A stretch of 64,000 nucleotides of DNA from Sipunculus nudus (lineage: Eukaryota > Annelida > Sipuncula > Golfingiida > Sipunculidae), in contig CM049308.1 of NCBI GenBank assembly GCA_026874595.1, positions 18,906,001 to 18,970,000 of the forward strand. The letters are read 5' to 3'. Made by a program: the position numbers and the translations under genes. Of the stretch, positions 1 through 64,000 are shown in pieces. The notes under the pieces are model-generated. The model searched no databases. It had not been told where the DNA came from and worked only from the letters and a program-made list of their open reading frames with translations. Every line of letters begins with the position of its first letter. The first letter of the stretch is position 1.

Positions 1-221
1 CATGGGGAACATCCAAAGTCACTCAGGCATGAAGAGAACTACTCTTTAATAACTACTCACTCTGTGGTACTCATTATTGAGGATGCAGACCAGGGGAGAA
101 CTACTCATAATGAAACTCATGTCACTAATGATATGTCATATGGACAAAGCAGGGATAAAACCTCCAGCATCATCACTCACCTTCAGTTTTCTTGTCAGTC
201 TCACACAAGAGTAGTACAGAA
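1..221 (+). promoter_or_regulatory. Promoter and 5' leader of small-gene copy 1 (left part cut by window edge)
   Basis: The TATA-like ATAAAA lies at 155-160 and an initiator-like TTCAGTT puts the likely +1 A at 185, giving a 37-base leader before the ATG at 222. Upstream the segment carries several short ACTCA words (in GTCACTCAGG, AACTACTCAC, GGTACTCATT, GAACTACTCA). The same arrangement precedes every other family copy. The +1 position is inferred from spacing, not from transcript data. Confidence 0.6.
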
Positions 222-536
222 ATGAAGTCTATCATCAGAAAGTGTCCCCGCTCACAGCTTCACAAGCTGGAAAACAAGCTCAACAGGTCATGTGACCAGA
301 TAGAGGTGATGTGTGGAAGGGTCAATGACCTTCGCAGACGTTACAAACGAGCTCAAAACCATGGAAACAAGTGTGTGATGCGCAGCCTGAAAATGCAGCT
401 ACAGGTGTACCAAGGAGTGTGGTCAGTGTACCAGCACTGTGCCAGTCAGCAAGCTGCTGCTCTGATGCTGTTGGAGCTCAAGATGGCTGCTAGCCATGTA
501 GGTGGTGAGTCCTCACCAGCCAGGATGGAGGACTGA
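222..536 (+). CDS. Copy 1: 104-aa basic helical-hairpin protein of the stem-loop gene family (intact)
   Basis: Single-exon frame of 104 residues. A longer frame opens at 192, but the ATG at 222 is chosen because all copies share it and it follows a conserved leader. Residues 13-44 show a heptad pattern (a: L13, L20, I27, V34, Y41; d: L16, S23, L30 or M30, L37, A44). A short loop at 46-50 (NHGNK) leads to a second heptad stretch (M53, L56, L60, Y63, W67, Y70, A74, Q77, L81, L84, M88), so an antiparallel helical hairpin is predicted. The protein is strongly basic (18 K/R against 8 D/E in the consensus) with five cysteines (8, 24, 31, 51, 73). There is no signal peptide, membrane segment or histone motif. 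This copy has M30 and L86 where most have L30 and H86. I do not recognise the family, and its function is unknown. Confidence 0.75.
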   Translation: MKSIIRKCPRSQLHKLENKLNRSCDQIEVMCGRVNDLRRRYKRAQNHGNKCVMRSLKMQLQVYQGVWSVYQHCASQQAAALMLLELKMAASHVGGESSPARMED

Positions 537-560
537 TTGTCTTGGTCTTGTACCACCAAT

Positions 561-576
561 GGTTCTTGTCAGAACC
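561..576 (+). terminator. Histone-type 3' stem-loop of copy 1
   Basis: GGTTCTTGTCAGAACC: six perfect pairs around the loop TGTC, starting 24 bases after the TGA. Two G-C pairs at the base, two pyrimidine-purine pairs, C-G, a closing T-A, and T at loop positions 1 and 3 all fit the histone mRNA stem-loop bound by SLBP. ACCAAT precedes it and ACACA follows. The conserved CTCTAGATCTA follows at about +10. Confidence 0.72.
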
Positions 577-599
577 ACACATCCTCTAGATCTATAGCT

Positions 600-1218
600 T
601 TACTGCCACCACACAGTTTTATCTCTTTTTTATCCATTGTATATATGGTGATACCTCCAGTGTCTAAATGTTAGTACCCTCATGTGCTTTCATATTTAAC
701 AAATATTGTTAGACTTAATTAATATAATGTCTGAATTATTCTACTATATTTTGAACAGCATTTCTTTTTTTTGCATTATTTTCAATAAGGCTAATCGGGA
801 TCCCCTTTGTGAAAAATTAAAATAGATATGAATGTTTAGGACAAAGAAAAATAAAAACACTTTCTGTTCTCATGAGCACTAGTACACGGACAGAACCTTT
901 GTAATTTTATTTACATTTTTGCAGACCCCTGAACTCTTTATTTTATTTATCAAATCGGCTGATTCTCAGTGTTTTGTTAAATATGACATCAGTTGTAAGA
1001 TTTTTTGTCAGAAGAAGTAAATCTCAACATTAGCATTTCAGACATCCCTTGTATTTAGGTTCCATTTAATACCTCTCACGTTTTTCTTTTGCGTCTGATA
1101 AGATAACTTTAACTAGACCACAAGAGGCACATTGAAGTTTATTTCTTATACAAATAAACACTTTATCTGTTATGATAGAGAGAAGCATATTTAAATCATG
1201 ACCATTATTGTTAACGTG

Positions 1219-1251
<33 letters not shown>

Positions 1252-1789
1252 TTTACAAACGGTATACACATAATTTCGACATGCGGCCTGTGAAATCCGG
1301 TTTTGAGAGTGCACGCAAAATGGCAGCCCCATGAGTGGTTTCAAGAAACTGGGAGAAATAATCCTGTCAGGGTTCGATAAGGGTGAGGGGATGCGAATAG
1401 ACTCCGAAGACAGCGTTCAGGCGAGAATTTATCTGCGGAGTAAAACTGATGGCAAGAGGCAGTTGATCGTAAAAGTATGGAGTGGAATAACGCTTTTTTA
1501 CCACGCCCATATCCTCGAATTACAGCAGGAATATTGTTATATTTCTTTATTTTTTTTTATATTTTCCAAAATTGGAAATGTTAACGAGAATCTTTTCCTC
1601 CAGGGGAACATTAAACGGATTATAATTCATTTTGTTTCTTTTTTTAATATCAGGTATATATGATTATAGAAATATTGGATTTAATGGCGGAAATTGAGAG
1701 TGATCTACTGTATCACCTAATAAGGGGGGTACGGTATACTGTAGATAATGTCAATCATCTTCAAGATAAAATGGGCTCTAATTGATATG
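600..1789. other. Spacer between copies 1 and 2
   Basis: No gene is supported. The first ~80 bases still resemble the region downstream of other copies (TTTTATCCA, then a TATATG-GTGATACCTCC stretch). An (ATT)n tract lies at 1218-1250. Bases 1290-1530 resemble 44500-44730 on the opposite strand; both lie upstream of a family copy, and reading frames in both are interrupted. Confidence 0.6.
1218..1250. repeat. (ATT)n microsatellite
   Basis: About eleven uninterrupted ATT units, roughly 0.9 kb upstream of copy 2. Similar tracts recur upstream of most family copies. Confidence 0.9.
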
Positions 1790-2107
1790 ATTCCGTTTTT
1801 CACACCGTATTAATACGGAGTTCAATGAGGTTTTGAATCACTCAAGCAGAACCATCCTTAATCATCTCCATTAGTTAACGATCTCTCATGGGGAACATCC
1901 AAAGTCACTCAGGCATGAAGAGAACTACTCCCTAATAACTACTCACTCTGTGGTACTCATTATTGAGGATGCAGACCAGGGGAGAACTACTCATTATGAA
2001 ACTCATGTCACTAATGATATGTCATATGGATAAAGCAGGGATAAAACCTCCAGCATCATCACTCACCTTCAGTTTTCTCGTCAGTCTCACACAAGAGTAG
2101 TACAGAA
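1790..2107 (+). promoter_or_regulatory. Promoter and leader of copy 2
   Basis: ATAAAA at 2041-2046 and the initiator A at 2071 keep the family spacing (37 bases to the ATG at 2108). Near-identical to the copy 1 promoter, and it also shows the distal part: CACTCAAGCAGAACC, GTCACTCAGG, GAACTACTC, AACTACTCAC and GGTACTCATT. Confidence 0.55.
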
Positions 2108-2421
2108 ATGAAGTCTATCATCAGAAAGTGTCCCCCTCACAGCTTCAAAAGCTGGAAAACAAGCTCAACAGGTCATGTGACCAGATAGAGGTGATGTGTG
2201 GAAGGGTCAATGACCTTCGCAGACGTTACAAGCGAGCTCAAAACCATGGAAACAAGTGTGTGATGCGCAGCCTGAAAATGCAGCTACAGGTGTACCAAGG
2301 AGTGTGGTCAGTGTACCAGCACTGTGCCAGTCAGCAAGCTGCTGCTCTGACGCTTTTGGAGCACAAGATGGCTTCTAGCCATGTAGGTGGTGAGTCCTCA
2401 CCAGCCAGGATGGAGGATTGA
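2108..2421 (+). pseudogene. Copy 2: frameshifted member of the 104-aa family
   Basis: One G is missing near codon 10 (TGTCCCCCTCAC against TGTCCCCGCTCAC in copy 1), so the conserved ATG frame meets a TAG about 27 codons in. After the frameshift the family frame stays open to the usual TGA and keeps the hairpin residues, with T82 and S90 among the differences. An internal ATG at residue 30 could in principle start a short product lacking helix 1. The stem-loop of this copy is damaged too, which fits a decaying gene. Confidence 0.75.
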
Positions 2422-2445
2422 TTGTCTTGGTCTTGTACCACCAAT

Positions 2446-2461
2446 GGTTCTTGTCAGTACC
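2446..2461 (+). terminator. Damaged histone-type stem-loop of copy 2
   Basis: GGTTCTTGTCAGTACC: the right arm is AGTACC instead of AGAACC, so one stem pair is lost. The CTCTAGATCTA element follows normally. Confidence 0.6.
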
Positions 2462-2479
2462 ACACATCCTCTAGATCTA

Positions 2480-4029
2480 AAGCTTTTCGTTCACCATACA
2501 GTTACAAATTTTGTCTATTCCTGTGTTTCAGCGAAAATAAGTCCTACTAATTTCACCACCTTTTCGTCCAGTTGGCCACCTGTAACCTTTTTTTGGTCAT
2601 TTTTGTACAATTTAATAAATAAATGTATTAACTGGGTCTGTTCAGATAACTATCCATTAGTAAAACAATTTCAAAATAAAAGTTTTATTACCGAAATTAA
2701 ATACAATTTCCGGTCAAATACCATTACACACGAGCATGACACAAAGCAAATTTTCGAATATGTAAATCCTATTAATTTAGTTTTGTCTTAATTTCTATAT
2801 TATTGAGAAAAAAAATCTTAATAGCATATCTCGCACACTTTTATAACATTACCGTTTGTAAAAAATCATTGCTATGCTCAATCAGAAAAGACTAGAACCA
2901 ACTGATCTACTCAGTGTAATAAATAACACTTTTAAGAGTTCCAGCATTAAAATAAGTTTACAGTAATTCTGTCTGTTTGGCTATAATTAATCTAAAATAG
3001 GGAAAATCTTATGAAAAATATATATATTTAAGATACATTTTAAATTAAATACTGCAAACACATTATAATGATTATGTTTTATAAGCTCTTACAAGGAGGT
3101 AATGTTTTCACGCCTGCCTCTCTGTTTGTTTGATTTTAGCAAGATTAAGCAAAAACCGCTGCATTGATTTCATGATGCGTGTGGGATATTGCAATATAGG
3201 CCTTTAAAATTAGGCCCAGATCCGAATACATGCCAGATCAAGTTCGACTATATTGACGCTATTCTCGTCAATTTATGTTTACTAGAATATTACCCGTTCG
3301 TGTATAGTTTTTTATAGATGGCGCAAAGACAGCCTCTTTGTGCAAAATATCGTTTTTTTCAAGATTTACTGCATCGGGAAACAGGAAAATAGTCCCGCTT
3401 TCAGAAAATTTCGTCCCCGACAGTATACAAGACCAACAACGTTCATTTCGGAGGCATCATCACACAGGAGTTACGGGACAACGGTCGAGTGGCCCCACCC
3501 ACAATCATAATATTGATGTTTATTAGCCCAAAGTTGGATATAAAACCTTGAATTTAAGTATTCACTAATGTTTCCACCCTTTGTAATTCAACTGATAATT
3601 TCACTAGGGCTGCATGGTCACAAGAAATATCATATATCTAAATATAATGTCAGTATTCCACACCGATAGAAACTGAGATGGGACGATTTGAAATGTTCCA
3701 TACAGGCAAATATAGAAAAATAATGTCATGTTAATTGGTGTTATGGAATCCCTGCTGATGTTGAGTGCGATATGCCTATACATATAGATTAATAAATGAA
3801 TAGATAAATTCATTCATTCACTCATACACTCATTCATTCACTCACTCATTTACTAATTCATACATTCATTCACTGACTCATTCTGACACTCGTTCACTCA
3901 TTTACTCATTCATTCATTCCATCGTTCATTCACTCATTCACTAATTTACTCATTCACTCATCAATTCATTTATTTACTCATTCATTCATTCATTCATTCA
4001 TTGATTCGGGGCAATCTTACCTGCACGTT
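2480..4029. other. Spacer between copies 2 and 3
   Basis: No gene is supported. The short frames here are AT-rich and unremarkable. AATAAATAAA near 2613 could be a fallback polyadenylation signal for copy 2 read-through, but this is speculative. A long CATT-type repeat occupies 3806-4003. Confidence 0.55.
3806..4003. repeat. Imperfect CATT/CACT tetranucleotide repeat
   Basis: About 200 bases of CATTCATT with frequent CACTCATT variants, immediately left of the distal promoter of copy 3. The ACTCATT variant resembles the short ACTCA words of the family promoters, which may be chance. Confidence 0.85.
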
Positions 4030-4494
4030 TATCAAGCGTGACAACAGCTGCTCAGCATGACCTGCTCATTATTACGGTACATAGTGTGGCGTAACTTCTA
4101 AAAGGGAGTGCCATTCTTTGCAATACAACAGCTGCTTATAGCATGACCTACTTTTTATACGGTACTCAGTGAGACGTATATTCTACAAGGAAAAACTACT
4201 CATTGACATTCCTCACGGAATTCACCTGAGCAGAACCCTCAATCAACAGCAAATGACTTTCCATTGGGATCAAACAAAGTCAGTTTACCTTGAACCATCC
4301 TGCTCAATAATAACTGCTCACTCTGTGTTAACCAGAATAGAGGATGCAGATCAGGGGAGAACTACTCAATGACATTCCTAACATTGAAACTCATGTCACT
4401 GATGATCTGTCATATGTGTACAGCAGGGATAAAACCTGCAGGATTACAGCTCACTTACAGTTTTCTTGTCTGTCTCACACAGGGTAGTACAGGG
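4030..4494 (+). promoter_or_regulatory. Promoter of the 5' fragment copy 3
   Basis: ATAAAA at 4429-4434 keeps the family spacing. Upstream are the ACTCA/TGCTCA words, and in 4033-4170 a degenerate ~95-bp duplication whose units begin with ACAACAGCTGCT and continue into CATGACCT. This promoter is more diverged than those of the intact copies. Confidence 0.5.
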
Positions 4495-4607
4495 AGGAAG
4501 TCTATCATCAGAAAGTGTCCCCGTTTACAGGTTCACAAGCTGGAAACTATGCCTTCTATTGAGGTGAAAATAATGAAGATTAAGTTCCACAACAAAACAC
4601 GGTAAGT
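4495..4607 (+). pseudogene. Copy 3: 5' fragment joined to a foreign tail with a GTAAGT site
   Basis: The start codon is AGG instead of ATG, and codons 2-17 (ending HKLE) are recognisable. After codon 17 the sequence leaves the family and runs about 60 bases to CGGTAAGTTAC, a consensus-like 5' splice site at 4602-4607. Copies 9 and 16 carry a related tail at a similar point and end at GTAAGT too, so the three form one subfamily. Either the promoter and first codons became exon 1 of a spliced gene, or a fusion relic was duplicated. No downstream exon is demonstrated. Confidence 0.6.
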
Positions 4608-4879
4608 TACAAAAAATACATTAGTGTTTTCTTTTTGTCTTACCCTTGTGTTAAGTACCTCAAACAGGTCGGGTGGATTTTCTTGCAAACCCCAGTCATA
4701 ACAGTCTTAGTGAAATCTCACATTATTCTGAAGCTTTGATAACAATATTTAAGCCACAATGGATTTATCATACAGGGATCATTTCCAGTATTATGAGTTT
4801 TCACGCTGTCTAATTAGCACACATCATATTGCTAAAAAGTAAAAAAAAATGATTTGATTGATACACGACAATTTTTTTA
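4608..4879. other. Sequence downstream of copy 3
   Basis: No gene or clear repeat. The first ~30 bases resemble the region after the GTAAGT of copy 16. Confidence 0.4.
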
Positions 4880-5345
4880 GGTAAAACTAAAAATAAGGAA
4901 ACTGTTTTTCTCGTCGAGATTTCTATCATAATTTTCGATATATCTAGTCCTGCCTCTCTGACAAGGCGTATAATCTCTGGTCGTCGGGGAGGTAAAACTG
5001 CCACCAGCATCTGAGAGCGAATCGCTTTGGTAACAGCGCTGTCCATCCATTAATGGGTATGTGAGTGGCGAGATAACACATTGGTTATTGGAGATACCAG
5101 TCTGTGTGACACGCACGGAGTCTTTCTCACGTAATAACCCGGTGGAGTTCCAGTATATCGGGACCGTCCCCGATGACTCAGAGTAACGCTATACAAAGAA
5201 AGTCTGTTAAATATGATAAATAATAAAAATCGTGTAAATTGTTTGTCGACCCGCTCGTTAAGCATCATCGATTGTAGATAGTGTTGTAATGTTCTTCTAT
5301 AAAGATCTTCCTTCACATAAATTGTGAATTCTGCGGTTACGTTTA
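4880..5345 (-). repeat. Gene-fragment relic repeat, copy A
   Basis: Read on the minus strand this matches 56255-56665 (+) and, in part, 38283-38378 (+). All begin with or include the peptide-like VKEDLYRR (here and at 56 kb), a TTAACAG acceptor-like site, then a reading ESSGTVPIYWNST that corresponds to ESPGTVSMYWNTT in the 56-kb copy, and VRVTQTGISNN corresponding to VRVTQTGVSNN in the 38-kb copy. Protein-level similarity beside frame breaks suggests fragments of a real exon. I do not recognise the parent gene. Each relic lies downstream of, and opposite to, a copy-3-type fragment. Confidence 0.55.
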
Positions 5346-5550
5346 ACGACACGTTGGAATGACTCACTCGATCCATTACATGATGCTCTGGCACACTCCA
5401 CTAGGTGGCGCTCCGGGGACTATACCAAGACGTCGACCATCACTTTGCAGACTGCACCCTGATTTTATCAGATTAAACTTTTCGAATATAAGATAACTCA
5501 TCATTCATTATTATATATATGTATATATGATACCGCACAAAATATAAGTA

Positions 5551-5660
5551 GGTGGTGAGTCCTCACCAGCCAGGATGGAGGACTGATTGTCTTGGTCTTG
5601 TACCACCAATGGTTCTTGTCAGAACCACACATCCTCTAGATCTATAGCTTTACTTTCACC
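5551..5660 (+). pseudogene. Isolated family 3' end (last ~12 codons, stop, stem-loop)
   Basis: Starts inside the codons for VGGESSPARMED, continues through TGA, the perfect stem-loop GGTTCTTGTCAGAACC (5611-5626) and CTCTAGATCTATAGC. It lacks a promoter or 5' coding part; about 950 bases of unrelated sequence separate it from the copy 3 fragment. A recombination between family 3' ends would explain its good preservation next to the decayed one at 5735. Confidence 0.75.
5611..5626 (+). terminator. Histone-type stem-loop in the isolated 3' end
   Basis: Perfect six-pair stem with loop TGTC, although no intact coding sequence precedes it. Confidence 0.6.
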
Positions 5661-5734
5661 AAAAAGTTGCATATAAAATGTCTCTCAGTGATTATCAGTA
5701 TTACCAAGTTTACCATATTTTCCAGAAGAAAACC

Positions 5735-5840
5735 ACATTGTCAGACCCACATATCTTCTAGATCTGGCTTCTCTTTAACCAAACAATTGTCTTTATTGCC
5801 CTTTATGTTTATATCCAGTGCATTGTCTATATGTTTATAT
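5735..5840 (+). pseudogene. Second, decayed family 3' end in tandem
   Basis: TTGTCAGACCCACATATC, then CTTCTAGATCTGGCTT and, further on, TATCCAGTGCATTGTC match the stem-loop right arm, the CTAGATCT element and the downstream TATCCAGTGTCTATATG of other copies. The left arm is degraded. It directly follows the preserved 3' end, so two 3' ends of different age lie side by side. Confidence 0.55.
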
Positions 5841-6236
5841 CTTATATCGCTATTATAGTAGTCATATCATAAGACTGCAAGACCAGAGGTCCGATATTGC
5901 ACATGCGCGACAACTCCCAAGCTAGGAAAATAAAAATTAAAAAAAGGAACACAAAGGAATCACCAGTTTTAAAAAATCTTTATTTGGGAAGTTACAGCGC
6001 ACGGCTGACAGGTGGCGAGCGCGCTATGTATATCATTTGCGTCGCTGATCGCTCCCAGTTCAATCTTAATACGACGTGTGCACAGGTCTAAGCAAACTGT
6101 TTATGGACGAAATATTGGGAAATACCAGAATATTTTAAGGAGAAACCCCTAAACTAAATCTTTATTCAACATACTTGTTAAGTGAAAAGATCCCTTTTAA
6201 TTACGTAATGTATACACAACTATGATGATGATGAAG

Positions 6237-6276
<40 letters not shown>

Positions 6277-6474
6277 CAAAATGGACATTTAAACCAGAAC
6301 CTTTCAGTCAAAATGTTTTGAAACAAGCAGTTTAATAATGTTTATTTTAAAAATAAAGGTCTACATGATTATAGGGATATTGGATTTAAATACGGCAGAA
6401 TCTGAGATTGATCTACACAGTACTGAGGGGTTACAGTTCACTGTTGTTAATATCAATTACATCCATATTAAATG
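5841..6474. other. Spacer before copy 4
   Basis: No gene. An (ATT)n tract lies near 6237-6276, and GATTATAGGGATATTGGATTT near 6367 resembles 1661-1683 upstream of copy 2, showing that the homologous unit extends well beyond the promoter. Confidence 0.55.
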
Positions 6475-6808
6475 AACTCTAATTGATATTATTCCGTATT
6501 TTACATATTGGTTATAATGAGGTCAATCAGGCATTATATCACTCAAGCAGAACCTTCCTAAATAATCTCCATTAGTCGACGATCTCTCCTGGAGAACATC
6601 CAAAGTCACTCAAGCGTGAAGAGACTTGCTCACTTATAACTGCTCACTCTATGATACTCAGTATTGAGGATGCCGGTCAGGAGAGAACTACTCACATTGA
6701 AACTCTTGTCACTAATGATCTGTCATATGGATACAGCAGGGATAAAACCTGCAGCATCATGGCTAAACTTCAGTTTTCTCGTCAGTCTCACACATGAGTA
6801 GTACAGAA
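6475..6808 (+). promoter_or_regulatory. Promoter and leader of copy 4
   Basis: ATAAAA at 6742-6747 and initiator A at 6772, 37 bases before the ATG at 6809. The distal CACTCAAGCAGAACC and the AACTGCTCAC and ATACTCAGTA words are present. Confidence 0.5.
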
Positions 6809-7121
6809 ATGAAGTCTATCACCAGAAACATCCCCTTCACAGCTCCACAAGCTGGAAAACAAGCTCAACAGGTCATGTGACCAGATAGAGGTGCTGTGTG
6901 GAAGGGTCAGGGACCTTCGCAGACGTTACAAGCGTGCTGAAAACCATGGAAACAAGTGTGTGATGCGCAGCCTGAAGATGCAGTTACAGGTGTTCCAAGG
7001 AATATGCTCAATTTACCAGCACTGTGCCAGTCAGCAAGCTGCTGCTCTCATGCTGTTGGAGCATAAGATGGTTGCTAGCCATGTAGATGGTGAGTCCTCA
7101 CCAGCAAGGATGGAGGACTGA
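6809..7121 (+). pseudogene. Copy 4: frameshifted member of the 104-aa family
   Basis: Two bases are missing around codons 7-10 (AGAAACATCCCCTTCACAG), so the conserved ATG frame ends at a TGA after about 22 codons. The family frame is open again from residue 29 to the stop, with more substitutions than other copies (V33-R-D, KRAEN, LQVFQGICSIYQ, MVASHVDG). The stem-loop is still perfect. Confidence 0.75.
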
Positions 7122-7145
7122 TTGTCTTGGTCTTGTACCACCAAT

Positions 7146-7161
7146 GGTTCTTATCAGAACC
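7146..7161 (+). terminator. Histone-type stem-loop of copy 4
   Basis: GGTTCTTATCAGAACC: perfect six-pair stem, loop TATC, 24 bases after the stop. Confidence 0.68.
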
Positions 7162-7199
7162 ACACATCCTCTAGATCTAGGTGTCCCTTCATTTTGCTA

Positions 7200-8383
7200 C
7201 ACTTTCTGACTTTCTATCCAATGCCCTTCAATAATTTTGCCAACGATTGTCTATTTTTTAAATAGAATGCCGATTACGAGACTCATTCTCATTATAATAA
7301 CTAATGTGACCACATATCTTATGTTTAGTGCAATATAAGATCTATTTATTGATAAATGGTGACAACATTTACTGTTTGGTCCGTTTTATGGAATGACAAT
7401 GAAAAAAAATTGGTGTATCTTGGCGTTTCATGTTTATATGCAGTAATCTTATACTTAAGATCAAAATAATATAACTAGACTGAATGAACTTGCTGCATTA
7501 TTTCTCTGTATACTGTTTAATTTTAGGTAAAGTTTGATGCTATAAAGAAAATACTTTTCAAATATCTTATTTCCTTTGGAAAAAAAGGCACTTGATGGAA
7601 AGAATGTTTTTTTCAGCCCCTTAAAAATATTAAAATATTTGTTTAATGTTTGAACTTTAAAATGTTCTTCGAACATTACGGTGACAGTAAACCACTAGAA
7701 TTTTTTTTTTAATATTATTGCATATCATTTTAATTTTTTTACAAACACATGTACATAAAAATACATAAATACAAATTTGAGCATTTAATCGTACACCATC
7801 TTCTACACATTCATCTCAGTTTAACTGACTCCCAACCAACAACAACGTTATACTTTAGGCTAACATTATTATTATAAATAGGATTTATTAAAAAAATAGG
7901 CCTTTTGTCCCTTTTGGTTATCCATTATACATTTCTGAAGCGGATTCCCTTTCAGCCACTGCAACCTTTTTAAGGGATTCACACCAATTTTAGCGGCCTT
8001 GACCCCCTATTTTGCGGACCTGGGGACCCTTTTTTAAGATTTGTCATTAGTCCTCCTGGAATGGACCCCTCCTTTTTATAAATCCTGGATCCGCCGTACA
8101 TTTAATGTATGCGTCAAATGAACCTAAATGTAAAAATGGGAATTTCTAGGGACATAATTTGTCAGGAATCTCAGTGTTGTGAAGATAATGGGGTCACATG
8201 TTGTATCTATTGTTTTCTAACTTAAATGTGAGTTTAATAATATAATTTTAGTGTTTTTGATACTTAGTTAGCCAAAAAAAACCCTAAGCAAAAAAAAACA
8301 CACACCAGCATGGCACCGTGGGGAGCGCATGGATCAACCAAGACAAAAGTCTCCTACTGGAGCCGCAAAATTATCAGGATTTA
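7200..8383. other. Spacer between copy 4 and the MITE
   Basis: AT-rich; no gene, RNA or clear repeat is supported. Confidence 0.5.
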
Positions 8384-8720
8384 GGCAAAAAAAATAAAAG
8401 GTATGGTTCTCAGGCACCGCCCGCATCAATTTTAAACCCCCGCATCAAAACTTTTTATTTTGATTTTTAATAGAAACTTACCAATTATGAGCTGCAGCCG
8501 CTCGGACATTTCTTTTAAAAAGAAAAAATCATACAATTTCCTTTATTATATGGTGCTTTTACTTGTTAAGCAAAATAAATCTGTTATTATCATGCTTTTC
8601 CCTTATCATTTGACATTTTTATCGAAACATACCAAAAAATTAAATATAAAAAACCCGCCCGCCCGCATTGATTTCTGAAAAAAAAGTGCCTGAGAACCAT
8701 ACCTTTTTTTTATTTTGGCC
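8384..8720. mobile_element. MITE with inverted ends and TTA target duplication (PIF/Harbinger-like)
   Basis: The left end GGCAAAAAAAATAAAAGG leads into TATGGTTCTCAGGCAC. The right end is the inverse, GTGCCTGAGAACCATACC followed by TTTTTTTTATTTTGGCC. TTA stands on both outer sides (8381-8383 and 8721-8723). A TTA duplication with GGC-type ends is typical of PIF/Harbinger. The 337-bp interior has no transposase frame, so it is non-autonomous. Confidence 0.7.
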
Positions 8721-8860
8721 TTATAACTTAAATTTAATTGAGTGTCCCGTAACCCATCAAACCCCTCCATAAATTTTCGTATAAATCGGTTTTCTAAATA
8801 ACATACATACATACAAACTATCAGACAGCGAGACAATGATGAAAACAATGAAAATAATGA

Positions 8861-9151
8861 GGTATAAAGTCACTCAAGCGAACACGCCCGTAACACGCCA
8901 AATTGTTGATGATCTTTCATGGAGAACACCAGAAATTCAGTCAAGCATGAGGAGTACTGCTCACTGATAACTGCTCACCCTGTGGTACTCATTAGGTAGG
9001 ACGGAGACCAGGGGAGAACTACTCACTGACGTTATCATTTAAAAACTCGCGTCACTGATGATTTATCATATGGATACAGCAGGGATAAAACCTGCAGAAT
9101 CAAGGCTCAACTTCAGTTTTCTCGTCAGTCTCACACAAGAGTAGTACAAAA
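8861..9151 (+). promoter_or_regulatory. Promoter and leader of copy 5
   Basis: ATAAAA at 9085-9090 and initiator A at 9115, 37 bases before the ATG. Clear tandem words at 8963-9030: TACTGCTCACTGATAACTGC, then CTCACCC, GGTACTCATT and GAACTACTCACTGACG. The distal CACTCAAGCG is at 8871. Confidence 0.62.
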
Positions 9152-9466
9152 ATGAAGTCTGTCATCAGAAAGTGTCCACGCTCACAGCTCCACAAGCTGG
9201 AAAACAAGCTCAACAGGTCATGTGACCAGATAGAGGTGCTGTGTGGAAGGGTCAATGACCTTCGCAGACGTTACAAGCGAGCTCAAAACCATGGAAACAA
9301 GTGTGTGATGCGCGGCCTCAAGATGCAGCTACAGGTGTACCAAGGAGTGTGGTCAGTGTACCAGCACTGCGCCAGTCAGCAAGCTGCTGCTCTGATGCTG
9401 TTGGAGCACAAGATGGCTGCTAGCCGTGTAGGTGGTGAGTCCTCACCAGCCAGGATGGAGGATTGA
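9152..9466 (+). CDS. Copy 5: 104-aa family protein (intact)
   Basis: Complete frame from the family ATG to TGA. Relative to the consensus it has V4, G55 (MRGLK) and R92; all heptad core residues and the five cysteines are kept. This is the cleanest plus-strand example: promoter, leader, frame and stem-loop are all undamaged. The inferred transcript, from about 9115 to just past 9506, would be roughly 400 bases, the size class of a core histone mRNA. The next family copy (6) points toward it. Function unknown. Confidence 0.78.
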   Translation: MKSVIRKCPRSQLHKLENKLNRSCDQIEVLCGRVNDLRRRYKRAQNHGNKCVMRGLKMQLQVYQGVWSVYQHCASQQAAALMLLEHKMAASRVGGESSPARMED

Positions 9467-9490
9467 TTGTCTTGGTCTTGTACCACCAAT

Positions 9491-9506
9491 GGTTCTTATC
9501 AGAACC
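9491..9506 (+). terminator. Histone-type stem-loop of copy 5
   Basis: GGTTCTTATCAGAACC with loop TATC, 24 bases after TGA, flanked by ACCACCAAT and ACACAT. The later element is ATCTAGATCTAAAG, one base different from most copies. Confidence 0.72.
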
Positions 9507-9619
9507 ACACATCATCTAGATCTAAAGCTTTGGTTTCACTGGACATTCAAACAAATGCCCTTGCCATTATTTTCTATCCAGTGTTTATATGTTGATATTT
9601 ATTACTGCTATAAGATATG

Positions 9620-10169
9620 AAATTCAGTGACTCATATAATATAATGTATAAATATATTTCACTACACATTTGTCAAGCAGGCCACTTTTAGGCTTATCAT
9701 ATCAAACTTCATTTGTGTTCACTGCGTCTGGTAAGAAAACTGATAGCTAAAAAATAAATTACTGTAAAGAATTGTTATAGATATTGAGAAACTTTTCTTG
9801 GCAAGCTGACAATATACTTTATAAACCTTTTTTTGTACTCAGATTCTGTAAAACTTATTCCAGGGAAAATTAACTCTTGTTGACAAATGTAGCCTTTTTG
9901 TGGTCTTCACCGAGGTTGCGCTTTCGGAGGTTCCACGGTGTTATGATCTAGCAATGGGAGTGATCACACACCAGGTACCCAAAGCCTAGTTGGCGCCAGG
10001 ATATTTGTGTGCTACAGTACTGTCATATAATACTCAGCAACGTAAACAGATGGAATTCTGCAGTTTTACATACTTATTGTTTTGCGGACATTTAAAAACT
10101 GGGGCCGGTTAACTCCAACAAATATATTATGTGTTATAAACTTTATTTATTTTACATGGATTGTACAAC
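9620..10169. other. Spacer downstream of copy 5
   Basis: No gene. Bases 9920-9945 (TTTCGGAGGTTCCACGGTG) resemble the end of the pogo-like MITE at 38010-38113, so a decayed relative may sit here. Confidence 0.4.
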
Positions 10170-10368
10170 TTGTTATAATATCTAATACAAGGCACTCTCC
10201 ATGGCTCGGATGTTGGCGCTCGGTATTTGTTAAGGGTGGAGGAAACCGGAGGATCAGGAGAAAACCACCGACCTTGGACGGACAACTACAACCCTTTCTC
10301 ATAGCCACGCCGGTAATCGAACCCGGGTCGCCAGCGGAGAAGGCCGAGCGTTTTACCACTCAGCTGTC
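10170..10368 (-). mobile_element. tRNA-derived SINE
   Basis: On the minus strand it starts with an A-box-like AGCTGAGTGGTAAAACGC, then a B-box-like CCGGGTTCGATTACC, then a tail running to CCATGGAGAGTGCCTTGT. The same tail recurs at 49176-49312 and 62092-62220, and a related complete element lies at 34985-35165. It is not a tRNA gene because the acceptor stem and anticodon arm do not fold. Confidence 0.7.
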
Positions 10369-10894
10369 CAGGTATATAATATATCAAATATATTATATGA
10401 TAATTAACAATAGTATATTTATTATTATCTCTCGATACTCAGTTATAATATGATTGATATCGGTCACCGGACCAGGACCCTCTCTCAAACTCGGATATGA
10501 GCGATAATAGGGAATATATATGCTGTGTGGATACCAACCTTTAATTCGGGGTCAATAAAAAAGATAAACAGGAGTTGATAATTTGTCACCTGTGGCAGTT
10601 TCTCTGATCAAATGTAATTTGGAGAAAACCGACCTGCATTTAAGATGCAGCGAAAACACAAACGCAACTGAACCAGGGAATATTTTTACTAAAAGGATAG
10701 ACCCATGGCCTGTTGGTGGCACCGTCTAATGAATGAGTGTGAAGGTATATCCATACGATCAGAATGACATTATTACGCAGTCTGGACTCCAGGTTTTATG
10801 TGCACGAGGTTAGGAATAATCTAGAAGTCATTACCTGTCGTAAAGACATTAGAGCGAATCTCTGAGGTTCTAGCGAGGTTTCACCATAATGTCA

Positions 10895-10973
10895 TTTTGG
10901 GACCGGTGGGATTCGAACCATGGCCATCAGCACCGATGTTTAACGCCTTAACCACTAGGCTACGTCCTACCCC
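10895..10973 (-). mobile_element. tRNA-like SINE head
   Basis: The minus strand reads GTAGCCTAGTGGTTAAGGCG (A box) and, 30 bases later, GGTTCGAATCCC (B box). The flanks do not pair as an acceptor stem, so a tRNA-derived SINE or tRNA pseudogene is more likely than a working tRNA gene. A second GGTAGGATTCGAAC fragment lies at about 11052. Confidence 0.55.
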
Positions 10974-11308
10974 TATTGTGTTGCGTACCATCTTGAAATT
11001 TTGGTAAAAATCATAAATTGTATCTGTCAGTTGTGATTTTCACTTAACAAGGGTAGGATTCGAACAAGGAAATATTTTTACATTTAGCGCAAACAAGGAC
11101 AAAAAGGAGAAAAATATCCTCGATGTGTTTTGACTCGGATGGCCTAAATACATGTACCAAAAAAAACATTGACAACCTCATTAACAAAATCGTCAAAGAG
11201 GTTCTTTTTAAAAGGGGTCGAAAGCCTTGTACAACATAATTGCAACAAAAATATCTATATCAGCCTTTTTAAATATATTGGAATGTGACTGTTTGATCTC
11301 CCTCTCTT

Positions 11309-11364
<56 letters not shown>

Positions 11365-11580
11365 AATAACAGGAAATCGAAAACTCTGCACACTGCGACA
11401 CTTCCACATCTTTCATTGGTAGATTTCAATTTTGTCGTATATGCAGTATATATTGTAGTAATTTAACCGTGTTCGAATACAATAATTATACATTGGTATA
11501 GATTTTTATTTTGAAGATAATTATATCATAGATGCTTTAATTTATTTTTACAATTGTTTTCCCCATCTTATTTAAGCGTG
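10974..11580. other. Spacer with CT microsatellite
   Basis: No gene. A (CT)n tract occupies about 11297-11360. Confidence 0.6.
11297..11360. repeat. (CT)n microsatellite
   Basis: More than twenty CT units after a short impure start. Confidence 0.9.
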
Positions 11581-11946
11581 CTATGATCTGTATGAAGCAA
11601 AAGCTAGATCTAGAGGATGTGTGGTTCTGACAAGAACCATTGTTGGTACAAGACCAAGACAATCAGTCCTCCATCCTGCAGCCATCTTGTGCTCCAACAG
11701 CATCAGAGCAGCAGCTTGCTGACTGGCGCAGTGCTGGTACACTGACCACACTCCTTGGTACACCTGTAGCTGCACCTTGAGGCTACGCATCACACACCTG
11801 TTTCCATGGTTTTGAGCTCGCTTGTAACGTCTGCGAAGGTCATTGACCCTTCCACACAGCACCTCTATCTGGTCACATGACTTGTTGAGTTTGTTTTCCA
11901 GCTTGTGGAGCTGTAAGTGGGGACATTTTCTGGTGATAGACTTCAT
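11581..11946 (-). pseudogene. Copy 6: family member with 31-base 3' deletion and altered tail
   Basis: Residues 1-90 follow the family (with T5, H10, L11, K22, R50, V58), then 31 bases covering SHVGGESSPA are deleted. The new frame misses the normal stop and runs through the stem-loop, ending after 121 residues at TGA 11581. The hairpin domain is therefore intact, but translation would cross the 3' processing signal. It could still be made, but I class it as damaged. Confidence 0.65.
11623..11638 (-). terminator. Histone-type stem-loop of copy 6
   Basis: Perfect stem GGTTCT/AGAACC, loop TGTC on the minus strand. It lies inside the extended frame of the damaged gene. Confidence 0.62.
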
Positions 11947-12260
11947 TTCTGTACTACTCTTGTGTGAGACTGACGAGATAACTGAAGTTGAGCCGTGATG
12001 CTGCAGGTTTTATCCCTGCTGTACCCATATGACAGATCATCAGTGACACGAGTTTCAAAGTGAGGAATGTCAGTGAGTAGTTCTCCCCTGGTCTGCATCC
12101 TCCAAACCGAGTACCACAGAGTGAGCAGTTATTAGTGAGCAGTTCACGCCTGAGTGACTTTGGATGTTCCCCATGAGAGATCATCAACAAATGGAGATGA
12201 TTGAGGATGGTTCTGCTTAAGTGATAAAATACCTCATTGACCTTATTATAACCAGGCAGT
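11947..12260 (-). promoter_or_regulatory. Promoter and leader of copy 6
   Basis: TTTTAT (minus-strand ATAAAA) at 12008-12013, initiator A at 11983, 37 bases before the ATG. The distal words and the ACTTAAGCAGAACC element are kept. Confidence 0.55.
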
Positions 12261-12539
12261 GAAATACGGAATAATATTAATTAGAGTCCATCTTATCTCG
12301 AATATTATAGATAATTTCGGCAGTATACTAGCTGGTCCTCCTTTAGTCCTGTGCAAATCAGTGTCAAATTCAGTCTTTCAAATACTTATATCCAATATCC
12401 CTTTAATTCAATAGACCTGCTGAAGTGTTTAATTAAATATTATTTAATTACCTGTTTAATAAAAAGTGAGTAAAAAGATCCTGTTTAAATTTACAATTTA
12501 ATAATAATAACAGTAATAACAATGATACATGTTATAATG

Positions 12540-12579
<40 letters not shown>

Positions 12580-13257
12580 TAATAATAATAAAGTAATAAT
12601 AATAGTAAAAATAAAAATAATAATTAGAAATAGTCCTGTCCCTTTTTGCATTATTAGTTTAAAGATTAAACTGTTTATACGTTAGTTTTGATTTGAAAAA
12701 AAGTTTAATTTGGTTCACCCTTTTTAATTATATTTACTTTAAACACGGACATCATGGGATTTTTTTTACGTGTACGTAACTAAAATTGAGGCAATTATAA
12801 TAATAGACATGTGACCTGGAAGATATCTTCGTTCAAGATTTTTATTTATACATGATAATGATTATAAATAAACGTTTATATCAAGCGTACATTGAAATTA
12901 TATGATTAAATGTCTCTGAATAACACGCAGACTGGATAACATAAATGCTAAAAAGTGAAAATTACTCCTTAGAGGAATAGCATGTCCTTAAATCCTTGCG
13001 GTTTAAATACAACTCTTTACTTTGTGGTGTCAACATATTTCATTTTTTGTAAAGAAATCAACTTCAATTGGTTATAGTTAATTCAGTTAAATGTTCACTT
13101 ATCAAAGCAGTGAACGGGAGGTTTACCTAAACAGAGAGTAGGAGGCTTTAATTTGCCTGCTGGTCTAATAATATACTTAAACAAAGTGGGAATTATATAT
13201 TCAATGCAACAAAGAGTGTGATAACACATAACTGTTTAGTGAAAGTAAAGCTATAGA
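12261..13257. other. Spacer upstream of copy 6, homologous to 46470-47415
   Basis: Same order of landmarks as upstream of copy 12: a TACATGTTATAAT word, an (AAT)n tract at about 12538-12596, then GACATGTGACCTGGAA and the CATAACTGTTTAGTGAAAGT just before the next 3' end. This shows an old duplication of copy + spacer + next 3' end. Confidence 0.65.
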
Positions 13258-13325
13258 TCTAGAGGATGTGTGGTTCTGATAAGAACCATTGGTGGACCAA
13301 GACCAAGACGATCAGTCCTCCCCTG
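13258..13325 (-). pseudogene. Copy 7: isolated family 3' end
   Basis: The minus strand carries GAGGA, the stop region, the perfect stem-loop GGTTCTTATCAGAACC (13272-13287) and the CTCTAGATCTATAGC element. Homology breaks off abruptly at about 13325, where an ACGT-rich repeat begins, so coding part and promoter are gone. By comparison with 47415-47800 it is the remnant of the neighbour equivalent to copy 13. Confidence 0.7.
13272..13287 (-). terminator. Histone-type stem-loop in the isolated 3' end copy 7
   Basis: Perfect six-pair stem with loop TATC, without a gene. Confidence 0.55.
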
Positions 13326-14130
13326 CAAACACAGTACGTAAACCTAGCGTTCGTGGAAAGTTACAGGTCATAACATTATTTAGAAACGTGCAGGCAACGT
13401 CAAGTTTACGTCATATTGAAATACAGGAACGTCCGTCCAAGGTACTTCATGTAACGTTTTAATATAACCTTGTATTTACATTTAAAGAACGTTGCCCTGT
13501 ACTTCCAAAACGCCTTTGGCTAAAACGCATTGTATTGTTATTATGCAACGTACATCAAACGTTATGTACACGTTAATGGGCACGTTCTGAATTTCGATCA
13601 GGTTCCTTATTCTGCAATATTGTTTAAAAACATTTGTAAAACATGGTGCGAACGTTATACTTAACGTCCTAACTACTCTAAAGTAAAATATTATTGGCAA
13701 CGGCAAACGGACGTTTTAGAAACGTTGCATTAAAAGTTTTTATGTTGTGCATGCGGTTAGGTTTGCGACGTTTTCCGGCACGTAAAACTAACGTATCCTA
13801 AACATTGCAAATTAGTCGGTTCAATATGTTTAAATTACAAATATACTCAACATTACTTCAAACATTAATATACGGTTTAATATACGATACCGTGGACAAT
13901 GTAAAGCTGATGAAAATACAGATTTTTACGACGCTGTATACAACGGTCAAGAAACATGTTGGGAACGTTATGGTGAACGTCTGCAATACCCGGAAGTATA
14001 ACATTTTAGGCAATGTCGAAGAGACGTATATATGTATCTCAGATTTTGTGGTTAATATTTGTTTATACGATAATCAAGTTCAAAACAGTTATTTGGCAGT
14101 GTTATATACATCAGGCAGTGTTATTGAGTG
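13326..14130. repeat. Degenerate ACGT-rich repeat block
   Basis: AACGTT, AACGTC and related ACGT-containing words recur every ~20-40 bases over about 800 bases (for example GAACGTTGCC, AAACGTTATG, GAACGTCCGT, GACGTTTTAGAAACGTTG, GGGAACGTTATGG). Neighbouring spacers have few. The reading frames across it are by-products. It could be an old minisatellite or the inside of a non-autonomous element. Confidence 0.5.
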
Positions 14131-15129
14131 ATGCATGTCGTGCATTGTACACCTCTTGTAAGGTGACTATTCATTTTTACTTTTACATCCAGAATTGTTG
14201 AGACGATCGTCTAAAGATATCAGTGCCCTTGAAGACACGGGTTTAGAATTGTCTTTCGTTCAAAGACAGAAAGCAGACTTGAGAAGCAAATTCAACAAAA
14301 GAAATTAATAAAAAAAACACCTGGAAATCGCCTGAACAGTTCTTTAGATAAAGCACGCAAAAGAGCATGACGGACGGACCGACCAACAGATTGACAGACA
14401 ACGCAAAACTTAATGATTCACCCCTATTATGAGGCCGATTTTACTCAGTAGACGACTATGATGTAACTGCAGCTCAGTAAAGACGTTTTGCGTTCATTAA
14501 TGTTATAAACGATAGTGTGTCCATTTTTTATGATTACTTGCACCTTATGGTCATCGAAGGAATGTTCTGTGACGAATATAAAACCGAAATATATAAAATA
14601 AAGAAGGTTGCCTTGTTGACATTTTAAGCTAGCATGCTATATTTGGGTATGCATTATGATGCGGATGCTGCCAGGAATACCGCCCATTATATTCCGTTCA
14701 AGAGTGATTCCATATGTACGTATGCGTATATACGTATGAGTATGCAGCACGATTCGATAGCTCAGGGTAGCTATATAGGGTTATATATGATAGGGTATTC
14801 CTCTGGCAGATGACCTCTCTACTCCTCCAGCTCTGTACTCTATGCTTATGCATACGTATATTAAATAGGAATATGTGCGTTACACGTTTCAAGCGGGGTA
14901 TCTTCCTATGCGTCTAATGATTTGTTGGTCAGCATTTTAAATTTACCACCAAACGAACTAACTCTGCTCTGAACAAACATTACCGGTAGCACATGCTATT
15001 AATATAGGTCTTGCACCGTTCAGTGTAGGGTGCTTCTGCGAAGAATTTAATGCTCATTTCTTAGAATTTATCGGTACCGCGTCACTGGCAACAGGGTTAT
15101 ATGATTTAAGGGGTCCTTTATGACGATAG
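14131..15129. other. Unannotated stretch
   Basis: I see no supported gene, RNA or repeat here. Only a local run of TACGTATGCGTATA-like words around 14715-14740. Confidence 0.4.
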
Positions 15130-15671
15130 CAGGGGTCAAAATACTGCCTTTCCGCCTGCCTCAGACAGGCAAACACGTGCACGGAAAGGCATTTTTAATT
15201 TTGTACCAATCCGTTGGAAAGGTGAACACCTAGATGTTTTCCACATTAGTAGCTGATATAACTAACAATCATGACACCAAAACGGAATATTTTACAAGTG
15301 CAATGTCTTCAACCGACTCCCAATATTTCCTGTATTTTTGTATGCATGAAATGGTCTATAATTCCTTATACTTTAAGCATTTAGGCCCTCATTCCCTATA
15401 TCTTCCTGGGGTTTTTTTTCACTGCATAATCGTCTTTTTGATATAACATTATTACTACTGAAAATATGTAGTTCTTTTTGCATGCAACTGTGCATGTAAG
15501 ATGATATGTAAGATTGCAGAATCAGGTTTACACTGAGCGAAGTGTATCTGAAGGTTTGACTTAATGGTAGGATGAATCTTTACCGGAAAGGCAAATTTTA
15601 TACGGAATGGCAAACCTGTATTTATGCCTTTCCGTTGGAAAGATGAAAATTTCAAAGTATTTCGACCCCTG
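15130..15671. mobile_element. 542-bp element with 16-bp inverted ends (hAT-like)
   Basis: Left end CAGGGGTCAAAATACT and right end AGTATTTCGACCCCTG are inverted with one mismatch. CAGGGG-type ends suggest hAT. CGATAG and CGGTAG flank the element, an imperfect 6-base match rather than a clean 8-base duplication, so the class is uncertain. Inside, GCCTTTCCG/CGGAAAGGC words occur near both ends. There is no transposase. Confidence 0.55.
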
Positions 15672-15944
15672 CGGTAGGCATGCAAAAACGTTACCGTTAT
15701 AGAGTTATGTTCCGAATATTCAAAATAAAAATATTTACCTCACGATTACAAATACTGACATAATCTTTATTTGTTCAGAACAGTATCACTATTCAGTTTT
15801 CAGCTCACGCCTCACGTTTCACTAGAACTGGACCAAGAAGTTGGCAAGTGTGTATGTGCAAGGGCCCACATTACTTATAGAATGAAAGTAAGTTATTTTA
15901 GGATTTTGAATACATGCATTAACTATAGGCTTTAAGCTGGAGCT

Positions 15945-16060
15945 CTGGCTCGAGCACTAAGTCTCAGGTTTGATTCGAGCCATGACAACGCACGGGTTGC
16001 AGTTACCGCGTGGGCCATATGAGACCCTCTAAAGTTGACCCTACATTTGAAGGATATTCT
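15945..16060 (+). mobile_element. Possible tRNA-derived SINE
   Basis: GAGCTCTGGCTCGAGCAC followed by a B-box-like GGTTTGATTCGAGCC. The A box is weak and no tail family is recognised. Confidence 0.3.
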
Positions 16061-17529
16061 GCCATGAGAGTTATCAAAACTGTATTCAAAGTACTAAGCA
16101 GAATATTACACTCATGTCCATGGGTATATCTTGGCCGAGCACCAAATTAATATAGCCCATTTAGCTTTAAAAAAGTACAATATATCAGTGTCTTTAAGTA
16201 ATGATTCAACACAACTAACTCATAAAGAATCCAAAATTGGCAATCTGCCGGAAGTGTGCCCGTTGCCTGAATCCCAGTCTACAGCTCCGACAGGAAGCTT
16301 TTGAGGGACCCTTTTATATTTATATACTTAAAGCCTTACTTTACAATTTATAAATAGTAAATATAAGACGTGTCACGTTTTAACAATTAATGTATTTTCA
16401 TGAAACGACATTTCTATGAATATTTCAATATATCATATAATCAAGTTTTATGACTTTTTTCAAGTTTTTTTTTCTGGAATGACATAATTGTTCAAGAACT
16501 TTTACTTCACACTGAGCTTCACAATTTCTTAAATTAAAAAAAAGAGTATTGGTATATAAAACCTGAATTTTACTGATATGTTTCTTATACATTATGACAA
16601 GGAATTGAATTGCCACCTCCAGTTGGGTGTAACACTGTATGACTAACAGAACTTAATAACAATGATTTGGGTATATAAAACACATCAATGTTTTCAACTC
16701 TGTTATTGTGAAATAAACATAAACCATTCAAAACATGATGTAATGCACAAATTTACAGATCTCTTCACAAATATATCAGACGTAAATCATTGTATTAAAG
16801 ACATTCTAACATAAAATGACGTTCTCCAAAATATTGTAACCGAGGTGATAACAATATAAAGAGACTTTTTCTTCTCTGTCTATTCCTGTGTGTCTACCTG
16901 ATTATATAGTTAGTCTATGACTGCAGCATCACAACTGAGTGAATTGATTTTCTTTTTTTATATTATTCACATAATGAATATTTTTTTCAACAGTAAACAC
17001 TGATTTGAAGATTGCAATGAAATGTAAGTATAACTTGAGTGTACATCAGTATGCCAATTTAGGATTGCAGCTTTCCGAAATAGCCTAAAACTGTTCCATT
17101 TATAGTATTTTCTCCTAGATATAAAACATACTTGCAAACTTTATGGAAACTTCTTTCTACCGTTTCAGTTTTAGAATGGCCCCAAACCTCACATCTCTAC
17201 ATCAACATTGGTGAGACCATTTCATTAAATAATTTAAAAAAAAGTGTAACTGTTTTATTCCCATACTTTTACTTTAAAGTTCTTGATAACACATATAGCT
17301 TTGTTAGCCTGCATTATCTATTGCTGATGTACCCTAGTGTATGATAATTTGGATGTAAAAGTAATTTCAAGTAATTTTTAGTAAGAAAAAATGTACAAAA
17401 TTTGATAAAAGGTGAAGTTTAAATTTTCTTACATTGGTTAAGTCCAGGTATCATCTTCATATTACAGTGTAAAGGAAACTGATCTGATAATCCATAGTCA
17501 ATACACAAAAGAAATGTTTAGCCTAATCT

Positions 17530-17581
<52 letters not shown>

Positions 17582-17785
17582 TCTATTGATTAATACTTTA
17601 ATCAATGGTTTTAAACATGATCATTAATAAAACTATTCGTGAATTCGTTAATTTTGGAAATCTCCCTATACAAAAGTGTCTTGATATATGCCTGTATCTG
17701 AGAGAAGAAATTAAGAAAGCGACCGATCTCTTGCCCAGGAGGGCATCCCCGGATAAACAAAATTCTTTCAGACAGAAAGAAGAAA
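16061..17785. other. Intergenic stretch 3' of the methyltransferase gene
   Basis: AT-rich with short frames only. An (AAT)n tract lies at about 17529-17580. No gene is supported. Confidence 0.5.
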
Positions 17786-17791
17786 TTTATT
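17786..17791 (-). terminator. Polyadenylation signal of the methyltransferase gene
   Basis: TTTATT on the plus strand is AATAAA on the minus strand, about 105 bases after the methyltransferase stop codon. This ordinary polyA site contrasts with the stem-loops of the small genes. Confidence 0.55.
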
Positions 17792-17894
17792 GTATCCGAC
17801 GATTAGCTCTCTCTGGCTCAAAACTCAATAACATTCATCAAGACCGTCCTTCATCCCTGTACCCCTCCTTTCCCATCTCCCTAAAAGAGTACTA

Positions 17895-19481
17895 TTAGAA
17901 ACTTGTCTTCACAGCATGTATCAAGGTATAACTGAAGAGATCTGACAGGCAACTCGGTATTTCAAGTTTGTCTTCCTTTCCGAACTTTGTTATTGCTGTC
18001 TTGATGTAGAGGCCTGAATCCCACAAGGTTTGCCTGTTAAGTTCCTCGCTTATTTTAAAAGACTGGTAGCGTTTCTTACAAACCGAGTAGCCAGTGATAT
18101 CTAAAGAAGTGAAAGAAACAAAATGTCCGCCTGGTTTTAACAATCCGGTGATATTTCTCATTGCGTCCACGAAGTCTCTCTTTTCTGTGCAGGCCGCCAT
18201 AAGGCAATTACTGGTTATGATGCAATCAAACGGTTCTGGTTGAACAGGATCAAGCGGACTTGTCTTCAATATGTCACAATGAAGGACGGCTTTGACTTTC
18301 GACCTAAGGTCATCTTCTCTTGTTTCCCAGGAATCTCTGAAAGTATAATAACCCCAACATTCAAATAACTGACTACCATAGTTTTATCTTTGTTCCAAAA
18401 TATTGCAGATCAAAAGTTTATTTAATTTGAATAATTAAAACGAGTATCTTCTGAAGCGATACGCTACCTGTAGAATCCTAGGATTACATAAGAGAAAAAA
18501 TCTAGAGAAATGACACAAGAACCTCAACACTGAACTTTCTTGTGAGCAGACTGAGAGAAAAATTGGAAGGTAATTAACAGAAGTGTTCTAAGGGTTGGCG
18601 TGTTGTCTAGGCTGTTCTCCCGATCTGGTTTCCACCATGGCCGTTGTTTCCATGTTCTTCTAACATATATACATTCCGGCTTACATGTGTAATTACATAA
18701 TTGCAACATTTAATATAAAAGGCACGTGTGCTTACCGTTTTCCTTCCATGTTTGTTATGTACTTGAAAAATCCGGTCCAGTCAAAGGCATCTGGATCCTT
18801 CTGGCGCCACAGCTGGATTTGGTTTCTGGAACTTTGATTGAAGTCAGACAGGTATATCTCCTGGAAGTATGGACAAGGGATGATGGCAAAGTCGATACAG
18901 GGACCACATCCAATCTCCAGCAGACGTCCGCCGCTTATCGTCCCTGTTTGAATTTAAAACACGCACCAACAATTTAGGATTGCCAAGGTCATTTCTTCTG
19001 GGCGACTTTTAATGTCATAAACAAATTATAAATCAGAGCGAAAAGAATAAATTCTTTTGAAAGGTCCGTTAAAATTATGTCGAGAGATTAGGGTAAATGG
19101 ATACATATGAGCATGATGTATAGTTTAAATTTAAGGGTACCTCTTCGTTACAAAATCATTTTATCTATTATTTTATCGTTTATCAATTTACTGTTGACTG
19201 CACTAAATCAGCATGGCGGTGATGCTCAGATCAACCAACGGCCAATAACGTTAAATTTCAACATGAATATTAATGTTTTATAATATTTTTATATTAAATG
19301 ATAATGTGTAATATTACAGTTGATTACCATGTCTGAATATGTCGTATTGCATTTGCAGCTTGGCTCTTCGAAGAAAAGGATAGGCGGATGGGGAACTCTC
19401 ATCAAAAATGTTGTACGACGTGTCTAAATACGTCCTGCCTTCGAAGTCTGACACATATTGGTCTGTGTTTCTGCACGACAT
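17895..19481 (-). CDS. NNMT/PNMT/INMT-type SAM-dependent N-methyltransferase, 3 exons, 267 aa
   Basis: Exons read on the minus strand: 19481-19328, 18943-18736 and 18336-17895. They total 804 bases and join in frame at GT..AG sites (donors GTAATC and GTAAGC, acceptors AAACAG and TTTCAG). Three coding exons and 267 residues fit the vertebrate NNMT family (about 264). Residues 53-69 (TISGGRLLEIGCGPCID) are the SAM-binding glycine-rich motif; D85 in LSDFNQ is the expected acidic SAM-ribose contact; CDILK (141-145), CLMAAC (165-170) and LLKPGGH (186-192) match family landmarks. The family moves a methyl group from SAM to small amines or pyridines such as nicotinamide, in the cytosol; the substrate here cannot be told. 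There is no signal peptide. The gene sits alone between the two small-gene clusters. GC-box repeats lie about 400-490 bases upstream of the ATG. Confidence 0.9.
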
Positions 19482-19880
19482 AATGTCCCTCTTTTGAATC
19501 AGTAATCAAATTGACAGAGATCGGGTAGTGCGCAATGTCTGTAGTTCCTAGTTCAATGGTTGATCTAATGTCTGATACACGTCTTCTTAATCCCTAGGCT
19601 TTATATGTTCATAAATTCTTAGAACTGTAAATAGTTGTATGCACATTTGCATGTAATTAAGTAATCAAGTAACAAGTGTCGTTTACGGGACTTGCTCTGT
19701 GAAAATTACTGTCTACCTAACATTTCTGGTGTTTCGGTACAGAGGGATTCTTTCAAACGTCTTCCTGGAACCAGACCAGGAAGTTTACGTGTGTGTGTGT
19801 CTCAGTGTGTATTATACTGCCCTGTGTGACGCGGGTTTTGACCAGCAGCTGCTGACCCCAGCGCAGGATTCTTTGCTGGG
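19482..19880. other. Upstream region of the methyltransferase gene
   Basis: No coding sequence is supported. It probably holds the 5' UTR or promoter of the minus-strand gene; I could not place a TATA box or start site. A palindrome CAGCAGCTGCTG lies near 19843. Confidence 0.4.
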
Positions 19881-19970
19881 CGGGGCGGGCTAGGTTCCAG
19901 AATATGCGGGGCGGGCTAGGTTCAAGAATATGCGGGGCGGGCTAGGTTCCAGAATATGCGGGGCGGGCTT
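19881..19970. repeat. 26-bp GC-box tandem repeat (about 3.4 units)
   Basis: Units beginning CGGGGCGGGCTAGGTTC start at 19881, 19907, 19933 and 19959. Each holds a GGGGCGGG box of the Sp1/KLF type. The spacing (26 bases) and the position upstream of the methyltransferase suggest a possible promoter or enhancer array; it is a minisatellite either way. Confidence 0.6.
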
Positions 19971-20308
19971 CGGGTTAATAAGCTGATCTGGCAGTTCTGT
20001 AAAACATAAAAACCGGTATAAATTTGTAATTAAAAAAAAATTATTTATTGATCAAATGTGTTCAGGTGATTAACAATTGTACCAAAAAAGATAAATGTGA
20101 ACAAATTTTAAACTTTAGAGTGTTAACTCTGATTGCTTGTTACATATACTTTGAAAAACTTCGGTACTAGGTATAAAGTCAGTTTTACAAAATAGATGAT
20201 ATATCAATAATTTGAATCCTTAATTTAAGATAATTGCCCTTTGCAATGGCAACTAGTCATTACTTTGGACAAGGTTACCAGGCCTGATGTTGTAAATCGG
20301 CTGTAACC
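19971..20308. other. Unannotated stretch
   Basis: AT-rich, no gene or repeat seen. Confidence 0.4.
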
Positions 20309-21402
20309 CATGTATACTCACATTTAACCAGACACATGAAGAAAACCAACACATAAAGACGATTATATGTCGATCGGACTTACTAAGGCTCATATTAGTG
20401 TCCAAAGACCAGGACGGAGGTAAGGTGATATTACTGAGACCGGGGGATTAGCTGTCGGAAAGAAATGACATACGGTGGACGACAGAGTTGCCCACAACTG
20501 GCAAAGGGAAGCAGTACATTACAAGGGGAGGGTGTCAGAACGGAAGCCATAGCGGCTATTGCCAGTATAAGTCTAGTAACACAAGGATTTCAGCGTTCTA
20601 CCAGAGCCCACAAAAACAAGTTATGTACTTAATCACAGGCAGCAAACCACCTTTGAGAACCAACTATAGGGTAACACATTTTTACACTTATAAACTGTAG
20701 TGCCGGGGCAAACGTTTTGGAAAAAATTGGGCACTCACCTCGAGTTTCGTCAGTGACGGCGTCACGAAATTATGCTGATACAGCGGATGATCTTTGACTT
20801 AGAGGCAAGGAAATCGGCAGTTGATGTATCATTCGACGGTTAATAAAGCAGTAAAGTTGCAGATGCAGAAATTTTTTAAGCAGTTTTGTTTCTTCGACGC
20901 TAGTGAATGTAATGTCCCCTGGCCAACTGTTTGAAATTGACCTGACGGCATTGACGAGTTGGCTCCGCTCACCTTGGATACTGTTGCTAGGTTGGACATG
21001 CCAAGAAAGCGTGTTGTAACGCATGTATACTCACATTTAACCAGACACATGAAGAAAACCAACACATAAAGACGATTAAATGTCGATCGGACTTACTAAG
21101 GCTCATATTAGTGGGCACTCACCTCGAGTTTCGTCAGCGACGGCGTCACGAAATTATGCTGATACAGCGGATGATCTTTGACTTAGAGGCAAAGAATTCG
21201 GCAGTTGATGTATCATTCGACGGTTAATAAAGCAGTAAAGTTGCAGATGCAGAAATTTTTGAAGCAGTTTTGTTTGTTCGACGCTAGTGAATGTAATGTC
21301 CCCTGGCCAACTGTTTGAAATTGACCTGACGGCATTGAAGAGTTAGCTCCGCGCACCTTGGATACTGTTGCTAGGTTGGACATGCCAAGAAAGCGTGTTG
21401 TT
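20309..21402. repeat. Local duplication A-x-B / A'-B'
   Basis: Block A (20309-20399) recurs at 21022-21113 and block B (20731-21018) at 21114-21402, nearly identical. In the first copy 331 extra bases separate A and B; in the second they abut. On the minus strand both B blocks end in CTCGAGGTGAGTGCCC, a consensus-like 5' splice site. They could be duplicated non-coding first exons of the methyltransferase gene. Frames within them are not conserved as protein. Confidence 0.6.
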
Positions 21403-22011
21403 TATAGGCCTACATACGGTACCTCCACATCAACCGTATATCGCACCAGATTTCAAACAGCAGTAATTTGATCAAGAGCACACCCTTAGATTTAAAGTTT
21501 ACATATGGAGGCTACAGAGATGTTTTAAATATAAAATTAAGAAGTTTGAAAAATTTGCGCCAGTTTCTGCTCGATATGGCCGGTGTCGGAGAACGAATCA
21601 GCTGACCCCTCGCATCAGCCATGGCACCTCAGCGGTTGGTAAAATTAAATTGTTTTACCTTAGATATATCAACTATATTTGTGGTGACAGGAGATAGGCC
21701 GGTTTTCCTAGACTAGCCCAGTCAATGAAATGGCTCTGCTAGAGATATCAAACGGCTCTCACTGTGTCGCACTTAGTGTTGGTACTGCTTCCACCCGGCA
21801 ACTTACATAACTAATTACCATTCTCTGGCTCTCTTATTTCATCAACTGGTAAATTTGGGCCGTACCGGACAGTCAGCGCCACACATCACCGCCTCGCTAA
21901 ACTAAGGTCTTTCCCAGTGACGCAATGAGTGATTATAGCGGTCTTTCCTAGAATCTTTTTTCCAAAACCAACATGGTTAATTCAGTAACCGCCTATTGTG
22001 GGTTTCCAGCT
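21403..22011. other. Unannotated stretch
   Basis: No gene or repeat recognised. Confidence 0.4.
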
Positions 22012-22042
22012 TGCTATATATATATATATTTATATATATATA

Positions 22043-22095
<53 letters not shown>
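22012..22095. repeat. (TA)n tract
   Basis: About 84 bases of alternating TA with three TTT interruptions near its left end. Confidence 0.9.
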
Positions 22096-22097
<2 letters not shown>

Positions 22098-22599
22098 CCA
22101 TTTTATCAGTCTTAATATGTTTAGGTCCTCGGCTATTTGAGTAAGGCAAGATTTTTAACACTAGGCTATATAAAACCCATAGCCTGAGTGAGTCAGTGTG
22201 TCACCGTTCATCAGACCAATGCTTATCGCAGCAGGCCGGATTTCAAATGTGTCTCCTGCTCAGCCAATCAGCGTGAGATATTCAGGTCCACACGCGACGA
22301 ACGCAGTCAAACTGTTATTCATGTACCGGCTGACAGAAACGATCACGACGTTCAGCGTGTTGGTAACTCAACAGTGGCAAAACTTTCATGTGTAACTTGA
22401 ACACTAAAAAATACACAGTACAAAATCGATGCGAAATTGTCTACAATTCACTTAAATTTGCCCTTGGACCGTATGTTCGAACAGCAGAGATGTATCATAG
22501 GACACGAAGGTCCATGTATGGACTTTCTAAAAACATGCATGATTTCAGTGCGAATGTTACCAAGCGGGTTGAGCTGTCTATTGCCTATGGGACGCTGTT
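22096..22599. other. Stretch before the satellite
   Basis: Several short overlapping frames on the plus strand, none recognisable. I do not support a gene. Confidence 0.4.
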
Positions 22600-25500
22600 A
22601 CCCTGATAGCACGTATACGAGGGGCCCACGTGGATATATATGGGCTTCACATGGGCAGACATGGGCATGGGCGGACACAGGTAGTGCCCACATGGGGCCC
22701 ATGAGGGCATTGTCCAGATTGTCCTACATTGTTCCACATGTGGGCCCATGGCGGGTCCCATGTGGCATGTTCGTATTTGTAACATAAAATAAAAAACAAT
22801 GATATATTATTAAATCTTTGAGATGTAATTAATTAACTGCGAAATTGTTCTACGTGACGTATTTTCATGTTTTTGTCTATTTAAACTCATCATATGATTT
22901 ACTTCTGAACTGAGATTAGGTCGTGGGAGCCACGTGGTTAAGTCACAAGGGTCCTGCCAGGCTAGCCCATGTAATACCAGTATAAACATCACGTTTCTGG
23001 AAAATAACCATATAATGTCTGTATTTACCCAGCCAAAATATCCTGTAGTTTACTATTTACATGTATAGTAACCTATAGGGGTTTATATAAAAATATAGGA
23101 AACTAATTAGTAGTATTTGAGGCATTATAGTCAATTTTCAATGCCTCTAGGAACATCACAGCTAGAAATAGGACCCCATAGTAACATATGGGAACCTATG
23201 GTAACATGATGAATATTATGGTCAATTTTCAATACCTATAGGAAAATCTTAATTAAATGTAGGAGTCTGTAGTCACATAAAGGAAAGTTTAGTAATGTGG
23301 AGTATTTTTTGTCAATTTTCAAAGCATATATTAGTTTGTAGTTTTCATTAATATTACTATTATTTTATAAAACATAATGAAGAATATTACTAGAAAATAA
23401 TCAGATAAATAATTTTTTTGTTATAAAATATAAATAAAATAACTTATTTCCAATTCATATTATTGAATATGGGCGGACACAGGTAGTGCCCACATGGGGC
23501 CATGAGGGCATTGTCCAGATTGTCCTGCATTGTTCTACATGTGGGCCCATGGCGGGTCCCATGCGGCATGTTCGTATTTGTTACAAAAAATAAAAAACAA
23601 TGATATATTATTAAATCTTTGAGAAGTAATCAATTAACTGCGAAATTGTTCTCCGTGACGTATTTTCATGTTTTTGTCTATTTAAACTCATCACAAGATT
23701 TACTTCTGAACTGAAATTAGGTCGAGGGAGCCAAGTGGGTTAAGTCACAAGGTTCCCGCCAGGCTAGCCCATGAAATACCAGTATAAACATCACTTTTCG
23801 GGATAATAACCATATCAAATCCGTATTTACCCAGCCAAAATTTCCTTTAGTTTACTGTTTACATGTATAGTAACCTACAGGGGTTATATAAAAATATAAG
23901 AAGCTAATTAGTAATATTTGGGGTATTATAGTCAATTTTCAATACTTCTAGGAAAATCACAGTTAGCAATAGAACCCCATAGTAACATACAGGAAACTAT
24001 GGTAACATGATGAGTATTATAGTCAATTTTTAATATCTATGGAAAAATCTAAATTAACTGCAGGAGTCTGTAGTCACATAAAAGGAAACTTTTGTCACTT
24101 GAAGTATTTATTGTCAATTTTCAAAGCATATATTAGTTTGTAGTTTCCATTAATATCATTTTATATAACATAATTTAGAATAATATTAGAAAATAATCAG
24201 ATAAGTAATTTTTTGTTATAAAATATTAATAAATAATTTATTTCTAATTCATATTATTGAATCTGGGCGGACACAGGTAGTGCCCACATGGGGCCCATGA
24301 GGGCATTGTCCAGATTGCACTGCATTATTCCACATGTGGGCCCATGGCGGGTCCCATGTGGCATGTTCGTATTTGTTACCAAAAAAAAAATAAATAAAAA
24401 CAATGATATATTATTAAATCGTTGAGAAGTAATTAATTAACTGCGAAATTGTTCTACGTGACGTATTTTCATGTTTTTTTGTCTATTTAAACTCATCACA
24501 AGATTTACTTCTGAACTGAGATTAGGTTCAGGGAGCCACGGGGGCTAATTCACAAGGGTCCCGCAAGGCTAGCCTATGTAATACCAGTATAAACATCACT
24601 ATTCTGGATAATAACCATATCAAATCCGTATTTACCCAGCCAAAAGTTCCCATAGTTTACTATTTACATGTATAGTAACCTACAGGGGTAACATTAAAAT
24701 ATAGGAAACTAATTAGTAATATTTTGGGTATTATAGTCAATTTTGAAAGCCTCTAGGAAAATCACACCGAGCAGTAGGACCCCATAGTAACATACAGGAA
24801 ACTATGGTAACATGATGAATATTATAGTCAATTTCCAATACCTACAGAAAAATCTTAAATTACTGCAGGAGTCTGTAGTCACATAAATGAAAACTTTAGT
24901 AACGTGAAGTATATTTTGTCAATTTTCAAAGCATATATTAGTTTGTAGTTTTCATTAATATTACTATTTTTTTATAAAACATAATGAAGAATATTAATAA
25001 AAAAAATCAGAACAATATATTTCGTTATAAAATATTAATATTAATATTAATTATTATTTTATTTCTTATTTATATTATTGAATCTGGGCGGACACAGGTA
25101 GTGCCCACATGGGGCCCATGAGGGCATTGTCCAGATTGTCCTGCATTGTTCCACAAGTCGGCCCATGGCGGGTCCCATGTGGCATTTTCGTATTTGTTAC
25201 AAAAAATAAAAAACAATGATATATTATTAAATCTTTGAGATGTAATTAATTAACTGCGAAATTGTTCTACGTGACGTATTTTCATGTTTTTGTCTATTTG
25301 AACTCATCACCGGATTTACTTCTCAACTGAGATTAGGTTGAGGGAGCCACGTGGGTTAAGTCACAAGGGTCCCGCCAGGCTAGCCCAAGTAATACCAGAA
25401 TAAACCTCACGTTTCTGGATAATAACCATATAAAGTCTGTATTTACCCAGCCAAAATATCCTATAGTTTGCTATTTACATGTATAGTTACCTATAGGGGT

Positions 25501-27040
25501 TATATTAAAATACAGGAAACCAATTAGTATTATGTGGGGTATTATAGTCAATTATCAATGCCTCTAGGAAAATCACACCTAGCAATAGGACCCCGCATAG
25601 TTACATACAGGAATCTATGGTAACATGATGAGTATTATAGTCAATTTTCAATACCTATAGAAAAATCTTAATTAACTGCAGGAGTCTGTAGTCACATAAA
25701 AGGAAACTTTTGTCATGTGAAGTATTTATTGTCAATTTTCAAAGCATATATTAGTTTGTAGTTTCTTTTTTTATCATTTTATATGACATAATTTAGAATA
25801 TTATTAGAAAATAATCAGATAAGTAATTTTTTGTTATAAAATATTAATAAATAAATTATTTCTAATTCATATTATTGAATATGGGCGGACACAGGTAGTG
25901 CCCACATGGGGCCAATGAGGGCATTGTCTAGGTTGCACTGCATTGTTCCACATGTGGGCCCATGGCGGTCCAATGTGACATGTTCGTATTTGTTACAAAA
26001 AAAATTATAAAAACAATGATATATTATTAAATCTTTGAGAAGTAATTAATTAACTGCGAAATTGTTCTCCGTGACGTATCTTCATGTTTTTTTATCTATT
26101 TAAACTCATCACAAGATTTACTTCTCAACTGAGATTAGGTCGAGGGAGCCACGCGGGCTAATTCACAAGGGTCCCTCCAGGCTAGCCTATGTTATACCAG
26201 TATAAACATCACGTTTCTGGATAATAAACATATAAACTCCGTATTTACCCAGCCACAATATCCTATAGTTTACTATTTACATGTATAGTAACCTATAGGG
26301 GTTACAGAAAAATATAGGAAACGAAGTAGTAATATTTGGGGTATTATAGTCAATTTTCAATGCCTCCAGGAAAATCACAGCATGGAATAGGACCCCATAG
26401 TAACATATAGGAAACTATGGTAACATGATGAATATTATAGTCAATTTTCAATACCTAAAGAAAATTCTTAATTAACTGCAGGAGTCTATAGTCACATATA
26501 AGAAACTTTAGTAACGTGGAGTATCTTTGTCAATTTTCAAAGCATATATTAGTTTGTAGTTCCTTTAATATCATTTTATGTAAGCATAAAGTAAAGCTAT
26601 AGTTTATATTAAAATAACTATCATTTATATAACATAATATACAACAGTACTAGTGCATGTAGGTAGTGCCCACGTGGGGCCCATGAGGACATTGTCCAGT
26701 TTGTCCTGCATTGTTCCCCATGTGGGCCCATGGCGGGCCCCACGTGGCATGTTCGTTTGGTTACATAAAAAAACAATAATGATATATTATTAAATCTTTG
26801 AAAAGTAATTATTAAACTGCGAAATTGTTCTACGTGACGTATTTTCATGTATTTGTCTATTTAAACTCATCACATGATTTACTTCTGAAATAAGATTAGG
26901 TCGAGGGAGAAAGGTGTTAGTAAAATTAGTAATATATTTGAGGTATTATAGTTAATTTTCAATGCCTTTAGGAAAAACACAGCTAGGAGTAAGACCCCAT
27001 AGTAACATATAGGAAACTATGGTAACATGATGAATATTAT
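22600..27040. repeat. ~800-bp satellite array, about 5.5 units
   Basis: The landmark GGGCGGACACAGGTAGTGCC appears near 22669, 23471, 24265, 25086 and 25883, with a diverged form near 26657, so the spacing is about 795-820. Each unit has a GGGCCCAT-rich head (CACATGTGGGCCCATGGCGG) and an AT-rich body. The body contains three ~90-base subrepeats around TATAGTCAATTTTCAA. Remnants of the unit end recur near 27050-27120 and 27350-27420. Confidence 0.85.
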
Positions 27041-27932
27041 GAATATAATCAGATAAATAAATATTATAAAATATTAATAAAATAGTTTATTTCTTATTTA
27101 TATTATTGAATATGTATTCAAATATTCTAATTTTTAATGCTATTAATATTATTTTTTTCATTATAATTATCATTTTAATTACAATAATTATTTATATTAC
27201 ATTATGATATCTTAATATAATGTAATTAATATATTATTTCTGATTTTATGATCAATTTTAATTTTGATAACTAAATATTGCAATAAGAGGCCTAATGATA
27301 GTTATAATGAAAATAATATATTCATAGTATTAAACAATATCATATTAATAATAAATAATCAGATAAATAAATATTATAAAATATTAATAAAATAATTTAA
27401 TTTTTAGTTTATTTATATTTTTATTTTAAATGAATCTTATATTTATTTAACTTAATAAGAACAACTTAAATTGAATATCATGTTTTAATATATCTCATAT
27501 TTTCAGGAAACCCTTAACTCATCTTCAAAATGTCAGTTTTATATCTTGACCGTTTGTTTATACTGTGCAATTTCAAGCAATTTAAACTTGATGAATATAA
27601 CGTGCACACATTCTGACGACATATTTGCTTACAACGAAAGAACTATTTCGTGTAGCGTAATCCGCGGTTTCTTTGACGTGACGCTGCGTGTGGGCCCGCG
27701 TAGTGATAAGAAGGAGTGCACTATAGTCATGTCGTCTGCTGGGCGGGACTGTCAGGCGTGGATATTTCGGCATGTGGAACACTAAGTTTCGTTAAGAAGT
27801 TCATAATTTTATAGTTTCTACGTTCTATAGACTTCATTTTCACAGAGGATACAATATTACTGGTGTACGCTTTTTCTACAGTGTTTGACAAACGGTTAAG
27901 CGCAGCGAGTTGCGGAATTGTCGTCAGCCAAA
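27041..27932. other. AT-rich stretch after the satellite
   Basis: Contains satellite-end remnants and low-complexity AT DNA. A frame of 79 codons at 27546-27785 is not recognisable. Confidence 0.45.
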
Positions 27933-28027
27933 ATGGCTATGTCAAGGTCTCAAGGACGCTGGTTTGTATTCCGGGATGTTCGGTGTCCGAAGTCGGAGGG
28001 CCTGCAAGACGCAAATAAATTGCTATG
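27933..28027 (+). other. Possible first coding exon (weak)
   Basis: ATGGCTATGTCAAGG opens 31 codons reading MAMSRSQGRWFVFRDVRCPK and onward to LLxx, ending at GTGAGC, a plausible 5' splice site. No convincing partner exon was found: joining to the acceptor-like TTTCTGCTTTAG near 28731 gives an immediate stop. Confidence 0.2.
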
Positions 28028-29392
28028 GTGAGCCATGGATTACTGACAAACTATGCCATATGACCATGAATAATCACGTCATGCTCTTTAAATGAATCAA
28101 TAATGTAACATTTTCACACGGTTTATCTATTACTTAGTGTTAGTGTTATTGTTAAAGATTGTCATGTAAATTTTAAAATTTAATATTTGTTTATACAAAT
28201 AACAATGTAACTGTAACTGTAAGAATATAGAAGTATATGTAAATACTTTTTTTGCAGATGTACATATAGGCTGTCATGTTGCCTTTTTTACTCTATATAT
28301 CATGACCATATTTAAAAAAAAATTATCCATTAGGGTTTCAGTTTCTTTTCTTTTTTTTTACCTACAGTAATAGGAAGTTTCATATTAAATTCCCTACAAT
28401 AAAAAAATCAATATGCTAATTAAATTATTTTATATTATTAATATATTTTGAAAATAGTTTGGTTTAGAGCAGTTCATGCAGAGAATTCTAGTAAATCTGA
28501 CTTCTGATATCATGTGTCTTTGTATAGTATGCATGCTATGGTTTGTGGGTTTTTTTTAGATCCACAGACAACAGGGAAAATTTAGTCCACATCGATTAAT
28601 AGTATTAAAATGGATTTTTTTAATGAATAATATTCAAAGTTGATAATATTTTTTTTTAATGTTAGTTTTTTTTATGTTCCTATTGTAAGTTAAGTATTTA
28701 AAAATATTAAAACAAAGTTTTCTGCTTTAGATATATGGGAAAACACACATGAAAAAAACCCTGGAGAGAACTCAACCCAACTTCCTATTCAAGCCCATAC
28801 ATATTGTCATTTTGGAGAACACTGCAGGGAATGTCCAGGCAAGCAAAATAACAATGGATCTGGATCCTATGTTCTGAACAATTGATGAGTTCAATATAAA
28901 ATTTACTCCATTAATGCACTCATTTTATGTATTCAAAGGATAGTAGCACAAGTTGGAATAGGTGAAAGTCACACCAGAAACTCAGATTTTACGGACATAT
29001 ATTTCGAATCTTTTTGTGGAAGATTTATTGATACCAGGAATTATTCTATCTTTCAAGAATCCCTTTTTTGCGAAAGAAGGATTATTTATGTGCTGTTAAG
29101 TTTAAAAAGGTTCAAAGTTCAAAGTGGAGCCTAAATTGATGAATGGTGAATTTCTTGTTAAAAGAAAATTTTCAGATGGGATGTGGCACATATATAAAGG
29201 ACCATAGAAAAGCGTAGAATAATCCCTTGGTAGTACTTTCAAGTTTCAGATGTATATTATCCATGTTATTTTGTAATTCTAAATAATGTTTGTAATTAAC
29301 ATTCTGGTGAACAACCAATAAAGTATGAAGTCCTTAATATTATGTTCAGAGTGATTTATTTGCTTTGAAAATTTCCCATTCAGTCTAGGGAT
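28028..29392. other. Non-coding stretch with a possible transcript end
   Basis: Mostly AT-rich. AATAAAG near 29317 could be a polyA signal. No gene is demonstrated. Confidence 0.35.
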
Positions 29393-29580
29393 AATTATAT
29401 GTTGAGCTCAGCTGACTAAAAGTCATCTGAGCTATAGCCATGTCCATTGTCCATCGTCCGGGCGTCCGTCCGTTAGTAGGGTATTTTTTGTAACCGTTGG
29501 ACATATGAATCCGAAATGCGGCATATGGTAAGATGTCCTCCCAAAAAAACCCTACCATACCGAAAATTGGGTCGCTCAAC
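29393..29580 (+). repeat. AGCTCAG-ended dispersed repeat, truncated copy
   Basis: GAGCTCAGCTGACTAAAAGT continuing into CATCTGAGCTATAGCC is the fold-back end also seen at 55480 (+) and 39740-39772 (-). TCCGTCCGT words and TAACCGTTGG follow, as in the 55-kb copy. Only the end is present here. Confidence 0.65.
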
Positions 29581-32500
29581 TTCGTTCCTTTTAAATATTT
29601 AGGTAAAAATTAAATTTTCCATTTAAAGCCAGTTCTTAACTTTCAAGATCATCAAAACTTCTGATCTGATATTGATCATATTTGATATAGATATTTCTCT
29701 ATATATTTGCCATGTACATACCAGAAATAAGTCAGTATTGTGTAATTTCTTGAAGTTGTGAGCCCTTTCTTAATTATAAGGCCTTACATATTTAATAAAA
29801 AGTATCTCGAACAAAGAAATAGACAGTGATGGGAAGGAGAAGGGAAAAAATAAAAAAATAAATATAATTCAAACATTAAAGATATAAAAACCGCCATTTT
29901 TCCATATAAATTTTGCAAATGATGACATGAATAGATAGGAACTATATGTTCCCTTTTACAATGAGTAGTGCAAATAAAGTATTCTCAGTATCTACAGGAT
30001 ATCCTCATTATTTTCTTGATGGGCCAGTGAAAAACTTTTAAAAAATCAAGATTTTTTCTTTTTGAACTTTTATCAATTTAAACATTTTTGTAAAACTAAT
30101 CAGTCCATTAAAACAATTTTGTAAAACCAATCAATCTATGTTTCTTACTTAAACAACTTGAAAGTCTATAATAACCGGTATAGGACACTTGTTGCAAATT
30201 AAACTATTAATTTGAAGTATGTTATATGGTCGGTGGCAATAAAAAGCTAACAACAAGTAAAGGAAAGTTCAGGCAAATAAAAATAGCCATGTAATATACA
30301 ATTCGAATTACAAACGCACATGTTAGCAATATCAGGGTTCATCAGAGCCACCCAGTCAGAAATCAAGAAAAATAAGCAAACAGTCTTTTTCTTTAAAATA
30401 TCACATAAAACATCTTTAAGATAGGATCTATCTGTTGTCAATCATCGAAAAAAAACCTCAGAAACACATTTAAAAAAAACACAATATGTAAAATATGGTG
30501 AAACTATACCAGTCGGGAATTTAATCATATATATCAAATTAATTAAAAGTTTACCCCTTAGAAATGTAAACAAATGCAAGGAAAAATGACAAACTAATAT
30601 AAACAAATATATCAAACGTAGGTATATACTGATGAACATCATTTTAGATTTTTTTTTTTTTTTTTTTTTGCATCAAACGATTCGGAGCCCTTAGAATAGC
30701 GGTATAACGCGGCATTGGCCACAAATAACACAGGTGCCTATCGCAATTTTTAGCATTTTCATTGTGTGTATATTTGATTAAAGAGTTTATTTGCATAAGA
30801 CGACCTACCGGGCTTCCATGCGATTAGCTGCGATCGCCCAGCAGCCCTAGAAAGAGAGCCAATCAGAGATTCATAGTACACTACGCGCATGCGAGTGTAG
30901 TTTCATTCATGTGGTTTCATAGCGGGAAATAGTCCGTGCATGTGCAACAATTCCAGTGCTCACAAATGCGATGCTGCAAGCATAGGTATATGGCGATCGG
31001 ATATCCAAATTAGCTCATTTCATTCTGAATTTTCAAAATCAAAACCTCATAGTCACATGTTCGCAGCCATTTTAACAAAGAGATTTAAATAGGTCGGCTT
31101 TTTCCGCCTTCGGCCTTAGGATTGCCTGTAGAGGATTTATCCACGCGATGTCAAGAATGTCGCTATAGTCTGTGACCCTCCGTGGAGGATGATTCCGAAA
31201 CTGATCTCGACAGGACCATATAAAAGCCGGACATTTTCGGACACCTCGTGGAGAATATTACAAACCTCGCTGATATTATTTTGAATATTTTCAAAAGTAA
31301 GCGGTCCATCATTACAAGTAGAATAACTGGCTATTATCAAATAAATTTAATTTGCATAAAACGTAATAAATACGGGGGGGGGGGGGGAGCTGTGTAAAAA
31401 TATACACGATCGGAAATAGCCCTATACCTCCCGTGCTCTAGATCGGACACTGTTTTGTACGCCAATCCAGAAGCAAACCGCGCTCAATCAAGCTTAACTA
31501 ACATGATCGTTCCAACTTGGTTAACGTTGTTCTGCCACGCAGCCGTACGAAGGGTTTGCAAGAAAGACTTAAGTGTGTAATGGCAAAATTAAGCTAGTTA
31601 TTGAAATATTTTTTAGAGGCTCTTATTGTGTCAATTGCATTGTCATGCAGCCCACTTTGGTCACTGGAGGGCATTCAATGCATCTCTCTCTGCTTACCTG
31701 ATTCATAATGGGTCACTTGGGACATCCCCTGCTGTAACAAGTGTACATTAATTTTTCATATCACCCCCCCCCCCCCTCCGGCACCAAATGTAATGTGAAA
31801 CCTATCGTTAGAATTCTTCCTAGACTGACACAGAAATTACATTGAAATGTAAAGCTTACTTGTTTTTTTAGACATAATGAAATACTCTAAATAAATTAAT
31901 TCCCTTTTCAATAATTTTGACAAATTAAAAATAAAATTAAACCCAACAGGATACGTAATATGATAATATATGAGCCAATTTATGGATTAATGAAGGTGCA
32001 ATTTAAAATTGTAAATTCTGAATCAAGTTAAATTTTCAGATATTTATTGTTTTGCAAATTTATAAAATATATATATTATTAGTGGTAAAAAAATAATACA
32101 TGTGAATGTATAATGTGTTGTTTTTGGACAAAATTTGGGATAAATGAAGATGCTATTAAGAATTGTAAATCAACTTATATATTCAGATATATATATGATA
32201 TATTGCAAATGTATAATATTTATAAACTTGAAAAAAAAAAGATTGATGTGATGAAAAGAATGAGGATCTTATGCAAATATTTTTTCATTATTTTCCTGCC
32301 TAAGCATAAGATAAAATAAAGTAATTGGCTTTGTTTTTCCACCTGTCTGTCTTTTTTTAAATTTGTTACAATTATGAATAAACATTTCCTCCCGTAAATA
32401 CTGTTGTCTTAAATTTCACCTCTCACCAGTAACACCCCCTTTCTCTTGCCATTGAGCACCTGCACCTGTGGACTGGCCCATTAGTTTAATAGCAAATATA

Positions 32501-32660
32501 TAGGGATTTATTAAATGAGAAAAAAAATCAGTGTAATAAAAAAAAGGATATAATTGAAACATATTATGTTCTTGCTTAGCAGTATGTGACATAAAGGGAC
32601 CAGTGCCATCTGTCCATCTTCTTTGTTTAATCAACTCTTTTCCTATAAGCATTGTTTAAT
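29581..32660. other. Long non-coding stretch
   Basis: No gene, RNA or assignable repeat apart from homopolymers (T near 30649-30669, G near 31374-31387, C near 31765-31777). A minus-strand frame at 31137-31340 is noted under rejected items. Confidence 0.45.
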
Positions 32661-32668
32661 ACCCCCCT

Positions 32669-32671
32669 CCC

Positions 32672-32730
<59 letters not shown>
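32669..32730. repeat. (CT)n microsatellite
   Basis: About 30 CT units, followed by CCTCCGCCTCCTCCTCC. Confidence 0.9.
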
Positions 32731-32733
<3 letters not shown>

Positions 32734-32904
32734 CGCCTCCTCCTCCCTCTATCCAAACTTATCTTAAGCACATAAATTTTTTTTTCATGATTGCATTATT
32801 AACGATAAGAGGCCAAAATATCAATGTTTTACACAGTGAGTACAATATACATGTATACTTATCAGATTTAGCTTATGTTCATTTGAAAATAAAATTTTCA
32901 ATTT

Positions 32905-34040
32905 TTAGCCAACCTACGAGCTTATGCGATGATGCGCCGTCGTGCGTAAGTGCGTCTTGTGTCGTGCGTCGTCTGTACGTTAACCATAGCTATCTCAAAA
33001 ATGGCAGGAGCTAGCATCATTTTTTTTGCAAATAATCAGTCACCTGAAAAACTCTATCGGATTTTGTTTAATTTTTTTTCTAACTGTATTTTCTTAGATT
33101 TAATAGGGAAAACGCTAAAAAAGATTAAAAAAACTTCTTCTCCGAAACTGTCCTAGCAAATTGTCCAATATTTAATAGAAATTATCCCTGGAACAATCTC
33201 TCTCAAGTTTGTTCGAATGGTTCCAGTTCGGAGATTTTTGGCCGAGTGACAGGAGGTTAAACTTAGTCATCTGTCCAAAAACGCACACTAAAATGAAAAT
33301 GATCTCAGTAACTTCTGGAGCTAGTATCACCAAATTTTATGCAAATGTTTTATCACATAAGTCATATCTTAAATTGAGGTTTTGGTGGCGCCACTTACAT
33401 TGACCTTTTTTTACAAGAAAAAATGTAATTTTAGACTCTTCTAGCCTATACAGTTTTATGATGAAACTGTTAAGCTGATTGGTTTAAACTTTACAAGAAT
33501 TATTCAATGGTAGGGTTCTGTCAGTTTTATAAGAATAGATTGGGTAAATGCAGCTTTTGCCAGTGTAGCCAATTGGAAAAGGCTTTCAGTGTTTGAAAAC
33601 AGATTTGACATGCCAAGTTTCAACATGCCAAGTCAGGAGGTCACTCAGTTCAACCAGGTTAGGTCCAGACATCACCATGGCAACTGACCTGGCTCTGTTT
33701 GGTGTCTAGACACATCGTCTAGACGTCTAGAAACATCGTCTAGACGCAGAATGCCCAGATTAGAACTAGTGGAACTATATTTTTCAACTCTTTGAAAAAA
33801 AACTTGGTTTGCATTTATAGCAAATCTGTGAGCTTATGCGATGGTGTGCCGTCGTCTGTCGTGCGTCATAGCTATCTCAAAAAGGGCAGGAGCTAGCATC
33901 ACAATTTTTGCAAAAAAATTAGTCATCTAAAAAATTCTATCGGGATTTGCTTATTTCTTGGCTAAACATTTAAAAAATTTTCTTGTCCGAAACCATGCTG
34001 CCAAATTGCGCGTTCATCCGTCCCAATAATTATCCCTGGC
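32905..34040 (+). repeat. Dispersed repeat of the GCTATCTCAAAAA type, two copies
   Basis: GAGCTTATGCGATG, then CGTCGT words, then ATAGCTATCTCAAAAA and GCAGGAGCTAGCATCA occur at about 32920-33022 and again at 33830-33902. Between them, TGATCTCAGTAACTTCTGG and GAGCTAGTATCACCAAATTT repeat the same theme, so the element has internal subrepeats. No coding potential is seen. Confidence 0.6.
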
Positions 34041-34984
34041 AGAAAAAGAAAAGAAAACATATCCGAAATATCCTGACTGATACATCCTAGTTTTATAATG
34101 TCTTAGGCCGAAAAATGCAGGTCTGAAACGTCCATTTTGCTGAAATCATAATGACGAAGGTAGATATGCAGGACATAAGAGGAACAATATTAAATTTAAA
34201 AAATAAACCTCCATTCATACTCCCAAACTTTGTACAGGTTCGCATTAGGCCTGTATGCCTTGTTTTGGGAGCACTTTATTTCAGCTAATAAATAAAATGT
34301 GTATCACATTATTCCTTGTTTTATAAGTGACAGGTTCCATGATTATTTTATGCACATATCACTGTCACATAGCTGAAATAAGGATACTTCTAGAATTATT
34401 TGATCATGAGAGACACCTCCACCTTTGATATAGTCCATAAAAGTACACATTATTAGTATGACAAATATATAGTTAATATGTAATTATCCCCAGTGAGCAG
34501 GGCTATTTCCTCTGAGCTTTTCAAATGTGTGTGTGTGTGTATATATATATGTTGTAGGAAATGGTTTTAAAATCATAATCGATGATTAAAAAATAAAAAC
34601 GGCTGATGATCGATAATTTAATCGATTATTTTATGTACTTTCTATATTACCGTGTAATCTACTGTATACTAGTACCATAAATATTGACCCTAGTAAATAG
34701 TCTGACTTGTACATCACTATTCATAATGAAACAATCCATTCACCCGTAGCCAAGTCGAACTTGCCGACGGACGATTGTTGGCTGCCGCAAGGTTCTGTTG
34801 TGATGCTGTTCGCTATACATTGTTATTTTGTGTTCGCATATCTCTGACAGGATTCTTTGCATATGCATGCATAATCATATTACCCGATTATGCAAAATGC
34901 AATCGATTAATTAATTTTGGGAAAAAAGACCAGTCATCAATCGATTAATCGGAACACCACTGTATTACACAGTGAAAACAGAAA
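34041..34984. other. Non-coding stretch
   Basis: A (GT)n(AT)n tract lies near 34528-34551. Words built on ATCGATTA occur at 34575-34635 and 34905-34950 and end in CCGATTAATCG-like sequence on the minus strand next to CAGTGGTGTT, so a degraded inverted-repeat element may span 34553-34965. No gene. Confidence 0.4.
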
Positions 34985-35165
34985 AGTGGTAAAACGGTAA
35001 GCGTTCCCTGCTGGCACCTGGTGACCCGAGTTCAATCCCGAGTGGCTATGAGAGCGAGTTGTAGTGGCCTGTCCAGGTCCCCCTGTTTCCTCCCCCCTAA
35101 CAGATTACCGCACGCCACCATCCTTGCCATGGAGAATGTCTTGTGTTAGTTTTTATGACCAGTTG
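34985..35165 (+). mobile_element. tRNA-derived SINE
   Basis: GTGGTAAAACGGTAAGCG (A-box region), CCGAGTTCAATCCCGAG (B box), then TTTCCTCCCC and a tail to CCATGGAGAATGTCTTGTG. Same family as 10170-10368, opposite orientation. Confidence 0.7.
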
Positions 35166-35379
35166 TACCATTCATGTAAGATAAAGTGGCAAGTTTGTAC
35201 ATATTATTCGGGACAAATAAATCATGATCATGCTTTCAAGAACAAAGAAAAATTGTCCAAAACACATATTGTATTATCTAGGGCTGGTAAAAATTCACTT
35301 ATATATGATTTTTAAAAAATCAATTTAAATAATCCTTTATTGATTTAATCCAACTTAATTTATATCAACTCCGTTTGCA

Positions 35380-36325
35380 TGCAGTGATAAACACTCCAAG
35401 GACCCTTGTGTCTGCTCATGTTTAGCCCATTGGTAGCAATTCTTGGGCCCCATATACAGACCCCGCCTGTTACCCTCCATGGGCCCACATGTGTACACAT
35501 GTTGGCCCAACGTCCTAGCCAACATTGGACCCGGGAGCAAAAAGTCACAGGTGCCCACGGGGTTAGCCCATATGGGGCCCATGGACATGTACCACAAGGG
35601 TCCCTTGTTTGCATGTGGTGACAAACCATCCAGGGACCCATGTGTTTTCCCCTGTTTAGCCCATTGGTAGCCATTCGTGGGCCCCATATACAGACCCCGC
35701 CTGGTACCCTCCATGGGCCCACATGTGTACCCATGTTGGCCCCACGTCCTAGCCAACATTGGACCCGGGAGCAAAAAGTCACGGGTGCCCACGGGGTTAG
35801 CCCATATGGGGCCCATTGACATGTACCACAAGGGTCCCTTGTTTGCATGTAGTGACAAACCCTCCAAGGACCCATGTGTCTGCCCCTGTTTAGCCCATTG
35901 GTAGCCATTCGTGGGCCCCATATACAGGCCCCGCCTGGTACCCTCCAATGGCCCACATGTGTACCCATGTTGGCCCCACGTCCTAGCCAACATTGGACCC
36001 GGGAGCAAAAAGTCACGGGTGCCCATGGGGTTAGCCCATACGGGGCCCATGGACATGTATCTCAAGGGTCCCTTGTTTGCATGTAGTGACAAACCCTCCA
36101 AGGACCCTTGTGTCTGCCCCTGTTTAGCCCATTGGTAGCCATTCGTGGGCCCCATATACAGGCCCCACCTGGTACCCTCCATGGGCCCACATGTATACCC
36201 ATGTTGGCCCCACGTCCTAGCCAACATTGGACCCGGGAGCAAAAAGTCACGGGTGCCAACTGGGTTAGCCCATATGGGACCCATGGGTTTGTACATATTG
36301 GTCCCACATGGGTCCCTTGTTTGCA
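35380..36325. repeat. 234-bp tandem array, four units
   Basis: Landmarks such as CCCGGGAGCAAAAAGTCAC recur at exactly 234 bases (units phased near 35443, 35677, 35911, 36145). Because 234 is 3 x 78, any frame open in one unit stays open in all. A 323-codon minus-strand frame (35355-36326) and several other long frames on both strands result. Its repeated peptide is rich in G, P, W, M and has no recognisable fold. I treat it as a minisatellite, not a gene, at moderate confidence. It shares TGGGCCCA and CACATGTG words with the 800-bp satellite head. Confidence 0.8.
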
Positions 36326-36506
36326 TGCTATCTGGGTAACCTCCTCATAGCAACGATGCTATTCACAGGAGGCCAGGTGGCCTGATATGCAAATGCGAGG
36401 GGATCCTCAGGAGCCTTGTGACGCCATAATATGCAAATATCTGGGATTCGCCATACGGACTTTACAGGGCTTTAGTGATAAGAGCAAGAACTGAGTTACG
36501 TCGCGT
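36326..36506. other. Short spacer
   Basis: Nothing recognised. Confidence 0.4.
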
Positions 36507-36773
36507 CTATCGGTACATGGAATCACGTTTCATTTGAAGCATTTTAGCAGTAAATTCATCCTGGTACACTGCCCACACTCCTTGGAACACCTGTAGCTGC
36601 ATCTTGAGGCTGCGCATCACACACTTGTTTCCATGGTTTTGAGCTCGCTTGTAACGTCTGCGAAGGTCATTGACCCTTCCGCACAGCACCTGTATGTGGT
36701 CACATGACCTGTTAAGCTTTTTTTCAAGCTTGTGGACCTGTGAGCGGGGACACTTCCTGGCGATAGACTTCAT
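36507..36773 (-). pseudogene. Copy 8: family member with a foreign C-terminus
   Basis: Residues 1-71 follow the family (A5, V13, K18, H26, Q28, F63 and A68 variants) up to VYQ. Then homology ends and the frame closes with DEFTAKMLQMKRDSMYR and TAG, 88 residues in all. The second helix is cut at its middle, and there is no stem-loop or CTAGATCTAG element, so a normal transcript end is missing. Confidence 0.65.
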
Positions 36774-36958
36774 CTCTGTACTACTCTAGTGTGAGACTGA
36801 CGAGAAAACTGAAGTTTAGCCATGATGCTGCAGGTTTTATCCCTGCTGTACCCATATGACAGATCATCAGTGACACGAGTTTCAATGTGAGGAATGTCAG
36901 TGAGTAGTTCTCCCCTGGTCTGCATCCTCCGAACCGAGTACCACAGAGTGAGCAGTGT
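36774..36958 (-). promoter_or_regulatory. Truncated promoter of copy 8
   Basis: TTTTAT at 36835-36840 and initiator A at 36810 are in the family positions. Homology stops at about 36958 (GAGTGAGCAGTG), so the distal words are missing. Confidence 0.5.
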
Positions 36959-38009
36959 TTAGCTATTTACTTTTCATCATAATCCTACTCCATCCAATAC
37001 CAGAACAGTTGATAAGTAAAATGGGAAATGAATACAATTACTATGCGATATTGAGGTAAGAACTGTAGGCGACCTTGACCTCAAGTTCTACATTGGCATC
37101 TTTACAACAGAATCCATCAGTTCGTAACCAGAAATCATTACATGCAACAACCTGGTATCAGTTTTTTTTAACTTTGCATTGTGCTGCCTCGGTTTTAATA
37201 GGTGAACAATAAACAAGGAGTCAAGGCATATTTTTCTTCAACAAATCAGTCAGCAGTTATTCAAAAAGATTGGGTTCTCCACACAAAGGATTTATCTAGG
37301 TAATGTCAGGAATAAACACCTGTCAGCACTTTTTTTGTATGTTAATTGGAATTAACACAAAACAAGTAAACGGAGCAAATATTATCCCCACACGAACAAC
37401 ATACATTCCTAATATATCAAAAGCATGGTATTTAATTGTTAATCTAATTTATTTACATTTGCTAAATCTGTTGGTCTACTATGCTTTGTGATATCAGTGA
37501 CACGTCATTTTGAATATAATTGTAAAATGTAGAAATGACTTAAATCTAGCAATACATGTTGTTTTTATTCTTCTCTGAAAATTTAGGGGCTGACAGTGTC
37601 AGAAATACTGAGCTTTTGATGAGATCTAGAATTTTTAGTCATAAGGGATTTCCTTGTGTGTGACGTCACTGCCGAGTTGACAGTGCTCATAGATGTGCCA
37701 ATAGTTTTTGAACAAATCACACAACCTCATGTCTTTTGTGGAAAAATAAATAGAAAAAATATTCTCCCCAAAGGAATCGGGTTCAGTTTTTGCAAAATCT
37801 ATATAAATATTTTTATTATAGGCATTTGTTTTATATGATAATACAATGAGATTTTCAATACGTTTGCTTGACCTGAAGTGATAACATTGGTATTTTCACC
37901 GAAGCGCCCCCTGGTGGATTCTCCTCTGGTGTCCGATTCAAAAGCTGGGCCTGGTAAGTCATTTCATGGAGACGTTCAAACGTAACCGGAGAATGTGCTT
38001 TCAATATAT
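36959..38009. other. Unannotated stretch
   Basis: AT-rich, no gene or assignable repeat seen. Confidence 0.4.
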
Positions 38010-38113
38010 AGTTGAACCTCTCCTATACGGGTACCTCTGTACTAAGGGCGCCTCTCTATTGCGGGCAAAATCCCCGGTCCCATCAGTGTCCGTAATTCGG
38101 AGGTTCCACTGTA
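38010..38113. mobile_element. Pogo/Tigger-like MITE
   Basis: About 104 bases between TATA flanks. One end reads GTTGAACCTCTCCTATACGG and the other, inverted, CAGTGGAACCTCCGAATTACG. A TA target duplication and CAGTGGAACC ends suit pogo/Tigger-derived MITEs. Confidence 0.6.
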
Positions 38114-38282
38114 TAAAATTTGAGGATCATGCGAGCCTTGCAAGAGTGACTACAACTTATGCTGCTCAACAAACGAGGTCGAGAGACAAATTAAACTGTC
38201 TTTTTTATTTTGATATTTCTGGCAGATATAATTAGGTGCACAGGCTAAATATAATTTAACATCACCACTGCAGAGCTACTCT

Positions 38283-38378
38283 TGGAGAAAAAAAAGTTCG
38301 CGTCACACAAACTGGAGTCTCCAATAACAAATTTGTCATCTCGTCACCCACATACCCATTTATGAACGGGAAGAGCTG
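38283..38378 (+). repeat. Gene-fragment relic repeat, copy C (partial)
   Basis: Matches minus-strand 5030-5120. In one frame it reads VRVTQTGVSNN then FVISSPTYPFMNG, against VRVTQTGISNN and CVISPLTYPLMDG there. Beyond 38380 no clear match continues. Confidence 0.5.
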
Positions 38379-38772
38379 TTGAGCTGTTTTTAGTTGGTTC
38401 GGCATGCGGTATGCAGACTGCGGCAACGTAATGCGGGATCGATTCGTCTGGAGAATTAGGGCGTTAAAACAATCCGGTGTGGGACTGGTAAAGTCAGAAC
38501 CCGCACGATCACGCTGCATTCGTATGTCATACACATGCATGGGGTCATATTCTGTGACCGCTATACCACGCGCGGTATACGGATCCTGTTCTCTAATGAG
38601 AATTCCATTTTTTCCGCAGTTCAAAAAGGCAAATGAACAAGTGGCCCATGGGACATGACGCGCAGCTGAATTTGACATACCGGTGATGCATGCATTAATT
38701 ATTGATAAATATGATCTGGTGAAAAATATTTTATAAGAATGACTTCCTGAGTGCTGATAACAATGGGTTTTT
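38379..38772. other. Stretch between relic and dispersed repeat
   Basis: A 138-codon minus-strand frame (38262-38678) overlaps the relic in the opposite sense; not recognisable and probably chance. Confidence 0.35.
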
Positions 38773-39772
38773 TTGCCCTTAGTCCTTAGAATAGGTTACA
38801 GTGACCTTATTTTATTCCAAGGATATTTTACCAGGAACTCCCTAGATTCTAATTTTCTTCGTCTAATTGCTACAAATTGCGCCCATCTAGCTAACCTAGT
38901 GCTAAAATCATGCATAGTCACATGCAAAGTTCGGAGAATATATGTCATCATGACAATGTTTCAGGTTTCCAAGGAATTTTTCAGAGGAAACTTCCTGGGT
39001 CTTATTCAAATTAGAAGTTTCAAAGCCCACCTGTAACTAACCATGCAAATCTGTCTTTTAGGATGCTCAAATTATGTTTTTCCACATATATTGCAGAAAA
39101 ATAGGTCACCATGACTTAATTTCAGGTTTCCACAAAAATTTACCCAGTACCTTCCTGAAGTCATTTATAGGCAAAATGGATACAATGTGTGCCCCTGTCT
39201 GACTAACTGGGTGCTCCAAATCATGTTTTCGGCCAACAGTTCGCAAAATATAGGTCACCTTATTTCAGGTTTCCATGGAGATTTGCATAGGAACTCCTTA
39301 GATGTACTGTTAGATGTTTCTAAGTCTTATGGTTACGATTTGTGCCCTGCTAACGACCGGACTGCTTCATATGAAGGTCTCCAAAAATAGAGAAAGAAAT
39401 GTGGGAAAAAATGCAGAAGGCGCCACTAGTCTTCAGGAAATTATGAAACACTTCATGATCAATATGTATGGAAAGAATCATGACAATCAATACCTTACAA
39501 AATATTCAGATACTGAAGCCTTTGTATAAAATTTTTAACAATTCTAGGGCCACTTACGAGCCCCATAGCTCGGAGGATATAGGTCACTGTGACATTATAT
39601 CAGGCGTCCTGGGAGATATTTATGGACCTCCCTGAATGCTAAATTAAAGGAGTCCAGGTCCAGCATTTTACAATTTGCGCCCTGTTAAAGGATGACCGGA
39701 CGGATGGACGACGGACAAAGAGTGATCGCTACAGCTCAGATGACTTTCAGTCAACTGAGCTAAAAACGCATA
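38773..39772 (-). repeat. AGCTCAG-ended dispersed repeat with ~150-bp internal subrepeats
   Basis: TTTCAGGTTTCC beside GGTCAC/TGAC words recurs near 38950, 39105 and 39255, with a weaker form near 39585. The right end (39680-39772) is GGACGACGGACAAAGAGTG, then the fold-back CTCAGATGACTTTCAGTCAACTGAGC. No protein is encoded. Part of it (39355-39533) recurs at 41666-41841. Confidence 0.7.
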
Positions 39773-40473
39773 CCTCTTACCGCATACCGCTACTGCGGTA
39801 AACACTGCCTGACTGAAGCTTCGCTGTCAGATACTCGCAGACGTTTTGCCTCTCGGCTGCTAGAGGAACTATGATTGGCAGAACGAATCATATAGAAAAA
39901 CTAGGGTTAAATTCCTTATGAGGAGAACAATATTCCAACCGCCAAATGCGATTAAGTGGCAGAGAACAGATCTCAGAGCTGATTGGTCCTTACTTCGAAT
40001 CTTACCAGATATGTGGAGCGGTGAGATTTTTCACGGTCGAAAGCTTTACAGGCTGAATGGGAAGGTTGTGCCCCACAGCCGTTTTTCGCGCACAAAGTTG
40101 TGCTCCTATCGAGGGTTCTTCCGTGTTCAGACTCGGCAACACTTGTGTCTTGAAAGTGAAATAAGACCAAAAGTGAAACAATTTTGTTTGCTTTATATAA
40201 TAAACGGACATCTCAGATTCAGTTCCCGTTATAACTTAGCATAACAGCAACATATTTTGTTAATTTTTGTCAAACATTTCATGTTAATTTATATCAAACT
40301 TTTTTTCCCAACAGAAATCTGGGGATATTTCAGAAACTATTTAATTGCATTCTGGATTTTATTAAGGCTGTCTTGACCGCAAAGATCGCGCGACCAGCAT
40401 TTTGTTATTAACAAGCTTATGAGACCCATGTAAAAGATTTAAATAAAAATCCAATTTATGTCTATTTCAGGTG
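39773..40473. other. Unannotated stretch
   Basis: No gene or repeat assigned. A 108-codon frame at 39918-40244 is not recognisable. Confidence 0.4.
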
Positions 40474-40565
40474 ACTTACCATTTCTTCTTGTTTGGACTT
40501 TTTTACGCCTCGCTGGAAGATTATGGACTTAATGCGTTTGGACACTTTCTGTTGATAGACATCAT
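40474..40565 (-). pseudogene. Copy 9: 5' fragment with the copy-3-type tail
   Basis: ATG at 40565, then MSINRKCP-type codons of the family; the frame ends at TAA after 14 codons. The following ~55 bases match the foreign tail of copies 3 and 16 and end at GTAAGT (40479-40474, minus strand). The helical domain is absent. Confidence 0.6.
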
Positions 40566-40850
40566 TTCTGTATTTCTTTTTTGTAAGACTGATAAGAAAA
40601 ATGAAGTTGAGCCATGGTTTTATCCCTGTTGTGTATGTATGACAGATCATCAGTGATATGAGTTTCAATATGAGAATAGTCAATGAGTAGTTCTCCCCTG
40701 GTCTGGATCCTCCATACTGAGTACCACAGAGTGAGCAGTTATTAGTGATCAGTTCTCTTCATGTCCTACTGACTTTGTATTTTACCAATGAGAGATCATC
40801 AATTACTCTTTGACTGCGAAATATTCCGCTTGAGTAATTTAATACCTCTT
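40566..40850 (-). promoter_or_regulatory. Promoter of copy 9
   Basis: TTTTAT at 40618-40623. The GAGTACCACAGAGTGAGCAG block, AGTAGTTCTCCCCTGGTCTG and a distal GCTTGAGTAATTTAATACCT are recognisable, so the family promoter is well kept although the gene is not. Confidence 0.5.
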
Positions 40851-41008
40851 TATCTCCGCCTTGTTTGTTTACACTTTACCCAAAACATAAATATTAATTC
40901 AATTTCCAGGAAACTTTGTGGCGCAGGTGGAAGGGTGGAATTGACATTCGAGGACTCCATTATTTTCATACGGCTCCGTATAAAAGGGCAGATCGAAGTT
41001 TGCCTTGG
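40851..41008. other. Block shared with the upstream side of copy 16
   Basis: GGACTCCATTATTTTCATAC and GGCGCAGG words recur at 57460-57530. A textbook TATAAAA lies at 40979-40985 on the plus strand here but is mutated (GGATTAAAGG) in the other copy. Confidence 0.5.
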
Positions 41009-42482
41009 TGGATGAAGTGAGTTGTTCTCCTCTGGTCTGCGTCATTCAAACTGAGTACCACAGAGTGAGCAGCCTGACTGACTTTTGGGTGTTTACCATG
41101 AGAACTCATCAGTTTGTCCATAATTAGGGATGTTCTGCTTGAGTGACCTTATGACCGTTCCCTTGTTTTCATCAGTGTTTGTTTGTTTGTTTTAATAAAG
41201 TCAGCTTTTATCTGCCCTTTAAACAAAGGTACACCGGTACTTTTTGACATAATTTTTGTAACGGATATATGCACCATAATCATTGTCAACACTGTGTTAT
41301 TATTATTATTTTATTTTATATTTTTATTATTATAATTATTATTAGTTTATTATTATCAGTTTATTATTATCAGTTTATTATTATTAGTTTATTATTATTA
41401 GTTCACTAATATTATTATTTTTGTATTACAAATTTGACTGTATGCTCTTCGTTTAAAAGAGGAATAAAGATCATCAAGCAATCAATCTATCAATTAATCA
41501 ATCAATCAATCATTGTAAACTGAGAATTATTTATATTACGCCCAGAATATTGCGTTGTTTAGTTGATTTCCTCGTCCCATATTGTTTGTTAGGTAACTGT
41601 CAATCTCTGTCTTTCCCATTTATATCCCTTTCATCGAATTGAACTGAATGTTTCATATTTTAAAAGACCGGACTGCTTCATTTGAAGGTCTCCAAAAATA
41701 GAGAAAGAAATGTCGGAAAAAATGCAGAAGGCGCCACTAGTCTTCAGGAAATTATGAAACACTTCATGATCAATATGTATGGAAAGAATCATGACAATCA
41801 ATGCCTTACAAAATATTCAGATACTGAAGCCTTTGTATAAAATGATGAAGTGAGTTGTTCTCCTCTGGTCTGCGTCATTCAAACTGAGTACCACAGAGTG
41901 AGCAGCCTGACTGACTTTTGGGTGTTTACCATGAGAACTCATCAGTTTGTCCATAATTAGGGATGTTCTGCTTGAGTGACCTTATGACCGTTCCCTTGTT
42001 TTCATCAGTGTTTGTTTGTTTGTTTTAATAAAGTCAGCTTTTATTTGCCCTTTAAACAAAGGTACACCGGTACTTTTTGACAGAATTTTTGTAACGGATA
42101 TATGCACCATAATCATTGTCAACACTGTGTTATTATTATTATTTTATTTTATATTTTTATTATTATAATTATTATTAGTTTATTATTATCAGTTTATTAT
42201 TATTAGTTTATTATTATTAGTTCACTAATATTATTATTTTTGTATTACAAATTTGACTGTATGCTCTTCGTTTAAAAGAGGAATAAAGATCATCAAGCAA
42301 TCAATCTATCAATTAATCAATCAATCAATCATTGTAAACTGAGAATTATTTATATTACGCCCAGAATATTGCGTTGTTTAGTTGATTTCCTCGTCCCATA
42401 TTGTTTGTTAGGTAACTGTCAATCTCTGTCTTTCCCATTTATATCCCTTTCATCGAATTGAACTGAATATTTCATATTTTAA
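41009..42482. repeat. Chimeric tandem duplication containing promoter fragments
   Basis: Segment A (about 41009-41665) recurs almost unchanged at 41836-42482. Between the two stands a 176-base copy (41666-41841) of 39355-39533 from the AGCTCAG repeat. Each A begins with a family promoter fragment (TGTTCTCCTCTGGTCTGCG to GCTTGAGTGACC) without leader or coding part, and contains TTATTATTAGTTTATTATTA runs and an ATCAATCAATCA run. Confidence 0.75.
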
Positions 42483-43500
42483 AAGACACTCATAAATTGT
42501 TTTGATGTTCCCTTAGGGAAATAGAGATATTCATGTTTAATTTCAAAAGATGGGGATATAACACAAACCACAGTGAAAATTAAAAAAAAAACATGCAGGG
42601 ACCGCATACGTTCCTATAAAAAATTTCTAGATCACCAAGTAAAATAAAGAAGAAATGTGTATCTCGGTGTTACGCCAAGTACTGCCAAGCACTTAATGAT
42701 AAACTCAAGGCGGCTTCAATAAGGTGACGGCTGTGTACATTCATCTGTTGGGAAATTTAAACTTCAAAGTTCCCTGTAATGTCAGCGAATTAAAACTATT
42801 TCTACTGCTCTGACATTGATGTGGATTTAAACAGCACCCCCATCGCCAGGCATTTTCTTGCATTGATTGCCAACAGTTCAAGTTAACGAAAAAAAATAAT
42901 AAAACCCGGGAATTTCAGAGGCGTGGCCACAGAAGAGTTGCGTTACAAAAGTTGAGTGGCACCAATGTTAAATATAAAATTGGTAAAAGAGTAATGTATA
43001 AAATATACTGATACCGCATTTTGTCTTTCTGATGAACATACAAACTGAAAATGATCATTACTCCTACGGGGTAAACCTTTTTGAAAACTCATTTAATATG
43101 AATCGGAGAATGCTACGGACAATGTGCTAATTTACATAAAAGGTAATAAAAATAAACTCGAATTTCAGTACTCTTCTTTCAGTTAATTTTATCGAAAGGG
43201 TTTATTTAAATACAAACATTAAACTCCAGAAGTGGTATCCTAGACAAATATGGTAAAATTCGTCATTGTTGGTATGTCCTTAAGTTCTCTTATATAACGA
43301 TATAAATCCAAGAGATGTTCATGTCAAAATAAATGAAACATCAAATAGATACGGTGAGAATATAAGTGGACATCTGGGCAAAATATAATAAAAAAGTAAA
43401 GAATTATATTAAGCGCGACACTGAATGTTACATATGATAGTTCATGAAGATATCAACATAGAGAAACTGGATAAAAACAGAAAGGGAAGTACAACTGAAT
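42483..43500. other. Spacer downstream of copy 11
   Basis: No gene. Parts of 42420-42780 resemble 48300-48640, so this is a diverged version of the spacer upstream of copy 13. GACACTGAATGTTACATATG near 43419 recurs downstream of copy 17 (58449). Confidence 0.5.
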
Positions 43501-43532
43501 GGTAAAAGGAAAGCTAGATCTAGAGGATGTGT

Positions 43533-43548
43533 GGTTCTGATAAGAACC
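43533..43548 (-). terminator. Histone-type stem-loop of copy 11
   Basis: Minus strand GGTTCTTATCAGAACC, loop TATC, 24 bases after the stop, followed by CTCTAGATCTAGC. Confidence 0.72.
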
Positions 43549-43572
43549 ATTGGTGGTACAAGACCAAGACAA

Positions 43573-43887
43573 TCAGTCCTCCATCCTGGCTGGTGAGGAC
43601 CCATTACCTACATGGTTAGCAGCCATCTTGTGCTCCAACAGCATCAGAGCAGCAGCTTGCTGACTTGCACAGTGCTGGTACACTGACCACACTCCTTGGT
43701 ACACCTGTAGCTGCATCTTGAGGCTGCGCATCACACACTTGTTTCCATGGTTTTGAGCTCGCTTGTAACGTCTGCGAAGGACATTGACCCTTCCACACAG
43801 CACCTCTATCTGGTCACATGACCTGTTGAGCTTGTTTTCCAGCTTGTGGAGCTGTGAGCGGGGACACTTTCTGATGATAGACTTCAT
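43573..43887 (-). CDS. Copy 11: 104-aa family protein (intact)
   Basis: Complete frame with V36, N91, N95 and G96 as differences. V36 falls outside the predicted a/d core. Promoter, leader and stem-loop are undamaged. It is the first of the leftward cluster at 43-52 kb; copy 12 lies 1.9 kb upstream in the same direction. Function unknown. Confidence 0.78.
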   Translation of the reverse strand: MKSIIRKCPRSQLHKLENKLNRSCDQIEVLCGRVNVLRRRYKRAQNHGNKCVMRSLKMQLQVYQGVWSVYQHCASQQAAALMLLEHKMAANHVGNGSSPARMED

Positions 43888-44250
43888 TTCTGTACTACTC
43901 TTGTGTGAGACTGACGAGAAAACTGAAGTTGAGCCGTGATGCTGCAGCTTTTATCCCTGCTGTATCCATATGACAGATCATCAGTGACATGAGTTTCAAT
44001 ATGAGGAATGTCAGTGAGCAGTTCTCCCGTGGTCTGCATCCTCCATTCTGAGTACCACAGAGTGAGCAGTTATTACTGAGCAGGTCTCTTCATGCCTGAC
44101 TGACTTTGAGTGTTCCTCATGAGAGATCGTCGACTAATGGAGATGATTAAGGATGGTTCTGCTGAAGTGATTCAATACCTCATTGACCTTATTATAACCA
44201 CGAATTGAAATTCGGAAAAAGATCAATTAGAGTCCATCTTATCATGAAGA
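43888..44250 (-). promoter_or_regulatory. Promoter and leader of copy 11
   Basis: TTTTAT at 43949-43954; initiator A at 43924. Repeated words on the plus strand: GAGCAGTTCTCCC, GAGTACCACAGAGTGAGCAG and TGAGCAGGTCTC. GCTGAAGTGATTC replaces the usual GCTTGAGTGATTC distally. Confidence 0.6.
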
Positions 44251-44758
44251 TAATTGACATTATTGACAGGATGCCGTACCCCCCTCCTGAGTATATTGTT
44301 GATCAATTTATATTTTCCGCTACTTAATCTAATATGCTTACAATAATATAAACCTGATATTTATTTTTCAATATTATGAATTTATCTGTTAAATGCAACC
44401 CTGGTAAAAAATATCGTTTACATTTCCATTTTAGTAAAATATTTTTAAAAAATTGAAAAAAAAGAAACATTATAATAATCCTGCCATAATTTGAGGATGT
44501 AGGCGTGGTCCGAAAAAGGCGTTATTCTATTCCATACTTTTCCGATCCGCTGCCTCTTGCCACCAATTTTTTTTTCGCAGATAAATTCTCGCCTGAACGC
44601 GGTCTTCGGAGATTTCTTTTTGCATCCCCGCGCCTTTATCGATCCCTGACAGTTTTATTTCTCCCAGTATCTCGAAACCACTCACTGGACTGCCATTTCG
44701 CGTGTGCTCTAAAACCTGGATGAACAGGTTGCATGCAAGAATAATGGATATTCCGTGA

Positions 44759-44804
<46 letters not shown>

Positions 44805-44820
44805 TAATAATAATTTTAAT

Positions 44821-44851
<31 letters not shown>

Positions 44852-44889
44852 GTAATAATAATAATAATAATGATAATAATAATTTTAAT

Positions 44890-44938
<49 letters not shown>

Positions 44939-45700
44939 TAAAAATAATGATAATCATGATATTAATGATAATAAAAATAAAATATATATTAATAATAATA
45001 ATAAAATTAATGAAAATTATAATAATAATATTAATGATTATAAAAATAGTAATGATAATAAAAACATAAAATAATAATAATAATAATACTTATCATCATC
45101 ATTATCACCATAATCACGTTAACCATAATGCTTATGATTTAAATTGCCTCTTTTCTCATTATCAATAAAGTATTTACTTGTGTTAGAGATAAATTTCAAT
45201 GATGCCATTGTGGTCTAGTTAATTCTTATATCAGGAGCAAAAAAGTGAGAGGTATTAAATTGAACCTGAATTCAGGGTTGATGGGAAATGCAAATGTTAA
45301 TATTCACTTGTTCTGCAAAAAAATCTTGGAACTGATAGCATATTTAACACAAACACTGAGAACTAGCCGAAGTGATAAATACGATACAGCGTTCAATGGT
45401 CTCCAAAAATGTATTTAAAATTAAACTTGTACCGTCTATATACTAATGAGGACAGAAAACGTCTTTATATTGAATTTTCTTTGGGCTAAACATTCGATTT
45501 TTTTAATAAAAAGAGAGATTTCGATTAGCCGTTTTGAACATACAAAAACGATATGCTAGCTGAACAAAATATGGTAAAATAATTGAGACATCATTGTAAG
45601 TATAACTTTAATTGTTATTTATGTTAGCACATGAATATATCAACTAAGACGCTGGAGGTATAGACGCATATACACTAGAGGTATCAACATATAGACACTG
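44251..45700. other. Spacer between copies 11 and 12
   Basis: No gene. 44500-44730 is the opposite-strand relative of 1290-1530. A long (AAT)n tract occupies 44758-45080. Confidence 0.55.
44758..45080. repeat. Long (AAT)n tract with internal duplication
   Basis: AAT units with a repeated interruption TTTTAATTATAATAA at about 44813 and 44883, a sign of expansion by unequal exchange. Longest of the ATT/AAT tracts here. Confidence 0.88.
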
Positions 45701-45758
45701 GATAAAACAAGAAAGGACAACTGTATGGTGAAAGTAAAGCTAGATCTAGAGGATGTGT

Positions 45759-45774
45759 GGTTCTGACAAGAACC
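45759..45774 (-). terminator. Histone-type stem-loop of copy 12
   Basis: Perfect stem, loop TGTC on the minus strand. Confidence 0.72.
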
Positions 45775-45798
45775 ATTGGTGGTACAGGACGAAGACAA

Positions 45799-46113
45799 TC
45801 AGTCCTCCATCCTGGCTGGTGAGGACTCACCGCCTACATGACTAGCAGCAATCTTGTGCTCCAACAGCATCAGAGCAGCAGCTTGCTGACTTGCACAGTG
45901 CTGGTACACTGACCACACTCCTTGGTACACCTGTAGCTGCATCTTGAGGCTGCGCATCACACACTTGTTTCCATGGTTTTGAGCACGCTTGTAACGTCTG
46001 CGAAGGTCATTGACCCTTCCACACAGCACCTCTATCTGGTCACATGACCTGTTGAGCTTGTATTCCAGCTTGTGAAGCTGTGAGCGGGGACACTTTCTGG
46101 TGATAGACTTCAT
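45799..46113 (-). CDS. Copy 12: 104-aa family protein (intact)
   Basis: Complete frame with T5, Y18 and I88. I88 occupies the last predicted core position and is conservative. Its promoter contains the left end of the 13.8-kb duplication breakpoint. Function unknown. Confidence 0.78.
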   Translation of the reverse strand: MKSITRKCPRSQLHKLEYKLNRSCDQIEVLCGRVNDLRRRYKRAQNHGNKCVMRSLKMQLQVYQGVWSVYQHCASQQAAALMLLEHKIAASHVGGESSPARMED

Positions 46114-46470
46114 TTCTGTACTACTCTTGTGTGAGACTGACGAGAAAACTGAAGTTTAGCCATGATGCTGAAGGTTTTATCCCTGCTGTATCCATAAGAC
46201 AGATCATCAGTGACACCAGGTTCAATGTGAGGAATGTCAGTGAGTAGTTCTCCCCTGGTCTGCATCCTCCATACTCAGTACCACAGAATGAGCAGTTATT
46301 AATGAGCAGTTCACGCCTGAGTGACTTTCGATGTTCCCATGAGAGATCGTCAACAAATGGAGATGATTAAGGATGGTTCTGCTTGAGTGATTCAATACAT
46401 CATTGACCTCATTATAAGCACGTTGTGAAATACGGAATAATATTAAATAGAGTCCATCTTATCTAGAATT
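46114..46470 (-). promoter_or_regulatory. Promoter and leader of copy 12
   Basis: TTTTAT at 46175-46180; initiator A at 46150. Distal part from about 46293 is the same sequence as the distal promoter of copy 18 from 60063. Confidence 0.6.
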
Positions 46471-46684
46471 TTATAGATAATTTCGGCAGTTTACTGTTCC
46501 CCTCGACCTCAGTCCTGTACAAATCAGTGTCAAATTCAGCCTTACAAATACTTAAATCCAATATCCCTCTAATTAAATAGACCTGATGAAGTGTTTTTAA
46601 ATAAATATTATTTAGTTACCTGTTTAATTAAAAGTGAGTGAAAAGATCCTGGTTAAAATTTCCAATTTAATAATAATAATAGTA

Positions 46685-46701
46685 ATAAAAATTATACATG
46701 T

Positions 46702-46756
<55 letters not shown>

Positions 46757-46765
46757 GTAATAATA
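46685..46765. repeat. (AAT)n tract upstream of copy 12
   Basis: Uninterrupted in the centre; the duplicate at 60470-60540 has one AATGAT interruption. Confidence 0.88.
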
Positions 46766-47435
46766 ATGGTAATAATAATAATAATTAGAAATAGTCCTAA
46801 CCTTTTTTGCATTATTAGGTTAAAGTTTAAATTGTTTATAAGTTAGTTTTGAATTTGAAATAAAGTTTAATTTGTTTCGTCCTTTTTAACCACATTTACT
46901 TTGAACACGGACATGATGGGATTTTTTTTCGTGTACGGAACTAAAATTGAGGCAATTATGATAATAGACATGTGACCTGGAACTTATCTTCATTCAAGAT
47001 TTTTATTTATACATGATAATGATTATAAATAAACGTTTATATCAAACGTATATTGAAATTATATAATTAAATGTCTCTCAATAACACGCAGACTGGATAA
47101 CATAAATGCTAAAAAGTGATAAATACTCCTAAGAGGAATAGCGTGTCCTATAATCCTTGTGGTTTAAACACAACTATCTACTTTGTGGTGTCAACATATT
47201 TCATTTTTTCAATGAAATCAACTTCAATTTGGTCATATTTAATTCAGTTAAATGTTCTCTTATCAAATGCAGTGAACGGGAGTTTTACATAAACAGAGAG
47301 TACGAGGCTTTAATTTGCCTGCTGGTCTAAATATATTTAAACAAAATGGGAATTATATATTCAGTGCAAAAAAAGAGTGTGATATGATAATACATAACTG
47401 TTTAGTGAAAGTGAAGCTAGATCTAGAGGATGTGT

Positions 47436-47451
47436 GGTTCTGACAAGAACC
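47436..47451 (-). terminator. Histone-type stem-loop of copy 13
   Basis: Perfect stem, loop TGTC on the minus strand. Confidence 0.72.
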
Positions 47452-47475
47452 ATTGGTGGTACAAGACCAAGACAA

Positions 47476-47784
47476 TCAGTCCTCCATCCTGGCTGGTGAG
47501 GACTCAACACCTACATGGCTAGCAGCCATCTTGTGCTCCAACAGCATCAGAGCTTGCTGACTGGCACAGTACTGGTACACTGACCACACTCCTTGGTACA
47601 CCTGTAGCTGCATCTTGAGGCTGCGCATAACACACTTGTTTCCATGGGTTTGAGCACGCTTGTAACGTCTGCGAAGGTCATTGACCCTTCCACACAGCAC
47701 CTCTATCTGGTCACATGACCTGTTGAGCTTGTTTTCCAGCTTGTGGAGCTGTGAGCGGGGACACTTTCTGATGATAGACTTCAT
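47476..47784 (-). CDS. Copy 13: 102-aa family protein (intact, two-alanine deletion)
   Basis: Complete frame; two of the three alanines at 78-80 are missing in frame, with T46, Y72 and V95. The deletion shifts the heptad phase late in helix 2, so the end of the hairpin may pair differently. Its duplicate is copy 19. Confidence 0.76.
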   Translation of the reverse strand: MKSIIRKCPRSQLHKLENKLNRSCDQIEVLCGRVNDLRRRYKRAQTHGNKCVMRSLKMQLQVYQGVWSVYQYCASQQALMLLEHKMAASHVGVESSPARMED

Positions 47785-48080
47785 TTCTGTACTGCTCTTG
47801 TGTGAGACTGACGAGAAAATTGAAGTTGAGACGTGATGCCGCAGGTTTTATCTCTGCTGTATCCATATGACAGATCATCAGTGACATGAGTTTCTAAGTA
47901 GTAAACGTCAATGAGTAGTTCTCCCCTGGTCTGCATCCTCCATACTGAGTACCACAGAGTGAGCAGTTATTAGTGAGCAGGTCTCATCATTCCTAACTAA
48001 CTTATGATGTTCCCCTCGAGGATTCATCAACTACTCCATGATTACGGAAGTTAATGCTTGAGTGGCTTTAGAGTTCATTA
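47785..48080 (-). promoter_or_regulatory. Promoter and leader of copy 13
   Basis: TTTTAT at 47846-47851; initiator A at 47821. The GAGTACCACAGAGTGAGCAG and TTCTCCCCTGGTCTGC words are kept; distal part diverged. Confidence 0.58.
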
Positions 48081-49175
48081 CCTGGCCTTATCATCCTCAG
48101 TGTTTGTCCGTTTGTTTGCTTGAATGTTTGTCTCAAAGATCATCACCTACAACAGATGAGGGATGGCTCTGTTTGAGTGATATTATGCATCATCAATCTC
48201 ATTATAAACGGGAATGTGAAGCGTTTACAGAAATCACATTTCTGAGGCTCCAATTTATCGTGTGGATAATTAATATTATGAACAGAATATTTCATTGTTT
48301 TCCACAATGTCCATCCATTCTTAGATAACCGTCAAATTCTGTCTTTAGAAATCTTATATCTTTTTACCAGATAAACATTAGTTGACCATAATCTTTTGAG
48401 AAATAACAAATTTTACTGAATTTTCGAGTAAGGACAAATATTCTTTTTTATAAAAAAAATTATTATTAACCATAAAACCCAAAGACTGCTAACGAACAAG
48501 AAAGCAGTCAGAGACCGCATATATAACTCCGCCAACATTCTGTATCGTATCACCAGATCACTATATAGAGGAGATGTGTGCCACGGTTGATTAACTCCGC
48601 CTAGCCCTGCCCGCTAGAATAAAGGCGGCTTCGCTGTGCACGTTAACCAGTTTGATATTTTACACTTTTTAATTCATTCTGATATCAGCGAATGAGGATG
48701 ATTTGTACTGACCTGCCTCACAGTGTTAAAGACTCATTTGTACGAAAAAAATATTATAGCGATCCACATTACCTTAAAAATGTAATGTTTTTTTCCCTGC
48801 ATTACCATAATCCTTTACAAAATTTTGTCGAAATCCGTTTATAACTTTTTTTTAGTAAAGTAACAAAAAGATAAAATAATCAACCAAGTGACCCACCAAG
48901 ACAAACACATAATCACCTCTTGGCGGAAGTAAATGATCAGTAATGTTTTTAATGTTGGAAATATATATGAAAAATATATTTTCAAAAATTATATTTTTGA
49001 ATCGATATTACATTTTATTTGTTTTGTCCTAGCTTGCTTTAATTAGAGTTATATAGACTGCTAGCCAAAATCAGTGCAAAATTAATTTAATGATCAGATC
49101 TTCATAAACACCAACACATTTTCGTAATGAGCGGAAATAACTTCATTCCTATCTTTTAGTCTTCTATCTTTTAGT
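48081..49175. other. Spacer between copies 13 and 14 (right part)
   Basis: No supported gene. Contains the ~855-base segment absent from the right duplicate. Confidence 0.5.
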
Positions 49176-49312
49176 GCAAGGCACTCTCCATGGCTCAGAT
49201 GGGGTGTTCGCATGTCAGTAGTGGAGGAAACCGAGAACCCGAAGGAAACGATCGACCTTCGACGGACAACTACAACCCACTCTCATATAGCCATGCCACA
49301 AATGTTATTGAA
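49176..49312 (-). mobile_element. SINE tail without its tRNA-like head
   Basis: GCAAGGCACTCTCCATGGCT to TATAGCCATGCC is the tail of the 10170-10368 SINE family in the same orientation; the A/B-box head is absent. Confidence 0.6.
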
Positions 49313-49895
49313 ATATATAAATGAATAATGTTAATAAAAGTATAATATATTGCATTTGTCTTCCTGACGAACAAACAACCGAACGAGGCTCATGACCAAA
49401 ATGGCTGACTGATTGATTATGTGGAAGAGAAAATGTTTATTTTCATAGAAGGTGTCAATTAAGCACGAATTTCAATACTCTTGTTTTATTCTGTATGTGG
49501 GTGCAGGTCCTTAACACGAAGTGGGCGTGGTGCTGGTGCTCTGCTTGCTCGTTGCTAGGTGTTCTGGAGCTAGCTTGGGAAGGCGTCTTGGATCTCTTTG
49601 CGCTTGGCTTTGTGTACCATCGACAAATATCTGAGGGAGCCAATGCGGGCTCCGGCTTGCTAATCCCTGACACAACCTTTTTCTTGCATTCGTTCGTTCG
49701 GTTAAGTCAGTACTACCTTACGGCTCTACCAAGATATAGTATATTAATGAAAGAATAAAACTGTGCATTAAACGGGGAATAAAGGGCTAGATGTGGCCTC
49801 AAAGAAAAATATTGTAAAATTGACAAGATTATTATCACCGAAAGAACTGATTTTTATGACATTTTATATGCAAATGTTTGATGAAAGTTAAGCTA
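49313..49895. other. Spacer with unassigned overlapping frames
   Basis: Frames of 72 codons (minus, 49455-49673) and 87 codons (plus, 49495-49758) overlap and are copied at 62.4 kb. Neither has a recognisable domain. Confidence 0.35.
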
Positions 49896-49911
49896 GATCT
49901 AGAGGATGTGT

Positions 49912-49927
49912 GGTTCTGACGAGAACC
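49912..49927 (-). terminator. Histone-type stem-loop of copy 14
   Basis: GGTTCTCGTCAGAACC: perfect stem; loop CGTC, so the usual T at loop position 1 is C. Shared with copy 20. Confidence 0.66.
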
Positions 49928-49951
49928 ATTGGTGGTACAAGACCAAGACAA

Positions 49952-50266
49952 TCAGTCCTCCATCCTGGCTGGTGAGGACTCACCACCTACATGGCTAGCA
50001 GCCATCTTGTGCTCCAACAGCATCAGAGCAGCAGCTTGCTGACTGGCACAGTGCTGGTACACTGACCACACTCCTTGGTACACCTGTAGCTGTATCTTCA
50101 GACTGCGCATCACACACTTGTTACCATGGTTTTGAGCACGCTTGTAACGTCTGCGAAGGTCATTGACCCTTCCACACAGCACCTCTATCTGATCACATGA
50201 CCTGTTGAGCTTGTTTTCCAGCTTGTGGAGCTGTGAGCGGGGACACTTTCTAGTGATAGACTTCAT
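49952..50266 (-). CDS. Copy 14: 104-aa family protein (intact)
   Basis: Complete frame with T5 and I58; otherwise consensus, and identical in protein to its duplicate copy 20. The core promoter has lost about 16 bases between the TATA-like box and the distal words. Function unknown. Confidence 0.78.
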   Translation of the reverse strand: MKSITRKCPRSQLHKLENKLNRSCDQIEVLCGRVNDLRRRYKRAQNHGNKCVMRSLKIQLQVYQGVWSVYQHCASQQAAALMLLEHKMAASHVGGESSPARMED

Positions 50267-50600
50267 TTCTGTACTACTCTTGTGTAAGACTGACGAGAAA
50301 ACTGAAGTTGAGCCGTGATGCTGCAGGTTTTATCCCTGCTGTGACATCAGTGACGTGAGTTTCAATGTGAGAAAAGTCAGTGAGTAGTTCTCCCCTGGCC
50401 TGCGTCCTCCATACTGAGTACCACAGAGTGAGCAATTATTAGTGAGCAGGTACGTCACACCTGCCTGATTTTGGGTGTTCCCCTTGAGAGATCGTTAACT
50501 GATGGAAATGATTAAATAATGTTCTGCTTGAGTAATTCAGTACCTCATTAACCTCATTATAACCATTGGGTGAAATACGGAATAATATTAATTAGAGTCC
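50267..50600 (-). promoter_or_regulatory. Promoter and leader of copy 14
   Basis: TTTTAT at 50328-50333; initiator A at 50303. The TCCATATGACAGAT segment is missing, bringing the distal words closer to the TATA-like box. Confidence 0.58.
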
Positions 50601-50795
50601 ATCAACAGTATACCGTACCCTCCAAATCATTACTGTGCAAATTACCGTCAAATTCTGCCTTACTTTATCAATATTCCTTGATCATGTAGACGTTTATATT
50701 ATTTAAAAAAAAAATACATTATCTTTTTTATTTCTCATTGGAGAGAAAGACTGTGGTTTAAATTTCCATTTATAGATTACTACTACTACTACTAC

Positions 50796-50837
<42 letters not shown>

Positions 50838-51591
50838 TAATAATAATGATAAAAATAATAAATTATGATTATAATAATATTATGATAATAATAATGATAA
50901 TAATAATAATATTAACAATAATAATAATAAAAGTAAAATTAATCTGATATAAATAATAATAAAAAAATAAAAATAATAATAATAATAATAATATAAATAA
51001 TAATAAAAATATGTAATAACAACAAAAACAATCATCATCGTCATTGCCATTTCGGTTCCGTTATGTGATTAAATTGTATCAGTTTTAATTATTCATTTTG
51101 TATTTGAAATTTAGTAAAATAAGTCAGTCCTGTCTTACTTAAATATATTTCCTAAGGCCTTTTTGCACTGTGTAATTATTTTTACATTTGAACTGTTTTC
51201 AAGTTTTACTATTATTGGACAGGTTACTTAATACCTGTTGCCAACTTAAGATTCTATTTCTACAACATATTTATTAGACTTAAACGTAGAATAAAAGTAG
51301 ACATATATGACAGCGTGAATTCAGTAAAAGGAACACTGCTTTAAACATTAATTACATTTCCCGTGATCCCAAAAGTTAAAATACATTACTCTATTCTGCG
51401 ATGGATAAAGTGTTTTATATTTATCAGATATAAACTTCATCGCTGCGATTGTTGGTTTATATAAAAGCACTCCCTTCAAATTGAGTAGAAATGGGAGAGA
51501 TTTAACACAACAAATAGACACGGTAAGGCTATAAATCAACTGCTTTTCAAAATATAGTAAAATAACTTAGAAAATTGACCTAGACATACAA
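50601..51591. other. Spacer between copies 14 and 15
   Basis: ATT/AAT-rich DNA at about 50776-51010, then a spacer resembling 58860-59490. No gene. Confidence 0.55.
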
Positions 51592-51706
51592 ATTGTCCCC
51601 CGCCATACGTTAAATATAGGAAAGTGTGGCATCGTTAATGGGGCGGGAGAGACGGACGGACAGACGCGGACAATTTTAGAAGTCCTCCCTCCTTTCGACG
51701 GGGGAC
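51592..51706. mobile_element. Possible small MITE with GTCCCCCGYC ends
   Basis: TTGTCCCCCGCC at the left and CGACGGGGGACTAA at the right are inverted. The interior is short with GACGGACGGACAGACG. No clear target duplication. The matching spacer near 59400 lacks it, which supports an insertion. Confidence 0.4.
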
Positions 51707-51828
51707 TAAATATATTACGTGCTACACTGAATGTTATATAAGATATAAAACATAGGACATTATGGACACTGGATAAAAAATAGAAGGCAAATGTTTGGTG
51801 CAAGTAAAGCAAGATCTAGAGGATGTGT

Positions 51829-51844
51829 GGTTCTGATAAGAACC
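51829..51844 (-). terminator. Histone-type stem-loop of copy 15
   Basis: Perfect stem, loop TATC; follows a damaged gene. The next element is altered to CTCTAGATCTTGC. Confidence 0.6.
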
Positions 51845-51849
51845 ATTAG

Positions 51850-52098
51850 TGGTACAAAAGTAGCAGCTTGCTGACTTGCACAGTGCTGTTAAACTGACCA
51901 CACTCCTTGGTACACCTGTAGCTGCATCTTGAGGCCACGCATCACACACTTGTTTCCATGGTTTTGAGCTCGCTTGTAACGTCCGCGAAGGTCATTGACC
52001 CTTCCACACATCACCTCTATCTGGTCACATGACCTGTTGAGCTTGTTTTCCAGTATGTGGAGCTGTGAGCGGGGACACTTTCTGGTGATAGACTTCAT
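51850..52098 (-). pseudogene. Copy 15: family member with a nonsense codon and 3' deletion
   Basis: Family residues 1-69 (I15, M30, G39 and G55 variants), then Tyr70 is TAA. A few codons further, after GCTGCT, the rest of the coding region through the stop is deleted, bringing the sequence directly to TTGTACCACTAATGG and the stem-loop. Helix 2 would be half missing. Confidence 0.75.
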
Positions 52099-52260
52099 TT
52101 CTGTACTTCTCTTGTGTGAGCCTGACGAGAAAACTGAAGTTGAGCCGTGATGCTGCAGGTTTTATCTCTGCAGTACCCGTTGACAGAGAAATGAGCAGTT
52201 CTCCCAACTCGACACCGTAAAGTGAGCAGTTCTTACTGAGCAGTTGAAGTAACGCTTCAC
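52099..52260 (-). promoter_or_regulatory. Truncated promoter of copy 15
   Basis: TTTTAT at 52160-52165. Upstream words are reduced to two or three TGAGCAGTTCT-like repeats, and homology ends near 52250. Confidence 0.45.
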
Positions 52261-53044
52261 TGGATTTTGCTTCCTGTTGGAATTAGGTAATTGTAATAGG
52301 GAATACAGATTGTCAATTATTGACACGCCTTATTATTAACAATACAGACAAACGTAGTATATATGAAGAAAGATAGTTCAAAATTGATCATAAAAAGAAT
52401 TATACAGGAGAATAAGCGTGGTTCCTGTGAAATCTATAGTTACTATGTATTTTATAATAACGATATTGTTGATTCTTGACAAAAAGATACCAATGATTGA
52501 TTTGATTTATTTTTCAAAGTAAATTGTCAGGTTCGTGTGTAGCTGTATGGATTTTCAACTTGTTACTGGACTATTAGAACTCACATTTACACACACACAC
52601 ATGCGCGTGCACACTTATATACACACACTTGGGCTGGGTATCGCTGTGCCTGTTCAGGTACAATACGTATTACATACACTTTATTCGATACCCGATACGT
52701 ATTGACAATACGATCTATTTTTTCTTTGTATGGCATTTTCTGAATAATAGCTCCGAGGACACAATGCTTCTTATTTGTTATAAACACCATATCTATCATG
52801 CTCTGCATTTATGCTGGATATTAATTAATATGAAAATAAGTTAAAATTATTATAAAAAAGTTAATAAAAACAACTGATTAAAAAATCTTTATTTTGTATA
52901 TCACGTCATTCCAAGCAGGCATATCTTGTTTAAGCACTTGTCTTGTTGAAACCTTAACTGCAAAATAACTTGTAAAAAGTGGCTACGCCTGATAGTTTAA
53001 GTTATACTTGAATCCATTTTTGTTAGAGGTCGTTTTTTCTTCGA
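52261..53044. other. Unannotated stretch with a CA microsatellite
   Basis: CACACACAC with ATGCGCGTG interruptions near 52590-52627. No gene. Confidence 0.5.
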
Positions 53045-53850
53045 TACCATCAATACACTATGCAAAGCGTATAGTATATAAGTCCTATAGAGGACCCGGC
53101 AAAGCTACGGCCGTGCCCCTTATAGTTCCGGGGTGATCCGGGGTTTAAACCGTAGCGCTGCCGGAATGGTCCGGGAGGGCGAGCCGGCAGTTTTTGACAT
53201 CCAAAAACTGCCGGGGCGATTCGTGGTGATCCGGGGCGGAATGTAATCCGTGGTGATCTGGGGCTCATCCGTAGTTCTGACGGGTCAATGCCGTGGGTGT
53301 CCGTGCCACTGCCGTTGAAGTCCGAGGCACTGCCATGACAGTCCTTGGAGGTCCTTAACGTTGAAAATAACCCGAACTACCCCGGCAGATCGACGAACCA
53401 ACACGGCAGAGCCGCTGACTTCCACGACAGTGCCCCGTCGGAGCTACGTATCGACCCGAACTAGCGCGGCAAACAAAAACAGCAATCCGTTGCGCATCCG
53501 TGTTGAGACGTAGCTCTGCCAAGATAAACAGGGGCTCTGCCGGGACGATTCGGGGCTCTGCCGAGACGGTCCGGGGTAATCCGGGGTGCTGCCGTGATGG
53601 TCCGGGGCTATCCGTGGCTGGGCCGGAGTTATTCCAGTGCATCCGGGGTGCTGCCATGATGGTCCTTGGCGCTGCAGGGACGATCTGGGGGTCTACAGTA
53701 GTGCTGCTGTGTGAAATTGCGATTTCTGCCCATTTCTGCCAAAAAAAAAACACCCCGGATCACTACGGACCACCCCGGACAGTATCCTGGGTGATCGGTG
53801 GTTATCCTTGCCTATCCGTATAGTACTGCCTGCTTCAGTGGGACTGTAGC
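53045..53850. repeat. GC-rich CCGGGG repeat island with perfect hairpin
   Basis: Degenerate ~25-40-base repeats of the type GCTGCCGTGATGGTCCGGGG in an AT-rich neighbourhood. At 53184-53214 a perfect 13-pair hairpin (CCGGCAGTTTTTG / CAAAAACTGCCGG, loop ACATC) stands near one end. Overlapping 132- and 107-codon frames follow from the GC bias; I do not support a gene. Confidence 0.65.
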
Positions 53851-54324
53851 TTATCGGTAACCGTACCGACGTTGTGTATCGAAGCGTATGCATATATTTG
53901 TATACTGATACAGACCTAACACACACATACACACACGAAAACATTACAGTGCATTGGTTTAGTACTCAAGACGGTTCCAGGAGGGTGTATAAACAATGTT
54001 TTACTTATTCCTTAAATGAAACTACACGGTTGCTAGAGAAACTCTGGTCATTTAGATAATCTGAAGCTAAAAGGGTTCACTGCGATGTATTAATTTAAGA
54101 ATTTTCCCTTGTGGTGGATTTTTTAAGATTAAGGAAATTATTGATTTCATGTACTTTATTTTTAAATCGATATTTCTTGGCCACTAAGCACTCAAAGCAT
54201 TCCATTTTCAACACGCGGAATTGTTAACAGATCTCTAAAAGCCATTTTTTTAAATAGAATTTTATCACAGAAAATTTCGAAACAGAATATTATTTACGTA
54301 TGTTCCCAATAAAGCCGGTTGGAC
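53851..54324. other. Unannotated stretch
   Basis: A short ACACACATACACACACG run near 53910-53938; otherwise nothing recognised. Confidence 0.4.
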
Positions 54325-54400
54325 AGGCGAGTGGAAAAACGCTCGACAGTCTCTGCTGGCGACCAGAGTTCGAATCCCCAAGTGGCCATAAGGATTGGTT
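54325..54400 (+). mobile_element. tRNA-like SINE head
   Basis: GGCGAGTGGAAAAACGCTCG (A-box region), CTGGCGACCAGAG, then GTTCGAATCCCC (B box). Close to the head of the 10170-10368 family; the tail is missing. Confidence 0.5.
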
Positions 54401-55477
54401 AGGTGCCTCTAACAGGTATGCTCAAATTAACGACTATTATATAGTGAAATATAGCTAATAACAAACATACTTTGAATTCTTGACAATATCCACATGATAA
54501 AAAAATATGTACATGTCTGGGTTGAATAGCATTTATATGTAAAATAAAAAGGAAATACAAAAAAGGAAAAACATTTCTTAAACAGACTTGAGAGATAGTT
54601 TCTTAAATAGAAACCATAAAATTTTAACTTAAGTAAAAGATGCTTGTATGAAATGCAGTTTTAATGGCCAGTCAACGTCAGTGAGGCAAAACGTATCTCC
54701 GCCATGTGCAAGTCTATAAACTCTATAGTTTGCCGATGAGGGCGCGGTTAATGTGAAAACGTTTCTCCGGCTTATGCTTGTAAGATACAGGTCTAATACC
54801 ACCTTTTAACGATAAACGGGTAAATTGCGTTCATTAGTAACTGATCTATAACCGTTACTAATAATTAAAGATAGTGACTTTTTTGTTTTACTTTTAATAC
54901 ATCTGTTTGTAGACAATAATAAATCCAACCACTTAACAGTTTGAAATCCTAGCCAAAAACAGCAGGCCGTATACACTGGACACACCAGTTTCTTGTTGTA
55001 TTGTAGCTACAGCGTATGGTTCGATACTCAGACAGTCTTTGCTTATCCTCTCAACCGAGCATTATGGCACATTGGTCATTTTCTTATTTGTAAAACTGAT
55101 TTATAAATTTATAAATACTTCATGGATTAAAAATTACTGAGTGTGTAATTGGTTAAGGGAGTGCAGAGATTTATTAATTTACAAAACAAAATACGGAATA
55201 TTTAAGTCACCCACACACTCATAAAGTTATATCTTTTTCAATCGACTACTAAGACCCTCAAACTGCATCCTGAAGATGTAGAAAAATTAAAATGATAACA
55301 TAATAGCATCAAATTTATTTTACACGAAGTGATAAAGGTACATTCCTTTTAATAGGGAAGAGCCGCTTATTTTATTTTTCATTTTTTTATGGGGGTCGTT
55401 TTTCAGTTAATTAGCACTGAGTCGGCAGTAATGATGCTATTTCTTCAAAGAAATCTCTGCATGTGTTAATAATCAAT
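54401..55477. other. Unannotated stretch
   Basis: AT-rich, no gene or repeat assigned. Confidence 0.4.
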
Positions 55478-56215
55478 TTTTAGCTCAGCTGATTAAAAAG
55501 TCATCTGAGCTATAGCGATCACTCTTTGTCCTTCGCCCGTCTGTACATTTGTCCGTTTGTCTGTCCGTCCGTTTGGGCACAAATCGTAACCGTTGGACCG
55601 GGAAACTTACAAAAGCTTCAAAATCTGAATTACTAATACATTGATTACCATGATTCTTTCGACGCATATTTATCATTGAGTGTTTCATCATTTCATGAAG
55701 ACTGGTGGTGCCACCTGTATTTTTTTCTAATTTTTACGCATTTCCCCCCTATTTTAAATACCTTCAGATGAAGCAGTTCGTCCGTTAAGAGGGCACAAAT
55801 CGGAACCGTTACATCTAGAAACGTCTAACTGTACATATAGGGAGTTCAAAGGCATATCTCCTCGGAAACCTGAAGTAAGGTAATGGTGACCTATATTTTG
55901 TTAAATATTGGCTGAAAACATGATCTTGAGCACCCATTCAGTCAGACGGGGCACTAATTGTATCCGCTAGCCTAGAATCTTCTAGCGAGACATTCAGGCA
56001 GGTCCTGGGTAAATCTGCAGGGAAACCTGAAATTTGGTCATGGTGACCAATATTCTGTGAATTATGAGCAAAGAGCATTATTTTAGAACCATGAAAATCA
56101 AATGGGCCCAAATTGTATCTGCAAGTCCTAGAATGCTACAGTGCAATATACAGGGAAGTCTTGGGCAATTTTCATGGAAACCTGAAATTCATTTTCATTC
56201 ATTTTTGCATACGGA
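55478..56215 (+). repeat. AGCTCAG-ended dispersed repeat
   Basis: Starts with TTAGCTCAGCTGATTAAAAA, the fold-back end, then TAGCGATCACTCTTTGTCC, TCCGTCCG words and CGTAACCGTTGG. The later part has GGAAACCTGAA subrepeats near 55864, 56023 and 56178. Mirror image of 38773-39772. Confidence 0.7.
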
Positions 56216-56254
56216 TTGCTCAAATGCACCAATTCAATAATTTCATAATTCGCA

Positions 56255-56665
56255 ACTTGTATGAAGGAAGATCTTTATAGAAGAGCCTTCCAACACTACA
56301 CAATCGATGATGCTTTACGAGGGAAGTTGACAGACAAAATACACTATTTATTATTTTTAACAGACTTTCTTTGTATAGGAGTAACTCAGAGTCACCGGGT
56401 ACTGTCTCGATGTACTGGAACACCACCGATTATTCCTGGAGAAACGCAGACTGGTATCTGGCATCCCCAGTGACCAATGTCTGATCTGCGTGGTCACTCA
56501 ACACCCACAAAACAAAATACAGACGCTGAATGCCCTTGCCCAAGGGCTTCACTCTCAGACACTGGCGGTATGTTCACCTCCCCGACGACCAGAGATTTGA
56601 CCGACCACTTGAGAGTGACAGGAATAGTCATATAAAAAATACGAAAAACAAATCTCGATGAGAAA
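56255..56665 (+). repeat. Gene-fragment relic repeat, copy B
   Basis: MKEDLYRR, then an acceptor-like TTTTTAACAG at 56354-56363, then the open reading LSLYRSNSESPGTVSMYWNT. Further on, CACCTCCCCGACGACCAGAG (56577-56596) matches TACCTCCCCGACGACCAGAG of copy A. Lies immediately downstream of the copy 16 fragment. Confidence 0.55.
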
Positions 56666-56976
56666 GACAGTTGCCTTATTTTTTTAACTCTGAAAGGTAT
56701 CCTGCAGTATGTATCAAACTATTCACTTGACACGTCAGTCAACTCCTGAGGACATTGTATGTGCCAAATGGATTTCATAACAATCTATATAATTGAAAAA
56801 TTCCCTGCATGATAAATACATGCTGGGTTTTTCATCGCTTTGCAATAATAACTATTTTTATCGTATTTGTGATGACTTAGGACTAGAACAGTCGTCCGCC
56901 CTGCTTAAGATAAATAACACGGTGGTTAGATATACGTAAAATTTAGTAAAAAGATCTTAAATGTACTTTATTTGTA
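56666..56976. other. Stretch between relic B and copy 16
   Basis: No gene. It lies where an intron would be if the copy 16 GTAAGT joined a downstream exon, but relic B is in the opposite orientation. Confidence 0.35.
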
Positions 56977-57083
56977 ACTTACCACGTCTTGTTGCGGGCT
57001 ACCTTCTTTAAACCTCAGTGGAAAAGCATAAATTCCAGCTTGTGAAGCTGTGAGTGGGGACACTTTCTGATGATAGCCTCCAT
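56977..57083 (-). pseudogene. Copy 16: 5' fragment with the copy-3-type tail
   Basis: ATG at 57083, then E2, A3 and family codons to HKLE (17), after which the sequence changes to the shared tail. The ATG frame ends at TGA (57015); the homologous sequence runs on to GTAAGT (56982-56977). In one other frame the tail reads AGIYAFPLRFKEGSPQQDV, similar to AGNYAF and PQQN in copy 3 and to FQRGVKKSKQEEM in copy 9. Confidence 0.62.
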
Positions 57084-57420
57084 TTCTGTACTACTCTTGT
57101 GTGACCCTGTCGAGAAAACTGAAGTTGAGACGTGATGCTGCAGGTTTTATCCCTGCTGTATCCATATGACCGATCATCAGTGACGTGAGTTTCAATATGA
57201 GGATTGTCAGTGAGTAGTTCTCTCCTGGGCTGCATCCTCCTATACTGAGTGCCACAGAGTGAGCAGTTATTACTGAGCAGTTCTCGTCATGCTTGACTGA
57301 CTTTGTATGTTACCCATGAGAGATCATCAGGTACTGTGTGATTATGGAACGTCCGCTTGAGCAATTTAATACCTCATTATCTCCGCCTTGGTGGTTTGTC
57401 TGTCACTGAACTAGATTTCC
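57084..57420 (-). promoter_or_regulatory. Promoter of copy 16
   Basis: TTTTAT follows CTGCAGG near 57140-57150 in the usual place. AGTAGTTCTCTCCTGGGCTG, GAGTGCCACAGAGTGAGCAG and a distal GCTTGAGCAATTTAATACCT are present, as at copy 9. Confidence 0.5.
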
Positions 57421-58500
57421 CAAAAACAAAAATAATGAACTAATTTCCAGGAAACTTTTTGGCGCAGGCGAAGGAGGGGTGGAGAGGTGGCTTTGACTCA
57501 CAAGGACTCCATTATTTTCATACGGATCCGGATTAAAGGGCGGCTCGAGCAGCAAAGGTTTGCCTGGGTGGATGGAGTGAGTAGTCCTCCCCTAAATACT
57601 GAGAACCACATAGTAAGCAATTATTAGTTAGCATTACTCTCATGCCTAACTTATTATATGTATTCAGCATGAGAGATCGTCAACTGCAGTATGTTTACGG
57701 AGCTGATGAAGAAAGTTAAGATGCATTTTCAAATCATTCCAGTAAGGATTCCAGACAGAGCCAAATCGTGTGCATTGTAGTCTGGCACGACCTTCCCATT
57801 AAGCCTGCAGAGCGTTCATCCTTGGTGGGGCCCACAGTGACTAATCTCACCGCATCAAACAAATATCCGGCCGCAAAACAAGGTCAAGAATGAAACAAAA
57901 TTTATTAAAAATATTTGTAATATGAATATAAATATATGGGTTCTTGATTAAAGTTATTAGAATTTTGTACAGGTAATACAATTTGACGTTACAGGTTGTA
58001 GTATTAGCATACGGAATGACTTTTACCGTAAACTTTTATTGGTGTAAAAGCCCAATCCACTAGAGCCACAGCGCATAAAACACAGCGCATAGGACTCAGT
58101 GCACCGCCTGGGCTAAAACACCTTTCAATCAGGAGATACCCTGACTGACTTGACCCCACAAATGTAATACATGTTCCCGCTGGCTGAAACCTTGTTTGGA
58201 ATCTGTCGCGCATGCGCAAATCCGGACCTCCGGTCACACGATATTGTAAACAGACACACGTGGACTGTATTAACTAAAACGCAAACCATTATAAGGTATT
58301 AAACAGCCCAAAGGGAGATCCTAAGACCGTGTCCTGGGATGTTTTTTTTTTTTTTTTACCCCTGGAAACTTTTGTATACAGCAAAAGTGAACTGATAGTG
58401 AGAAATAATAGGCATGATAATGCTACTGATTGTTTCCCTTTAAGCGCGATACTGAATGTTACATATGATAGTTCATGAAGATAGCAAAATATAACCACTG
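57421..58500. other. Block shared with copy 9 surroundings, then unassigned sequence
   Basis: 57440-57700 resembles 40900-41130, including a second family promoter fragment (57575-57690). The rest, including frames near 58004-58237, is not recognised. Confidence 0.45.
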
Positions 58501-58539
58501 GATAAAAACAGAAAGGCAGGTACAAGTGTACGGTGAAAG

Positions 58540-58623
58540 GAAAGCTAGATCTGGAGGATGTGTAGTTCTGACAAGAACAATTGGTGGTACAAGACCAAGA
58601 CAATCAGTCCTCCATCCCGGCTG
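58540..58623 (-). pseudogene. Copy 17: isolated family 3' end
   Basis: Stop region, stem-loop and CTCCAGATCTAGC element only. On the far side, homology jumps at about 58623 straight into sequence like 50750 (upstream spacer of a family copy), so coding region and promoter were deleted together. Confidence 0.65.
58564..58579 (-). terminator. Damaged stem-loop of copy 17
   Basis: Minus strand TTGTTCTTGTCAGAACT: the G-C base pairs at the foot of the stem are lost. Confidence 0.5.
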
Positions 58624-58773
58624 TTTAAATTCCCCATGGAGGGAAAGATTTTAATTTTCATTATATAGATTAATTATAATAATAATTTTTATAAGACTAT
58701 AACTACTACTACTATTAAAAATAATAATTATAATTATTATGAAAATAATTATAATAACAATTATAATAATGAT

Positions 58774-58810
<37 letters not shown>

Positions 58811-59500
58811 ATAATAATATTATTAATTATAGTAATAATTAAAAAAAACAATCATCATCATCATCATTATTACTATTTTGTTTCCGTTATGTGACTTAAT
58901 TGTATCAGTTTTGATTATTCATTTTGTATTTGAAATTCAGTATATTAATTTAGTCCGGTCTTAGTTAAATATTTTTACTTAGGCCCTTTTCCATTGAGTA
59001 ATTGTTTTTACATTTGAATTGTTTTCAAATTTAACAAAGATAATACTATTATTACACAGTTATAACTTAGTACCTGTCCCCTACTAAAGATTCTAATCAA
59101 ACATCATATTTATTATACTTAAAGGTAGAATAAAATGTAGACATATATGATAGCATGAATTCTGTAAAGCGAACGCTGCTTTAAACACTAATTACATTTC
59201 CCGTGATCCTCAGAGTTAAAATACGCTGCTTATTCTGCGATGGTGTTTTAAATTATCAGAAATACATTTCATCGCTGTGATTGTTGGTCTATATAAAAGA
59301 TCTCCCATCAAACAGAGTAAAAACGAGAGAGGTTTAACACAACAAATAGACACGGCGAGGGCATCAATCAACTGCTTTTCAAAATATAGTACAAAAATTT
59401 AGAAATATATTTCGTCCGACACTGAATTTTATATATGTATAAAAATATAGGACATTATGGACACTTCATCAATACAGAAAGGTCAAATGTTTGGTGAAAG
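58624..59500. other. Spacer between copies 17 and 18
   Basis: An ATT/AAT tract near 58680-58850, then a spacer parallel to 51030-51780. No gene. Confidence 0.55.
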
Positions 59501-59524
59501 AAAAGCTAGATCTAGAGGATGTGT

Positions 59525-59540
59525 GGTTCTGACAAGAACC
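59525..59540 (-). terminator. Histone-type stem-loop of copy 18
   Basis: Perfect stem, loop TGTC on the minus strand. Confidence 0.72.
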
Positions 59541-59564
59541 ATTGGTGGTACAAGACCAATACAA

Positions 59565-59879
59565 TCAGTCCTCCATCCTGGCTGGTGAGGACTCCCCACC
59601 TACATGACTAGCAGCCATCTTGTGCTCCAACAGCATCAGAGCAGCAGCTTGCTGACTGGCACAGTGCTGGTACACTGACCACACTCCTTGATACACCTGT
59701 ATCTGCATCTTGAGGCTGCGCATCACACACTTGTTTCCATGGATTTGAGCTCGCTTGTAACGTCTGCGAAGGTCATTGACCCTTCCACACAGCACCTCTA
59801 TCTGGTCACATGACCTGCTGAGCTTGTTTTCCAGCTTGTGAAGCTGTGAGCGGGGACACTTTCTGATGACAGACTTCAT
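59565..59879 (-). CDS. Copy 18: 104-aa family protein (intact)
   Basis: Complete frame with V4, S21, I46 and I60. I60 is a conservative core change; I46 sits in the predicted loop. Its promoter is a hybrid made by the tandem duplication: proximal part its own, distal part from copy 12. Function unknown. Confidence 0.78.
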   Translation of the reverse strand: MKSVIRKCPRSQLHKLENKLSRSCDQIEVLCGRVNDLRRRYKRAQIHGNKCVMRSLKMQIQVYQGVWSVYQHCASQQAAALMLLEHKMAASHVGGESSPARMED

Positions 59880-60190
59880 TTCTGTACTACTCTTGTGTGA
59901 GACTGACGAGAAAACTGAAGTTGAGACGTGATGCTGCAGGTTTTATCCCAGCTGTATCCATATGACAGATCATCAGTGACGTGAGTTTCAATGTGATGAA
60001 TGTCAGTGAGTAGTTCTCCCCTGGTCTGCATCCTCCATACTGAGTACCATAGAGTGAGCAGTTATTACTGAGCAGTTCACGCCTGAGTGACTTTCGATGT
60101 TCCCATGAGAGATCGTCAACAAATGGAGATGATTAAGGATGGTTCTGCTTGAGTGATTCAATACATCATTGACCTCATTATAAGCACGTT
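59880..60190 (-). promoter_or_regulatory. Hybrid promoter and leader of copy 18
   Basis: TTTTAT at 59941-59946; initiator A at 59916. Left of about 60063 it differs from copy 12 at several bases (ACTGAGTACCATAGAGTG against ACTCAGTACCACAGAATG); right of it the two are identical. Confidence 0.6.
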
Positions 60191-60467
60191 GTGAAATACG
60201 GAATAATATTAAATAGAGTCCATCTTATCTAGAATTTTATAGATAATTTCGGCAGTTTACTGTTCCCCTCGACCTCAGTCCTGTACAAATCAGTGTCAAA
60301 TTCAGCCTTACAAATACTTAAATCCAATATCCCTCTAATTAAATAGACCTGATGAAGTGTTTTTAAATAAATATTATTTAGTTACCTGTTTAATTAAAAG
60401 TGAGTGAAAAGATCCTGGTTAAAATTTCCAATTTAATAATAATAATAGTAATAAAAATTATACATGT

Positions 60468-60502
<35 letters not shown>

Positions 60503-61207
60503 TAATAATAATAATAATAATAATAAAAGTAATAATAATGGTAATAATAATAATAATTAGAAATAGTCCTAACCTTTTTTGCATTATTAGGTTAAAGTTT
60601 AAATTGTTTATAAGTTAGTTTTGAATTTGAAATAAAGTTTAATTTGTTTCGTCCTTTTTAACCACATTTACTTTGAACACGGACATGATGGGATTCTTTT
60701 TCGTGTACGGAACTAAAATTGAGGCAATTATGATAATAGACATGTGACCTGGAACTTATCTTCATTCAAGATTTTTATTTATACATGATAATGATTATAA
60801 ATAAACGTTTATATCAAACGTATATTGAAATTATATAATTAAATGTCTCTCAATAACACGCAGACTGGATAACATAAATGTTAAAAAGTGATAAATACTC
60901 CTAAGAGGAATAGCGTGTCCTATAATCCTTGTGGTTTAAACACAACTATCTACTTTGTGGTGTCAACATATTTCATTTTTTCAATGAAATCAACTTCAAT
61001 TTGGTCATATTTAATTCAGTTAAATGTTCTCTTATCAAATGCAGTGAACGGGAGTTTTACATAAACAGAGAGTACGAGGCTTTAATTTGCCTGCTGGTCT
61101 AAATATATTTAAACAAAATGGGAATTATATATTCAGTGCAAAAAAAGAGTGTGATATGATAATACATAACTGTTTAGTGAAAGTGAAGCTAGATCTAGAG
61201 GATGTGT

Positions 61208-61223
61208 GGTTCTGACAAGAACC
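61208..61223 (-). terminator. Histone-type stem-loop of copy 19
   Basis: Perfect stem, loop TGTC on the minus strand. Confidence 0.72.
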
Positions 61224-61247
61224 ATTGGTGGTACAAGACCAAGACAA

Positions 61248-61556
61248 TCAGTCCTCCATCCTGGCTGGTGAGGACTCAACACCTACATGGCTAGCAGCCA
61301 TCTTGTGCTCCAACAGCATCAGAGCTTGCTGACTGGCACAGTACTGGTACACTGACCACACTCCTAGGTACACCTGTAGCTGCATCTTGAGGCTGCGCAT
61401 AACACACTTGTTTCCATGGGTTTGAGCACGCTTGTAACGTCTGCGAAGGTCATTGACCCTTCCACACAGCACCTCTATCTGGTCACATGACCTGTTGAGC
61501 TTGTTTTCCAGCTTGTGGAGCTGTGAGCGGGGACACTTTCTGATGATAGACTTCAT
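61248..61556 (-). CDS. Copy 19: 102-aa family protein (intact; duplicate of copy 13)
   Basis: Same two-alanine deletion and T46, Y72, V95 as copy 13. One further change, Q64 to L, between core positions Y63 and W67. Confidence 0.76.
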   Translation of the reverse strand: MKSIIRKCPRSQLHKLENKLNRSCDQIEVLCGRVNDLRRRYKRAQTHGNKCVMRSLKMQLQVYLGVWSVYQYCASQQALMLLEHKMAASHVGVESSPARMED

Positions 61557-61850
61557 TTCTGTACTGCTCTTGTGTGAGACTGACGAGAAAATTGAAGTTG
61601 AGACGTGATGCCGCAGGTTTTATCTCTGCTGTATCCATATGACAGATCATCAGTGACATGAGTTTCTAAGTAGTAAACGTCAATGAGTAGTTCTCCCCTG
61701 GTCTGCATCCTCCATACTGAGTACCACAGAGTGAGCAGTTATTAGTGAGCAGGTCTCATCATTCCTAACTAACTTATGATGTTCCCCTCGAGGATTCATC
61801 AACTACTCCATGATTACGGAAGTTAATGCTTGAGTGGCTTTAGAGTTCAT
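61557..61850 (-). promoter_or_regulatory. Promoter and leader of copy 19
   Basis: TTTTAT at 61618-61623; initiator A at 61593. Essentially identical to copy 13. Confidence 0.58.
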
Positions 61851-62091
61851 TACCTGGCCTTATCATCCTCAGTAATTGTCCGTTTGTTTGCTTGAATGTT
61901 TGTCTCAAAGATCATCACCTACAACAGATGAGGGATGGCTCTGTTTGAGTGATATTATGCATCATCAATCTCATTATAAACGGGAATGTGAAGCGTTTAC
62001 AGAAATCACATCAGATCTTCATAAACACCAACACATTTTCGTAATGAGCGGAAATAACTTCATTCCTATCTTTTAGTCTTCTATCTTTTAG
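61851..62091. other. Spacer between copies 19 and 20 with the deletion scar
   Basis: At about 62010 (AATCACATCAGATCTTC) the sequence jumps from the equivalent of 48248 to that of 49103. Confidence 0.75.
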
Positions 62092-62220
62092 TGCAAGGCA
62101 CTCTCCATGGCTCAGATGGGGTGTTCGCATGTCAGTAGTGGAGGAAACCGAGAACCCGAAGGAAACGATCGACCTTCGACGGACAACTACAACCCACTCT
62201 CATATAGCCATGCCACAAAT
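62092..62220 (-). mobile_element. SINE tail (duplicate of 49176-49312)
   Basis: Duplicated passively with the 13.8-kb segment. Confidence 0.6.
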
Positions 62221-62810
62221 GTTATTGAAATATATAAATGAATAATGTTAATATAGGTATAATATATTGCATTTGTCTTCCTGACGAACAAACAACCGAA
62301 CGAGGCTCATGACCAAAATGGCTGACTGATTGATTATGTGGAAGAGAAAATGTTTATTTTCATAGAAGGTGTCAATTAAGCACGAATTTCAATACTCTTG
62401 GTTTATTCTGTATGTGGGTGCAGGTCCTTAACACGAAGTGGGCGTGGTGCTGGTGCTCTGCTTGCTCGTTGCTAGGTGTTCTGGAGCTAGCTTGGGAAGG
62501 CGTCTTGGATCTCTTTGCGCTTGGCTTTGTGTACCATCGACAAATATCTGAGGGAGCCAATGCGGGCTCCGGCTTGCTAATCCCTGACACAACCTTTTTC
62601 TTGCATTCGTTCGTTCGGTTAAGTTAGTACTACCTTACGGCTCTACCAAAATATAGTATATTAATGAAAGAATAAAACTGTGCATTAAACGGGGAATAAA
62701 GGGCTAGATGTGGCCTCAAAGAAAAATATTGTAAAATTGACAAGATTATTATCACCGAAAGAACTGATTTTTATGACATTTTATATGCAAATGTTTGATG
62801 AAAGTTAAGC
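62221..62810. other. Spacer, duplicate of 49313-49895
   Basis: Carries the same overlapping unassigned frames. No gene is supported. Confidence 0.4.
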
Positions 62811-62828
62811 TAGATCTAGAGGATGTGT

Positions 62829-62844
62829 GGTTCTGACGAGAACC
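62829..62844 (-). terminator. Histone-type stem-loop of copy 20
   Basis: Perfect stem with loop CGTC, as in copy 14. Confidence 0.66.
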
Positions 62845-62868
62845 ATTGGTGGTACAAGACCAAGACAA

Positions 62869-63183
62869 TCAGTCCTCCATCCTGGCTGGTGAGGACTCAC
62901 CACCTACATGGCTAGCAGCCATCTTGTGCTCCAACAGCATCAGAGCAGCAGCTTGCTGACTGGCACAGTGCTGGTACACTGACCACACTCCTTGGTACAC
63001 CTGTAGCTGTATCTTCAGACTGCGCATCACACACTTGTTACCATGGTTTTGAGCACGCTTGTAACGTCTGCGAAGGTCATTGACCCTTCCACACAGCACC
63101 TCTATCTGATCACATGACCTGTTGAGCTTGTTTTCCAGCTTGTGGAGCTGTGAGCGGGGACACTTTCTAGTGATAGACTTCAT
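62869..63183 (-). CDS. Copy 20: 104-aa family protein (intact; duplicate of copy 14)
   Basis: Protein identical to copy 14. Promoter, leader and stem-loop are duplicated with it, so it should be expressed in the same way if copy 14 is. Confidence 0.78.
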   Translation of the reverse strand: MKSITRKCPRSQLHKLENKLNRSCDQIEVLCGRVNDLRRRYKRAQNHGNKCVMRSLKIQLQVYQGVWSVYQHCASQQAAALMLLEHKMAASHVGGESSPARMED

Positions 63184-63510
63184 TTCTGTACTACTCTTGT
63201 GTAAGACTGACGAGAAAACTGAAGTTGAGCCGTGATGCTGCAGGTTTTATCCCTGCTGTGACATCAGTGACGTGAGTTTCAATGTGAGAAAAGTCAGTGA
63301 GTAGTTCTCCCCTGGCCTGCGTCCTCCATACTGAGTACCACAGAGTGAGCAATTATTAGTGAGCAGGTACGTCACACCTGCCTGATTTTGGGTGTTCCCC
63401 TTGAGAGATCGTTAACTGATGGAAATGATTAAATATGGTTCTGCTTGAGTAATTCAGTACCTCATTAACCTCATTATAACCATTGGGTGAAATACGGAAT
63501 AATATTAATT
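63184..63510 (-). promoter_or_regulatory. Promoter and leader of copy 20
   Basis: TTTTAT at 63245-63250; initiator A at 63220. Same shortened form as copy 14. Confidence 0.58.
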
Positions 63511-63714
63511 AGAGTCCATCAACAGTATACCGTACCCTCCAAATCATTACTGTGCAAATTACCGTCAAATTCTGCCTTACTTTATCAATATTCCTTGATC
63601 ATGTAGACGTTTATATTATTTAAAAAAAAATACATTATCTTTTTTATTTCTCATTGGAGAGAAAGACTGTGGTTTAAATTTCCATTTATAGATTACTACT
63701 ACTACTACTACTAC

Positions 63715-63750
<36 letters not shown>

Positions 63751-64000
63751 TAATAATAATGATAAAAATAATAAATTATGATTATAATAATATTATGATA
63801 ATAATAATGATAATAATAATAATATTAACAATAATAATAATAAAAGTAAAATTAATCTGATATAAATAATAATAAAAAAATAAAAATAATAATAATAATA
63901 ATAATATAAATAATAATAAAAATATGTAATAACAACAAAAACAATCATCATCGTCATTGCCATTTCGGTTCCGTTATGTGATTAAATTGTATCAGTTTTA
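63511..64000. other. Upstream spacer of copy 20 to the window end
   Basis: Duplicate of 50595-51083, with TACTACTAC and AAT tracts at about 63694-63930. No gene. Confidence 0.6.

Follow-up and report, generated by a model that had tools for sequence, protein, structure and literature searches.

The 64-kb window of Sipunculus nudus DNA analyzed here (the whole stretch under study) contains a gene family with nine intact open reading frames (ORFs; 102–104 residues in the ORF list), each followed by a short hairpin. The locus raises the question of whether mRNAs that do not encode histones can end at a histone-type stem-loop. Replication-dependent histone mRNAs are described, in the excerpts of two sources available to us, as the only known animal protein-coding mRNAs in which a stem-loop replaces poly(A) (PMC6303110; PMC2642717). 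A 2009 account likewise calls the stem-loop unique to histone mRNAs and states that evidence for Slbp binding to non-histone RNAs is absent (PMC2781718). The titles and abstract openings that we searched, in a literature set that mostly excludes subscription journals and so leaves novelty unproven, include no non-histone gene family with such a 3′ end.

Table 1. Intact copies, decayed copies and fragments of the gene family in the 64-kb window. Extents of intact copies are predicted transcripts, with starts and ends inferred from sequence; the start ATG lies at the first CDS coordinate on the + strand and at the last on the - strand.
Feature	Extent	Strand	CDS	Stem-loop	Remarks
Intact copy 1	185..581	+	222-536	561-576	104 aa
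Intact copy 2	9115..9511	+	9152-9466	9491-9506	
Intact copy 3	43528..43924	-	43573-43887	43533-43548	
Intact copy 4	45754..46150	-	45799-46113	45759-45774	
Intact copy 5	47431..47821	-	47476-47784	47436-47451	102 aa
Intact copy 6	49907..50303	-	49952-50266	49912-49927	loop CGTC
Intact copy 7	59520..59916	-	59565-59879	59525-59540	recent duplicate of copy 4
Intact copy 8	61203..61593	-	61248-61556	61208-61223	102 aa; recent duplicate of copy 5
Intact copy 9	62824..63220	-	62869-63183	62829-62844	CDS identical to copy 6
Decayed copy	2122..2461	+		2446-2461	frame broken near start; stem mutated
Decayed copy	6837..7161	+		7146-7161	frame broken near start; stem-loop intact
Decayed copy	11623..11946	-		11623-11638	frame lost after ~residue 91; stem-loop intact
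Decayed copy	51829..52187	-		51829-51844	lacks 3′ part of CDS; stem-loop intact
5′ fragment	4267..4546	+			followed by ~1 kb of other sequence, then 3′ fragment 5548-5669
3′ fragment	5548..5669	+		5611-5626	stem-loop intact
3′ fragment	13230..13321	-		13272-13287	best RF00032 match, 27.6 bits
5′ fragment	36561..36956	-			promoter and first 71 codons
5′ fragment	40540..40800	-			mostly promoter
5′ fragment	57033..57378	-			mostly promoter
3′ fragment	58440..58623	-		58564-58579	stem mutated

The intact copies share a compact gene layout (Table 1). A TATA-like box lies 29 nt upstream of an initiator-like word in all nine, the predicted transcripts are 391–397 nt long, and no poly(A) hexamer occurs inside the conserved block of any intact copy. 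The genes are clustered and consist of one exon from the predicted start onward, with a short predicted leader; these features fit the intronless, short-leader genes with transcripts of about 400 bases that a first-pass annotation of the same DNA had described. Between 13.3 and 43.5 kb the family is present as fragments only, and its recent duplication has produced copies 13–14 kb apart.

The hairpin itself is closely defined in sequence and position. In 9/9 intact copies, GGTTCT-NNNN-AGAACC begins exactly 24 nt after the stop codon (TGA), just where the first-pass annotation had placed a perfect stem. The loops at the 16 family sites read TGTC, TATC or CGTC, with G at loop position 2 in most copies and C at position 1 in two. 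ACACA follows the stem at every one of these sites and CCAAT precedes it at all except 11638 (ACAAT) and 51844 (CTAAT), both in decayed copies, so that the loops and flanks reported earlier for the intact copies are confirmed. A T before the stem and an A after it extend the predicted stem to 7 bp; the Rfam consensus has A at the former position. Searched with the Rfam model of the histone 3′ UTR stem-loop (RF00032), the window yields 14 matches at E ≤ 10 (E-values for both strands and all 4227 families), and all 14 lie within the gene family, with scores of 20.1–27.6 bits (best E 0.0012) that are all under the curated gathering score of 34.

The family thus resembles metazoan replication-dependent histone genes (H1, H2A, H2B, H3 and H4) in its one-exon ORF, short predicted leader, TATA-like box and clustered multicopy arrangement, as well as in a 6-bp stem with a 4-nt loop, followed by AC and near the stop codon, within a unit that has no poly(A) hexamer. 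It differs from them in that the protein is not a recognizable histone, U-A forms the third pair of the stem, G frequently occupies the second loop position, U precedes the stem, the Rfam scores fall short of the cut-off and no purine-rich downstream element was found. Such an element, consisting of AAAGA-like motif words, marks the classical U7-dependent histone 3′ end. None of the AAAGA type occurs in the 60 nt that follow the loop at any of the 16 sites. The earlier description of a histone-type stem-loop is supported by the confinement of RF00032 matches to the gene family; the scores and the missing element count against it. In its place, another stretch of ~18 nt after the loop is conserved, and these bases may constitute a lineage-specific downstream element that replaces the usual purine-rich one. 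One conserved stretch of the family, ACACATCCTCTAGATCTA, is a putative U7-pairing partner.

Histone genes of two other animals offer a comparison. In C. elegans, according to the excerpt available, the hairpin is followed by a conserved AATCC element in the place of the putative U7 site, a poly(A) signal is conserved as well, and no purine-rich element is named there (PMC1924863); the family described here likewise has a short conserved element behind a histone-type hairpin, but shows no shared poly(A) signal and encodes a protein that is not a histone. In the bivalve Lucina pectinata, the available text describes a stem-loop near the stop codon in all histone genes, of which only some have a purine-rich element nearby (PMC6210712), so that the stem-loop is placed likewise and the encoded proteins, unlike those of the present family, are histones.

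Sequence conservation delimits a unit that ends shortly after the hairpin. Among seven copies, identity is 0.89–0.99 from −40 to +380, an interval that opens at the predicted start site and closes ~24 nt beyond the hairpin; past +380 identity falls to 0.64 and then mostly to 0.3–0.55. This 3′ boundary varies by pair, and some copies align further (those starting at 222 and 46113 align to ~+1030, with gaps). The boundary bears on an alternative that we consider unlikely, in which the mRNAs are polyadenylated even though the loop is a genuine SLBP-type element. The loop would then act only in stability, translation or localization, or the mRNA would have dual ends, with the loop used in dividing cells and poly(A) otherwise. 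One paper takes the dual ends of histone H2A.X mRNA as its subject (PMC7807067), and both the lack of a recognizable purine-rich element and the presence of AATAAA or ATTAAA in the 600 nt downstream of 16/16 sites would suit this reading. In the intact copies these hexamers lie 121–576 nt downstream, among the matches listed (up to five per site). Their positions differ between copies, save for recent duplicates and a 119/121-nt position shared by the sites at 13287, 47451 and 61223. Because hexamer positions mostly differ and identity drops within 20–40 nt past the loop, no family-wide poly(A) site is seen, which argues against this alternative.

The recurrence of the hairpin was compared with chance expectation in several ways. 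A search with GGTTCTNNNNAGAACC allowing ≤2 mismatches returned 17 matches (14 exact) against 1.89 expected and a maximum of 7 in 100 shuffles; 16 of the 17 lie in the gene family, the exception being at 28548 with two mismatches. A strict pattern, defined as paired GGYYYT/ARRRCC preceded by AA, followed by AC and with T as the third loop base, occurs at 14 sites in the window and in none of 150 first-order Markov simulations. This simulation, together with the absence of RF00032 matches elsewhere in the window, serves as a stand-in for a shuffled-sequence covariance control. Folding stability is not unusual: the 64–65-nt folds of three copies have z-scores of −0.71, −1.27 and −1.17, and the case accordingly rests on the sequence and structure match, position and repetition rather than on energy. 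Among seven non-redundant intact copies, variable columns number 0 of 12 in the stem, 0 of 5 in ACACA, 1 in the next 13 and 2 of 4 in the loop, compared with 8/39 fourfold sites and 36/312 columns of the whole CDS in the same set. The invariance of the stem (0/12 versus ~1.4 expected at the CDS rate) is weak evidence, given the few, related copies.

These data weigh on a second alternative, in which a single ancestral gene acquired the hairpin by chance, or for a different factor, and amplification of the family merely copied it along. Because all copies are related, the 14 sites cannot be counted as independent events, and the sub-threshold Rfam scores and ordinary folding energy agree with this reading, as does retention of the stem in 5/7 decayed copies and fragments that hold the site. 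The stem is broken in the other two (2446 and 58579) and in 0/9 intact copies, a difference with a chance probability of ~0.18 and too few cases to count. We nevertheless regard such an origin as improbable: the strict pattern is absent from all 150 simulated windows, the flanks, the T at loop position 3 and the placement right after the stop codon fit simultaneously, and the well-conserved block ends shortly past the hairpin.

Purifying selection acts on the coding sequence. Of 38 changes among the copies, 18 are silent versus 10.1 expected (P = 0.002); none of the 38 creates a stop codon in the intact copies (probability of no stop, 0.05), and omega is 0.08–0.70 in the 34 of 36 pairs for which it could be computed. 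The many truncated fragments in both orientations, the recent duplication 13–14 kb apart and the well-conserved units beside 3′ flanks that are unalignable in most pairs might suggest a repeat, mobile or satellite-like, whose ORF is a relict. Such a repeat is very improbable in view of the silent-change excess, the lack of stops, omega values below 1 and the absence of transposase when ten other ORFs of the window were scanned with Pfam. One ORF of the window belongs to the NNMT/PNMT methyltransferase family, and no tRNA genes were found in the window.

No histone model appears among the Pfam matches (E up to 10 for three copies and up to 1 for nine sequences), which upholds the initial impression that the protein has no recognizable histone sequence. 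Two long helices are predicted, forming a two-helix hairpin, and the product is best explained as a basic, two-helix, non-histone protein of ~104 residues; we claim no chromatin or nucleic-acid role for it. Matches to Pfam ZapB (8/9 sequences, best E 0.0087; 15.8–16.8 bits in three copies against a cut-off of 31.5) and to NCBIfam WbuZ (E 0.0082 and 0.034; cut-off 299.7 bits) were rejected as coiled-coil similarity, and fold matches in the Protein Data Bank (ESCRT-III, LSD1 tower, PI3K iSH2 and others) seem to reflect helical hairpins of a generic kind. Two protein searches of 5.8 billion sequences, in which 3 and 33 candidates were scored, recovered a single relative outside the window, a 104-residue protein with 89% identity on a 750-base contig (P0001), and its existence favors a working gene family of the kind proposed below. 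A viral-contig match (L001; 36% over residues 5–48, in GC-rich DNA) was taken for chance after 401 bases were read, and none of 126 stretches of bacterial and archaeal genomes that fit a pattern was confirmed. The DNA pattern of the loop and its flanks was absent from viral contigs and from bacterial and archaeal genomes, in a search that possibly left out records of the window's own genome.

Overall, we consider it likely that this is a non-histone gene family whose mRNA 3′ ends are formed and regulated through the histone stem-loop/SLBP pathway. RNA polymerase II would start ~37 nt before the ATG and 29 nt after the TATA-like GATAAAA box, SLBP would bind the stem-loop 24 nt after the stop codon, and a cut ~5 nt past the stem (ACACA) would take the place of polyadenylation. 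As a result of this loop-type end, the mRNAs would be produced, translated and destroyed in step with histone mRNAs. With somewhat less assurance, we favor the more specific proposal that this is a natural non-histone animal family of non-polyadenylated mRNAs ending at an SLBP-bound histone stem-loop, possibly with a non-purine downstream element that recruits the cleavage machinery.

These analyses suggest that the histone-mRNA machinery of the cell also serves a second kind of protein. If true, this would break the rule that the stem-loop 3′ end belongs to histones alone and would make S-phase mRNA control borrowable by other genes. The family would also offer natural variants of the loop and downstream element for probing what SLBP and the cleavage machinery need, and would suggest that the encoded protein is either required as DNA replicates or stored in eggs.

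Nine intact one-exon genes of the family lie in the 64-kb window, which contains no N; seven encode 104 residues and two encode 102. They are accompanied by four broken but nearly complete copies, seven 5′ or 3′ fragments of 90–400 bases each, and smaller pieces near 5.8, 41.0–41.1, 41.8–42.0 and 57.6 kb. Three recent duplicate pairs, named by ATG position (46113/59879, 47784/61556 and 50266/63183), are 97–99% identical over ~2 kb and lie 13–14 kb apart.

Family genes and other features of the window
Feature	Position	Strand	Details
Intact ORF	222–536	+	
Intact ORF	9152–9466	+	
Intact ORF	43573–43887	-	
Intact ORF	45799–46113	-	
Intact ORF	47476–47784	-	
Intact ORF	49952–50266	-	
Intact ORF	59565–59879	-	
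Intact ORF	61248–61556	-	
Intact ORF	62869–63183	-	
Possible inserted repeat element	4889–5333		Between 5′ and 3′ fragments of one decayed family copy; again at 56244–56683 (76–80%), partly at 38296–38380 (81%)
Duplicated ~650-bp stretch	41011–42487		Two copies, 97% alike, each with short family promoter pieces; spacer again at 39352–39532 (98%)
RF02504 match, probably chance	12941–13086	-	25.8 bits (cut-off 60); A+T-rich, within a duplicated stretch
RF02504 match, probably chance	47102–47251	-	19.4 bits (cut-off 60); A+T-rich, within a duplicated stretch
Methyltransferase ORF, possibly one exon of a gene	17895–18383	-	Strong NNMT/PNMT/TEMT match (Pfam E 5.8e-24), covering only profile positions 122–237 of 261
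Tandem array	22667–26909		Unit ~800 bp, ~5 copies, roughly 88–90% alike
Tandem array	35373–36286		234-bp unit repeated 3.9 times at 93% match; 323-aa and 202-aa ORFs on the - strand, overlapping in different frames

The family is protein-coding and under selection. Seven intact, non-redundant copies depart from their majority sequence by 38 distinct changes, of which 18 are silent, 20 replace a residue and none creates a stop, against 10.1 silent changes and 2.7 stops expected when the same base changes are placed at random (P = 0.002 for the silent excess, P = 0.05 for the absence of stops). Nei–Gojobori omega is 0.08–0.70 in 34 of 36 copy pairs (one identical pair and one lacking silent change were left out), and GC3 is 0.59–0.63 against a window GC of 0.37. 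A relative at 89% identity comes from one 750-base contig.

The encoded protein (consensus pI 9.85, 12 kDa) is not a recognisable histone, as the first-pass annotation had stated: no family protein has a match above a curated cut-off in Pfam or NCBIfam, and the Pfam matches include no histone model. AlphaFold2, run with nine sequences, predicts two long helices (9–47 and 50–96; mean pLDDT 80.9, pTM 0.56), a layout that appears unlike either a histone fold or a winged helix. Structure matches in the PDB are generic helical hairpins, and no sequence relative was found there.

The stem-loop itself is well beyond chance. The perfect stem previously noted 24 nt after the stop is present in 9/9 intact genes, following TGA, and the 16 family sites comprise 14 exact copies of GGTTCTNNNNAGAACC and two mutated ones; a match with two mismatches at 28548 lies outside the family. 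A strict pattern (pairing, loop T3 and flanks) matches 14 sites in the window and never occurs in 150 simulated ones. A wider core pattern counts 28, each of 14 palindromic sites being read once per strand, with 0.05 expected. The covariance search proposed earlier, using the Rfam histone 3′ UTR stem-loop model RF00032, bears the claim out in location and falls short in score: all 14 matches at E ≤ 10 are family sites, neither mutated stem is matched, the best E is 0.0012 (64 kb, both strands, 4,227 families), and every score (20.1–27.6) is below the curated cut-off of 34. The flanks, CCAAT before and ACACA after, fit the Rfam consensus (ccAAA and ACcaA) except for U instead of A directly before the stem and minor differences after it. 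In each of three copies folded, the hairpin is predicted with an additional, seventh pair (U-A) and unremarkable energy. The usual histone loop is of the UUUC or UUUA type; the family differs from it by G at position 2 in most copies and by C at position 1 in two. Because the stem is kept in five of the seven decayed copies that hold a site, decay cannot separate the loop from the gene.

Upstream, GATAAAA (T at -66 from the ATG) and an initiator-like TTCA(G/A)TT (A at -37) are spaced 29 nt apart in 9/9 intact copies. Since GATAAAA occurs 45 times and TTCAGTT 30 times on both strands of the window, the promoter evidence lies in their constant distance and their conservation rather than in the words themselves. 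If transcripts start at the initiator-like word and end after ACACA, they would be 391–397 nt long, in line with the ~400 bases first suggested. Pairwise identity in 20-nt bins (seven copies; 61556 and 63183 omitted as near-identical to others) is 0.89–0.99 from -40 to +380, 0.70–0.90 over the 160 nt upstream of -40, 0.64 at +380–400 and mostly 0.3–0.55 beyond. Many pairwise local alignments end at ~+372 to +396, 16–40 nt beyond the stem; some run on to +549, and 222/46113 to ~+1030 with gaps. The conserved block holds no poly(A) hexamer in any intact copy, and one lies within 600 nt downstream at 16/16 stem-loop sites, at positions that differ save in recent duplicates and at 119/121 nt for the hairpins at 13287, 47451 and 61223. 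This outline is as expected, though not proof, if the stem-loop and a short downstream element are the gene's last needed signal.

In classical histone genes, a purine-rich downstream element pairs with U7. That element is absent at all 16 family sites, and a conserved ACACATCCTCTAGATCTA sits about where it should be. Its absence is not fatal to a histone-type reading: in the bivalve Lucina pectinata, some histone genes but not all are described as having purine-rich elements close to the loop (PMC6210712), and Caenorhabditis elegans histone genes as carrying a conserved AATCC element in this place (PMC1924863). Canonical S-phase histone genes of Hydractinia combine stem-loop and purine-rich element and lack a poly(A) signal (PMC5011920).

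PMC6303110 and PMC2642717, and similarly PMC12775136, describe histone mRNAs as the only known animal protein-coding mRNAs with a stem-loop in place of poly(A); PMC2781718 calls the stem-loop unique to them and Slbp without an evidenced non-histone target. Among titles and abstract openings in the open-access literature, we found no non-histone family with a histone-type 3′ end. A histone-type element is the best reading of the family's loop, and it is inferred as fairly probable that the family's mRNA truly ends at the stem-loop and is under SLBP control.
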